A program made the position numbers and the translations under genes. A stretch of DNA of 44,580 nucleotides from Bacteroidaceae bacterium (GTDB lineage: Bacteria; Bacteroidota; Bacteroidia; Bacteroidales; Bacteroidaceae). The DNA lies in the NCBI GenBank assembly GCA_017552435.1, contig JAFZPZ010000083.1, positions 1 to 44,580 on the forward strand. Direction: 5' to 3'. Positions 1-44,580 of the stretch are shown one piece after another; the first letter of the stretch is position 1, and each line of letters begins with the position of its first letter. The notes beneath the pieces were generated by a model. That model was not told where the DNA came from and made no database searches. It was given only the letters and a program-made list of their open reading frames with translations.

Positions 1-15
1 AGGACTTCTTATCAT

Positions 16-43
16 CTCCCTTTAAGGGAGACAGGAGAGGGTC
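16..43 (-). repeat. short palindromic element, intergenic copy
   Basis: Core palindrome CTCCCTTTAAGGGAG (16-30) followed by a flank that reads GACCCTCTCC on the minus strand. Same family as the copies at 574-642, 5096-5123, 20551-20582, 35541-35561, 39899-39928 and 42632-42662. It lies in the 253-base non-coding left edge, which otherwise shows only a direct repeat (AAGGCGCRATGTT near 125 and 156) and a hairpin terminator. Confidence 0.75.
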
Positions 44-205
44 TTTTCCACGAGCGTAGCGAGTTTACTTCTTGGATGCTTTAGCACCTTCCGCCTGCGC
101 CTGAGCACCCAAAGGGAGCGCAAGAAGGCGCGATGTTCTTACACGCTTTAGCGGAAAGGCGCAATGTTAGTTGCGGTTAGTCGCGGAAGACAATTCAAAA
201 TGCCG

Positions 206-244
206 GCTGGGCTCGTATCGCGATGATACGGGCCCAGCTTTTTT
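206..244 (+). terminator. rho-independent terminator
   Basis: A 14-bp stem (206-219 with 225-238, one T-G wobble) closes a 5-nt loop and is followed by six T on the plus strand. Its polarity suits a plus-strand gene ending left of the window. On the minus strand it would also lie just past the stop of the SGNH hydrolase gene, but there it lacks a good T tract. Confidence 0.8.
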
Positions 245-253
245 GTAGTTCTT

Positions 254-3106
254 TTATTTAATCACAATCTTGTTTCCGTCCACGATGTTTATTCCTTTCT
301 GCAGCTTCTGGAGGCGCTGTCCGGCGAGGTTATAAACGACACCAGCTTCATTCTTCATTCTTAATTCTTCATTCTTAATTTCATTGATGCCGGTGGACGC
401 TTCCTCGAGCTTGTAGTAGGACCGCTTTTCGGCAGAAGGCAGGTAGCAGCTAAACGGAGGCAGGATGACGTCGGCTGTGGCACGGTAGATGTTGGTACCG
501 GTAGCCCTCATATAATAACCCTCGCCAGCTGCAAGCGTCTTGCCCGGATAGGTGCCGGCAAGAAGATTGACAAGACCCTCTAAATCTCCCTTAAAGGGAG
601 ACTTTTTATTCTTCCCCTTTAAGGGAGAGTTAGAGAGGGTCTGCTTGTCTTCTGCTTTCAGCGTGATGGTGGCTCTTGCCGGGCCATGAATGAGGACAGG
701 CGTTCCGTAGGGAACATACTCGCCGGCCTGGGCAATGGGTTTCAGCATGACAGACGAGGAAACAATCTCTGAGACGATGTAGGCTGTACAGCCCTCTGGA
801 ACCTGGTAGATATAGGGCAGGCAGACAGCGGCATAGCCGTTGGAGCCAAACGTATAGGTTCTTTCCTGTGTCTCGAGAATGCCCGCCAATCCCTGAATTT
901 CGTTCTGGCTGAGTGACCTTCCATAGATTCGCACCATTGCTATGTCGCCTATGAATGGATAGCCGCCTACCGACGACGTCTGTTCGTAGGTCCCCGATGC
1001 ATCACCGCCTATGGCGAGCCAAGTCGAGGGCGTCCATTCGTAAACGGGGCACTCCTTGAAGGTCAGCCAGCGGGTATCAACCAGTTCGCCATTGATGTAG
1101 AACTGCGAGCGGTAGTTCTTACGGTCATAGACGATGACATAGTGGGTATAGTCGGTGGTGAGACTGCCTGCGCCGACCCATGTCCACTGCGTCTTGGAAG
1201 ATGAGCCGTCCGCCTTGTTGCCCTGCGTGGTGGTGGTGTAGCCGATGTTGCCCTTGTTGTTCATCTGCAAGCCGAAGCCATAGCCGTTGACGAAGCCGAG
1301 CGGACGGGTGCTGAAAGAAGGCAGGGCATCGCTGTTCCGGCAGAAGACCTCGACGCTGTAGGCATCCGAGAGCTGGTTCATGATGCCAGGGTCGTCGCCT
1401 ATGGCGTATTTGAAGTACTGTGACTTACTGCCACTGAACTGCGACTCGAAGAGGTTGATGGCGGGATTGTAGTTCACCGGCACCTCGTCCATCATGACAA
1501 TGGGTTTGTCGACAAAGGACGGAGCATGGTTAACTGCGCCGTCGGGCGTGAACTCACAGTCCATGATGAGCTCTGTCCCATACGCCGTCTGCGGCTCCGT
1601 GAACCGCTTGACATCGTCGTTATAGAGCTTGAGGGCTGCTTTCTGCGAGAAAGCGCCATTGTAGATTCGTGCAAAAACGAAGCTGCAGGCCGTCGAGTTC
1701 TCTGCCCCGCTATTGTATGTACTCGAGGTTGCATCACCGCCCAGACAGATCCACATGCCCTTGCGTCCCTTGACAGAGCCACATTGAGGCATCACCATGT
1801 CAGTACCGGCGCGGGTGCCTGTGCAGACGAGTTTACCATTGATGAAGTACCGCATGATATGACTCGTTCTGTCCATTGTCAGCACCAGATGATAGAACTT
1901 GCCGGCTACCAGGATGGAGTCGCCGGTGATGCTCTTCACCGTGCTCTTCACCCCGCTCTTGTTCCAATAGCAGAAACTGCTTGCCAGTTCCGAGTTGTAG
2001 AAAGCCCAACCGCCATTCTCTTCATTGCCTAGGAAACAGGCTCTGCCGATGCCGCCGCCCTGGTCGGCCAGAGCGTCCAGCCGCACCAGCATCTCCCACG
2101 TCACACTGTTGTTGAAGGCATCGACCAGAGGTGTGCCATCGTCGTAGGTTACATAGAAATAATCCGAGGAACGTGATTTTGTACAACCATAATAGGTGTC
2201 GTTGCGGGCATCATAGACGGTTGTGGCTGTGCCGTGCCTACCGATCTTGGGAGCGTCATAGGTACCCTGATTGACGATGCCGTCGGCTGTGAAACTGAGG
2301 TCCAAGAGGCGTTCTGCCTCTTCCACCTCGTTCGAGCGCTTCAGTGCCCTCGTAATGATTTTCTGAGAAACCAGGGCATTGCAGATATGACTAGCAAGTT
2401 GAGTGCCGCCGTATGCAGTGGGATGCAGGTAGTCGAAGGTTGAAGCTCCCCAGTTGCTGCTCCAAGGCACCGAGGTGCAATCAATGTAGTACTGGCCAAA
2501 CTGTTGGGCGATATACTTGATGCTGGCATTGGCATCGGCTTGCGACCAGCCCATCGCATTCACGTCGTTCACGCCATTACCCCTCGGAAAGATGCTCAGG
2601 CAAACGATACGAGCCTTTGGATACCATTTGGTCAGTTTGTACAAAAGCCGCTGATAGGCACCGCGGAAAGTGACGGAGTCGGTGAAGTTGGAGGTCCGGT
2701 ATGAACCTAAGGGCACCTTGGCCGTATTCCAGTCGTTTGTGCCGCCGGCAATGAAGATGAAGTCGGGCTTGCCGGCTCGTCCAAGCGCATTAACACGATG
2801 ATTGCTGAGGAAAGGTGCATTGCTGTTGAGCACATCGCATGCCACACGACTGCCGCTCCACGAGGCATTGGCAAGGAAGGTGAGACCCGAAAGGCGGCTA
2901 AGTTGCATCCACCAGGTGTCGCCCACCTGAAAGCCATAATTCTTCTCGCGGTCCTGAGTGTAATAGACAGCATAGCCCGCAGGCAGATAGTCGTAGTAGG
3001 TCGAAATGGAGTTGCCCAGCACAGCGAACGTTAAGCTGTCGGGATTCTGGGCTCTCAACAATGGACAAGCCAGTAAGATGATAATAATCAGTAATGCGCG
3101 TTTCAT
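254..3106 (-). CDS. secreted SGNH/GDSL hydrolase with two LamG-like domains and a C-terminal sorting-type tail
   Basis: A 950-aa protein with a signal peptide (about 1-20). Residues 24-245 are an SGNH hydrolase: block I GNS with nucleophile Ser33, block III GTND with Asn124, and DYLHP with Asp225 and His228. This fold usually gives an esterase or lipase; the substrate is unknown, but an acetylated glycan is plausible given the appended domains. Two concanavalin-like LamG modules follow (about 265-505 and 510-745), then a beta-rich stretch and a short tail ending in GQRLQKLQKGIN, like type IX sorting tails. Residues 822-845 are encoded by two facing palindromic repeats and 908-919 by a heptad array, so part of the C-terminal region is repeat-derived. 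The ATG overlaps the stop of the upstream peptidase gene (ATGA, 3103-3106), implying coupled translation and a shared role outside the cell. Confidence 0.82.
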   Translation of the reverse strand: MKRALLIIIILLACPLLRAQNPDSLTFAVLGNSISTYYDYLPAGYAVYYTQDREKNYGFQVGDTWWMQLSRLSGLTFLANASWSGSRVACDVLNSNAPFLSNHRVNALGRAGKPDFIFIAGGTNDWNTAKVPLGSYRTSNFTDSVTFRGAYQRLLYKLTKWYPKARIVCLSIFPRGNGVNDVNAMGWSQADANASIKYIAQQFGQYYIDCTSVPWSSNWGASTFDYLHPTAYGGTQLASHICNALVSQKIITRALKRSNEVEEAERLLDLSFTADGIVNQGTYDAPKIGRHGTATTVYDARNDTYYGCTKSRSSDYFYVTYDDGTPLVDAFNNSVTWEMLVRLDALADQGGGIGRACFLGNEENGGWAFYNSELASSFCYWNKSGVKSTVKSITGDSILVAGKFYHLVLTMDRTSHIMRYFINGKLVCTGTRAGTDMVMPQCGSVKGRKGMWICLGGDATSSTYNSGAENSTACSFVFARIYNGAFSQKAALKLYNDDVKRFTEPQTAYGTELIMDCEFTPDGAVNHAPSFVDKPIVMMDEVPVNYNPAINLFESQFSGSKSQYFKYAIGDDPGIMNQLSDAYSVEVFCRNSDALPSFSTRPLGFVNGYGFGLQMNNKGNIGYTTTTQGNKADGSSSKTQWTWVGAGSLTTDYTHYVIVYDRKNYRSQFYINGELVDTRWLTFKECPVYEWTPSTWLAIGGDASGTYEQTSSVGGYPFIGDIAMVRIYGRSLSQNEIQGLAGILETQERTYTFGSNGYAAVCLPYIYQVPEGCTAYIVSEIVSSSVMLKPIAQAGEYVPYGTPVLIHGPARATITLKAEDKQTLSNSPLKGKNKKSPFKGDLEGLVNLLAGTYPGKTLAAGEGYYMRATGTNIYRATADVILPPFSCYLPSAEKRSYYKLEEASTGINEIKNEELRMKNEAGVVYNLAGQRLQKLQKGINIVDGNKIVIK
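350..384. repeat. heptad tandem array in coding sequence
   Basis: Five 7-nt units in A-B-A-B order: ATTCTTC, ATTCTTA, ATTCTTC, ATTCTTA, ATTTCAT. The 21-nt (three-unit) periodicity encodes KNEELRMKNE near the C terminus of the SGNH hydrolase. An identical 35-nt array sits at 3196-3230 in the neighbouring peptidase gene. Confidence 0.85.
574..642. repeat. two facing copies of the short palindromic element inside a gene
   Basis: Copy 574-601 reads GACCCTCTAAA then palindrome CTCCCTTAAAGGGAG on the plus strand. Copy 611-642 is in the opposite orientation. Together they form a larger inverted repeat. In the minus-strand SGNH hydrolase frame they encode SNSPLKG and SPFKGDLEG with no frame break. 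Confidence 0.85.
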
Positions 3107-6100
3107 TTGAGAATCTTTTTGCCATTAAAGATATTTATACCCTTTTGCAATTTGTTCAGACGCTGACCAAGGAGGTTATAGATGGCACCATCCTCATTCT
3201 TCATTCTTAATTCTTCATTCTTAATTTCATCAATTCCCGTAGGCGTGAGGGGCTCAATGGTGACACCTTCCAGTTTGAAGGCATTGATGCCGAAGCTGGC
3301 CTGACCGGTCAGGTTGACGATGATACCCAGCGAGACTTCTGTCTCCTCTTCGAGGGTGAAGCTGATGCTGCCCTCCGCGAGCTTGCACCAGGCGATTGCC
3401 TTCTCCTCGCACTCCGCATCGCTTACCATCGTGCTGCCCGCACATGCCACGAGGCGGCTGGTCTGCATGTCATCGACGTCGCCAGGCGTGATGCTGAAAC
3501 GGTACCTGCCGGCGGGAAGGGTGACTGCCTGCCAGAGACGATAGTCGAGCAGAGGCGTGGCAAAGCCGCTCCACTGCGTCTCGAACTGGATGTCGCTGTG
3601 GTGGCTGGTGTCGATGTGTGCACCGGTGGTGACATTCCCCTTGACGATGGCATTGGCATCCTGCCACTTGGAGCGACTGGTCTTCATCGCCAGCTTCAGG
3701 AAACGGCTGCTGTTGGCGGGATTGACCGTACCAGAGGCCGTGATATAGGGGTTCTTGTAGTTGGTGAGGAACGTGGCAGAGATATCGCCATGCATCAGAG
3801 CGCCGGTGTCGATGGTGAAGACGCCCAGAGCCGAGTTCCAGGCATCGCCGTCAGGACCGAAGCCGATACGCTGGGCATTGCTGCCGCCAGAGGTGCGGTC
3901 CTGCACGTCGCCGCCGTTCTGGTTGAAGTCATAATAGAGCAACAGGTTGCCTGATGCCTGTGCCTCGGCGACATCGGAGATGTGCTGGTTGCAACGAGCC
4001 AGGATCTCGTCGGCTGTAAGCGCAGCACCCCAAAGCCGCACCTCGTCTATCTGTCCCTTGAAGCCCTCGCCCATAGTGATACTCTGCAGGGCAGGCACAC
4101 GCGTGGCGAGCCTGGAGGATGAGGTGCTGAAGGGCTGCCCGTCGCGGAAGAAACGGACGACACCTGTGCCGTAGGTCACAGCATAGTGGTGCCATTCGCC
4201 CGTAATGATGAAGCCCTCGTCGGACTGGGCCGTCTTGCTGCCCAAGGTGATGCTGAGCATACCCTTGCTATCCACCGACGTGGAGAGGCTGCCCTGAGCG
4301 GAAGTGAGGCTTACGCTGCTCTGGTACTGCTGGGGTCGCATCCACCAGTCGAGGGTGAGGAACTTCTGCTCCTCCGTGAAGGGACAGGGTATCTGCAATG
4401 TCTCGACGCCTGTGAAATTGAGGCAGGAAACGGGGTCGTCGTTGCTGACAATGAGGTAGCGGTTGCGGGTCATGGAATTCTCGCCCAGCTGGTTGGCGAC
4501 AGACAGGCTGACATCATAGACGCCAGGCGCGGTAGGCACGACGTAGGGCGACTGCTCGGCAATCGTCAGGGCTCGGCAACCGTTGTTGAGCTCCCATTGC
4601 CAGGAGAGCGGACTATATCTGCTCTCGTCGATGAGCTGGACACCCTCTCCCAGCATGATAGCCGTCTCGGAGAGATCGAAGCGGGCATCCGGAGCCGACT
4701 CGCGCACCGTCACCTCGTGGGTAACGCTGCTGGAACCATAGGGGTTGGTGACGGTGAGGGTTACGGGGAAGGTTCCCGTGGTGGGATAGAGCGCCGTAGC
4801 ATTGGTGCCATGCAGCTCCTCGACCTCGGCTCCCGGCAGGTTCCACAGATAGGTACACCCTGCGCCCTCGCTACGATTGATGAAACTGAAACGGTCTCCA
4901 GCCGGCAGATCTGCATCCATCACATCGAAGGCCGCTACAGGAGCCTCGCCCTCGGCAACGACAATCTCCTTCTCGGCAGAAAGCGTAGAGCCGTCGGCAT
5001 AGGTAACGGTACAGCTCACATTGTATGTTCCAGCCTCCGGGAAAGTAAAGGTGGGAGACATCCCATTGAACATTAACCATTGACCATTGACCATTTCTCC
5101 CCCTAAAGGGGGCTGGGGGGTCTGGGTCATCCACTTCCACTCAGTTGCGGTGAGTTGGGTCTGCGCTATGAGGCGGAATGGGATGCCTGCCAGATGGGGC
5201 GTCTCCTCCTCCTGGATGGTAAGCGTAGGTGTGGGCTGTGAGCTGGAGAATGGGCCGTCGCCCTCCTCCACCTGCCAGGTGCCTATTGTCTGGAACCGGG
5301 CATGCTTGCCGCTGACGTATTCGCGCAGCCTGGTCTCGCCCTCCACCTGGATGGTTTCCATCGGCACATAGACCATCAGGTCGGGCTGCAACGCAGGCGC
5401 GGCAATACGGACACGCATGTTGTTACGGATCTCGGCCTGCGTCCGGGCAGTCCGCCAGACGCGTATCTCATCCAGACCGCCTATCCACCACTGGTTGACG
5501 TCGGAAGTCCGTCCGAACGGGAGGTCACCGAAGGCAACCAGGCCCGAATAGGACTTGGAGGTAATCGACCCCTTCTTGCTGCCGTTGACATAGAGCGTAA
5601 GGGTGCTGCCGTTTATCACGATGGCGATATGATTCCACTTTTTGGTGGTGGTGAAGACGCCGGAGACGTCCAGACGGTCCGAACCGCTGCTGTCCCACCC
5701 TACGGAAAGCGTACCGTTGCTGCTGTTATGGAAGAGGAACTTGCCCCAGCCAGGTCCCACCTGGTGTGTGTAGCTGACATTCTTGTCGTTGCGCATCCAG
5801 AACTCGATGGTAGCCTGTCCCAGCATCTCGGAAACGGCACCCGGGATGGTGATACAGCTCTCGTTCAGCAGTGTCCAGTGGTTTGTTCCCTGTGGGGGAA
5901 TCTGCAGCACGACAGGGTTGGACGAAGCCGACTCCTGTCTGTACTGGCCTGCCTGATATACCGCCCTGACGGTAAAGGTGCCCGTGGCGTCGAGAGCAGG
6001 CGCGTAATAAGTCTGTTTTTCAGGTAACTGGGCCACGAGTCTTGTATCCTCGTAAACATGATAGCCCGTAAGGGTAAGGCTGGAAGCCTGCGGAGCCGAC

Positions 6101-7626
6101 CAAACCAGCACGCCGTCTTCCACACCGAGGTTGGTGGGAGGATAGAGCTGCTCTCCCGGCACAACAACGGTGATAATGGTTTCCTTGCCATTGTTCTTAA
6201 TCTCCACATCCGACTGGTCGAAAGGAATCTCCACACCCTCGTTCTCGACCTCGTAATTGATAATGGAGGCTTTGTAGATATGTCCGCTACCGATGGCACC
6301 CGACTTGGTCTTGACGATGAAGAAGTACTTCAGGGGCTTCGTGCGGTCCACAGAGAAAGTGAGGTCGGTGAGGTCGTATCCGAACTCCATGGGCTCGTAG
6401 TGCATGCCATCCACCCAACGGCCCAGCATGGGAACCTCGGGAGCCGGATTGGCGCCCTTAGTATTGCCTGCATAGCGGAAATGCTCGAAGGGAATGGTCT
6501 TCTCCGGTTTGGTGGCATTCAGGTTCTGGGCGATGCCGCCAGAGAGCAAGAGTTCGCTGCGGTGTGAGTAATCCATCAGCAGCTTGATGGTGCGCAAAGG
6601 ACGGTAATCCTGACGTATGACGTATGCGCTGGGTGTCCACGTCCAGGTGTCGTTGTTCACAGCAAAGCTGTGCTTATAAGGGCAATAGATGAAGCCCTTG
6701 TTCTCCCATCCGTCGCCCCAGGAATTGGCAATAATCCAGGCACCGACCTCGTCCTCATCGACCTCTCCGATTTTACCGTCGCCATCGAGGTCGAACTCTA
6801 TGCGGTCGTCGTAGCCGCAGACAGTAAGGGCATGATTGAAGGTTTCACCCCAAGCCTGGACATACTTCATACCCACCACGCCGGCTGCCTTATTAGCTGC
6901 AGAAGAAGGGATAGCCTTCCATGTGCCATAGGCTGCCACACCGATACCGGCCACACCGCCTCCGTGCATGGTGTCGTCGCCACTATGGTTATAGAGCCAT
7001 TCCTTGAGTTCCTGACGGCCCTCGGGGGTGTTGGTGGGAGCCAGGCTGAAATCGTAGGCCGTACGGTTCCACATGGCGCTGTACCACTTGTCGTAGCCCT
7101 GCATCCAACCGTAGTCGGGGTCGTCATGCGTCTGTGCGCCAAAGAGTCTGCTGTAGGTCCGGCCTCCGTATGTGGGAACATTGGGAATGCCATTCCCTTT
7201 CGCCATTCCCTCTGTCGTACTGGTCTGATATGCCATTAGCCAGGTGAAGTGGGAAGGATACTGGTTCTCGGGCAGAGAAGCATCGGCGTCGCGATAGCTG
7301 TTTATCTCGTGCGTGAACTGATAGCCAATGGCAGCAGCCGAGCCACAGGAACCGCCATCCTGGTTGAAGATGGGAGGGAAATACTTGTCCTGCCCGTTAT
7401 AGACATAGGGCGGCAACTGCTCCTGAGCCTTTGCCTTGCGTGCCTTGCGGCGTGCCACATAGTCGGCGGGCTGGGCCTTGGGCGTTACATCATACTTGAG
7501 GTCGGGAAAGACACTGCGGTCTATCTTCACCACCTTGCCGTCGGGCAACGTATAATCCTCAATCTGGGCTATACTATTTAGGGATGGCATCAGGAAAGCC
7601 ATCAAAAGCAAACTCCTTGTCTTCAT
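3103..7626 (-). CDS. secreted papain-like (C1-type) cysteine peptidase with Fn3, LamG and PKD domains
   Basis: A 1507-aa protein with a signal peptide (about 1-20). The peptidase domain (about 75-330) has the papain set: Gln89 and Cys94 in NQDGGSCGS, His265 in NHALTVCGY and Asn301 in ANSWGDGW. Between His and Asn lies a calcium-loop sequence DLDGDGKIGEVD (279-290). Then come a fibronectin-III-like module (about 494-576), LamG (583-745), three PKD-like modules (about 798-1062), a second LamG (1068-1225), an unrecognised region and a KGINI tail like type IX cargo. PKD module 1 is interrupted at about 835-855 by a composite repeat, and residues 1466-1477 come from a heptad array. It is the first gene of a coupled pair with the SGNH hydrolase (ATGA overlap). 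The likely role is extracellular or surface degradation of protein or glycoprotein; the actual substrate cannot be read from the sequence. Confidence 0.82.
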   Translation of the reverse strand: MKTRSLLLMAFLMPSLNSIAQIEDYTLPDGKVVKIDRSVFPDLKYDVTPKAQPADYVARRKARKAKAQEQLPPYVYNGQDKYFPPIFNQDGGSCGSAAAIGYQFTHEINSYRDADASLPENQYPSHFTWLMAYQTSTTEGMAKGNGIPNVPTYGGRTYSRLFGAQTHDDPDYGWMQGYDKWYSAMWNRTAYDFSLAPTNTPEGRQELKEWLYNHSGDDTMHGGGVAGIGVAAYGTWKAIPSSAANKAAGVVGMKYVQAWGETFNHALTVCGYDDRIEFDLDGDGKIGEVDEDEVGAWIIANSWGDGWENKGFIYCPYKHSFAVNNDTWTWTPSAYVIRQDYRPLRTIKLLMDYSHRSELLLSGGIAQNLNATKPEKTIPFEHFRYAGNTKGANPAPEVPMLGRWVDGMHYEPMEFGYDLTDLTFSVDRTKPLKYFFIVKTKSGAIGSGHIYKASIINYEVENEGVEIPFDQSDVEIKNNGKETIITVVVPGEQLYPPTNLGVEDGVLVWSAPQASSLTLTGYHVYEDTRLVAQLPEKQTYYAPALDATGTFTVRAVYQAGQYRQESASSNPVVLQIPPQGTNHWTLLNESCITIPGAVSEMLGQATIEFWMRNDKNVSYTHQVGPGWGKFLFHNSSNGTLSVGWDSSGSDRLDVSGVFTTTKKWNHIAIVINGSTLTLYVNGSKKGSITSKSYSGLVAFGDLPFGRTSDVNQWWIGGLDEIRVWRTARTQAEIRNNMRVRIAAPALQPDLMVYVPMETIQVEGETRLREYVSGKHARFQTIGTWQVEEGDGPFSSSQPTPTLTIQEEETPHLAGIPFRLIAQTQLTATEWKWMTQTPQPPLGGEMVNGQWLMFNGMSPTFTFPEAGTYNVSCTVTYADGSTLSAEKEIVVAEGEAPVAAFDVMDADLPAGDRFSFINRSEGAGCTYLWNLPGAEVEELHGTNATALYPTTGTFPVTLTVTNPYGSSSVTHEVTVRESAPDARFDLSETAIMLGEGVQLIDESRYSPLSWQWELNNGCRALTIAEQSPYVVPTAPGVYDVSLSVANQLGENSMTRNRYLIVSNDDPVSCLNFTGVETLQIPCPFTEEQKFLTLDWWMRPQQYQSSVSLTSAQGSLSTSVDSKGMLSITLGSKTAQSDEGFIITGEWHHYAVTYGTGVVRFFRDGQPFSTSSSRLATRVPALQSITMGEGFKGQIDEVRLWGAALTADEILARCNQHISDVAEAQASGNLLLYYDFNQNGGDVQDRTSGGSNAQRIGFGPDGDAWNSALGVFTIDTGALMHGDISATFLTNYKNPYITASGTVNPANSSRFLKLAMKTSRSKWQDANAIVKGNVTTGAHIDTSHHSDIQFETQWSGFATPLLDYRLWQAVTLPAGRYRFSITPGDVDDMQTSRLVACAGSTMVSDAECEEKAIAWCKLAEGSISFTLEEETEVSLGIIVNLTGQASFGINAFKLEGVTIEPLTPTGIDEIKNEELRMKNEDGAIYNLLGQRLNKLQKGINIFNGKKILK
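3196..3230. repeat. heptad tandem array in coding sequence
   Basis: Five 7-nt units identical in sequence and order to 350-384, located just before the KGINI tail of the peptidase. The upstream and downstream coding sequences of the two genes also match locally, so this array may have spread with the tail module by recombination. Confidence 0.85.
5063..5123 (-). repeat. composite repeat: palindromic element plus heptad array, inside a PKD module
   Basis: 5063-5097 is a heptad array (CCATTGA, ACATTAA, CCATTGA, CCATTGA, CCATTTC). It is followed directly by the palindromic element CTCCCCCTAAAGGGGG with a flank reading GACCCCCCAGC on the minus strand. The same composite occurs in the opposite orientation at 39899-39966 at the end of trpE. 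In this gene it encodes QTPQPPLGGEMVNGQ and following residues. Confidence 0.85.
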
Positions 7627-7639
7627 AATTAATACATAT

Positions 7640-7684
7640 AAAAGAAAAGAGGGAGTCTATGGTTATTACTCCAAAGACTCCCTC
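7640..7684 (-). terminator. terminator after the 1534-aa discoidin-domain gene
   Basis: Stem of 10 bp, GAGGGAGTCT (7649-7658) with AGACTCCCTC (7675-7684), plus three inner pairs. On the minus strand it is followed by TTTTCTTTT. It lies between the stop at 7702 and the ATG of the downstream peptidase gene at 7626, so it should limit readthrough between them. Confidence 0.75.
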
Positions 7685-7701
7685 GATTATAGATTAGTTA
7701 A

Positions 7702-10700
7702 TTACTTAACAACGACCTTGACACCGTTGAGGATGTACATACCCTTGCCCAAAGACTTCAGGCTGTTGAGGGTTGCACCGGTGCGGAGCAGCTTGCCGTC
7801 CATGCTGTAAACATTTCCGGGCTGGCTGATGTTCTCGATAGCGGTGTTAATATCCTTCACGCCGTCGGCAGCGTCTGCGGCAGCAGCACTGATGAGGATG
7901 CTGAAGTCGTAGTCACCTTCGGGATCAACCTTCGGGCAGTTGTCAACATCAAATGCTACGGTAGGACCACTGATGTAATAACCAGACTCACCAATGCACT
8001 TTGCATAGTTGCCAGTGAAGTAAATCTCGTAAGGCTGGAGTGTGTGGTTAACGAGACTAGCAAGAACGCCATTAACCATTTCACCCTTCTTTACCAACTC
8101 TTCTTCGTTAGAGAACTTGAACTTCACGGGAGCTGCATCTTCGTCGTCTTCTGCATCATAAGATGTAGTGTCACCATAGATGTAGAATGCGGGCTCACCA
8201 GCGGGGATAGTCTCAATTGCCTTCAGAGCCAAGAAGGTTTCTGCCTCTTCCTCTTCACCAACAGTGTACTGACCAAGAGGAGTGTAAGCAACGGCTCCTT
8301 CAGGAGCACCCACGGGAGTGAGAGTAACGCTGTTAGCCAAACCATAGATCTTGCCGGGCTTGATGTCCTTAACGAAGGTGTACTCAGCTGGAATTTCGAA
8401 GGCTGCATCGGCCTCGCAGATAACCAGACCAGAGTTGCTGGTAGGCTCTGTAGAACCCCATGTGCAGAATCTGCGGTTGCTCTCGCCGGCATGCAGGTTG
8501 TTGCAGCTTACGCCGTCAGTATTCTTGGCACTCAGCAAGCTTCTCTCATAACCGATAGCCTTGTAACCAACGAGGGTAGGAACGGCCTTCAGGTAGATAT
8601 TGTTCTGGTTGCCTGTACCGCTAACCATAACGAAGAGGCCGGTAGCCTTGTTCTGGAGTGCATAGGTAGCAGGAGCCTTTTCTGCGCTGTTGGGCAGGAT
8701 AGCCTTGCCTTCTGCAGCGTTGAACTCAGACTGATAAGCTGTGTAAGCCTTTGATGCAGCAGCGAGGTCTTCAGCAGTAGCGTCCTTCAGGACAACCTTG
8801 TTGGCAACGGTGTATGCATCCAGGAGAGCCTTTGCGCTACCTGTAAGTTCCTTCTCAGCTGTTACAGGATAGATCTGGAACTCAGAAGCGTGGAAGTAAG
8901 TGAACTTCACGTTGTAGTCGTCGGCTGTCAGATTTTCTGCGAACGGATCGAACTCGATATTGCTACCGCCATCGGAACCAGACCTTTGCGTCATAGTGAA
9001 ACGCAGGTGGCTGAATGTACCGCCCAGGTCGATAGGCTGGCTGGTAACAGGAGTTGTAGCGTTGATGAAGGGAGTCTCGATGTAACCAACATTGGTCCAA
9101 GTCTCGGCATCATTACTGCCCTGAACGTACATACGAACAACGTGTCCGTTGGAAGTATTACGACGTCCTACGTAAACCTGAATGAATCCAGAAACGGGTT
9201 CGTTGAGGGCAACCTGCAGGTAAGGAACTTCACAGTATTTCTTTGAGTAATCACTGTGCCAGTATGTTGCAAAGTCGTTGTCGATGAGACAGCCGGTCTC
9301 GAGCTTCTGACCGTCATTGCCAGGATAAGAAGCGTTACTTGAGAACTGAGAAGCCTTTGTAATCAGAGCATCACCCTGCTTAAAGGAAGTGCACAAGTCA
9401 AGACCAAGACCCATGTTCTCCTTGACATCCAACAAGAGAGGAGTATAGTCAGTTTCCTCGGACTTAATCTCCTTGAAGCGGAACAGGCTGGCATCCACAT
9501 CCTCGATTGCGTCATCATTCATGAAGAACAGACGGTCACCCTCGCGGAGATCCTCACCGCCAATAGCTTCAAGCCAATTATTGGTTACAGTGACTTCATT
9601 ACCGTCGTCGTCATAATCTGTATCTTCCTCTGAAAGCAATTTAGCAGTAGAAACGATGGTTCCATACATGGTCTTCTGATCCTCTGGGTAGAGGTCACCA
9701 CAATCGTCGGCACCTTCTTTGCTGAAGTTGTAAGCATCAAACATTTCCTCTGTGGGATACATGATGCGATACCACTTGTCGGTCTTGACACCATTAGCAG
9801 AATCCAGAATACCCTTCTGCATAGCCTTGAGCATTACAGCGTACTTGTGAATCTGGTCAGCATTGTAAACACCAGCCTTGTTGTAAGCCTCAACTTCAGC
9901 ATAGAAAGCATTGAATGCATTAGGCACTGTCATATCAGACCAGTAACCGGGATTCGTACCTTCTACAACGCCTTCGGTTGCCTTAGCATATTTTGCCAAA
10001 GCCTCACGCATTTCAGCGGGATCAACCAGACCAACGGCCTGGAATGCCTCGTAAGCTGCCAGCAATGCATTGTAGTCTTCCGGTGTGAGAGCATCGTCGG
10101 AAATAGCAATGTTAGCATCATAAGCATTCTGCAGATTCTGAGCAACTTCACCCATCAGAACGAACTGAGAGTTGGGATTCTCTGTCACTGTGTAGAACTG
10201 AAGCTCTGCAGCATGCCAGAAGGTGCGGAAAGCATAGCTCGAACCATCTGTATCATATACGAGCATACGGATATAGGGATAAGAGTCATCAACATGGAGA
10301 GAAATTGTGCTCTCTTCGCCGGAACCAGTATGAGGAACTGTCAGGTCGGCAATAAGTTCCCAATCCTCATCCTCGTTCTTCAGGTTATCAGTTCCCAGGA
10401 GCGCGAACTTCTTAACACGGTCATTGTCAGCAGCTCTCTCGCGAAGGTATATTTCGCAATCGCCTACGAAATTGTCCATGCCAGTAAGCTGCAGGTAGTG
10501 GCATTCGATGTCATTGTAAACCATTCTTTCTGCAGACTCGCCATGCCAGTCGGTATGCCAGAATGTGCTAGCGTCACCATCAAGCAGGTTACCGATATTT
10601 GTGCCTTCTACAGAGTCGCTGTTAGGACTGCTCATCTGAGCAGCATCGGTAATCAACGGAGTCTTCTGAACGTCCTTAGCAAGTGTCAGAGTCTCGAGAA

Positions 10701-12306
10701 CCTTTTCACGGAGCTCGTTGTTCTGCTTAACCAGGAGGTCGTGATCCTTGAGGGCTGCGAAATTCTTAATCAACTCAGCAACTTCCTCTTCGGAAACAGA
10801 CTCCAGATACCATTCGCTGGTACCACCGTCATTGTCGTACTTGTCTTTGCCATAGGTTCCATACCAGAAGCTCAGAGCCAGATCCTTGTGAGAATCCTTA
10901 CCTGTGCTGTGTCCATTCTGGTGAACATAGTTGCCTTCATGTCTTGCCTTGCTGGCCAGACGGATGTTGAAGGTTTCCTTCTCTACCCAGTTACCGTTAC
11001 CGAGATCGTCTGTATCCACTTCATCTTCACCTGCCCAGTCGAATACAACGCAGGCTGCATCGTTTACATCTTCCGTGAGATAGATTCTGTTATCTGAACC
11101 CGGAGTTTCAGTAATACTGATGTAGGAACCCATACCTGCGTTCTGCATCAGAATGCTATCACCCTTCTGAGTGAGCTTCCATACCTGGTTGGCCATCTCT
11201 GGTCTCAGAGTGCCAAACATACCTTGATTCTCGAATGAAGCAAGGAATGCCTTGTCAACATAGCTACGCTCTATGATATCTTCATCCCATTCATCCTTGC
11301 CTACTACATTATCTGTATAATAGCGCAGGATGGACTTAATGCGGTAATAGCCATCGCCATTGGGAAGTGAATAAGGAACTTCGCTGTCCAGAATCACCTG
11401 ATACATAGAATCGGCATCTGCTTCATAGCGCTCAGCCTGTTCCAGAGAGCAAGCTTCAGGATCTGTGTAGTAGTCCTCTTTATAAGACTCGTCTGTAAAC
11501 TTGTCGGCGATAGCATTCACCTCTTGGAGCATGGTCCATAACTTCTTATAGGTATCCCAGTCAGCAAGCTGACCGAACTCTGTACCCATGTTCAGGAACA
11601 GACCCCAGTTATTAGGATCTTCGGGATCTTCCCAGATTAAGTCCTCATACTTATTATAAATATTGCCGATAACCAGTTTAACCTGATCATAGCCTGTCGG
11701 CTGTTCCAAGGTCCAGATGTAAGCAGGCTCATAGCTGTATGCGGGCATTGGGCCATAATCGCCCCAAACAATCTCGCCAACCTCGTCAACCTGGAAGGTC
11801 CAGAAAGCGCGACCTGCGTCAGCCCAGCTGCTTTCACCATAAGCGGTGTTACAGGAACGAATGGCAAACTTACCTGTCTCGTTCAAGTAGAACACCTGGC
11901 TCTCCCAGTCGTTACGGTTGTTAGAACCGTCCAAACGGAAGACGCCCGTCTCGGGATTCAGGAGACACTTGCTGTCAACCAGCGTGGAATTGGAGAAGTG
12001 TCCATTGGCACCCTCAATATGCCAGGCGACATCGAAAAGTTTGTCACCAGCGCTAGACGCATCGACCTGATTGATTGTGAACAATCCGTCTGATGCCTCT
12101 AAGTCTTCTGTCCGCTCTTCTACAGAGCCGGAGGCAGTCACATAATACTTGACGCCATCAATTTCAGTTGTGAGGTAATAGGCACCACTGGGGAAAGCCT
12201 TTAATGCTGCCTGATACTCAGATTCTGGTGGATCTGCTGCAAAAGCGCCACCACTGATGATGAGTTGAACGAACAACATCATCAAAAATAAGTAACATTT
12301 TCTCAT
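7702..12306 (-). CDS. large secreted protein with two discoidin (F5/8 type C)-like domains and a sorting-type tail
   Basis: A 1534-aa protein with a signal peptide (about 1-23). Residues about 27-200 form an N-terminal module closely matching that of the 1439-aa protein at 16144-20463: both carry KYYVTA, NRxxWESQVF and IRSCNxAYGESSWADAGR. F5/8 type C-like domains lie at about 555-710 (LLDGDASTFWHTDW to FHAAELQFY) and 985-1145 (LIDNDFATYWHSDYS to FHASEFQIY). Helical linkers with A-rich segments surround them. The end, YSMDGKLLRTG to KGMYILNG, is a type IX-like tail. The discoidin fold generally binds glycans or other surface ligands, so an adhesin or glycan-binding role is inferred; no catalytic motif was seen. 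A possible -7 box lies at 12383-12390. Confidence 0.72.
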   Translation of the reverse strand: MRKCYLFLMMLFVQLIISGGAFAADPPESEYQAALKAFPSGAYYLTTEIDGVKYYVTASGSVEERTEDLEASDGLFTINQVDASSAGDKLFDVAWHIEGANGHFSNSTLVDSKCLLNPETGVFRLDGSNNRNDWESQVFYLNETGKFAIRSCNTAYGESSWADAGRAFWTFQVDEVGEIVWGDYGPMPAYSYEPAYIWTLEQPTGYDQVKLVIGNIYNKYEDLIWEDPEDPNNWGLFLNMGTEFGQLADWDTYKKLWTMLQEVNAIADKFTDESYKEDYYTDPEACSLEQAERYEADADSMYQVILDSEVPYSLPNGDGYYRIKSILRYYTDNVVGKDEWDEDIIERSYVDKAFLASFENQGMFGTLRPEMANQVWKLTQKGDSILMQNAGMGSYISITETPGSDNRIYLTEDVNDAACVVFDWAGEDEVDTDDLGNGNWVEKETFNIRLASKARHEGNYVHQNGHSTGKDSHKDLALSFWYGTYGKDKYDNDGGTSEWYLESVSEEEVAELIKNFAALKDHDLLVKQNNELREKVLETLTLAKDVQKTPLITDAAQMSSPNSDSVEGTNIGNLLDGDASTFWHTDWHGESAERMVYNDIECHYLQLTGMDNFVGDCEIYLRERAADNDRVKKFALLGTDNLKNEDEDWELIADLTVPHTGSGEESTISLHVDDSYPYIRMLVYDTDGSSYAFRTFWHAAELQFYTVTENPNSQFVLMGEVAQNLQNAYDANIAISDDALTPEDYNALLAAYEAFQAVGLVDPAEMREALAKYAKATEGVVEGTNPGYWSDMTVPNAFNAFYAEVEAYNKAGVYNADQIHKYAVMLKAMQKGILDSANGVKTDKWYRIMYPTEEMFDAYNFSKEGADDCGDLYPEDQKTMYGTIVSTAKLLSEEDTDYDDDGNEVTVTNNWLEAIGGEDLREGDRLFFMNDDAIEDVDASLFRFKEIKSEETDYTPLLLDVKENMGLGLDLCTSFKQGDALITKASQFSSNASYPGNDGQKLETGCLIDNDFATYWHSDYSKKYCEVPYLQVALNEPVSGFIQVYVGRRNTSNGHVVRMYVQGSNDAETWTNVGYIETPFINATTPVTSQPIDLGGTFSHLRFTMTQRSGSDGGSNIEFDPFAENLTADDYNVKFTYFHASEFQIYPVTAEKELTGSAKALLDAYTVANKVVLKDATAEDLAAASKAYTAYQSEFNAAEGKAILPNSAEKAPATYALQNKATGLFVMVSGTGNQNNIYLKAVPTLVGYKAIGYERSLLSAKNTDGVSCNNLHAGESNRRFCTWGSTEPTSNSGLVICEADAAFEIPAEYTFVKDIKPGKIYGLANSVTLTPVGAPEGAVAYTPLGQYTVGEEEEAETFLALKAIETIPAGEPAFYIYGDTTSYDAEDDEDAAPVKFKFSNEEELVKKGEMVNGVLASLVNHTLQPYEIYFTGNYAKCIGESGYYISGPTVAFDVDNCPKVDPEGDYDFSILISAAAADAADGVKDINTAIENISQPGNVYSMDGKLLRTGATLNSLKSLGKGMYILNGVKVVVK

Positions 12307-12382
12307 TGTAAAAATAATTTAATTAAAAGGTTTTAAAAATAAAATATGTATGTTTTAGTACATTTAGAGAGATTTTTCCTTG

Positions 12383-12390
12383 CAAAGTTA
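12383..12390 (-). promoter_or_regulatory. possible -7 box for the 1534-aa gene
   Basis: Minus-strand TAACTTTG matches TAnnTTTG, about 77 nt before the ATG at 12306. No TTTG was found at the normal -33 distance, so the call is weak. The 199-base gap 12307-12505 shows nothing else. Confidence 0.4.
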
Positions 12391-12505
12391 AACTTTATGT
12401 CGGAACTATTACCTATGATTATAACAAAATTTTCATTTTCTAAACATTTTTTAACATAAACGCGCCATCCGAAAGGCAATTATAGGCAAAAATCAGGTAA
12501 CAGAT

Positions 12506-15500
12506 TCACCTCACAAGTACTTTTTTACCACCCACGATGTATATTCCACGAGGCAACGGACGACAGAGGATTTTCCGGCCTTGCAAATCATATACATCCC
12601 CCTCTCGCGCAGAGAGGGTTGGAGCGAGTTCTTCTATGCCGTCAATCAGAGCTTCATAGACGCGGAACGTAGAACCGTTGTCGGTGGGACTACTCTGGCT
12701 GTCCCAGAACTTCAGAGGCCCGCTGCTTCCACCAAACTGGTTGATACAGGTAAAGTCTGTTCCAGGAATACGTAGGACGAATCCACCGTTATTGGGAAGC
12801 AGATCCCAGGTATATTCTCCGGGTCGCATCACAGCGCAGCCGCCATCGGGAGTAAGAGTCTCGTCGAAGCCAGTAGTATAGTTATAGACTTTCACATGAT
12901 AGGGATCACCACCGAAGGCCCAGTAATAGGCGCCGTCATAGGTAAGGGTTTCCTCATCAACCACAGATGGATAATAAGGTTCCGTATCCTGCTTGCCTAC
13001 AAAGTAATCGCTGCGAATGGTCATATTGTACCAATAGGAATCATCTGGCGATGTCGAGAAGATGAAAGGACCGTACCATTCCACTTCATAGTCGATTGTT
13101 ACAGGCTCGACAATCTGATAGGGCATGTCGGCAGGTTCCGAAAGCGATACATAGGCATTGTTCCACCTGTCGGAAGGTTCTGGAGGCACAGAGCCATACG
13201 GCATCTGGCGGGTTTCAGAGCCTACAACCTCTCCATTGAACAGATACCGGTTGGTGACTGCAAACAGCGACTGGGAGGCCAGGGCCAAGGCTTCCGTGGG
13301 ATCGAAGTCACCTACTTCCTCAATCTTAAACCGGTTGCCTGCATCTGGGCTACTATATGTGTTGATGACAAGGATAGAAGTGTTGTGGTTGAAGTAGAGC
13401 GTCTGACCATTGTCGCTGGTACAACTCAACATATAAAGGTACTGTCCGTTGGGATAGTTGGTGTTGATGTCAATGGGTGTACCAAGCATATTCACCCATG
13501 TTCCGTTGTTGTTGTAAGCGAGATACATCTTTGTGACGGGACTGTAGATGTAGTTCTGTCCCTCGATGTTGATGAAGGCAAACTGGAAATCTTCGTCGGG
13601 TGCACCATCCCATCGCTGCTGCTCTGTGGTGAGGCCTTTATGGTCTGACGTCAGCACCAAAGCACCGCGTTGACAGGTGATGGTGTACAGTTTGTCGTTG
13701 GCAAACTCGATAGGATCGACAGGTTCTGGTTTATAAGGACGGACATCGTTGAGAATATCCTCATAAATTTTGTTGGCACGGGTCTCCAGCCAGCTTGCTG
13801 CTTCCTTAGCCTGCTTCGCATAGTCCGTATTGTCGTTCCATTTGCTTTTGTTGCTGACGAATGAGTTGCAAGCGAAATCATAGTAGTCCTGACAATACTC
13901 CAACAGCTCCTGCAAGTTCTCGTCCAGGAACTTCTCCCACAACTCCTTGTAAATGTCGCACAAAGGTTCGTAGTTCCAACGCAAGTCCTGAATGAACTGT
14001 ACCACCTCCATGTTGGGCATCTCTGTCCAATAGTTGCTGGTTTTGTTGCCCTTGAAATAGTTGTGGTTCTGCTCATAACCGAAGCCCCAATCGAGATCCC
14101 AGACAGGTCCGAAGACAAACCTGCTGGTGTCGCTCTCAAAGTTCTCTTTATAGCAAAATGTACTCTTGGGATGGTAAAGTTCGAAATTACAGATGAGCTC
14201 ATTCACCATAAGGAAACGTGCCAACTGTTCGACATCGACGTGCTTCGAGATATTTTTGCCGCGATAGAGGGTAGCCATGAAACTGTTGAAACTTGACGAG
14301 ATGGTTTCCAGCGTCAGTGTTGTGGTTCCCTCGCTGAAGTCCGGTTCCTTGATGTTGATAGGCAGGTTATAGGGCTGCGAGCGGAACTTCTGTCCGCTGG
14401 GTTCGTCGTAATAGGAATCCAGTTCGAGCAATGCGGCTGCGGTATCATCATCGAGGTCAACACTATTATTTGAAAGTCCCACCTTTTCCGTGAAGTTGTA
14501 GCTGCCCCGATATTCTCCGTTGAGATACAGATCGACAGGTACGATGTGGTTGGCGGCTGCAGCTTTCATCAGGTTTGCTGCCTTCATACCGATGGCATTC
14601 GACATCAAGGAGCCGGTCTGGTAGTTGGAGAGCAGCACCCATGACTTGCCGCTGGTCATACCCAGAGGTTTCACTTTCTCTTCGAACTTCAGGCGGTAAG
14701 GTTTCTTGGGCCAGGACCAGCTGCTGTTTCCTCTTCCCTTAATCTGAACCTCTGTTTTGGACATCGATGGGAAGATACCGTGCCCGTTGATGGAAATCTC
14801 GGCATCTTTATAATAGTCCTTGCTGGTAATGGGCTGTCCGTCGAATGTGTTGATATAAATGGTAGGCACCTCGGACCTGTCCGTCAGCCAATCGACATGA
14901 ACACGGACAAAGCGTCCGTAGGGTTTCAAGAAATACTTGTTGTCAGAATCGGGTGTTAGTATCTTCTGACCTTTTCTGGTAACAAGATAATAGATGTCCT
15001 TATCGAAGCGCAAACGCGTTTCCTTACTCGTCTGGAGTTTACCATCCACATATACTTCCACATTTTCGTCTGGCACTTGGAACGAAGGTGTCAGACGCTT
15101 ACCGATGGCAGTAATCGTAACAAAAACGGTATCCCCAACTAATTCACCCTTTGCATCAGTGAAGACCTGATCGTTGAACTTGTTGTTGAACTTGAACGAT
15201 TCGAAGGTGGGGAAATCCGTTGGTGTCTTTTCGCTCACGCTATCTACTTCGGCAAGGTTGTAGGTGTAGGTCCAGTTGAGGTTGGTCTCAATAAGCAGTT
15301 TCCCGTCCTTTTCTTTATAATTTGTCACATACTTCAGGGGATAGGCTTCCATTCGCCCGTCGGACAGATAGACGTGCAGCGCTTCGGGGAAAGTAGACAT
15401 TGTTGAGGGGTCAGAATCTGGATCTGTCCCCGGGTCAGGCTTTTCGCCTTTCTTGTGGAAGACAAAGCGTTCATTTTGGCCGGTACCCCAACTGCCTCTG

Positions 15501-15961
15501 TAGGTTCCGAGCATATTGGTACCAGAACGAAGGTTCCAGTAATACTCAGTATCATAAACACTCTGTATGCTGTACGCACCATCATCGCCCTGAATGATAT
15601 TCCAATATTGGGAATGATCATCAGGAGCCTCCGGTGCCAACGTCATATACTTGTAATACTGATCGACACGAGAATAAGTAAAAGCCAGAAGTTCTCCCGT
15701 TGCTTCGTTGCGGAAGGTGTAGCCCGACCGCGTGTTCGTTATCACCCAATAGCCATCAGTGGTCTTCTCCTTCCCGTCTGTGACATAATAGATATAGGGG
15801 GCCACATCGTGATATTTACCCAAGCCCAAGTACCCTTCCAACGCAGTATTAGAGATATAATAAACCCCATCTTCGACAGGTGTATCGGCAAAGGCATTTT
15901 GAATGGAACACCCAAAACATGCAAAAAAGCAAATAAAAGCTACAAAAAGACGTATTTTCAT
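12506..15961 (-). CDS. secreted CotH-kinase family protein with a C-terminal module shared with its divergent neighbour
   Basis: A 1151-aa protein with a signal peptide (about 1-25). The N-terminal part (about 28-185) is a small beta-rich module (DGVYYISN, GYWVITN). The CotH region spans about 360-735: KGRGNSSWSWPKKPY, LYLNGEYRGSYNFTEKV, an ELDSYYDEP segment and VWDLDWGFGYEQ, which are typical of CotH proteins, atypical protein kinases first known from Bacillus spore coats. Residues about 755-1105 resemble residues 469-860 of the plus-strand 1439-aa protein (TCxRGA, FxFVNxxGxxxxYS, DPGNR/Q, WYGPF/WDGPF, WYNMTxR, PGTDxxxINQxGG). The tail LPRGIYIVGGKKV is type IX-like. The phosphorylation target is unknown; CotH in a secreted multidomain protein points to surface protein modification or assembly. 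Confidence 0.8.
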   Translation of the reverse strand: MKIRLFVAFICFFACFGCSIQNAFADTPVEDGVYYISNTALEGYLGLGKYHDVAPYIYYVTDGKEKTTDGYWVITNTRSGYTFRNEATGELLAFTYSRVDQYYKYMTLAPEAPDDHSQYWNIIQGDDGAYSIQSVYDTEYYWNLRSGTNMLGTYRGSWGTGQNERFVFHKKGEKPDPGTDPDSDPSTMSTFPEALHVYLSDGRMEAYPLKYVTNYKEKDGKLLIETNLNWTYTYNLAEVDSVSEKTPTDFPTFESFKFNNKFNDQVFTDAKGELVGDTVFVTITAIGKRLTPSFQVPDENVEVYVDGKLQTSKETRLRFDKDIYYLVTRKGQKILTPDSDNKYFLKPYGRFVRVHVDWLTDRSEVPTIYINTFDGQPITSKDYYKDAEISINGHGIFPSMSKTEVQIKGRGNSSWSWPKKPYRLKFEEKVKPLGMTSGKSWVLLSNYQTGSLMSNAIGMKAANLMKAAAANHIVPVDLYLNGEYRGSYNFTEKVGLSNNSVDLDDDTAAALLELDSYYDEPSGQKFRSQPYNLPINIKEPDFSEGTTTLTLETISSSFNSFMATLYRGKNISKHVDVEQLARFLMVNELICNFELYHPKSTFCYKENFESDTSRFVFGPVWDLDWGFGYEQNHNYFKGNKTSNYWTEMPNMEVVQFIQDLRWNYEPLCDIYKELWEKFLDENLQELLEYCQDYYDFACNSFVSNKSKWNDNTDYAKQAKEAASWLETRANKIYEDILNDVRPYKPEPVDPIEFANDKLYTITCQRGALVLTSDHKGLTTEQQRWDGAPDEDFQFAFINIEGQNYIYSPVTKMYLAYNNNGTWVNMLGTPIDINTNYPNGQYLYMLSCTSDNGQTLYFNHNTSILVINTYSSPDAGNRFKIEEVGDFDPTEALALASQSLFAVTNRYLFNGEVVGSETRQMPYGSVPPEPSDRWNNAYVSLSEPADMPYQIVEPVTIDYEVEWYGPFIFSTSPDDSYWYNMTIRSDYFVGKQDTEPYYPSVVDEETLTYDGAYYWAFGGDPYHVKVYNYTTGFDETLTPDGGCAVMRPGEYTWDLLPNNGGFVLRIPGTDFTCINQFGGSSGPLKFWDSQSSPTDNGSTFRVYEALIDGIEELAPTLSAREGDVYDLQGRKILCRPLPRGIYIVGGKKVLVR
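12600..12618. repeat. small palindrome near the CotH gene 3' end
   Basis: CCCTCTC and GAGAGGG are separated by 5 nt, reading AACCCTCTCTGC on the minus strand. This resembles the GACCCTCTCT flank of the palindromic family but lacks the CCTTTAAGG centre. It encodes PTLSAREG in the CotH protein. It may be a diverged copy or chance. Confidence 0.35.
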
Positions 15962-16033
15962 ATCAGTTTTCTTGATTTTCCGGCGTAAAGGTATGGCTTT
16001 TCAGCCACTTTTGGAAAAATTTCCCCTAAAATA

Positions 16034-16066
16034 TTTGCTTAATATAATAAATAATGTGTATATTTG
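16034..16066 (+). promoter_or_regulatory. Bacteroidetes-type promoter of the 1439-aa gene
   Basis: TTTG at 16034-16037, a 21-nt spacer and TATATTTG at 16059-16066. This leaves a leader of roughly 70 nt before the ATG at 16144. It sits in the divergent gap with the CotH gene, whose own -7 could be the weaker minus-strand TACCTTTA at 15986-15993. Confidence 0.7.
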
Positions 16067-16143
16067 CTGTCTGAAAGTCTGAAAATATAACATATACGTT
16101 ATTTATAGTAAATACTTTTTTATTAACCCTTAACAAAATCATT

Positions 16144-19100
16144 ATGAGAAAAATCAAACTTCTCTTTGCCGCCGCGCTATCAATGATAGCATGGACCGGC
16201 GTGATGGCGCAGACAGCTGCAGAATACGAAGCTGCTCTTGCTGCTATTAATGATGGTGCCCAGTACCGCATCTCCACGGATGTGAGTGGCACGAAGTATT
16301 ACGTGACCGCTGGAGGCACCTTGACAGCTGACAAGGCGAAAGGTGACGCCTTCACCTTTGCAAAAGTAACTGGTGGAGACTATGTGGTAAATGAAGCTGG
16401 AGACAAGGCTGTTGGTATTCAATTAACCAGCAGTGCAGGCACAAGATTCACAAATGGTCCTCTGAGCAGCGACAAAGCTGTTCTTGAAGTAGCAAACTTC
16501 AGTACTTCGACGAACAATCGTGCAGGTTGGGAAAGTCAGGTATTCTTCCTGAAAGACGGCAAGTATGCCATCCGTTCCTGCAATGTTGCCTATGGCGAAA
16601 GCAGTTGGGCAGACGCAGGCAGAACATTCTGGACTTACACCGTAGATCCTGTTGATCCTGAGTACACTTATGACCCCGCTTACGTTTGGGAACTGGAAGA
16701 ATATACCGAGTCTGCAGAACAGAAAGAAGCACTTGCTAAGGTTCAGGCATGGCCCGTATATGTTCAGAGTGCAGCAGGCCTCGTAAAAGATGCAGGCAAA
16801 TTCTACAGCAATGCGAAAGAGCCATCCGAAGGTTCTTACGAAGCTCTGATTGACGGCGATTATTCTTCATTCTTCCATTCCGCATGGAGTGCTGACGGCG
16901 CCGTAGATGAAGACCATTACTTGCAAGCCGAGTTGTCTGAGGCTACACAGAAGTTCGAGTTCTACTACAAGAAGCGTTCACAGAACAATAACAACCGTCC
17001 TACCAAGATTGTCATTTCTGCTGGCAACGATGCAGAAGGAGAATTCACAGAAATCAAGACCATTGATTCCGGACTCCCCACTGATGCATCTGTAATTGAC
17101 TTCTTCTCTGAAGCCGTTGATCTCGGTGCTGCATATAAGTTTGTACGCTTCACCATATTGGAGACCAACAATGGTGCAGAAAACAATGGTCACAAGTTCT
17201 TCACCTTCTCGGAGTTCTATCTGTTCCCCGAAGCAGCTGCTCAACTTGCTCCCATTTATAACACTTATTCCTCTGCTTTGGCAGGAGACCTCGCAGCAGA
17301 TGATGTCGCCATGATTAATACTGTCGACAAGGTTCTGAAGTCGCAAATTGCTACCATAACTGTAACCTATCAACTTGTGGAAGCTGATGGCACAGTAGTT
17401 GAGAAGAAGGAAGTTGTTCAGAAGCCATACAGTGATGTAGAGATTCCCAGCGCTTGGGCATCAAATACAAAGTTCTACGACTATACTGTAGAAGGAACTA
17501 TCGGCGATACAGACTGCACAATTACTGTTAAACGTACTCTCAAGGAGGGTATTGTTGGCACATTGGCTGACTTGTCGAACACAAAGGCTTACACCGTTAC
17601 CTGTGACCGCGGTGCTATGCTGACGAACGGCGAAACCATCGCTTCTACGTCAAACAGCGCCTATGCAGACGCCGAGCCCGGCCAGTTCGCACTTGTCAAC
17701 TATGACGGCAAGTACTTCCTCTACAGCGTAGCTGACAAGAAGTTTGTGCTCAACAACGGTTATCTGTCCGAGAAACTCGTGAACGGCGAATTAGATGCCC
17801 TGCAGATGACTCCGATGACTGTTCCTTACTTCTTCTTCTATTTCACGACAGAAGGAGGAAACTATGGTGTCAACACGAACGGTTCTGGCAACCTTGGAGG
17901 TATTGTCATTAACAGCTGGATGAATGCCGACCCAGGCAACCAGTATTATATGGTTGAGGCTGCCGACTTTGATCCCACAGCAGCATTGGCAGCTCTGGAT
18001 GCTTACTTCAATCCTGCATTCACCGTAACTTACGTAGTGAAGGATACCGAAGGCAACGTAATCTTCACATCCGATCCCGAACCTTCAGAGGAGGGTGCCA
18101 AAGTTACCACCTTGCCCGCAAAGTATCAGCGTGCATACTACACCTATGATGAGGTAGATGTAACCGTAACAGAGGCCGACACAAAGGCTGAGTTCACCGC
18201 TACATGGGATGGTCCGTTCACAATTTCTCCCGACTTTGAGAACGCAAAATGGTACAACATGACTATGCGCGGCACTTGGTATGTAACAACTGACGTCAAG
18301 GATGGCGACGGTGCATATAAGACTCAGAACGCCAACATCATGGGTCTCGGCGAAGATTCCTATCAGTGGGCATTCATTGGCAACGGCTACGACGGCTTCC
18401 AGATCTTCAATAAGGCTGAAGGCGCAGACAAGAGCTTCGGTTGGACCGATGCAACTGCAACCAATGCCGGTATTCCTACCATTATGGCTAATGAAGAAGG
18501 CTATCATGCATGGAAGATTGTTGCTTCCACCAACACCTCAGTTCCTGCTGGTTCATTCTGCCTGAATGTTCCCGGCACAGACCTCTACATCAACCAGTAT
18601 GGTGGTGCAGGCGGTTCAGTTAAGTTCTGGAACAGCGGTAACAACATTGGTGACCCAGGTTCTGCCTTCACCGTATATGATGTTCCCTCTGACTTCTCAG
18701 CGTATGTTGTATCTGATGTTGCACCTGCTATGGAGGCCACCGGTTACTTCACATTTACCGACGCTGCCAAGGCTGCAATCGGCTACGATCCTGCTTACAA
18801 GGAGAGCTGCTCATTCGATACATTCAAGAGCATGATGGCTAAGATCAAAGAAGCTTTGAACGACGTTAATAACTTCATTCTTCCCGAAACAGGCTACTAC
18901 ACTCTGACAAGCAAGTCGTATGGCACATTCATGGGCATTGATCCCAGCGATGGCAACGTCTATGGCAACTACAAGTCTGCAAACGCTGCTAAGAATGTTG
19001 TGAAGCTGACCAAGACAGGCGAAGCTACCTATACTATCGGTCTGATGGGTAAGTTTGCTCCTGCTACCGTAGCACAGAGCGGACAAGTTACAGCCTCCGC

Positions 19101-20463
19101 TGAAGCAGGCACTTACACCGTTGTTGTTCCTGCTGTTGGCTATGCAGCATTCTCTCCAACTCCTGAAGAGACATATACTTATCTGCACTGCGCAAGTGGT
19201 GGTTCTGTTGTAGGTTGGGAACCAACTGCCGATGCCACTCAGTGGGCTGTAGCAGATGCTACCAGCATCCAGCTCACCATTGGCGAGGCCGGCTATGCAA
19301 CAGCTTATCTGCCATTTGATGTAGAAGCTGGTAAGACCATCTCTATTCCTGCTGCTGTAGGTACTTGGACATTCGACGATGGCACAACTGGTAGCCTGGC
19401 AGCCACCGCTGGCGTAACAGTTGAGAATGGCGTTGCTACAGTTCCCGTAGGCGACAACCTGGCAATGGCTACTGGAGCTACAGAACTTGGCACCTATACC
19501 ATCATGATGGATGTTAAGATTGTCAACGAGGATAAAGGCAGATACACTTCTCTCTATAAGGCTAATGATAACAGTGAAGACGGTGCAATATTCTTCTACA
19601 ACCATAAGACTAACGGCAGAAGAATTGGCATCAATGCTGGAGGCATGGGTTATGGTGGTAGCTATGACGTAGATACCTGGTATCGCGTAGTCGTAACCTG
19701 CGAGAACTCTATTCCGACTGTTTATGTTAATGGTACAAAGATTGTAGCTGCAGCTACTGCTTCTGCTACCCACTGGACACTGGGCAGTGTTGTAAGGTTC
19801 TTTGCCGACAATGACGGCGAGGAGAACCTGGTTCAGGCAGATGAGATCCGCTTCTGGGACATCGCTCTCGACGAGGCTGAAGTTGGAATGCTCGGTGCTT
19901 ACGGCGATGTAGTTCCCGAACCGAAGGAGGTTGCTGCATACATTGGCAGAGTTTGTGGCGACAACAAGCTGTGGTTGCAAGAGCTGGATGGCGTTATTCC
20001 TGCAATGACTGCTGTTGTTCTAAAGGGCGAGCCCGCTACCTACGAGTTTGCTATCCCCGTGCCCGAGCCTGATGGCGAAGCCCTGAATATCTATGACAAG
20101 GAAGTGGATGGCAGCAAAGCCCTCGTAAAAGCTAAGGCCACAGATATTACAAAGAATGACCTGAAGGGTTCGTTCGAACCGGTCGATGCTGTAGGCAAGT
20201 ATGTTCTTGCTAAGCCCGAAGGAAAGGAAGTTGGCTTCTATCTGGCCGAGTCAGGCACAATTGCTGCAGGCAAGGCTTACCTGGAAATCTTCGCTCCTGC
20301 TGGTGTGCAGGCATTCTACTTCTCATTCGATGAAGATCCCACTGGCATTGCAACTGTCGAGAAGACTGTCGAGGATGGTCTTATCTACAACATGGCTGGT
20401 CAGCGTCTGAACAAGATGCAGAAGGGCATCAACATCGTAAACGGCAAGAAGATTCTTAAGTAA
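16144..20463 (+). CDS. very large secreted mosaic protein with discoidin-like and LamG domains and a sorting-type tail
   Basis: A 1439-aa protein with a signal peptide ending near MAQ (22). Modules in order: an N-terminal block (about 24-190) shared with the 1534-aa protein; an F5/8 type C-like domain (about 225-365; LIDGDYSSFFHSAWS to FSEFYLFP); a block (about 469-860) shared with the CotH protein; a repeat-like region (about 890-1070); LamG (about 1075-1260; GTWTFDDGT to IRFWDIALDEAEVGMLG); a beta domain; and a tail GQRLNKMQKGINIVNGKK almost identical to those of the peptidase and SGNH proteins. No enzyme motif was seen. It is probably a surface or secreted carbohydrate-binding protein exported by type IX secretion. 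The coding sequence is unusually rich in GCT and GTT codons with very regular composition, suggesting high expression, though this was not measured. Confidence 0.75.
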   Translation: MRKIKLLFAAALSMIAWTGVMAQTAAEYEAALAAINDGAQYRISTDVSGTKYYVTAGGTLTADKAKGDAFTFAKVTGGDYVVNEAGDKAVGIQLTSSAGTRFTNGPLSSDKAVLEVANFSTSTNNRAGWESQVFFLKDGKYAIRSCNVAYGESSWADAGRTFWTYTVDPVDPEYTYDPAYVWELEEYTESAEQKEALAKVQAWPVYVQSAAGLVKDAGKFYSNAKEPSEGSYEALIDGDYSSFFHSAWSADGAVDEDHYLQAELSEATQKFEFYYKKRSQNNNNRPTKIVISAGNDAEGEFTEIKTIDSGLPTDASVIDFFSEAVDLGAAYKFVRFTILETNNGAENNGHKFFTFSEFYLFPEAAAQLAPIYNTYSSALAGDLAADDVAMINTVDKVLKSQIATITVTYQLVEADGTVVEKKEVVQKPYSDVEIPSAWASNTKFYDYTVEGTIGDTDCTITVKRTLKEGIVGTLADLSNTKAYTVTCDRGAMLTNGETIASTSNSAYADAEPGQFALVNYDGKYFLYSVADKKFVLNNGYLSEKLVNGELDALQMTPMTVPYFFFYFTTEGGNYGVNTNGSGNLGGIVINSWMNADPGNQYYMVEAADFDPTAALAALDAYFNPAFTVTYVVKDTEGNVIFTSDPEPSEEGAKVTTLPAKYQRAYYTYDEVDVTVTEADTKAEFTATWDGPFTISPDFENAKWYNMTMRGTWYVTTDVKDGDGAYKTQNANIMGLGEDSYQWAFIGNGYDGFQIFNKAEGADKSFGWTDATATNAGIPTIMANEEGYHAWKIVASTNTSVPAGSFCLNVPGTDLYINQYGGAGGSVKFWNSGNNIGDPGSAFTVYDVPSDFSAYVVSDVAPAMEATGYFTFTDAAKAAIGYDPAYKESCSFDTFKSMMAKIKEALNDVNNFILPETGYYTLTSKSYGTFMGIDPSDGNVYGNYKSANAAKNVVKLTKTGEATYTIGLMGKFAPATVAQSGQVTASAEAGTYTVVVPAVGYAAFSPTPEETYTYLHCASGGSVVGWEPTADATQWAVADATSIQLTIGEAGYATAYLPFDVEAGKTISIPAAVGTWTFDDGTTGSLAATAGVTVENGVATVPVGDNLAMATGATELGTYTIMMDVKIVNEDKGRYTSLYKANDNSEDGAIFFYNHKTNGRRIGINAGGMGYGGSYDVDTWYRVVVTCENSIPTVYVNGTKIVAAATASATHWTLGSVVRFFADNDGEENLVQADEIRFWDIALDEAEVGMLGAYGDVVPEPKEVAAYIGRVCGDNKLWLQELDGVIPAMTAVVLKGEPATYEFAIPVPEPDGEALNIYDKEVDGSKALVKAKATDITKNDLKGSFEPVDAVGKYVLAKPEGKEVGFYLAESGTIAAGKAYLEIFAPAGVQAFYFSFDEDPTGIATVEKTVEDGLIYNMAGQRLNKMQKGINIVNGKKILK

Positions 20464-20469
20464 AGACCC

Positions 20470-20508
20470 TTATCCAACCCCTCCTCATTTGTGGGAGGGG
20501 TTGGATAA
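20470..20508 (+). repeat. 15-bp perfect hairpin after the 1439-aa gene
   Basis: TTATCCAACCCCTCC (20470-20484) pairs perfectly with GGAGGGGTTGGATAA (20494-20508) around a 9-nt loop. It is preceded by GACCC, the flank start of the palindromic element family. It begins 7 nt after the stop codon but has no T tract, so it may protect the mRNA 3' end or be an element variant rather than a standard terminator. Confidence 0.7.
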
Positions 20509-20550
20509 TTGACAACAAGTATCATCAATTAAAAAAATCCTCCAAAAAAG

Positions 20551-20582
20551 CCTCCCCATTCAGGGGAGGTTTAGAGAGGGTC
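20551..20582 (-). repeat. short palindromic element upstream of the 50-aa peptide gene
   Basis: Palindrome CCTCCCCATTCAGGGGAGG (20551-20569) with a flank reading GACCCTCTCTAAA on the minus strand. It ends 7 nt before the ATG at 20590, so in a transcript it would form a hairpin directly in front of the ribosome start. Confidence 0.8.
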
Positions 20583-20589
20583 CTGAATT

Positions 20590-20742
20590 ATGAAGAAATA
20601 TGTCATTCCTGCTTTGAAAGTAGAAGAGGCCCTGGCTGCTCAGATGCTAGCCGAGAGCCTGACAATCAGCGATGATCCCGTTGATGGTGGCGATGCTCTC
20701 ACCAAGGAAGACAACGCATGGGATATCTGGGGCGAAGAATAA
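20590..20742 (+). CDS. 50-aa acidic small protein, function unknown
   Basis: ATG AAG AAA TAT to TAA gives a 50-residue product starting MKKYVIPALKVEEAL and ending DNAWDIWGEE. The first half is amphipathic with a basic start. The second half is strongly acidic (SDDPVDGGDALTKEDN) with two Trp near the C terminus. There is no hydrophobic core long enough for a membrane helix, no lipobox and no double-glycine leader. It lies between the mosaic protein gene and a clear terminator, so it is probably transcribed with or after that gene. I recall similar MKKY-starting short acidic ORFs in Prevotella-type genomes, but not a known function. Coding status rests on the start, the stop, the composition and the terminator position. 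Confidence 0.65.
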   Translation: MKKYVIPALKVEEALAAQMLAESLTISDDPVDGGDALTKEDNAWDIWGEE

Positions 20743-20767
20743 ACCCCACGTAATACACTCTAATTAT

Positions 20768-20803
20768 GAAGGCAGCTCCTTTGGGAAGCTGCCTTCATTT
20801 TTT
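20768..20803 (+). terminator. rho-independent terminator
   Basis: Perfect 10-bp stem GAAGGCAGCT (20768-20777) with AGCTGCCTTC (20787-20796), a 9-nt loop, then a T run (20798-20803). It is 25 nt after the stop of the 50-aa gene and is likely to end that transcript. It also lies past the 3' end of the minus-strand glycosyltransferase gene. Confidence 0.88.
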
Positions 20804-20835
20804 ATCTTGGTCCTACCGCAATATATATGTTCGGC

Positions 20836-22353
20836 TTAAGGTCTCCTCTCGTAGATCTGCATGCGCTGATTGTGGGTAATCGGCTTCATAAAGTATTTCA
20901 GGAAGAAACGCGGCCATGTCAGATTCCACAAGAACTTATGCGGTCCCCAGATAAAACGGAACCGGAAAAGCTCTTCGTTATCATAGATGCAATAATAATT
21001 GTCAGGCACAGGTACATCATAATAATCGTGACATGTATTTACTGATCCAAGAACACGCACCAGATACTTTATCCGTCCCGATGCTATCAGATCCGCTTGT
21101 TCCTTACGAATCTCGGGGTCGATAATATTGGAAAGGAAATAGTTCTTGTTTGGCGGCAAATGCCTGGTGTACTGATAAATGCCCGTATCATACGAACTGA
21201 ATGTAAGAACCTCGCTGTCCTCGCTCTTATTGGCGTTGATTATTTCTGCCATCTCGAGTACGCTGAGGGGGAAAGTCCCGTTGAGCATCGTCACAACGTT
21301 CCAATTGGTGGCTGTCCCCGCAATAGCAACAAGGACCATGACGAGATATGTCCGCACTGTTGGCACACAGTCGCGGATGTAGTTGACGAGTATGGGGAAA
21401 AAGGTAAAGATTGTCAGGAAATAGTAGAACTGCACCGTCAGCGTAGCAAATGAAAGCAGCAGAATTCCGTATGTTCCGAAGACAAGTAACTTTACCTCCC
21501 AACGAGCGGGAAGGAAAACAAGCGGCAACATCAGCACAGCCCAAATACCTAGCTTCGCAAGCGGGAACCACCAGACATCTGGTTCGCCGTTGGTTGCCAC
21601 ACCATGATAGTGGAAAATATTAACCACAAAGTACGACTCCCAAAGCGCATCCAACGTACCGTGAATAGCAAAATATGACAACACCAGTACTGTCACTACA
21701 GACAATCCGGCTACGACCCATCTTATGATTCGCCGCAATTCTTTCATCTGTTGATGTTTCCAGGCAATAAACAGGAGTGCGAAGATTGCTCCGATATAGA
21801 AAAACAGGAGATTGTACTTCATCCAGAAAATGAGTCCCAACCCTATACCCATATCAAAAGCTCGCCACCAACGCGGAACCTGGCGGTCCTTGACGAAACA
21901 GAGCATATAGTAAAGGCAATGCGCCAAGATGGGCAAAGCGAACTCCTCAACACTGTCACCATAACAGAAAAAGTCCGAAGAATAGGTTATCATGCCGAGA
22001 AGGCAAGTCAACGGCAAGGTGAATGAGGAGGAAGTAAAGAGGCGCATCGTGCGCAGCGAATAGAAAAGGTAGAAGAAGCAGCACACAATCTCCATCAAGT
22101 AGATTCCTACAAAACTGTGTCGCGAAAGGACTGCCGCTGCCTCATGCAGGAAGAACAGCACCGGTCCCTTGTGATCGAAAATATCCACATAAAGCTCTTT
22201 GCCGCGAAGCATAGCATTGCCGATAGTCATAAAGACATTGGCGTCATCCCAAGGATTTAGCGGATAAAGAAAAGAACATGTGCTGAACAGTGTCGTTACG
22301 AACACTGCAAAAAGAAATAGGAGAAATGCTTCTTTGAATATGCCTTGCTTCAT
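20836..22353 (-). CDS. polytopic GT39-like (GT-C fold) glycosyltransferase
   Basis: A 505-aa integral membrane protein with about ten hydrophobic segments. The first periplasmic loop holds NPWDDANVF (Asp36, Asp37) followed by LRGKELYVDIFDHKGP, a pattern of dolichyl-phosphate-mannose mannosyltransferase-like GT-C proteins that use polyprenyl-phosphate sugars. The acceptor is unknown. The longest open frame begins at 22380 with TTG, but that TTG is part of a TACCTTTG promoter box, so the ATG at 22353 is preferred. The gene stands alone on the minus strand, divergent from the DUF1573 gene. Confidence 0.75.
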   Translation of the reverse strand: MKQGIFKEAFLLFLFAVFVTTLFSTCSFLYPLNPWDDANVFMTIGNAMLRGKELYVDIFDHKGPVLFFLHEAAAVLSRHSFVGIYLMEIVCCFFYLFYSLRTMRLFTSSSFTLPLTCLLGMITYSSDFFCYGDSVEEFALPILAHCLYYMLCFVKDRQVPRWWRAFDMGIGLGLIFWMKYNLLFFYIGAIFALLFIAWKHQQMKELRRIIRWVVAGLSVVTVLVLSYFAIHGTLDALWESYFVVNIFHYHGVATNGEPDVWWFPLAKLGIWAVLMLPLVFLPARWEVKLLVFGTYGILLLSFATLTVQFYYFLTIFTFFPILVNYIRDCVPTVRTYLVMVLVAIAGTATNWNVVTMLNGTFPLSVLEMAEIINANKSEDSEVLTFSSYDTGIYQYTRHLPPNKNYFLSNIIDPEIRKEQADLIASGRIKYLVRVLGSVNTCHDYYDVPVPDNYYCIYDNEELFRFRFIWGPHKFLWNLTWPRFFLKYFMKPITHNQRMQIYERRP

Positions 22354-22377
22354 AGATGTTGGCACCAGTATTTGGCG

Positions 22378-22385
22378 CAAAGGTA
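22378..22385 (-). promoter_or_regulatory. -7 promoter box of the glycosyltransferase gene
   Basis: Minus-strand TACCTTTG, an exact TAnnTTTG match about 25 nt before the ATG at 22353. The -33 box is not clear. It decides the start codon of the gene, since the alternative TTG start lies inside this box. Confidence 0.6.
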
Positions 22386-22455
22386 CGTTATTATTATGAC
22401 TCTGCCATACTTTTCCTTAAAAAATGTAACAAGAGAGGAAGTTTTTTTAATTACC

Positions 22456-22487
22456 TTTGTCATTGTCGCAAAAATAAGGTAACTTTG
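22456..22487 (+). promoter_or_regulatory. promoter of the DUF1573-meaB pair
   Basis: TTTG at 22456-22459, a 20-nt spacer and TAACTTTG at 22480-22487, about 35 nt before the ATG at 22523. Confidence 0.75.
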
Positions 22488-22522
22488 TACGGAAAAACAG
22501 GAATAGCGACAGACGACTGACA

Positions 22523-23635
22523 ATGAATAAACAGCATATACTTTCCTTCCTCCTCCTCCTTACCCAATGCACAATGGTTTGGGCACAGCCTCGTTTTGTG
22601 CCCGACACGGATATCAGAAAGGTGGGCGAAGTGGAATTCCAGAAGCCACGGAAGTTTAGTCTGGGTTTCACGAACAAGGGTGACAAATCCCTGTTCATCA
22701 AAGATGTGAAAGCATCGTGCGGCTGCCTTGATGTCTCATATCCGAAGGCATCTATTGCAGCCGGCTCTCGCGGAGAAATTGAGCTGACATTCGATGCCAA
22801 GTTGTTAGGCTCTTTCTACAAAGAAATAGAAGTCCTGACCAATGCCTCGGACAATCCTGCCTATATTGCCATTCAGGGTTCTGTCGTGACCGAGGTAAAA
22901 GACTACAGCGACGAGTTCCCCATTGATCTTGGCAATGTGCGGTTGATGACAAATATCGTGGAGTTTGAAGATGTCAACCGCGGAGACTATCCGACAGCAA
23001 CGCTATCCGTTTTGAACACCGACCGCACCGCTTACAGGCCAGAACTGATGCACCTTCCACCCTACCTGTCTGCGAGATGTGAGCCCGAGGACATTCCAGG
23101 AGGTAAGGTTGGCACTATACATCTTACACTCGACAGCGAAAAGCTAAATCATCTTGGACTCCATCAAACCAGCATTTACCTTTCCCGCTATCTGGGCGAC
23201 AAAATCGGCGAGACAAACGAGATTCTCGTTTCGGCCATTCTCCTACCAAGTTTTGCCGATATGGATGACGAGGCACTCGCCAACGCACCAGAACTGACCA
23301 TCAGCGAGTCTTCTATCGATATGAGTGAATTGTTCAGTCAGCATCTGAGCAAAGGGAAGCGCAACAAGAAGGCTATCAGCCATAACATCATCCTTTCCAA
23401 TACAGGGAAAAGTGATTTGCACATAAAGCAGGTTCAAGTCTTCAACAAAGCACTTAGCGTCAATATAGCCAACAGTACCATTCGCCCAGGAAAGAGCACA
23501 AAGTTGAAGATAAACGTCACTGCCCAATACCTACACAAGAGCAAGGGCCGCATGCGCGTCCTGCTCATCACAGATGCGCCAAAGCAAGCTAAACAATATA
23601 TTAATGTAGATGTAAATGGAACATCCAGAGAATAA
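22523..23635 (+). CDS. DUF1573 domain protein, exported
   Basis: A 370-aa protein with a signal peptide (about 1-21, ending at VWAQ). Residues about 35-120 are the DUF1573 immunoglobulin-like fold with the signature ASCGCL and a following GEIELTFDAKLLG. A second similar repeat occurs in the C-terminal half (HNIILSNTGKSDLHIKQVQ to RPGKSTKLKINV). DUF1573 proteins are common in Bacteroidota, and their function is not established; an envelope location is likely. The last 20 nt overlap the start of meaB, so the two are probably translated from one mRNA. Confidence 0.8.
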   Translation: MNKQHILSFLLLLTQCTMVWAQPRFVPDTDIRKVGEVEFQKPRKFSLGFTNKGDKSLFIKDVKASCGCLDVSYPKASIAAGSRGEIELTFDAKLLGSFYKEIEVLTNASDNPAYIAIQGSVVTEVKDYSDEFPIDLGNVRLMTNIVEFEDVNRGDYPTATLSVLNTDRTAYRPELMHLPPYLSARCEPEDIPGGKVGTIHLTLDSEKLNHLGLHQTSIYLSRYLGDKIGETNEILVSAILLPSFADMDDEALANAPELTISESSIDMSELFSQHLSKGKRNKKAISHNIILSNTGKSDLHIKQVQVFNKALSVNIANSTIRPGKSTKLKINVTAQYLHKSKGRMRVLLITDAPKQAKQYINVDVNGTSRE

Positions 23636-24713
23636 TCCCGAATATGCAGGTCTGACCGTTAACAGCGGCGTAGGACCCGTTTCCTCCGTCAACCCCCACC
23701 TCAACCGCAACCGTTTCGTGCGCCGACGCCTCTCTGCAGGTGACTATGTGGAAGGCATCCGAAAGGGCGACATTACTATCCTGGGACAAGCTGTGACGCT
23801 GGTTGAAAGCACCATCCCCGAACACCAGACCATCGCTCAGGAAGTCATAGAGAAGTGCCTGCCCTACTCCGGCAACAGCGTGCGTATCGGCATCAGCGGT
23901 GTCCCCGGAGCAGGCAAGAGTACCAGCATCGATGAGTTCGGCATCCATGTACTCAAAGAGCATGGCGGACGTCTTGCCGTTCTTGCCATCGACCCCAGTA
24001 GCGAGCGCACCAAGGGCAGCATACTAGGCGACAAGACACGCATGGAGAAACTCAGCGTACACCCCGACTCGTTCATCCGTCCCAGTCCGTCGGCAGGCAG
24101 TTTGGGTGGTGTGGCTCGCAAGACGCGCGAGACCATCATCCTTTGTGAAGCTGCAGGATTCGACAAGATATTCGTCGAGACGGTTGGTGTGGGACAGAGC
24201 GAGACAGCCTGCCATTCGATGGTCGATTTCTTCCTGCTCATCCAGCTTGCAGGTACCGGCGACGAGCTGCAGGGAATCAAGCGCGGCATTATGGAGATGG
24301 CAGACGGCATCATCATTAATAAGTGCGACGGGAACAACGTGGATAAGTGTCAGCTTGCCGCCACGCACTTCCGCAATGCACTGCATCTCTTTCCCCTGCC
24401 TGAAAGCGGTTGGGCACCGCAGGTCCTTACATACAGTGGTTTCTATGGCTACGGCATTAAGGAAGTGTGGGATATGGTCTATAGCTATCTCGACTTCGTA
24501 AAAAAGAATGGGTATTTCGAATACCGCCGTGCCGAGCAGGCAAAATACTGGATGTATGAAAGCATCAACGAACAACTGATGGGTAACTTCTATCACAATC
24601 CCACCATCTCTGATATGTTACAGGCCGCCGAACAGGGAGTGCTTCGCGGCGAACGCACATCATTCGTCGCAGCCAAGCAGTTGCTCGATTCTTACTTTGC
24701 ACTCCTCCATTAG
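23616..24713 (+). CDS. meaB: methylmalonyl-CoA mutase-associated GTPase MeaB
   Basis: A 365-aa G3E-family GTPase. P-loop GVPGAGKS at 95-102, a DPSSxRTxGSILGDKTRM segment at 126-143, ETVGVGQSE at 188-196, and NKCD (235-238) for guanine recognition. MeaB protects and reactivates the adenosylcobalamin-dependent methylmalonyl-CoA mutase, used in the propionate/succinate pathway of Bacteroidales; the mutase genes are not in this window. The start at 23616 lies inside the end of the DUF1573 gene. The 3' end runs 54 nt into the convergent ispH gene, so there is no separate terminator between them. Confidence 0.92.
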   Translation: MEHPENNPEYAGLTVNSGVGPVSSVNPHLNRNRFVRRRLSAGDYVEGIRKGDITILGQAVTLVESTIPEHQTIAQEVIEKCLPYSGNSVRIGISGVPGAGKSTSIDEFGIHVLKEHGGRLAVLAIDPSSERTKGSILGDKTRMEKLSVHPDSFIRPSPSAGSLGGVARKTRETIILCEAAGFDKIFVETVGVGQSETACHSMVDFFLLIQLAGTGDELQGIKRGIMEMADGIIINKCDGNNVDKCQLAATHFRNALHLFPLPESGWAPQVLTYSGFYGYGIKEVWDMVYSYLDFVKKNGYFEYRRAEQAKYWMYESINEQLMGNFYHNPTISDMLQAAEQGVLRGERTSFVAAKQLLDSYFALLH

Positions 24714-25532
24714 CCATTTTGGCGTACTTGTGGCACCACAAATGCCTATCGACTCACAACCTTGCAGCCAGCAGACATCAATCTCGCTGGCTGTATCTAT
24801 CATATATGAACGGGGATTTGCCTTTCGGCATTCGTTGAAGAGTACGCGTCCGTTGCTGCTTTTCTTGCCGCAAACAAAGAGCACCACATTATGCTTGATG
24901 GCAAAACTGCGGATGTTGGGCATGCGGTTTGCCACCTGGCGGCAGATGGTGTCGTAATAGGTGAAAGTCGCCGCGGAGTTGATACGTTGCTGGACATATT
25001 CGACAATCTTGCGGAACTCATCGAGGGGCATTGTTGTTTGGGAATAGAGACAGATGTCGCGATTGAAGTCCAGCTTCCTGACCTCGTCTGCCGATTCGAT
25101 GATGATGGCGGTCTCTTCTGTCTGTCCCACCAGTCCAAGCACCTCGGCGTGACCATTCTTTCCGAAGATGACTATCTGTTTCCTATGCTCTGTGTCCGCA
25201 TCATACTCCTTTTTGATGCGTTCCTGGAGGTGCAACACAACGGGGCAAGTAGCATCTATCAGGTTGATGGCGTGTTCGCGGGCAAGGGCGTATGTGGAGG
25301 GCGGTTCGCCATGAGCACGCAGCAGCACCTTGGCGTTGTGAATGTTCTTCATCTGCTCGTGGTTGATAGTCACCAACCCCATCTGCTGCAGACGATTGCA
25401 CTCCTTTCCGTTGTGCACAATATCACCCAGGCAATAAAGCTGGCCTTCCGCAGCCAGTTCCTCTTCCGCCTTGCCAATAGCACGCGTCACACCAAAGCAG
25501 AAACCAGAGCCCTGATCAATCTCTATCTTCAT
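24660..25532 (-). CDS. ispH: 4-hydroxy-3-methylbut-2-enyl diphosphate reductase
   Basis: A 290-aa iron-sulfur enzyme of the last non-mevalonate (MEP) isoprenoid step, giving IPP and DMAPP. With the start at 25532 the three cluster cysteines fall at Cys12 (GFCFGV), Cys96 (DATCPVV) and Cys197 (DTICRQ), the same positions as in E. coli IspH. The longer open frame to 25568 adds 12 residues inside cmk. The ATG at 25532 forms an ATGA overlap with the cmk stop and is preferred. Last gene of the minus-strand run porQ-cmk-ispH; it converges on and overlaps meaB. Confidence 0.95.
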
Positions 25533-26218
25533 TCGGCTGCAACCCTGTAATACTGTTCCAACAGCCAAGCTTCCTGCTCCGGAATCGTCATATTGCTGTT
25601 ATCCAGCACGATGGCATCTTCTGCCTGACGAAGGGGGCTAATGGCACGGGTAGAGTCAATGCGGTCGCGCTCGATAACATTGGCACGAATCTCGTCTAGG
25701 CTGCAAGCCTCGCCTTTTGCTATCAGCTCGTCATAGCGACGCTGGGCACGAACGTCAACACTTGCCGTAACAAAGACCTTCAGTTCTGCATCCGGGAAGA
25801 CAACCGTACCGATATCGCGGCCATCCATGATGACGCCTTTTGCTTCGCCCATCAAACGCTGCAAGTCAACCATTGCCTCACGGACAAAGCCAAGTGTCGC
25901 AATAGGGCTGACGTATTTCGAGACCTCCATCGTGCGGATTTCCTTCTCCACGCATACGCCGTTCAGATAGGTATCGGGGCGACCGGTCTCTTCATTCAGC
26001 TGGAATGTTATCATGATGTCCGACATGTGCCGGCGCAAAGCCTCCTCGTCAATACCTGCCTCTGTAATCAGGCCATTCTGAAGACCGAAAAGCGTCACTG
26101 CACGATACATCGCGCCCGTATCTATATAAATATAGCCTATCTCCCTGGCCAGATCCTTGGCCATTGTGCTCTTGCCACATGATGAGTGACCGTCAATCGC
26201 AATCGTTATCAGTTTCAT
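25529..26218 (-). CDS. cmk: cytidylate kinase
   Basis: A 229-aa (d)CMP kinase that makes CDP from CMP with ATP. P-loop GHSSCGKST at 10-18, then [25 protein letters not shown] and a C-terminal [18 protein letters not shown], all standard Cmk motifs at standard length. It lies 15 nt after porQ and overlaps ispH by ATGA, so the three are probably one operon. Confidence 0.95.
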
Positions 26219-26233
26219 CTTTATATTCTGTTT

Positions 26234-27241
26234 TTACTTGTCTTTTTGGAAGTTATAAGCCAGCGAGAAGGTCAGGGATGGTGCGCTGACGTGATATTTA
26301 GCATAGGCAATGCCGAACTTCAAACGCTTCAGGTTGACACCACCACCGAACGAGAGGCCGGCTGCATGCGATGAGCCTGCAGCATTCATCTCATAGGCGC
26401 GACGGAAGTTGAAGCCCAATGCGATATAGAACTTGTCGGAGGGAAGGAACTCTGCCCCAAGCACGAAATGATTCATGAAGATACTGCCTCCTTTGATGGT
26501 ATTGCCGGTAGTGAAATAGTCGTTCGAGGTCCAACGGGTCAGGTCAACCATCGAAACTGAGATACGGATAGGTGCATGACCCAGCGACTTTGTGAAACCT
26601 ACTTCAAGGTCTGCCGGCAATCGGTCGTGTGTATCGCCGAAGCTCTTCACCTGTCCGCCAAGGTTGCGCGCCGCAATCGAGAAAGAGAAGTCCGACTCTT
26701 CGTTGAAATAGTTTAGTCCCAGGTCTGCCGCCAGACCGCACGACGTATAGGGGCCGTAGTGCGAATAAATGAACTTGGCCGTAGCACCGCCTGCCCATCG
26801 TTCACTCAAGATATGACTGTACTGGCCGCCCAGGCAAAAGTCAAGAGGGCTGAACTCTCCGACAATCTCGCCCGACACCAGCGTCTCCTTTGTCTTGCCA
26901 TACCCTACGAAGTGTGCATAAGCGCCCCATGTGCCGTGTGCACCCACTTGCTGCGAATAAGCTGCAGCACCGGTGTTGCAGCCCTGCATATAGTTCATAT
27001 AGGAGAGTCCTACCGTCTTGTCACTGACATTTATCAGCAAGGCGGGATTTTGCATCGCCATCGAAATATCATCCTCGACCAAAGAGATATTCTTGCCGCC
27101 AAGTGCTGAAGAGTGGGCAGAGACTGGCAGGTTCAGAAAATTAAACACACTGCCGCTTTCCTGTGCTGAGATATGGAGCAAGGAGCAAGGAGTAAGGAGC
27201 AGAATGAGGAAAGAACGTCGTATTTTCGTCATTACATTCAT
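26234..27241 (-). CDS. porQ: type IX secretion system protein PorQ
   Basis: A protein of up to 335 aa with a signal peptide and an outer-membrane-like beta pattern. The N-terminal SVFNFLNLPVSAHSSALGG, then NPALL and repeated aromatic strands (SFSIAARNLGGQ, FGIAYAKYH), are characteristic of PorQ. PorQ is part of the type IX secretion and surface-attachment machinery, working with PorU, PorV and PorZ at the outer membrane. The start could be ATG 27241 or ATG 27232 (residue 4). A TAACTTTG box lies only about 11 nt before the first, so the second is a fair alternative. Its presence fits the sorting-type tails on the five large proteins at 0.25-20.5 kb. Confidence 0.85.
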   Translation of the reverse strand: MNVMTKIRRSFLILLLTPCSLLHISAQESGSVFNFLNLPVSAHSSALGGKNISLVEDDISMAMQNPALLINVSDKTVGLSYMNYMQGCNTGAAAYSQQVGAHGTWGAYAHFVGYGKTKETLVSGEIVGEFSPLDFCLGGQYSHILSERWAGGATAKFIYSHYGPYTSCGLAADLGLNYFNEESDFSFSIAARNLGGQVKSFGDTHDRLPADLEVGFTKSLGHAPIRISVSMVDLTRWTSNDYFTTGNTIKGGSIFMNHFVLGAEFLPSDKFYIALGFNFRRAYEMNAAGSSHAAGLSFGGGVNLKRLKFGIAYAKYHVSAPSLTFSLAYNFQKDK

Positions 27242-27251
27242 AAATCGGCTT

Positions 27252-27259
27252 CAAAGTTA
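27252..27259 (-). promoter_or_regulatory. -7 box for the porQ-cmk-ispH operon
   Basis: Minus-strand TAACTTTG just upstream of porQ. No -33 TTTG at the usual spacing. If used, the leader would be very short. Confidence 0.5.
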
Positions 27260-27355
27260 AGGCTTTTTATATCAATAACGGACAACATAGGCACAAAATT
27301 GCATTGAAAAGGAAAAAAATGGCTCTTTCTTGTACACTGAATAAAAAAAATGATG

Positions 27356-27363
27356 TAAATTTG
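27356..27363 (+). promoter_or_regulatory. -7 box for the tonB gene
   Basis: TAAATTTG, 46 nt before the ATG at 27409. The -33 region has only TTG at about 23 nt. It is divergent from the porQ promoter. Confidence 0.5.
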
Positions 27364-27408
27364 TGGCAGTAACAATATCTTTTGCCAAAAATAACAACAA
27401 AATACAAC

Positions 27409-28125
27409 ATGGAAGCTAACAAAACAGTAAACGAGGAGTTGCGGAGTCAGAAATCGACCAACATGCTGATTGGATATGTTCTGGCACTCGCTGCTATGTT
27501 CGTCGCCTTCGAGTACACTCAGCGTGAGGTAAAGGTAGTCGAAGAGGACAAGATTTATGATTTCAGAATGGAAGAGGACATGATTCCCATCACCCAGCAG
27601 CAAGAAGTGATGGCACCTCCTCCAGCAGCGGCTCCTACCGTAATGGAGTTTATCAACGAGGTCGAGGATGATACCGAAATTCCCGAGGAAGAAATCGAGA
27701 CCTCCGAGGAAATGAACCAGGCTATCACAGCCGTAGTGGGTACAGGTGCTCCCAGCGCAGCTGTAGTGACCGGCCCTGTTGGTCCCGTAGTCGAGGCCGA
27801 CGATGATGACCGTATCTACGAGATGGTAGAGGAGAACGCACAGTTCCCTGGTGGCGATGCAGAGTGCTTCAAGTGGCTGACCGAGCACATCAAATACCCC
27901 AGCATCTGTCAGGAACAGGGTGTTCAGGGACGTGTTATCGTGGCCTTTGTGGTGAACAAGGACGGTTCTATCGTGGATGTTAAGACAGTCCGTTCCCCAG
28001 ATCCCAATCTGAGCAAGGAAGCAGAACGCGTCGTGAAGCTGATGCCCAAGTGGAAGCCCGCTCGTCAGGGTAACAAGACCGTGCGCTCTCGTTTCAACCT
28101 GCCTGTCATGTTCCGCCTGAACTAA
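27409..28125 (+). CDS. tonB: TonB family energy transducer
   Basis: A 238-aa protein. An N-terminal cytoplasmic stretch and one membrane helix (about 22-38, MLIGYVLALAAMFVAF) are followed by an acidic, Pro/Ala-containing periplasmic linker (EEDMIP, APPPAAAP) and a C-terminal TonB domain (about 145-238) with FPGG, YPSICQEQGVQGRVIVAFVVNKDGSI and PVMFRLN. It carries proton-motive energy to outer-membrane TonB-dependent transporters. The open frame extends up to a TTG at 27382, but the ATG at 27409 gives the normal start. Partner exbB and exbD genes lie 2.2 kb downstream on the same strand. Confidence 0.9.
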   Translation: MEANKTVNEELRSQKSTNMLIGYVLALAAMFVAFEYTQREVKVVEEDKIYDFRMEEDMIPITQQQEVMAPPPAAAPTVMEFINEVEDDTEIPEEEIETSEEMNQAITAVVGTGAPSAAVVTGPVGPVVEADDDDRIYEMVEENAQFPGGDAECFKWLTEHIKYPSICQEQGVQGRVIVAFVVNKDGSIVDVKTVRSPDPNLSKEAERVVKLMPKWKPARQGNKTVRSRFNLPVMFRLN

Positions 28126-28145
28126 TAAACAACGATACAATCCGG

Positions 28146-28175
28146 GAGGCTGTCCGCCAGATGGCGAGCAGCCTC
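28146..28175 (+). terminator. hairpin after tonB, weak terminator
   Basis: GAGGCTG pairs with CAGCCTC, with a 4-bp inner stem CGCC/GGCG and loop AGAT. No strong T tract follows, so it may be only a partial stop or processing signal. Confidence 0.45.
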
Positions 28176-28187
28176 TCTTCGTTTCTG

Positions 28188-28241
28188 AACTTCTTTAACT
28201 TCTCTAACTCCTATAACTTCTTTAACTCCTATAATATATAT
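28188..28241. repeat. 9-nt period tandem array before the polyprenyl synthase gene
   Basis: Six 9-nt units in mixed order: AACTTCTTT, AACTTCTCT, AACTCCTAT, AACTTCTTT, AACTCCTAT, AATATATAT. It ends right at the ATG at 28245 and forms the leader of the gene. Same class as the 7-nt and 8-nt arrays elsewhere in the window. Confidence 0.8.
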
Positions 28242-28244
28242 ATA

Positions 28245-29219
28245 ATGTATAGCAGCAAACAACTATTGCAGATGGTCAGCGATGCCATCGCCAGCATGCC
28301 CCTCGAGCGCGAACCACAAGGACTCTATGCTCCCATACGCTATGTCCTCTCACTCGGCGGGAAACGTATCCGTCCCGTTCTTATGCTCATGGCATACAAC
28401 CTCTACAGGGAGGATGTCAGGCCCTGTCTCATGCCTGCCATCGGGCTCGAGACATTCCATAACTTCACACTTCTGCACGACGACCTCATGGACCGTGCCG
28501 AAATGCGACGGGGCAAAGCCTGCGTGCACCGCAAATGGGACGACAACACCGCCATCCTGAGCGGCGACAATATGCTGGTGCTCGCCTTCCAGTATATGAT
28601 GCAGTGCGACGAGGCGGCAATGCCTACCATCATGCGCATCTTTGCCAAGACTGCCATCGAGATTGATGAAGGGCAGCAGCACGATATCGACTTCGAGAGC
28701 AGAAACGATGTCACCGAGGCAGAATACATCGAGATGATACGCCTCAAGACCTCCGTCCTTCTGGCCTGTGCCCTGCAGATAGGCGCAACTCTGGCTGGTG
28801 CTCCCCAGCAGGACACCGAGGCGCTCTATCGCTATGGCGAATGCCTCGGACTTGCCTTCCAGCTGCAGGACGACTACCTCGACGTCTATGGCGACCCTGC
28901 CGTCTTCGGCAAGAAAATCGGCGGCGACATTCTCTGCGACAAGAAGACCTTCATGCTCATCAATGCCCTGCTCCACGCCTCCGATGCAGACCGTGCAGAG
29001 CTGCAGCGATGGATTGGCTGCAAGGATTGCAACCCCGACGAGAAGATTCGCACCGTCACAGCTCTCTACACCAAGATTGGCGTCGACAAGATGGCACAGG
29101 AGCGCATGAACACCTATTACACCAAGGCGGAGGCTTGCCTGGCAGAGGTCAATCTGCCCGAGGAGCGCAAGCAGATGCTTCGGGGTCTCGCCCTCGAACT
29201 AATGGGACGGCAAAGCTGA
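28245..29219 (+). CDS. polyprenyl synthetase family protein (prenyl diphosphate synthase)
   Basis: A 324-aa trans-prenyltransferase condensing IPP units. First aspartate motif DDLMD at 79-83 followed by RRG, second motif DDYLD at 209-213, plus GGKRIRP at 38-44. Chain length is not certain: the first motif is DDxxD without the two-residue insertion typical of many bacterial FPP synthases. The open frame starts at 28161, but the extra 28 residues are translated from a 9-nt repeat array and look artefactual, so the ATG at 28245 is used. Uses the product of ispH-type metabolism; followed 6 nt later by tatD. Confidence 0.9.
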   Translation: MYSSKQLLQMVSDAIASMPLEREPQGLYAPIRYVLSLGGKRIRPVLMLMAYNLYREDVRPCLMPAIGLETFHNFTLLHDDLMDRAEMRRGKACVHRKWDDNTAILSGDNMLVLAFQYMMQCDEAAMPTIMRIFAKTAIEIDEGQQHDIDFESRNDVTEAEYIEMIRLKTSVLLACALQIGATLAGAPQQDTEALYRYGECLGLAFQLQDDYLDVYGDPAVFGKKIGGDILCDKKTFMLINALLHASDADRAELQRWIGCKDCNPDEKIRTVTALYTKIGVDKMAQERMNTYYTKAEACLAEVNLPEERKQMLRGLALELMGRQS

Positions 29220-29225
29220 CACAGC

Positions 29226-30008
29226 ATGATAGATACGCACAGCCACATCTACGAACGCCAGTTCGATGCCGACCGCGAAGAGGTCATCCTGCGTGCCCGT
29301 CAGGCCGGCGTGGAATACATCCTGCTGCCCAACATCAATGCCGGCAGCATCGCCCCCATGCTCGATATGTGCCGCCGCTATCTGGGCTATTGTTTCCCGA
29401 TGCTCGGTTTGCATCCGGAAGACATCGAGGAGAACTACAGGCAGGTGCTGGCCGACATGAAAGCCATGCTGGAAGTCCCCGACCATCCCTACATCGCCAT
29501 CGGTGAGATAGGACTCGACTATTATTGGGACAAAAGCAAGGTAAAGGAGCAGGAGGAAACCTTCCACACGCAGATAGAATGGGCCATCCAGTATCGCCTG
29601 CCGCTCATGATACACAGCCGCTCGGCACACCGCCAGCTTGTCACCACCATCGCAAAGTACCGTCACGAAGCGCTCTCCGGCGTTTTCCATTGCTTCGGCG
29701 GCTCGGCAGAAGAGGCACAGGAGTTGCTGCAGTTCCCCGATTTCATGCTTGGCATAGGTGGTGTCGTGACCTACAAGAACAGCCATCTGGCAGAGACCTT
29801 GTCCTCGGTTCCGCTGGAGCGCATCGTGCTCGAAACCGATTCCCCCTACCTAGCTCCTGTCCCCCATCGCGGACAGCGAAACGAGAGCGCTTATGTGACA
29901 GAAGTGCTGCACAAAGTCGCACAAATATATAATGTGAGCGAGCAAGAGGCAGAACACGTCACAAACAACAACGCAAAACGTATATTTCAGCGTATTAACC
30001 CACAATAA
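29226..30008 (+). CDS. tatD: TatD family metal-dependent hydrolase (DNase)
   Basis: A 260-aa TIM-barrel amidohydrolase-fold protein. Metal ligands are visible as DTHSH (His5, His7), GEIGLDYYWD, IHSR, FHCFGG and ETDSPYLAPVPHRGQRNE. TatD enzymes are 3'-5' exonucleases or DNases linked to DNA repair. Standard length. It lies 6 nt after the polyprenyl synthase gene and is likely cotranscribed with it. Confidence 0.93.
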   Translation: MIDTHSHIYERQFDADREEVILRARQAGVEYILLPNINAGSIAPMLDMCRRYLGYCFPMLGLHPEDIEENYRQVLADMKAMLEVPDHPYIAIGEIGLDYYWDKSKVKEQEETFHTQIEWAIQYRLPLMIHSRSAHRQLVTTIAKYRHEALSGVFHCFGGSAEEAQELLQFPDFMLGIGGVVTYKNSHLAETLSSVPLERIVLETDSPYLAPVPHRGQRNESAYVTEVLHKVAQIYNVSEQEAEHVTNNNAKRIFQRINPQ

Positions 30009-30085
30009 AGCATTCAAAACAGCAAAAAACGCACATAAATCGAAACTTTTTGCACAAAAACTATGGCTGTATAAGAAAAAAAAGA

Positions 30086-30093
30086 TATTTTTG
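30086..30093 (+). promoter_or_regulatory. -7 box for the tRNA-Ser and exb genes
   Basis: TATTTTTG, a TAnnTTTG match 55 nt before the tRNA. The -33 box is unclear. It could drive tRNA-Ser together with exbB, which starts 50 nt after the tRNA. Confidence 0.45.
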
Positions 30094-30147
30094 TAACCGA
30101 AAAGCGCGAAGTTTAGACACAACTCACAGGAATGCGCCCATAAAAAA

Positions 30148-30235
30148 GGAGAGATGCTCGAGTGGCTGAAGAGGCACGCCTGGAAAGCGTGTGACCGGCA
30201 AAACTGGTTCGCGAGTTCGAATCTCGCTCTCTCCG
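30148..30235 (+). tRNA. tRNA-Ser (anticodon GGA)
   Basis: An 88-nt type II tRNA. Acceptor GGAGAGA with TCTCTCC, anticodon stem CACGC/GCGTG around loop CTGGAAA (anticodon at 30182-30184), a long variable arm, and T arm GCGAG-TTCGAAT-CTCGC. CCA is not encoded. Reads UCC and UCU. Confidence 0.95.
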
Positions 30236-30285
30236 CAAAATAAAAGAAATATAAATTAGTCATAAACATCTAAACAAAAAACACA

Positions 30286-31116
30286 ATGAAAAAGTTATTT
30301 GCAATTATTGCAATGGTTGCTGCTTGCTCTTTCGGAGCAACATCATCAGTAATGGCTCAGGAAGACGAAGTCGAAGCCGTAGAGGCTGTGGACAGCGCTG
30401 CTGTTGACACCGCTGCAGTGGAAGAAGAGACAATCGAAGCTGCTCCCATCGTAGAGGAGGAGAACGAAGGCGTCTTCAAGAACCTCAAGACAAAGTATAT
30501 CGAAGGTGGCGCAGGCTTCATGTCACTCGTAGCCATCGCCCTCGTACTGGGTCTTGCTTTCTGTATCGAGCGCGTCGTTTACCTGACTCTCGCTCAGATT
30601 AACACCCGCAAGTTCACAAAGGAACTGGCCGACCTCGTAGCTAAAGGCAAGATTGCTGATGCCATCGAGAAGTGTAAAGGTACCCGCGGCCCCGTAGCCC
30701 AGGTTAGCCGTAAGGCTATGGAATGTCTCGACAGTAACGACCGTAACGACATCGGCACCATCGAGCGTACCATCAATATGGAGGCAGAGGTACAGGGTTC
30801 TTACCTCGAGGAGAACTGCTCCTGGATCACCCTGTTCATCGCCATGGCTCCCTCTCTCGGCTTCCTCGGCACTGTGATCGGTATGGTGATGGCCTTCGAC
30901 GACATCCAGCGCGCTGGTGATATCAGCCCGACCGTCGTTGCAGGCGGTATGAAGGTCGCCCTTATCACAACCATCTTCGGTATTATCGTTGCTCTGGTTC
31001 TCCAGGTATTCTACAACTACATCCTCGCCAAGGTTGAGGCATTGACCGGCAACATGGAAGAGGCCGCTCAGGAACTGCTCGTAATGTGCGTCAAGAGCGA
31101 CAAGTGTAAGAAGTAA
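30286..31116 (+). CDS. exbB: ExbB/TolQ-type proton channel subunit
   Basis: A 276-aa protein. An N-terminal signal-like segment (1-24, ending VMAQ) is followed by a very acidic Ala/Glu/Val stretch (25-62). Then comes the MotA/TolQ/ExbB fold: TM1 about 78-98, a cytoplasmic domain, TM2 with SLGFLGTVIGMVMAF, and TM3 with GGMKVALITTIFGIIVAL. With ExbD it forms the proton-driven motor that powers TonB. The acidic N-terminal extension after the first hydrophobic segment is common in Bacteroidota homologues but absent in E. coli ExbB. First gene of exbB, a membrane protein gene, exbD, exbD. Confidence 0.92.
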   Translation: MKKLFAIIAMVAACSFGATSSVMAQEDEVEAVEAVDSAAVDTAAVEEETIEAAPIVEEENEGVFKNLKTKYIEGGAGFMSLVAIALVLGLAFCIERVVYLTLAQINTRKFTKELADLVAKGKIADAIEKCKGTRGPVAQVSRKAMECLDSNDRNDIGTIERTINMEAEVQGSYLEENCSWITLFIAMAPSLGFLGTVIGMVMAFDDIQRAGDISPTVVAGGMKVALITTIFGIIVALVLQVFYNYILAKVEALTGNMEEAAQELLVMCVKSDKCKK

Positions 31117-31124
31117 GAATTTTA

Positions 31125-31201
31125 GGATTAAGGATTAAGGATTAAAGATTAAAGATCTGTTCTTTAACTTTTTAACTCTTTAACTTTTTAACTCTTAATT
31201 T
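31125..31201. repeat. facing 7-nt and 8-nt tandem arrays between exbB and the next gene
   Basis: 31125-31155 is GGATTAA three times, then AGATTAA. After a 6-nt gap, 31162-31201 is CTTTAACT and TTTTAACT alternating, then CTTAATTT, with an 8-nt period. TTAAAG and CTTTAA in the two halves can pair around the GATCTGTT spacer. It fills most of the 100-nt gap. Confidence 0.8.
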
Positions 31202-31216
31202 ATTAAAGGTAGAACT

Positions 31217-31702
31217 ATGAAGATTGAGAAAATATCAAGTCGTGTGCTGCTCGGCCTCGTCGTGCTGATTGTGATATGCTTCGGAGCATTCATGACCATC
31301 GGCTATGACAATATGGTAGGCGACAACAACGAACCAATGCTCACCGACGTCATCATGTGGCTCATGTACCTGCTCATCCTGGCAACAGCAGCCCTCACCG
31401 TCTGGTCGGCAATTCGCAGCGCACAGAACAGCAAGGGCAACGACCCAGCTGCCACCACCGGCGTTCCCGGCGGGAAGATTACCCTGTTCACCGCAGGTCT
31501 CACCATCGTATCCCTCATCATCGGATGGGTATGCGGACTGGGCGAGAAAGCCTTCACCGCCAGCGACGGCACCGTCACCAGCGCAGGCTGGGTAACCGTA
31601 GCCGACGTGTTCATGGTCAGCATGGGCATCCTCTTCCTGGCAGCTGCTATCGCTGTCATTGTCAGCATGACTGGCATTGCGACCAAGAGTGCAAGTAAGT
31701 AA
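31217..31702 (+). CDS. four-helix inner membrane protein of the exb operon, function unknown
   Basis: A 161-aa protein with four predicted membrane helices (about 9-29, 44-64, 88-107, 128-150) and short loops. One loop holds KGNDPAATTGVPGGK. I do not recognise a named family. It lies between exbB and exbD, 24 nt before the latter, so a role as an accessory subunit of the Exb motor is an inference from position only. Confidence 0.78.
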   Translation: MKIEKISSRVLLGLVVLIVICFGAFMTIGYDNMVGDNNEPMLTDVIMWLMYLLILATAALTVWSAIRSAQNSKGNDPAATTGVPGGKITLFTAGLTIVSLIIGWVCGLGEKAFTASDGTVTSAGWVTVADVFMVSMGILFLAAAIAVIVSMTGIATKSASK

Positions 31703-31726
31703 CCGACCCTAAAAAACGAGAAAGAT

Positions 31727-32329
31727 ATGGCAAAGACAAAAAAGAAGATGCCGGGTCTGAACACCACTTCAACCGCCGATATCTCTTTCATGTTGCTCAT
31801 CTTCTTCCTGGTCACCACATCTATGGATACCGACATGGGTCTGGCTCGTCGCCTGCCCAAGCCACCAGAACCAGATCAGGAAGATGCCACCATGGACATC
31901 AAGAGCCGTAACATCCTCTTCGTCCGCATCAACGCAGCAGGACAGCTGTGGATCAAGGACGAAATGAATAGCGGCTTCGGAGACATCAAAGAGCTTCGCC
32001 AACGCGCCAAGGACTTCATCAAGAATGAACAGAACCTGAGCAAGTGGCCCGAAAAGCACGTCAAGAACATCGACCTGCTGGGGCAATGCTTCGTAACGGA
32101 CAAGCATGTGATCAGCGTACAGACCGACCGTGGTACGCCCTACAACATGTACTTCCAGGTGCAGAACGAACTGGTGGCAGCCTACAACGAGATCAGAAAC
32201 GAGTTGGCCAAGCAGAAGTTCGGCCGCGAGTTCCAGTATCTCACAAAAGAAGAGAAAGACGCAGTCAAGAAATACTATCCCCAGAACATCTCTGAGGCTG
32301 AACCTAAAAAGTACGGAGGAGAACAATAA
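31727..32329 (+). CDS. exbD: ExbD/TolR-type protein, first copy
   Basis: A 200-aa protein. A short basic cytoplasmic start (AKTKKKMPGLNTTSTADIS), one membrane helix with the proton-pathway aspartate Asp18 in TADISFMLLIFFLVT, then a periplasmic domain. It is longer than E. coli ExbD (141 aa), with a Lys-rich C-terminal extension. The stop overlaps the ATG of the second exbD by one base (TAATG). Confidence 0.92.
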   Translation: MAKTKKKMPGLNTTSTADISFMLLIFFLVTTSMDTDMGLARRLPKPPEPDQEDATMDIKSRNILFVRINAAGQLWIKDEMNSGFGDIKELRQRAKDFIKNEQNLSKWPEKHVKNIDLLGQCFVTDKHVISVQTDRGTPYNMYFQVQNELVAAYNEIRNELAKQKFGREFQYLTKEEKDAVKKYYPQNISEAEPKKYGGEQ

Positions 32330-32784
32330 TGGCATTCAAAAAGAAAGAAAAACGCGGCATGCCAGAGATGAACACCTCATCTCTGCCCGACCTGATCTTC
32401 ACCATCCTATTCTTCTTCATGATGGTTACCACAATGCGTGAAGTGACCCTCAAGGTCAAGTTCACCATCCCCCAAGGTACAGAGCTCGAGAAACTGGAGA
32501 AGAAGTCGGTTGTATCATTCATCTATGTTGGCCCTCCAACAGACAATCTGCGCGCCCAGATGGGTAGCAGCACCCGTATCCAGCTGAACGACCGCTATGC
32601 AGAGGCTCGCGAGGTAATGGACTTCATCGCTGCCGAGCGTAAGGGCATGACCAACCAGGCCGAACAGATCATCAGCATCAAGGCCGACCAGCAGACGCAG
32701 ATGGGCTACATCACCGACATCAAGGAGGTATTGCGTAAATCCTGGGCACTGCGAATCAACTACTCAGCAAGCCGCAGGAACTAA
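32329..32784 (+). CDS. exbD: ExbD/TolR-type protein, second copy
   Basis: A 151-aa protein. KKKEKRGMPEMNTSSLPDLIFTILFFFMMVTT shows the same layout with Asp21 in the membrane helix, followed by a periplasmic domain (NDRYAEAREVMDF, ISIKADQQTQMGYITDIKEVLR). Two distinct ExbD proteins in one operon suggest a heteromeric rotor core. A terminator follows 35 nt downstream. Confidence 0.92.
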   Translation: MAFKKKEKRGMPEMNTSSLPDLIFTILFFFMMVTTMREVTLKVKFTIPQGTELEKLEKKSVVSFIYVGPPTDNLRAQMGSSTRIQLNDRYAEAREVMDFIAAERKGMTNQAEQIISIKADQQTQMGYITDIKEVLRKSWALRINYSASRRN

Positions 32785-32819
32785 GAGTGTAACCCCCACC
32801 CCATCCGGGGCATCATATC

Positions 32820-32853
32820 AAAAGGAGCCGACAGCAATGCCGACTCCTTTTTT
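32820..32853 (+). terminator. terminator of the exb operon
   Basis: AAAAGGAG (32820-32827) with CTCCTTTT (32844-32851), partly paired inner bases, and a run of seven T. Confidence 0.8.
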
Positions 32854-32927
32854 GTAATAATATTCCTCCGTCCCCCCAGGAGAGAAACTGTAATAGAGAA
32901 GTTGCAAATATTTGTTGACGGATTCTC

Positions 32928-32974
32928 GTTTGTTGTTGGAAGCACTTTATATATATGTGCTTCCAACAACAAAC
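32928..32974. repeat. 18-bp perfect hairpin with an AT core
   Basis: GTTTGTTGTTGGAAGCAC (32928-32945) pairs exactly with 32957-32974 around an 11-nt loop TTTATATATAT. The core CACTTTATATATATGTGC matches the core of the hairpin at 33194-33244 at 16 of 18 positions although the arms differ. Part of the 724-base non-coding stretch 32785-33508. Confidence 0.85.
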
Positions 32975-33012
32975 AAACATCTTTCCGCGGCGAAAATTTC
33001 AATGCACTGGAA

Positions 33013-33062
33013 ATTTTGCTGGAGCGCAGAGAAAATATTTTTTCTCTGTGGAGCAGCAAAAT
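33013..33062. repeat. long interrupted hairpin
   Basis: ATTTTGCTG (33013-33021) pairs with CAGCAAAAT (33054-33062). After a 3x3 internal loop, CGCAGAGAAAA pairs with TTTTCTCTGTG (one G-U) around the tetraloop at 33036-33039. An alternative 8-bp stem, AAAATTTC (32993-33000) with GAAATTTT (33010-33017), overlaps it, so two folds exclude each other. Confidence 0.75.
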
Positions 33063-33095
33063 CTCCTCCGCACTCCAGAAAAAAGTCACGCATCA

Positions 33096-33131
33096 ATAAC
33101 ATGCCCTTATTTGCTGATAAAGGCATGTTAT
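33096..33131. repeat. hairpin with 10-bp outer and 4-bp inner stem
   Basis: ATAACATGCC (33096-33105) with GGCATGTTAT (33122-33131), one mismatch, then TTAT/ATAA around loop TTGCTG. No T tract. Confidence 0.75.
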
Positions 33132-33193
33132 CGGATGATAAGGTTTTGTTTTCCTTGCAAAGGGTCATTATATGGATTTCTGTAAGCGGATTC

Positions 33194-33244
33194 CGAGGAT
33201 TCGAGGATTGCACTGTATATATATGTACAATCCTCGAATCCTTG
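33194..33244. repeat. 17-bp hairpin with an AT core
   Basis: CGAGGATTCGAGGATTG (33194-33210) pairs with 33228-33244 (one G-U) around the 17-nt loop. The left arm is itself an 8-nt tandem repeat (GAGGATTC, GAGGATTG). The core CACTGTATATATATGTAC nearly equals that of the hairpin at 32928-32974. Confidence 0.85.
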
Positions 33245-33356
33245 AAATCAGAACGCATTTCAGAGGGCCAACTTCATTTTCGTTGAAACATGTTGGTCTG
33301 TCTTGCTGTATCTTGTGATGCATGACATGTGCTTTTTCAATTTTTCTGCTTAAAAC

Positions 33357-33388
33357 TTTTGTCCTTTCAGAAAGAAATCGTAAATTTG
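33357..33388 (+). promoter_or_regulatory. promoter of the S37-like peptidase gene
   Basis: TTTTG at 33357-33361, a 19-nt spacer and TAAATTTG at 33381-33388, a close match to the Bacteroidetes consensus. It leaves a leader of about 110 nt before the ATG at 33509. Confidence 0.75.
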
Positions 33389-33508
33389 CTATCCTGATAG
33401 TGCAAAATTCCAGCAGCTACAACGACTCCGGTTGGGACGACTGGTAAACTCATTGGCAGGATGGCTCGATAAATGGATGATGTTGCACTCAATTATAAAA
33501 CTATAAAT

Positions 33509-34882
33509 ATGAAAAAGCAACTGCTTTGGCTTTGGCTCGCAGCCGCTATCCTTATGGCCAGCCCCCTGCTGCTGACCTCGTGTGCGAGCGACGACAACCC
33601 AGTTGTCGCCCCCGAGTATGCCACGCTGAAAGAGGCGCTGCAGGGTATTGACCGCATCTCGGATATCAAGGAGAATCCAGACACGGCAGCCATTAGGAAG
33701 AAGACGGAGGGAGTGCTGGATTACAAGGAACAGTACAGCATGTTCTTCCGCCAGAACCTGAACCACAACGTGCAGGGCGGCGAGACGTTCGAACAGCGCG
33801 TGTGCATCCTGTTCCGAGGCTTCGACCGTCCCACTATCCTCGTCACGGAGGGATATTACTGGGATGAATTCAAGGATGGAGGCGACCTGGGCATCAACCT
33901 GAATGCCAATATGGTTCACGTAGAACACCGCAACTACGGGGAGTCCTGCAATCAAGACCAGGGCCAGTGGCAATATCAGACCATCGCCCAGGCATCGGCC
34001 GACCTCCATGCCGTCTATCAGGCGCTGAAGCCCATTTTCAAAGGCAAATGGATGAGTGCAGGCACCAGCAAGAGCGGTGAGACATCCATCGGCTATGCCT
34101 ATTGCTATCCGCTGGACATGGATCTGGCCGCTGCCTTCTGCTCGCCCTTCGTCATTGGCCAGAATGACGAGCGTTTCGGCTATTATGTCTTCAACGAGTC
34201 GGGTGCCGCTGAGGAGCGCGAATGGATGAAGACCGGTATTCGTAAAGCCCTGAAGGATGGTGAAGAAGGATTATACAAGGCGGTCTGCGAACAAATGAAA
34301 ACAGAAGGTCAAAGGGTTCCCGTCTATACGGAATATGTCTTCAATCTGTTTGACACCTTCTTTCAGGTGTTCCAGAGTACCCCACAGAATGACGGGCGAC
34401 CGGAGAAACTGGAGGAGATGGCCACCAATGACGAAACACTGGTGACGGAGGTCAGCAATACCATCGGGGACAACAGGGATGAAACCATCTATCCCTTCTT
34501 CGTGGAATCGGCTAAGGAAATGGGCTGGCAGGACAATGGCTACGACTATTTCGCCGACCTGCTCGAGGGCACCAGCTTCAACCGCGACGAAGTGCTGTCC
34601 TCTATCCTGAAACCGGAAGACCGCTGGGTGATTCCGATCTACGACAGCAGCACCTACACCGGCATCGTCAACAACTTCTTGATGACCAGTACCACGCCCC
34701 TGCTGCTCTACTATGTAAACGACGACCCATGGAGCGCCGGCATGCCGAAGCAGGTAGGCCCCAACGTCAAGTTGGTCGTCAACCCCATAGGTCGGCACAG
34801 TCCCTACCTGAACGACCCCAAGCTCTGTCCTGCGGAAACCAAACAGGAAGTGATGAATTTCGTCAGTACCTATATCTATTAA
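33509..34882 (+). CDS. S37-like (PS-10 type) serine peptidase lipoprotein
   Basis: A 457-aa lipoprotein: basic start, hydrophobic stretch and lipobox LLTSC with Cys25. The alpha/beta-hydrolase-like fold resembles family S37 tripeptidyl aminopeptidases and prolyl peptidases. MVHVEHRNYGES, then nucleophile Ser187 in AGTSKSGETS, Asp405 or Asp406 in YVNDDPW and His430 in GRHSPY. It is probably an envelope aminopeptidase that trims oligopeptides. The open frame starts at 33473, but its first 12 residues precede the basic start of the signal sequence, so the ATG at 33509 is chosen. It converges on the minus-strand tRNA cluster with a shared terminator. Confidence 0.82.
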   Translation: MKKQLLWLWLAAAILMASPLLLTSCASDDNPVVAPEYATLKEALQGIDRISDIKENPDTAAIRKKTEGVLDYKEQYSMFFRQNLNHNVQGGETFEQRVCILFRGFDRPTILVTEGYYWDEFKDGGDLGINLNANMVHVEHRNYGESCNQDQGQWQYQTIAQASADLHAVYQALKPIFKGKWMSAGTSKSGETSIGYAYCYPLDMDLAAAFCSPFVIGQNDERFGYYVFNESGAAEEREWMKTGIRKALKDGEEGLYKAVCEQMKTEGQRVPVYTEYVFNLFDTFFQVFQSTPQNDGRPEKLEEMATNDETLVTEVSNTIGDNRDETIYPFFVESAKEMGWQDNGYDYFADLLEGTSFNRDEVLSSILKPEDRWVIPIYDSSTYTGIVNNFLMTSTTPLLLYYVNDDPWSAGMPKQVGPNVKLVVNPIGRHSPYLNDPKLCPAETKQEVMNFVSTYIY

Positions 34883-34901
34883 GAAGGGATTATGAGAGAA
34901 A

Positions 34902-34937
34902 AAAAGAGGAACCGACATTGCTGTCAGTTCCTCTTTT
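34902..34937. terminator. bidirectional terminator between the peptidase gene and tRNA cluster
   Basis: AAAAGAGGAAC (34902-34912) pairs with GTTCCTCTTTT (34927-34937), with an inner GAC/GTC stem. T tracts exist on both strands: TTTT on the plus strand and a run complementary to the A-rich 34898-34905 on the minus strand. It can serve both convergent transcripts. Confidence 0.82.
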
Positions 34938-34940
34938 CTA

Positions 34941-35024
34941 TGGTGCCCAGAACAGGAATCGAACCTGCACGCCTCGCGGCACGCGCACCTGAAACGCGCG
35001 CGTCTACCATTCCGCCACCTGGGC
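34941..35024 (-). tRNA. tRNA-Leu (anticodon CAG)
   Basis: An 84-nt type II tRNA including encoded CCA (34941-34943). Acceptor GCCCAGG with TTCTGGGC, D arm GGCGGAATGGTAGACGC, anticodon loop TTCAGGT, a long variable arm GTGCCGCGAGGCGTG, and T arm with TTCGATT. Last of a three-tRNA cluster read on the minus strand. Confidence 0.95.
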
Positions 35025-35065
35025 AAAAAACGAGACTCGATGCGTAAGGCACCTTGAGCCTCGTT

Positions 35066-35141
35066 TGGAGCGGAAAACGAGACTCGAACTCGCGACCCCA
35101 ACCTTGGCAAGGTTGTGCTCTACCAACTGAGCTATTTCCGC
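35066..35141 (-). tRNA. tRNA-Gly (anticodon GCC)
   Basis: A 76-nt tRNA with encoded CCA (35066-35068). Acceptor GCGGAAA with TTTCCGC, D arm AGCTCAGTTGGTAGAGC, anticodon loop TTGCCAA, and T loop TTCGAGT. Middle gene of the cluster. Confidence 0.96.
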
Positions 35142-35152
35142 CTGACATTGTG

Positions 35153-35234
35153 TGAAGAGGAGGAGACTCGAACTCCCACGCCTCGCGGCACTACCACCTC
35201 AAAGTAGCGCGTCTACCAATTCCGCCACCTCTCC
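35153..35234 (-). tRNA. tRNA-Leu (anticodon GAG)
   Basis: An 82-nt type II tRNA without encoded CCA. Acceptor GGAGAGG with CCTCTTC (one G-U), anticodon loop TTGAGGT, variable arm TGCCGCGAGGCGTG nearly identical to that of the downstream tRNA-Leu(CAG), suggesting duplication. First gene of the cluster. Confidence 0.94.
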
Positions 35235-35395
35235 AAACGAATGTTTTTTCAGTAAATTCAGTGCCTTTTCAGGGGCTCCGTCAGTGCCATTCCTCCGAAT
35301 TGGCCTTGCAAGGACAGCGCAAACCGAACACAAAAGAGCTTGCTTTTTGTTGAGGTGCAGCCTGTTCTCGCAGCGCAATTTTGTTTTTTGCGCTG

Positions 35396-35426
35396 CAAAT
35401 GTACAGCTTTTTTTGAAACCAGCAAA
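35396..35426 (-). promoter_or_regulatory. promoter of the tRNA cluster
   Basis: On the minus strand, TTTG (35426-35423), a 19-nt spacer and TACATTTG (35403-35396), about 160 nt before the first tRNA. It is divergent from the promoter of the flavodoxin-like gene. The 357-base gap 35235-35591 holds these two promoters, one palindromic element and a short heptad array, and no gene. Confidence 0.75.
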
Positions 35427-35476
35427 ACTTTCTTGCACTTTTTTACTCCATTACCGGAAAATTTAACAGCAAAAGC

Positions 35477-35508
35477 CTTGCGAGACCTTATTTTTTGTAG
35501 TACCTTTG
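35477..35508 (+). promoter_or_regulatory. promoter of the flavodoxin-like lipoprotein gene
   Basis: CTTG (35477-35480), a 20-nt spacer and TACCTTTG (35501-35508). The ATG is at 35592. Confidence 0.65.
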
Positions 35509-35540
35509 CCACGCGAATACAAGGAAGAATTAAAAATCAG

Positions 35541-35586
35541 GACCCCCTAACCCCTAGGGGGAATCAGTGAAAAATTAAGAATTAAG
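35541..35586 (+). repeat. palindromic element followed by a short heptad array
   Basis: 35541-35561 reads GACCCCCTAACCCCTAGGGGG (flank plus CCCCTAGGGG palindrome). 35573-35586 is AATTAAG twice, 5 nt before the ATG at 35592. Same composite order (palindrome then heptads) as at 39899-39966. Confidence 0.75.
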
Positions 35587-35591
35587 ATAAT

Positions 35592-36425
35592 ATGAAAACT
35601 TTAGCATTGACTTTGGGACTGGCAGCAGCCGCGATGATGGTTGCTTCATGCAGTCCGGCGCCGAAAGAGCAGAAAGCTCTGGTGATTTACTACTCGCAGA
35701 CTTCGAACACAGAAACGGTGGCCCAAGAAATCGCCTCCCGACTGAATGCAGACATCGAGGAAATTGTGTCTGCAGAACCCTACGACGGGGATTTCCAAGC
35801 TACAATCGAGCGCTGCATGAAGGAACGCGAACAGGGTATCACCCCCGACATCCTGCCCATCACAGCCGACCTCGCGAAATACGACGTCATCTTCCTGGGC
35901 TATCCCATCTGGTTCGGAACTTACGCCCCGCCAATGAAGGCATTTCTGAGTCAGGTGGATCTGAGCGGCAAGAAAGTGGTGCCCTTCTGTACCTTCGGTA
36001 GCGGCGGACTGGAATCCAGCATAAAAGACCTGGCCGAAGCGCAGCCCAATGCCGAGATTCTGCCCGGCTATGGTGTTCGTGCAGCACGCATGGATGCCGT
36101 TTGCGACGAGGTGGACCGTTTCCTGAAAGCTGGCGGCTTCATCGAGGGTGAGTATGTTCAGTCCGAGGAATTCCCCGAACAGCACGAAGTTAGCGAGGAG
36201 GAAGCCGAGATTTTCAATGCTGCTGTGGGCGACTATCCGATGATGCACGCCCAGGCCAAGACAGTTGCCGCACGCGAGGTTCCCGATGGCACCGAGTATC
36301 TCTTCACGGCTGTCGATTTGCCCCGCGAGGAAGGTTCCAAGATGCCCCCTGCTGGCGAAATGAGGGTCTATGTCCTGGTGAAAAACGGCGAAGAACCCGT
36401 ATTCACAAGAGTGGTGAGAAATTAA
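35592..36425 (+). CDS. flavodoxin-like lipoprotein
   Basis: A 277-aa protein with a lipobox VASC (Cys20). Residues 29-170 form a flavodoxin fold: the FMN phosphate loop YYSQTSNTET (33-42), a YDVIFLGYPIWFGTYAPPMKAFL segment and FCTFGSGGLESS. The family includes exported flavodoxins and flavin-dependent reductases of the envelope; the electron donor is unknown. A C-terminal domain of about 90 residues (from EEFPEQHEVSEEEAE onward) is extra and I do not recognise it. The gene has its own promoter and is followed by facing heptad arrays. Confidence 0.82.
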   Translation: MKTLALTLGLAAAAMMVASCSPAPKEQKALVIYYSQTSNTETVAQEIASRLNADIEEIVSAEPYDGDFQATIERCMKEREQGITPDILPITADLAKYDVIFLGYPIWFGTYAPPMKAFLSQVDLSGKKVVPFCTFGSGGLESSIKDLAEAQPNAEILPGYGVRAARMDAVCDEVDRFLKAGGFIEGEYVQSEEFPEQHEVSEEEAEIFNAAVGDYPMMHAQAKTVAAREVPDGTEYLFTAVDLPREEGSKMPPAGEMRVYVLVKNGEEPVFTRVVRN

Positions 36426-36427
36426 AG

Positions 36428-36503
36428 GACAACAGACAACTGACTTCCGCCTGCATCCATGAAAGGGAAAAAGACAGTTGTCAATAGTCTATAGTCTGTA
36501 GTC
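36428..36503. repeat. facing inverted heptad arrays
   Basis: Left array 36428-36448: GACAACA, GACAACT, GACTTCC. Right array 36473-36503: GACAGTT, GTCAATA, GTCTATA, GTCTGTA, GTC, which reads on the minus strand as GACTACA, GACTATA, GACTATT, GACAACT. The two are related inverted copies around a 24-nt spacer. It lies between the flavodoxin-like gene and the SIMPL gene, whose ATG is 25 nt further on. Confidence 0.8.
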
Positions 36504-36528
36504 AAAAAAAAACTTAAAATATTAAAAT

Positions 36529-37248
36529 ATGAAAGACCATTTTAAATATGTGGGTGAGGCGCTGATTCTCGCCATTGGGCTCTTCCTGGCTGGAGGTGCC
36601 ATCAGAAACGGTATTGTGCAGTTCAAGGAAATGGACCGCACCGTGACAGCTAAAGGACTTTCGGAGAAAGAGGTGAAGGCAGACAAGGTGACTTGGCCCC
36701 TGAAGTTCAAAGAACTGGGCAACGACCCTGCCGAACTCTACGAAACCATCGCAAATGACACACGTATCATCGTGGACTTCCTGAAAGCAAACGGCATTAG
36801 CGACGAGGAAATCACGCAGACACCGCCACAAATGGTTGACCAACAGGCTAATATGAGCTATAGCAGCGAGACTGTTCGCTACCGCTACAAAGCAAATTGC
36901 GTAGTGACCGTCGTGAGCAAGAACGTGGATCTCGTGCGCAAGCTCGTCACCAAACAGGCTGATCTGATGCGACAAGGCGTCACTATCATCGGCAACGAGT
37001 ACGATGACAATGGAGACGTGAGCTACGAATTCACCGGTCTCAACACCATCAAGCCCGAGATGATTGCTGAAGCTACAAAGAATGCCCGCAAGACTGCAGA
37101 ACGCTTCGCTGAGGACTCTGACAGCAAGCTGGGCAAGATTCGCACAGCCGACCAAGGTCAGTTCAGCATCGAAAACCGCGACCAGAACACGCCCTGGCTG
37201 AAAAATGTGCGCGTTGTTACCACCGTGGTTTATTACCTGAAAGATTAA
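36529..37248 (+). CDS. SIMPL domain (DUF541) protein
   Basis: A 239-aa protein with one N-terminal membrane helix (about 9-25, [16 protein letters not shown]). The SIMPL domain is recognised by the start [24 protein letters not shown], then [15 protein letters not shown] and the C-terminal [16 protein letters not shown]. These are periplasmic or membrane-anchored proteins of unclear function. The stop is two bases from the trpB ATG, so it is almost certainly cotranscribed with the trp operon. That is an unusual partner with no known metabolic link. Confidence 0.85.
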
Positions 37249-37250
37249 AG

Positions 37251-38432
37251 ATGAATTCATATAAAGTAGGGCCGGATGGCTTTTACGGTCAGTTCGGCGG
37301 TGCCTACGTCCCGGAGATTCTCTACGGAACACTGGAGACGTTGCGCAACAGTTATCAGGATATCATAGACAGCGAGGAGTTTTTAGGGGAGTATTACCAG
37401 TTGCTGCGCGACTATGTGGGTCGTCCCAGCCCGCTCTATTATGCCCGTCGCATGAGCGAGAAATACGGCTGCCGACTCTACCTGAAGCGCGAAGACCTGA
37501 ACCACACAGGTGCTCACAAGATAAACAATGCCATCGGTCAAATCCTCTTGGCCCGCAGGATGGGCAAAAAGCGCATCATTGCCGAGACGGGAGCAGGGCA
37601 GCACGGAGTCGCAACTGCTACAGTCTGCGCCCTGATGGGAATGCCTTGCCGCGTCTATATGGGTGCTCTGGACGTTGAACGCCAGCACATCAATGTGGAA
37701 CGCATGAAGATGCTCGGAGCCGAGGTGTTCCCCGTTCAGAGTGGCAACAAGACCCTGAAAGATGCGACCAATGAAGCCATCCGCGACTGGTGCTGCCATC
37801 CGAGCGACACTTTCTACATCATAGGCAGTACAGTAGGGCCTCACCCCTACCCCGAAATGGTCGCAAAACTGCAGAGCGTCATCAGCAAGGAAATTAAGTT
37901 CCAGCTTCAGGAAAAGGAGGGTCGCGACTGGCCCGATTACCTCATCGCTTGTGTGGGTGGCGGCAGTAATGCGGCGGGCACCATCTACCATTACCTTGAT
38001 GACGAGCGCGTGAAGCTCGTTCTCAGCGAAGCAGGCGGGAAAGGTATGGATACAGATATGACGGCAGCATCGCTGAACATCGGGACAGTCGGCATCCTGC
38101 ACGGCAGCCGCATCAAAGTGATGCAGACAGACGACGGTCAAATCATCGAGCCTTACAGCATTAGCGCAGGCCTCGACTATCCCGGCACAGGTCCTATGCA
38201 CTGTAACCTCTTCGAGACAGGCCGTGCCAAAGTTTATGCAGTCAACGACGACGAGGCGCTGCAGGCAGCCTTCGAGCTGACGCGACTGGAGGGCATCATC
38301 CCGGCTTTGGAGAGCAGTCATGCTCTGGCTCTGCTGCCCAAATTGCAGTTCAAGCCCGAAGATGTTGTCGTGCTGACCGTCAGCGGAAGAGGAGATAAAG
38401 ACCTGGGAACCTATTTAGTTCATAGTTCATAA
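37251..38432 (+). CDS. trpB: tryptophan synthase beta subunit
   Basis: A 393-aa PLP enzyme that joins indole and serine. PLP lysine Lys90 in [27 protein letters not shown], the phosphate loop GGGSNAAG and SGRGDKD at the end. Standard length and single start. The stop codon and last residues (VHSS) are supplied by a heptad array (38417-38451). First enzyme gene of a complete trpBEGDCFA operon. Confidence 0.97.
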
Positions 38433-38522
38433 TTCATAGTGCATAGTTGGGCTACGCAAAGAGAAACGTTTTGAACTATAAACTAAAATAACTATGAACT
38501 CATAACTATGAACTATAAATAC
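38417..38522. repeat. facing inverted heptad arrays covering the trpB stop and trpE start
   Basis: Left 38417-38451: AGTTCAT, AGTTCAT, AATTCAT, AGTGCAT, AGTTGGG. Right 38472-38522: TGAACTA, TAAACTA, a 9-nt unit AAATAACTA, TGAACTC, ATAACTA, TGAACTA, TAAATAC. AGTTCATAGTT (38417-38427) is an exact complement of AACTATGAACT at both 38490-38500 and 38504-38514. The latter contains the trpE ATG (38508). Confidence 0.85.
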
Positions 38523-39965
38523 CATACTGCGAGCAAGAAGATACTGGGCGACCTGATTACGCCTGTCAGCGCTTATCTGAAGGTGCGCGATGCCTATCCG
38601 CAAAGCGCCCTGATGGAAAGTTCCGACTATCACGGCGGAGAGAATGCCAAGTCCTTCATCGCGCTTCACCCTATTGCAAGTGTGAGCATCGAGCACGGCA
38701 CAGGCATCTGCCGTTTCCCTGACGGCAAGGAGACTCGCCATGAAATCAGCGAGACCTACGATACCGCAAGGCTCATCAATGATTTCCTGAGTCACTTCGA
38801 CATCGAGGGGAACGACGTTCAGTATTGCGGTCTGTACGGCTACACGACGTTCAACGCTGTCCGCTACTTTGAAAACATTGCCGTCAAGGACGAGACGCAA
38901 CCCGAGAACGATGCGCCAGACATGCTCTACATATTATATAAAGATGTCGTCGTGTTCGACCATTTCTGCAATGAACTGACGCTTATCGAACTGCTTGCCG
39001 ACGGTGAAGAAGACGACCTCGACCAGCTGGAGCGCGACCTGGGCAGCCGCAACTACCAGACTTACGATTTCCATCCCGTCGGGGATTTCTGGAGCACCTT
39101 GACCGACGACGAGCACCGCAAGAACATCCGTCGCGGCATTGCCCATTGTCTGCGAGGAGATGTCTTCCAGATTGTACTGTCTCGCCGCTTCAAGCAACGC
39201 TACGAAGGCGATGACTTCAAGCTCTACCGCGCTCTGCGGAGTATCAACCCCAGCCCTTATCTTTTTTACTTCGACTTCGGAGGCTTCCGCATCTTCGGAT
39301 CTTCGCCCGAGACGCATTGCCGCATCGAGAACCGCCGCGCCTACATCGACCCCATTGCCGGCACAACGAAACGAACCGGCAACAGCGAGACCGACCGCAA
39401 GAATGCAGAATATCTGCGCAACGACCCAAAGGAGAATGCCGAACATGTCATGCTGGTCGATTTGGCCCGAAACGACCTTTCGCGCAACTGCCACGATGTC
39501 AAGGTCGATTTCTACAAAGACATGCAGTTCTATAGCCACGTAATCCATCTGGTGAGCCGCGTCAGCGGAGAACTGGACGAAGGCGCAGATCCCATCAAGG
39601 CATTTATCGACACGTTCCCGGCAGGCACTTTGTCGGGTGCTCCTAAAGTGCGCGCTATGCAACTCATCTCGGAATACGAACCGCATAATCGCGGTGCATA
39701 CGGCGGCTGCATCGGCTTTATAGGCTTCGAGGGCAACCTCAACCAGGCCATCACGATACGCACCTTCGTCAGCCGCAACAACGAACTTTGGTTCCAAGCG
39801 GGCGGCGGCATCGTAGCCAAGAGCGATGTGGAGTACGAACTCCAAGAAGTCAACAACAAGCTGGGCGCTTTGCGCAAAGCCATCGAAATAGCAGGAGGGA
39901 CCCCCTCTAACTCCCCCTTTAGGGGGAGAAACAATGGTCAATGTTCAATGGTCAATGTTCAATAA
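38508..39965 (+). CDS. trpE: anthranilate synthase component I
   Basis: A 485-aa chorismate-utilising enzyme that makes anthranilate with TrpG-supplied ammonia. A feedback-site-like LMESS (35-39) matches the LLES tryptophan-binding motif of TrpE. The catalytic domain contains DPIAGTTKRTGN, ENAEHVMLVDLARNDL and AGTLSGAPKVRAMQLI (about 372-387). The native fold seems to end near KAIEIAGG (about 464). The last 21 residues (TPSNSPFRGRNNGQ and following) are encoded by the composite repeat at 39899-39966, which also supplies the stop. The start codon is inside a heptad array and could be masked by pairing with the trpB end. Confidence 0.95.
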   Translation: MNYKYHTASKKILGDLITPVSAYLKVRDAYPQSALMESSDYHGGENAKSFIALHPIASVSIEHGTGICRFPDGKETRHEISETYDTARLINDFLSHFDIEGNDVQYCGLYGYTTFNAVRYFENIAVKDETQPENDAPDMLYILYKDVVVFDHFCNELTLIELLADGEEDDLDQLERDLGSRNYQTYDFHPVGDFWSTLTDDEHRKNIRRGIAHCLRGDVFQIVLSRRFKQRYEGDDFKLYRALRSINPSPYLFYFDFGGFRIFGSSPETHCRIENRRAYIDPIAGTTKRTGNSETDRKNAEYLRNDPKENAEHVMLVDLARNDLSRNCHDVKVDFYKDMQFYSHVIHLVSRVSGELDEGADPIKAFIDTFPAGTLSGAPKVRAMQLISEYEPHNRGAYGGCIGFIGFEGNLNQAITIRTFVSRNNELWFQAGGGIVAKSDVEYELQEVNNKLGALRKAIEIAGGTPSNSPFRGRNNGQCSMVNVQ

Positions 39966-39966
39966 A
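39899..39966 (+). repeat. composite repeat: palindromic element plus heptad array at the trpE-trpG junction
   Basis: 39899-39928 is GACCCCCTCTAA then palindrome CTCCCCCTTTAGGGGGAG. 39932-39966 is CAATGGT, CAATGTT, CAATGGT, CAATGTT, CAATAAA. It corresponds to the reverse complement of 5063-5123 in the papain-like gene. It encodes the TrpE tail and stop and ends 4 nt before the trpG ATG. Confidence 0.88.
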
Positions 39967-39969
39967 ATC

Positions 39970-40533
39970 ATGAAGATCGTCATCATAGATAACTACGACT
40001 CGTTCACCTACAACCTGAGTCACTTGGTAAAAGAGCTTGGGGCGGAAGTGACCGTCTATCGCAACGATAAGTTCAAGATGTCGCAGCTCGAGGTCTTCGA
40101 CAAGATTATCCTCTCGCCAGGGCCAGGCATTCCGAGCGAGGCTGGCTTGCTGCTTGATGTCATCAAGACATACGCAGGAAAGAAACCCATACTGGGCGTC
40201 TGTCTCGGTCATCAGGCTATCGGCGAGTGCTTTGGCGGGAAGCTAACCAACCTCAGCGACGTCTATCACGGTGTAGCCACGCCCGTCACGTTGACTGCCG
40301 ACGACTATCTCTTCGAGGGACTCGGCAAACAGTTCGAAGTAGGCCGCTACCACTCATGGGTTGTGGATACCGACGGTTTCCCCGCCTGTCTCGAAGTGAC
40401 CAGCGTCAGCGATGAGGGCTACATCATGTCCCTCCGCCACCGAGAATACGACATCCGGGGCATCCAGTACCATCCCGAAAGTGTGCTAACCCCCGGCGGA
40501 CACACAATCATAAAGAATTGGTTAAAACACTAA
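39970..40533 (+). CDS. trpG: anthranilate synthase component II (glutamine amidotransferase)
   Basis: A 187-aa class I glutamine amidotransferase giving ammonia to TrpE. Nucleophile Cys78 in GVCLGHQAIGE, His168 and Glu170 in IQYHPES, and the oxyanion loop SPGPGIPSEAG. The open frame extends back to 39934 through the heptad array (MVNVQWSMFNKI), but MKIVIIDNYDSFTYN is the standard family start, so the ATG at 39970 is used. There is a 4-nt gap to trpE and a 2-nt gap to trpD. Confidence 0.96.
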   Translation: MKIVIIDNYDSFTYNLSHLVKELGAEVTVYRNDKFKMSQLEVFDKIILSPGPGIPSEAGLLLDVIKTYAGKKPILGVCLGHQAIGECFGGKLTNLSDVYHGVATPVTLTADDYLFEGLGKQFEVGRYHSWVVDTDGFPACLEVTSVSDEGYIMSLRHREYDIRGIQYHPESVLTPGGHTIIKNWLKH

Positions 40534-40535
40534 AT

Positions 40536-41531
40536 ATGAAGCAATACTTACAACGACTCATTGCCGGTGAAACTCTTTCACGGCAAGACACACATAACAT
40601 TCTGGTGGGCATCACGCGTGAGGCCTATCCCGCCGAACAGATTGCAGCTATGCTGACAGTTCTGCAGACAAGAGGCGCTACGGTCGATGAGTTGCTCGGC
40701 CTTCGCGACGGTTTGCTTGAGACAGGCAAGCGCATTGACCTCGGTAATCACGATACGCTCGATATCGTAGGAACTGGCGGTGACGGAAAGAACACCTTCA
40801 ACATCAGCACTTGCGCCAGCTTCGTTGTGGCAGGTGCGGGTTTCAAGGTCACCAAGCACGGTAATGGCGCAAGCACCAGCGTGAGTGGTGCCAGCAATGT
40901 TCTGATGGGGCACGGCGTGAAGTTCACGGATGATGAAGGTAAGCTTCGGCGTTCGCTCGACGAGGCAGGCATCTGCTACCTGCATGCACCGCTCTTCGCG
41001 AATGGCATGAAGTTCGTGGGCCCCATCCGCAAGGCCCTTGGTGTGCCGACCTGCTTCAACCTGCTTGGCCCCCTCATCAATCCCTGTTCGCCGAATAACT
41101 CCTTGCACGGCACTGCCACCCAGGCACAGCTTCGCCTCTATGCCAACATCCACCAGCACATCGGCGACAACTATGGTGTAGTGACCAGCTACGACGGCTA
41201 CGACGAGATTTCACTCACCAGCGGTTTCAAGTTCGTGACGCGCCACTTCGAGAAAGTCTATACCCCCATTGAAATGGGGCTCTCATACGTCAAGCCGGAG
41301 GAGATTTACGGTGGCTCGACTGCCGAGCAGGCGATGCAGATCTTCGACAATGTGCTCCAGAACAAAGCCACCCGCTCACAGACGGATGTGGTTGTAGCCA
41401 ATGCCGCCTGCGGTATCAGCCTGATGAACCCGAACCTCCCGATAACCGACACGGTGGCTATGGCTCGCGAATCCATCGAAAGTGGCAAAGCACTCAAATG
41501 CTTCAAGAAATTCATTGAACTGAACTCATAA
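40536..41531 (+). CDS. trpD: anthranilate phosphoribosyltransferase
   Basis: A 331-aa enzyme transferring phosphoribose from PRPP to anthranilate. PRPP loop GTGGDGKNTFNIST, KHGNGASTSVSGASNVL, GPIRKALGVPTCFNLLGPLINP, a full-length class. The open frame reaches back to a TTG at 40518, but the ATG at 40536, two bases after the trpG stop, is the normal start. Confidence 0.96.
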   Translation: MKQYLQRLIAGETLSRQDTHNILVGITREAYPAEQIAAMLTVLQTRGATVDELLGLRDGLLETGKRIDLGNHDTLDIVGTGGDGKNTFNISTCASFVVAGAGFKVTKHGNGASTSVSGASNVLMGHGVKFTDDEGKLRRSLDEAGICYLHAPLFANGMKFVGPIRKALGVPTCFNLLGPLINPCSPNNSLHGTATQAQLRLYANIHQHIGDNYGVVTSYDGYDEISLTSGFKFVTRHFEKVYTPIEMGLSYVKPEEIYGGSTAEQAMQIFDNVLQNKATRSQTDVVVANAACGISLMNPNLPITDTVAMARESIESGKALKCFKKFIELNS

Positions 41532-41545
41532 CGCCCATTTACCCC

Positions 41546-42283
41546 ATGGATATATTAGAGGAAATCATAGCGCATAAGTGCGAGGAGCTGGAGCGAATGC
41601 GCGCCAAGAAGCCTTCGCTGCGTCAAGCACTCCTCGACAGTCCTACCGGCATCATCGCCGAGTTCAAGCGCAAGAGTCCGTCGAAAGGTTGGATCAAGGA
41701 AGACGGTCGAGCCGACATCATCCCGCTGAGCTATCAGCAGAATGGTGCCGCCGCCCTCAGTATCCTAACCGACAAGAAGTACTTCGGCGGACACGATGAT
41801 TTTATCCGAGTTGCCCGTCAGTCAGGCGTAACAATACCCATACTGTACAAGAACTTCGTCATCGACAGGTTCCAACTCTATGAAGCTGTGCTCTGCGAAG
41901 CCTCCGCCGTGCTCCTCATTGCCGCCTGTTTAACCCGCGAACGCTGTGCAGAACTCATACAAACAGCGCATGAGCTCGGCTTGGAAGTCCTCCTCGAGAT
42001 GCACTCCGAAGACGAACTGGAGTACGCCGAACTGGAGCCTGACATCTGCGGTATCAACAACCGCAATCTGGGTTCGTTTGTGACGGATGTCGAAAATAGT
42101 TTCCGTCTCGCCAAGCTATTACCGAAGGATGCCGTAAAAGTCAGCGAAAGCGGCATCAGCAATCCCGACACCATCAAGCTCCTTCGCCAAGCAGGTTATC
42201 GCGGTTTCCTCATCGGCGAAACGTTCATGAAGACCGATGACCCAGGGCAGGCGCTCAAAGAGTTTATAGCCCAAATCCCATAA
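41546..42283 (+). CDS. trpC: indole-3-glycerol-phosphate synthase
   Basis: A 245-aa TIM-barrel enzyme converting CdRP to indole-3-glycerol phosphate. IAEFKRKSPSKGWI (37-50), LSILTDKKYFGG, LYKNFVID (the usual KDF is KNF here), ICGINNRNLGSF and VSESGIS. Standard monofunctional length, separate from TrpF. 14-nt gaps on both sides within the operon. Confidence 0.96.
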   Translation: MDILEEIIAHKCEELERMRAKKPSLRQALLDSPTGIIAEFKRKSPSKGWIKEDGRADIIPLSYQQNGAAALSILTDKKYFGGHDDFIRVARQSGVTIPILYKNFVIDRFQLYEAVLCEASAVLLIAACLTRERCAELIQTAHELGLEVLLEMHSEDELEYAELEPDICGINNRNLGSFVTDVENSFRLAKLLPKDAVKVSESGISNPDTIKLLRQAGYRGFLIGETFMKTDDPGQALKEFIAQIP

Positions 42284-42297
42284 GCCCTATTAGCCCC

Positions 42298-42936
42298 ATG
42301 AGCCCCATAATCAAAGTTTGCGGTATGCGCGATGCCGAGAACATCCGAGAGGTAGAAAGAATCGGTATCGACCTCATGGGCTTCATCTGCTGGGAACGCT
42401 CTCCGCGTTTTGTCAGCGAGGTACCGTCCTACCTGCCGAAATGTCCTCGCGTCGGTGTTTTCGTCAACCCTACGCTCGACTTTGTTTCGGAATGCTGCAA
42501 AGCCTTTGGTTTCAGCTATATCCAGCTTCACGGCAATGAATCGCCCGAATTCTGTCAAGAAGTTCGCCAACAGACAGGACTGAAAATCATCAAGGCATTT
42601 AGCATAGAGAACTCAACTGGTGCTATGGAAGCCTCCCCTTTAAGGGGAGGTTTGGTAGGGTCTTACGAAGGCATCGCCGACCTCTTTCTCTTCGACACAA
42701 AGGGCAAATCTATTGGCGGCAATGGCGAGAAATTCGACTGGAGCGTCCTTGAGGACTATCATGACGATACGCCCTTCCTGCTTTCTGGCGGTATCGGTCC
42801 TGAAGATGCAGAACGCCTCAAGCATTGGCGGCACCCAAAATGCATCGGCATCGATATCAACTCCTGCTTCGAGACAGCTCCGGGTATCAAAGATGTCGCA
42901 GCAATAGCAAAGTTCACGAGCAAACTGAAATCCTAA
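42298..42936 (+). CDS. trpF: phosphoribosylanthranilate isomerase with an in-frame repeat insertion
   Basis: A 212-aa TIM-barrel enzyme isomerising PRA to CdRP. Catalytic KVCGM (Cys8) at the start, a GFICWERSPRFV segment, VGVFVNP, YIQLHGNESPEF, KAFSI and the second catalytic Asp in LFLFDTKG (about 133). Residues 111-121 (EASPLRGGLVG), between KAFSI and FLFDT, are encoded by a palindromic repeat (42632-42662). The family normally has a short loop there, and the overall length is about 10 residues above typical. The frame is intact, so the enzyme is likely active with a longer loop. Confidence 0.95.
   Translation: MSPIIKVCGMRDAENIREVERIGIDLMGFICWERSPRFVSEVPSYLPKCPRVGVFVNPTLDFVSECCKAFGFSYIQLHGNESPEFCQEVRQQTGLKIIKAFSIENSTGAMEASPLRGGLVGSYEGIADLFLFDTKGKSIGGNGEKFDWSVLEDYHDDTPFLLSGGIGPEDAERLKHWRHPKCIGIDINSCFETAPGIKDVAAIAKFTSKLKS
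42632..42662 (-). repeat. short palindromic element inside trpF
   Basis: Palindrome CCTCCCCTTTAAGGGGAGG (42633-42651 or thereabouts) with a flank that reads GACCCTACCAAA on the minus strand. It is in frame and encodes SPLRGGLVG. Opposite orientation to the copy in trpE. Confidence 0.88.
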
Positions 42937-42969
42937 AATAATAAATCCTTAAATCATTAAATAATTGTC

Positions 42970-43749
42970 GTGAATAGAATAAACAAAATATTCCAAGAGA
43001 AGAACAAAAATCTGCTCTCACTCTACTTCTGTGCAGGACACCCGACGCTGGATTGTACAGCAGACATTATCAAGACGTTGGAACAGAACGGCATAGACTT
43101 CATCGAGGTGGGCATCCCTTTCAGCGACCCGATGGCAGACGGTCCCGTCATCCAGGATGCTGCCACAAAGGCGCTGCGCGGCGGCATGACCCTACAGAAG
43201 CTCTTCTCGCAACTGGAACCACTTCGCGGCGAAGGCGTCAAGTTGCCGCTCATCCTGATGGGATATATGAATCCTATCTATCACATGGGCTATGAACCTT
43301 TCTTCAAGCGTTGCAATGAGGTGGGCGTGGACGGCGTCATCATCCCTGACCTGCCCTTCAAAGACTATATGGACGAAGTGAAACCCATTGCCGACCGCTA
43401 CGACATCCGCATCATCATGCTTATCACTCCCGAGACAAGCGACGAACGCGTCCGTTTCATCGATGACAACACCGACGGCTTCATCTACATGGTCAGCTCG
43501 GCTGCCACAACCGGAGCACAAAAAGAGTTTGATGCAACCAAACAGGCTTACTTTGCGAAAATAAACAGTATGCAACTGAAACACCCACGCATGATAGGTT
43601 TCGGCATCAGCAACCGACAAACGCTGGAAAGTGCCCAAGCCAACGCTGCAGGTGCCATCATCGGCAGCAAATTCGTCAGTCTGCTCGATGAATACCAGGC
43701 TCCTCAGCCAGCCCTCGAAGCACTCTTCAAAGCACTGGAACTGAAGTAA
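42970..43749 (+). CDS. trpA: tryptophan synthase alpha subunit
   Basis: A 259-aa TIM-barrel enzyme cleaving indole-3-glycerol phosphate; its indole passes to TrpB. Catalytic Glu46 in FIEVGIPFSDP and Asp57 in DPMADGP; GADGVIIPDLP-like VDGVIIPDLP; YMVSSAATTGAQ. The start codon is GTG at 42970. No ATG gives a longer in-frame start and the N-terminus MNRINKIF fits the family. Last trp gene, 23 nt before luxS. Confidence 0.95.
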   Translation: MNRINKIFQEKNKNLLSLYFCAGHPTLDCTADIIKTLEQNGIDFIEVGIPFSDPMADGPVIQDAATKALRGGMTLQKLFSQLEPLRGEGVKLPLILMGYMNPIYHMGYEPFFKRCNEVGVDGVIIPDLPFKDYMDEVKPIADRYDIRIIMLITPETSDERVRFIDDNTDGFIYMVSSAATTGAQKEFDATKQAYFAKINSMQLKHPRMIGFGISNRQTLESAQANAAGAIIGSKFVSLLDEYQAPQPALEALFKALELK

Positions 43750-43772
43750 TAGATAATCTAAAAAGTAAACCA

Positions 43773-44267
43773 ATGGAAGTCATTCAGAGTTTTACAATTG
43801 ACCACAACCATCTGAAACCGGGCATATATGTATCACGCGTGGACAAAGGATTTATTACTTTTGACCTGCGAATCACAGAGCCTAACCAGGAGCCAGCCGT
43901 GGCCCCAGCTGCCATGCATAGTTTAGAGCACCTAATGGCTACTTGGTTCCGCAATAGCGAGGCAAAGGAGGATGTCGTGTATGTGGGGCCCATGGGGTGC
44001 CTCACAGGCATGTATATTATCATGACGGGAACATACACTGTAGAGGAGATGCAACGTCTGACCATCAAGTGTCTGCAATGGATTCTCACACAGACGGAGG
44101 TGCCAGCAACTACACCCGAAACGTGTGGCAACTATCTGCTCCACGACCTGCCAATGTGTAAGTGGGAAAGCGCTCGCTACCTAGACCGTCTAGAGCACAA
44201 TTTCCACAGCGAGTACACCAAACTCCATATAACCCTCGATGACGGAAAAGTGTTTGCCGACGCTTAA
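43773..44267 (+). CDS. luxS: S-ribosylhomocysteine lyase (autoinducer-2 synthesis)
   Basis: A 164-aa metalloenzyme cleaving S-ribosylhomocysteine to homocysteine and DPD, the AI-2 precursor. Metal site HSLEH (His49, Glu52, His53) with Cys118 in ETCGNY, and catalytic Cys76 in GPMGCLTG. Standard length. Only 23 nt after trpA, so it may be read from the trp transcript; no separate promoter box was seen in the gap. Confidence 0.95.
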   Translation: MEVIQSFTIDHNHLKPGIYVSRVDKGFITFDLRITEPNQEPAVAPAAMHSLEHLMATWFRNSEAKEDVVYVGPMGCLTGMYIIMTGTYTVEEMQRLTIKCLQWILTQTEVPATTPETCGNYLLHDLPMCKWESARYLDRLEHNFHSEYTKLHITLDDGKVFADA

Positions 44268-44353
44268 TAACCCGTTTTTAAATAACTTCCATTCGCGCGC
44301 GTATTATATATAATGTATAATAGGTAAAAACGCCGGTTGTTTCCGAAAAAAAA

Positions 44354-44381
44354 TCCTGCAATGTTTTGTCAGTTTGCAGGA
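44354..44381. repeat. inverted repeat around the -33 box of the rRNA-type promoter
   Basis: TCCTGCAA (44354-44361) and TTGCAGGA (44374-44381) are perfect inverted 8-mers separated by 12 nt that include the TTTTG -33 box. It could be an operator or a chance hairpin. Confidence 0.6.
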
Positions 44382-44395
44382 AAGCTGTACCTTTG
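44364..44395 (+). promoter_or_regulatory. promoter, probably of an rRNA operon
   Basis: TTTTG (44364-44368), a 19-nt spacer and TACCTTTG (44388-44395), a very good Bacteroidetes promoter. It follows luxS after about 100 nt. Confidence 0.7.
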
Positions 44396-44580
44396 CATCC
44401 GCAAATGAGCGCTGGCCGCCCCTCTGGGACGGTAGGGCCTTGATGCGCTCCACTGGAGTTTGTTCTTTGAGAGATTTACATAGACAGAATTTGTAGTACA
44501 AGAAAGAAAGTTGAACCGTCAATATCCTTAATGGATAATGATTAGAGGAGTACAGGTTCCGACTCTATCAGACAAAGAAA
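44396..44580 (+). other. probable rRNA operon leader, truncated by the window end
   Basis: No ORF. It contains a boxA-like TTGTTCTTTGAGAG (near 44459-44472) followed by ATTTACATAGACAGAA and GTAGTACAAGAAAG, words I associate with the region before 16S rRNA genes in Bacteroidales. The 16S gene itself is not in the window, so the call is by similarity only. Confidence 0.6.

Follow-up and report, generated by a model that had tools for sequence, protein, structure and literature searches.

Dispersed AT-rich heptamer arrays in a Prevotella-related genome resemble a small repeat element of a type not recognised before

The short period-7 arrays scattered through a Prevotella-related genome, between genes, in promoters and within essential enzymes, have the look of a class of small repeat element that has so far escaped notice. 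We observe directly that they draw on one alphabet of units, share a preferred length and end phase, are present in frame in some alleles of conserved enzymes and absent from others, can keep a set spacing to promoter boxes and can switch units at a single site. The reading that we lean to, tentatively and at somewhat less than even confidence, is that the arrays might be dispersed non-autonomous small inserts, either solo arms or hairpins, whose units also turn over locally. The basic piece would be a solo arm of ~32 nt, made of 4 to 5 heptamers from the AT-rich alphabet of the genome, with a minority of full hairpins composed of arm, inner inverted repeat, copy-specific loop and inverted arm. 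Such inserts would land widely and persist in dispensable DNA (operon junctions, spacers between divergent -7 boxes and in-frame protein loops), and after insertion slips in the 7-nt register would change unit order and number. We infer that spread occurs through ready-made arms or hairpins inserted by a trans-acting activity, with slippage acting as a source of later variation only.

The window, the 44,580-nt stretch in which a first-pass annotation described the arrays, belongs to a genome from which we sampled 1.24 Mb for array counts. Arrays of period 7 numbered 173, against 27 of period 8, 20 of period 9, 3 of period 6 and 1 of period 10. The arrays are thus real and genome-wide, with a strong 7-nt period. 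An 863-kb subsample picked regardless of arrays contained 106 period-7 arrays. First-order Markov copies of the window (n = 20, periods 4 to 15) lacked arrays save a single one of period 10, second-order copies (n = 5) of a 376-kb sample had none, and tandem 7-nt units in the genome are far above chance, as in heptamer simple-sequence repeats of the LSSR/STRR class. The lag-7 excess that had been anticipated was also found in intergenic DNA of the blind sample, where autocorrelation was highest at lag 7 (0.289) among lags 2 to 22 excluding multiples of 3, with 0.283 at lag 8, 0.270 at lag 10 and 0.2685 at lag 5. The STRR heptamers of heterocystous cyanobacteria are likewise degenerate tandem repeats of 7 nt present at many loci. 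The cyanobacterial parallel drawn in the first-pass annotation is a fair one in view of the heptamer repeats published for that group, and so is a comparison with those of Xanthomonas.

Most of the positions first listed in the window were recovered, at period 7 or 14, with slightly altered limits (346-380, 3194-3226, 5063-5095, 31124-31156, 38416-38447 and 39932-39963), and only those at 35573 and 36428 proved weak. On the minus strand, an AATTAAG/AATGAAG array (346..380) is read in frame by a GDSL/laminin-G protein close to its C-terminus (..GINEIKNEELRMKNEAGVVYNLAG..), an array of like type (3194..3226) sits at the equivalent point in the large protein that follows (..GIDEIKNEELRMKNEDGAIYNLLG..), and an AATGGTC array (5063..5097), also in frame (..EMVNGQWLMFNGM..), adjoins a GC-rich palindrome, CCCCCTAAAGGGGG (module M1, 5099..5112). 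With at least these three window arrays inside reading frames, and 67 of the 173 period-7 arrays of the source sample within mechanically called ORFs, a purely intergenic habitat is not supported. A GGAGCAA array close to the N-terminal end of a called ORF (27175..27199, minus strand) had been overlooked. On the plus strand, a GATTAAG/GATTAAA array (31124..31156) is intergenic, as is the adjacent TTTAACTT array of period 8 (16) at 31161..31196; this array and one of period 9 (9/18; 28188..28241, detected over 28188-28234) are both present as first described. The period-9 array covers residues about 10-27 at the 5' end of a polyprenyl synthetase ORF and is probably a 5' leader, since relatives align only from residue 11-33. 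The two weak items are a CCCCCTAACCCCTAGGGGG palindrome with two AATTAAG units after it (35543..35587, plus strand), in which the repeat at 35573-35587 has only 2.1 units, and a weak inverted pair between two genes, GACAACA.../...GTCTATA (36428..36503). The latter consists of two short inverted pieces, of which the repeat finder reports only 36480-36503, and its RNA fold has z = -2.1, with 5/200 shuffles equally good.

Only 40 heptamers are in use over the 150 independent loci of the source sample. They are mutually related, with the form RRTK+NNN, and make up a small, linked, AT-rich, genome-specific alphabet: identical-unit pairs numbered 467, compared with 46.7 after letter permutation (sd 6.5, maximum 69 of 500) and 11.9 for flank 7-mers. 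The earlier statement that unit sequences differ completely between arrays is thus contradicted, and alternating variants as a rule are not supported either (ABAB 12, AABB 13 and ABBA 7 among 138 arrays with four full units). Array length has its mode at 29-34 nt, or ~4.5 units, in the source genome (93/173 arrays, a preference for about four units), and the same range holds 23/41 arrays of same-genus loci and 44/90 of named loci. Of the 153 arrays whose phase could be assigned, 76 start in phase 0; for a further 20 it could not. Sharing of whole arrays beyond the common alphabet is weak, with 31 array pairs sharing an impure 26-mer against 20.8 when unit order was shuffled (sd 3.9, maximum 31 of 100); the flanks of these pairs share a 12-mer in 0/31, in agreement with the earlier view that the arrays are not copies of one master repeat. 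No single universal core motif was found among the 9-mers enriched near arrays, which are chiefly AT-rich or belong to the -7 promoter box or the CCCCCTAAAGGGGG palindrome.

Earlier explanations of bacterial heptamer excess invoke polymerase contact length and, for one G-rich class, G-quadruplexes (PMC4692102, PMC4679880). Four G3/C3 tracts per array occur in 0/173 arrays and any GGG/CCC in 12/173, so that G-quadruplexes cannot account for the four-unit preference here, and the 7-nt, four-to-five-unit rule extends to AT-rich units without the G tracts that such structures require. The closest published system is the GGGNATC heptamers of Xanthomonas and Nostoc, in which a four-unit preference was linked to G-quadruplexes (Rehm et al. 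2015, PMC4692102). Both systems have period 7, heterogeneous dispersed units, four-unit preference, inverted pairs (70 and 75 cases of GGGNATC in two Xanthomonas, few in Nostoc) and locations that are kept while length and sequence vary. They differ in that GGGNATC is one G-rich unit whereas the source genome uses many AT-rich units, and in the intragenic share, 7-11% for GGGNATC in Xanthomonas against the proportion in called ORFs given above. The TAACTGA repeats of Beggiatoaceae, cyanobacteria and Bacteroidetes (2-6 copies; MacGregor 2015, PMC4679880) are also heptamers that lie at gene junctions and in part within reading frames, with a patchy spread between phyla, and are described there without a mechanism. 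That account, in the parts used here, concerns a single heptamer, with related heptamers rarely repeated and one indirect repeat, instead of an alphabet of 40, and contains neither hairpin elements nor promoter spacing.

According to the polymerase-contact proposal (Mrazek et al. 2007, as cited in PMC4679880 and PMC4692102), 7 nt would match the contact of DNA polymerase, and chance heptamer seeds would expand in place. The strong period-7 bias suits such slippage, as does turnover within arrays: the 12 units of one array (L171, 9372-9455) grade from ACCATTT through GACATTT to CACATTT, and a 9-mer array is altered in concert between L067 and L077, as judged by eye. The insert-free PurL allele of L156 holds a seed-like CATTGACCATT, which might represent a seed and not a remnant. 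However, unrelated loci draw units from one small alphabet, lengths peak at ~32 nt without declining from the detection threshold, array starts have a preferred phase, inverted partners exist and promoter boxes lie at a 6-nt spacing. Simple in-place slippage alone fails to predict the length mode, end phase, in-frame inserts and common alphabet, and we regard it as an unlikely full account, although one with some weight.

Near relatives differ in copy number and order of units, as in the heptamer-repeat class, and full conservation between distant relatives, named at the outset as evidence for ordinary sequence, was not seen. At the trpE-trpG junction L026 has one unit more than L023, the order of ATAACG 8-mers is rotated at constant length between L024 and L153, and at one site the unit family is switched in L158 relative to L157, L024 and L153, with flanks 94-96% (left) and 89-91% (right) identical. 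That the arrays are artefacts of a metagenome-assembled genome is extremely improbable: the assembly of the window is fragmented (129 contigs, 88% complete), but L024, L153 and L157, from separate genomes, have the same array at the same junction, and an in-frame array is carried by the TrpE of Prevotella aff. ruminicola Tc2-24 (L087), which its record title does not label a MAG.

The inserts that we favour include hairpins laid out as array, inner stem, variable loop and inverted array. Full elements of ~75-150 nt are a minority; the source sample has 18 palindromic elements (periods 7-9) but 150 independent loci of period 7, and most arrays lack an inverted partner. In the window, the palindromic element of the trpB-trpE junction (38416..38515) has an AGTTCAT array (38416-38447), the core GGGCTACGCAAAGAG and an inverted AACTATG array (38488-38514), and its RNA fold has z = -4.3, with 0/200 shuffles equally good. 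At the trpE-trpG junction, a CCCCCTTTAGGGGG palindrome with an AATGGTC/AATGTTC array (39913..39966, plus strand) replaces the last residues of TrpE. Inner stems are alike between copies, the inverted repeat in aligned copies being TTTGCTRCCGC or AAAGTAAC...GTAACTCT, and loops are unlike; a 61-nt stretch with inverted -7-box ends also recurs. Arms are no more alike within an element (0.724, n = 35) than between elements of one family (0.786, n = 136), so that co-evolution of arms within a hairpin is not seen and copying of one whole hairpin is unsupported. An unsystematic look by eye at alignments of array sites revealed neither target-site duplications nor excision footprints. The BrickBuilt MITE of Porphyromonas gingivalis (PMC4596501) is also a Bacteroidales minisatellite inside an inverted-repeat element and has bidirectional promoter activity, but its unit is 23 nt, in 19 copies, and it is always intergenic, unlike the partly coding 7-nt units found here.

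Neither of two enzymes considered as mover or maker is needed in many array-rich genomes. The Y1 (RAYT) transposase of REP/RAYT elements (PF01797) matched 22 of 61 genomes of the genus, array-rich G027 among them, but neither the source genome (G000) nor seven other rich ones (G001, G005, G008, G016, G020, G045 and G047; assemblies 62-92% complete). A reverse transcriptase domain (RVT_1) matched once in the source genome and in none of those seven nor in G027 (62-92% complete). A dedicated generator, such as a telomerase-like reverse transcriptase or templated polymerase, might write arrays from few templates and so fix the period and the ~4.5 units. This would fit the fixed period and length, the unit order largely redrawn from a small alphabet, the unshared flanks, the patchy presence between congeneric genomes and the RVT_1 protein of the source. 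We nevertheless think it improbable given the eight array-rich genomes without RVT_1, a search of the window against Rfam that matched tRNAs only, and the distribution of RVT_1, which under a density pattern that covers one unit family only was commoner in pattern-free genomes (9/11 vs 11/50; Fisher p = 3e-4), possibly a lineage effect. Ten of the eleven 'zero' genomes (325 kb sampled) still yielded 9 period-7 arrays, 4 of them in G007, or 2.8 per 100 kb against 12.3 in the blind source sample. We give a similarly low probability to the broader proposal that a trans-acting system writes ~32-nt heptamer arrays, single or hairpin-paired, de novo from few templates into many sites. If it were true, one widespread DNA-writing activity would be at work across Xanthomonas, Nostoc, Beggiatoaceae and Bacteroidales, and neither G-quadruplexes nor polymerase contact would be the right explanation of those repeats.

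Loss of a repair function is not a general cause either, and no tested gene tracks the arrays among the genomes examined. For mismatch repair, mutS1 was above cut-off in 54 of 61 genomes, the source included; of the other seven, four had fragments and G045, G047 and G056 only a MutS2-like stretch, G045 and G047 being array-rich. Within the genus a link with loss of the hairpin nuclease SbcC is suggestive: a count of no more than 10 pattern hits was seen in all 6 genomes with SbcC (E < 1e-30) but in only 18 of the 55 that lack it (p = 0.002). Order-wide, among 247 genomes, the link is not borne out: a net of at least 10 hits over a reversed-pattern control was seen in 5/82 with and 19/165 without SbcC (p = 0.25). 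Carriage by phages was considered and set aside: in a viral collection, one exact array string occurred in 14 stretches and a promoter-cassette string in none.

Outward -7 boxes lie within 40 nt of 40 of the 128 noncoding period-7/8 arrays, where randomly placed intergenic positions give 14.6 (sd 3.5). The ends of period-7 arrays stand exactly 6 nt from such a box in 23 cases, and the 8 arrays with boxes on both sides are each 31-34 nt long. At one orthologous divergent promoter, repetitive spacers measure 43-45 nt in four genomes (one of which, L266, was not called an array by the detector), compared with 32 nt in 9, 33 nt in 1 and 74 nt in 1 of 11 array-free genomes. These observations would suit selected regulatory elements acting as promoter spacers, UP-like elements or operon-junction stem-loops. 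We consider this improbable as the general account, since arrays inside enzymes and the unit alphabet would go unexplained and relatives keep the promoter without the array; moreover, 163 of 200 source period-7/8 arrays lack a box at a distance of 3-9 nt from an end, and neither the 75 arrays from trp loci of the same genus nor the 125 from named loci, both sets operon-rich, show a 6-nt peak.

Alignment places in-frame arrays in dihydroorotase, PurL, TrpE, TrpF and threonylcarbamoyladenylate synthase (names from NCBIfam, with TrpF and the L087 TrpE below its cut-offs). Dihydroorotase has two inserts, neither complete in 7/7 aligned relatives (18 loci queried), the PurL site holds two different palindromic pairs in 3 loci and none in 2 (11 queried), and a TrpE loop has four different units in 4 loci and is empty in 6 (11 queried). 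In-frame insertion in conserved proteins is also a trait of the Rickettsia palindromic elements (~105-146 bp; Ogata et al. 2000, reviewed in PMC2229807), and one tested enzyme bearing such an element remained active. The review, as far as used here, does not describe their arms as tandem heptamers, which sets them apart by description; in our arrays the arms differ in sequence from family to family, and most of them are solo. Among the titles and beginnings of abstracts searched, which covered few subscription papers, we found no description of AT-rich heptamer hairpins in Bacteroidales reading frames. The arrays can be scored as clean presence or absence in relatives, within essential enzymes as well as promoters, which opens the origin of heptamer repeats to direct test. 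They also show that rumen bacteria have a continual supply of new protein loops and promoter spacers. Annotators should be aware that a peptide such as NEELRMKN or IDHSPLTIDHS may stem from a repeat insert.

Every array that the first-pass annotation had listed is present in the window, two of them weakly. A scan of 1.24 Mb of the genome holding the window, made up of the window, 20 stretches (11 picked for holding one array type) and 60 further stretches, gave 173 arrays of period 7, 27 of period 8, 20 of period 9, 17 of period 11, 3 of period 6 and 1 of period 10. The 60 stretches, picked by contig number or by length and totaling 863 kb, contributed 106 period-7 arrays, and no arrays were seen in second-order Markov copies of a 376-kb part of the sample. 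The window sits on contig C109 of the assembly (3.50 Mb, 129 contigs), whose source is probably a Prevotella-related rumen bacterium because the closest named TrpE sequences belong to metagenome-assembled genomes (MAGs) of ruminant-gut Bacteroidaceae, Bacteroidales and Prevotellaceae.

We thinned the period-7 loci to one per 150 nt and counted heptamers ignoring rotation and strand. The resulting 150 loci used 40 distinct heptamers and gave 467 identical-unit pairs, compared to 46.7 (sd 6.5, maximum 69 of 500) after permuting the letters of each unit and 11.9 for 7-mers drawn from array flanks. Common heptamers fit a 4+3 form, AATT, AATG, AGTG, GATT or AACT plus a triplet, and the arrays of the window look mutually unlike because several of these unit families meet there. 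An impure 26-mer was common to 31 locus pairs, against 20.8 (sd 3.9) after shuffling unit order, and none of the 31 shared a 12-mer in the 60-nt flanks, which agrees with the earlier proposal that the arrays were not copied from one repeat: they have no single master. The arrays have a common alphabet, and composition is largely redrawn for each array.

Length is also constrained, with 93 of the 173 period-7 arrays spanning 29 to 34 nt (4 to 5 units), a mode repeated in other loci of the genus (23/41) and in named loci (44/90, a set that includes mutual orthologues). A common start phase was found in 76 of the 153 arrays assignable to a 4+3 family (20 were not assignable). Free slippage has no evident way to yield either this length mode or a preferred start phase. 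Near relatives in print are the GGGNATC repeats (PMC4692102), the TAACTGA repeats (PMC4679880) and the Rickettsia palindromic elements (reviewed in PMC2229807). The GGGNATC repeats of Xanthomonas and Nostoc are described as preferring four units, a preference linked to quadruplexes, with many inverted pairs in Xanthomonas (PMC4692102). In contrast, none of the 173 period-7 arrays here has four G3 or C3 tracts, and the four-unit preference therefore needs a non-quadruplex cause.

Some arrays form the arms of hairpins. We found 42 palindromic elements, 18 of them in our genome's sample and the others in 36 relative loci, 16 of which had been fetched for matching one such element. In aligned copies the heptamer arms stand outermost and enclose an inner inverted repeat, mostly of AAAGTAAC/GTAACTCT type and in four copies of TTTGCTRCCGC type, around a loop that varies per copy; the trpB-trpE element of the window gave a good RNA fold (z = -4.3). 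Homogenization by template switching inside the hairpin is unsupported, since two arms from the same element resemble each other no more closely than arms from different elements of one family do. A genome-dispersed CCCCCTAACCCCCTTTAGGGGG palindrome lies at window positions 5099, 35543 and 39913 and at many other loci of the genome; its 14-nt core has 84 matches in 1.24 Mb counting both strands, 14 of them near an array.

Arrays also lie within genes. Predicted ORFs of 100 aa or longer contain 67 of the 173 period-7 arrays; these ORFs were called mechanically, with some errors to be expected, and it is orthologue alignments that prove the presence of arrays inside real genes. Genes were named from family models, with TrpF and the TrpE of L087 (Prevotella aff. 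ruminicola Tc2-24, whose record title does not mark it as a MAG) scoring under curated cut-offs. The dihydroorotase of our genome carries two inserts, and a full copy of either is found in none of seven aligned relatives (18 loci asked). A short NEELR piece remains in L289, one of these relatives; L286 has at the second site a different in-frame palindromic insert of the CCCCC type, related to the CCCCCTAACCCCCTTTAGGGGG palindrome. One PurL site, in a region that 5 of 11 queried loci have, is plain in both L154 and L156. L025 has a pair of CATTGAC arrays there, and L157 and L158 have a pair made of other units (AATTCAT/AATTAAG types). A single TrpE loop carries a different array in each of L085, L087, L100 and L101 and is array-free in six other loci (10 of 11 queried loci were compared). 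Further in-gene arrays occur in TrpF (several loci) and threonylcarbamoyladenylate synthase.

The trpB-trpE and trpE-trpG junctions are close-packed in many relatives and, in others, packed with arrays of differing units, including 9-mers, and palindromes. Locus L158 has an ATTCTTA-type array at the position of the AATGTTC array of L157, L024 and L153, with flanks 94 to 96% (left) and 89 to 91% (right) identical; the adjoining GC-rich palindrome is also altered. At another junction, the 8-mer arrays of L024 and L153 differ by a rotation of unit order at constant length. A long trpB-trpE array (L171, 9372-9455) has 12 units grading from ACCATTT through GACATTT to CACATTT, a pattern suggestive of stepwise mutation with amplification in place.

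The alphabet, size mode, start phase, in-frame presence or absence and reuse of tolerated sites are best accounted for by insertion followed by slippage. Ready-made arms and hairpins would be inserted by a putative mover, and slippage in 7-nt register would follow.

The -7 box consensus in Bacteroidetes is TAnnTTTG. Of the 128 noncoding period-7/8 arrays, 40 have an outward box starting no more than 40 nt away, compared to 14.6 (sd 3.5) for intergenic places taken at random. At 23 period-7 array ends the box lies exactly 6 nt away, and eight arrays, all of 31 to 34 nt, have boxes on both sides. This 6-nt peak was not seen among our genome's arrays of periods 8, 9 and 11, nor in two operon-rich sets, 75 arrays from trp loci within the genus and 125 from named loci. 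The matches listed for a 61-nt box-to-box stretch include over 40 further sites in relatives, mostly at 79 to 93%. We measured all 15 orthologous sequences obtained for the divergent promoter of a gene that we read as cytidine deaminase. Box-to-box distance in the 11 array-free sequences is 32 nt in nine, 33 nt in one and 74 nt in one, versus 43 to 45 nt where the spacer is repetitive, in our genome and three relatives (one of these spacers, the purine-rich one of L266, fell outside the array calls). The box sequences also differ between the two groups. Two readings fit: replacement of the entire cassette, or a spacing that an array requires.

Across 61 genomes of the genus, one search pattern had no match in 11 genomes and as many as 292 in our genome, where the reversed pattern gave 22; the pattern detects one unit family only, so the "zero" genomes are array-poor rather than array-free. 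No gene among the RAYT-type Y1 transposase, reverse transcriptase (RVT_1), mutS1 and SbcC explains this distribution. RVT_1 has one match in our genome. Its proteins occur in 9 of the 11 genomes without the pattern versus 11 of the 50 with it, which could be a lineage effect or a real exclusion. In array-rich G045 and G047 (assemblies 86% and 80% complete) we found a MutS2-like match only and no intact mutS1. A single gene absence is weak evidence because most genomes are incomplete; eight rich genomes without a gene are stronger evidence than one absence. Fourteen viral-contig stretches (L344-L357), perhaps prophage flanks, carry one exact AGTGAAG/AATGAAG array string.

The 17 degenerate 11-nt-period arrays form a second periodic class, of TTCTACTAAAG, CTCTAGGGTTC and AACCTAGCGGT types (L210 5884-6210, L216 175-225, L228 165-295, L232 8-201 and L201 11967-11997), some as facing pairs and some close to contig ends. 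Iteron-like 21-nt repeats of TATTTTCAARGYTTGGAAATA type, recognized by eye, occur at three loci of our genome (L141 12215-12290, L142 17906-17987 and L148 1354-1423).
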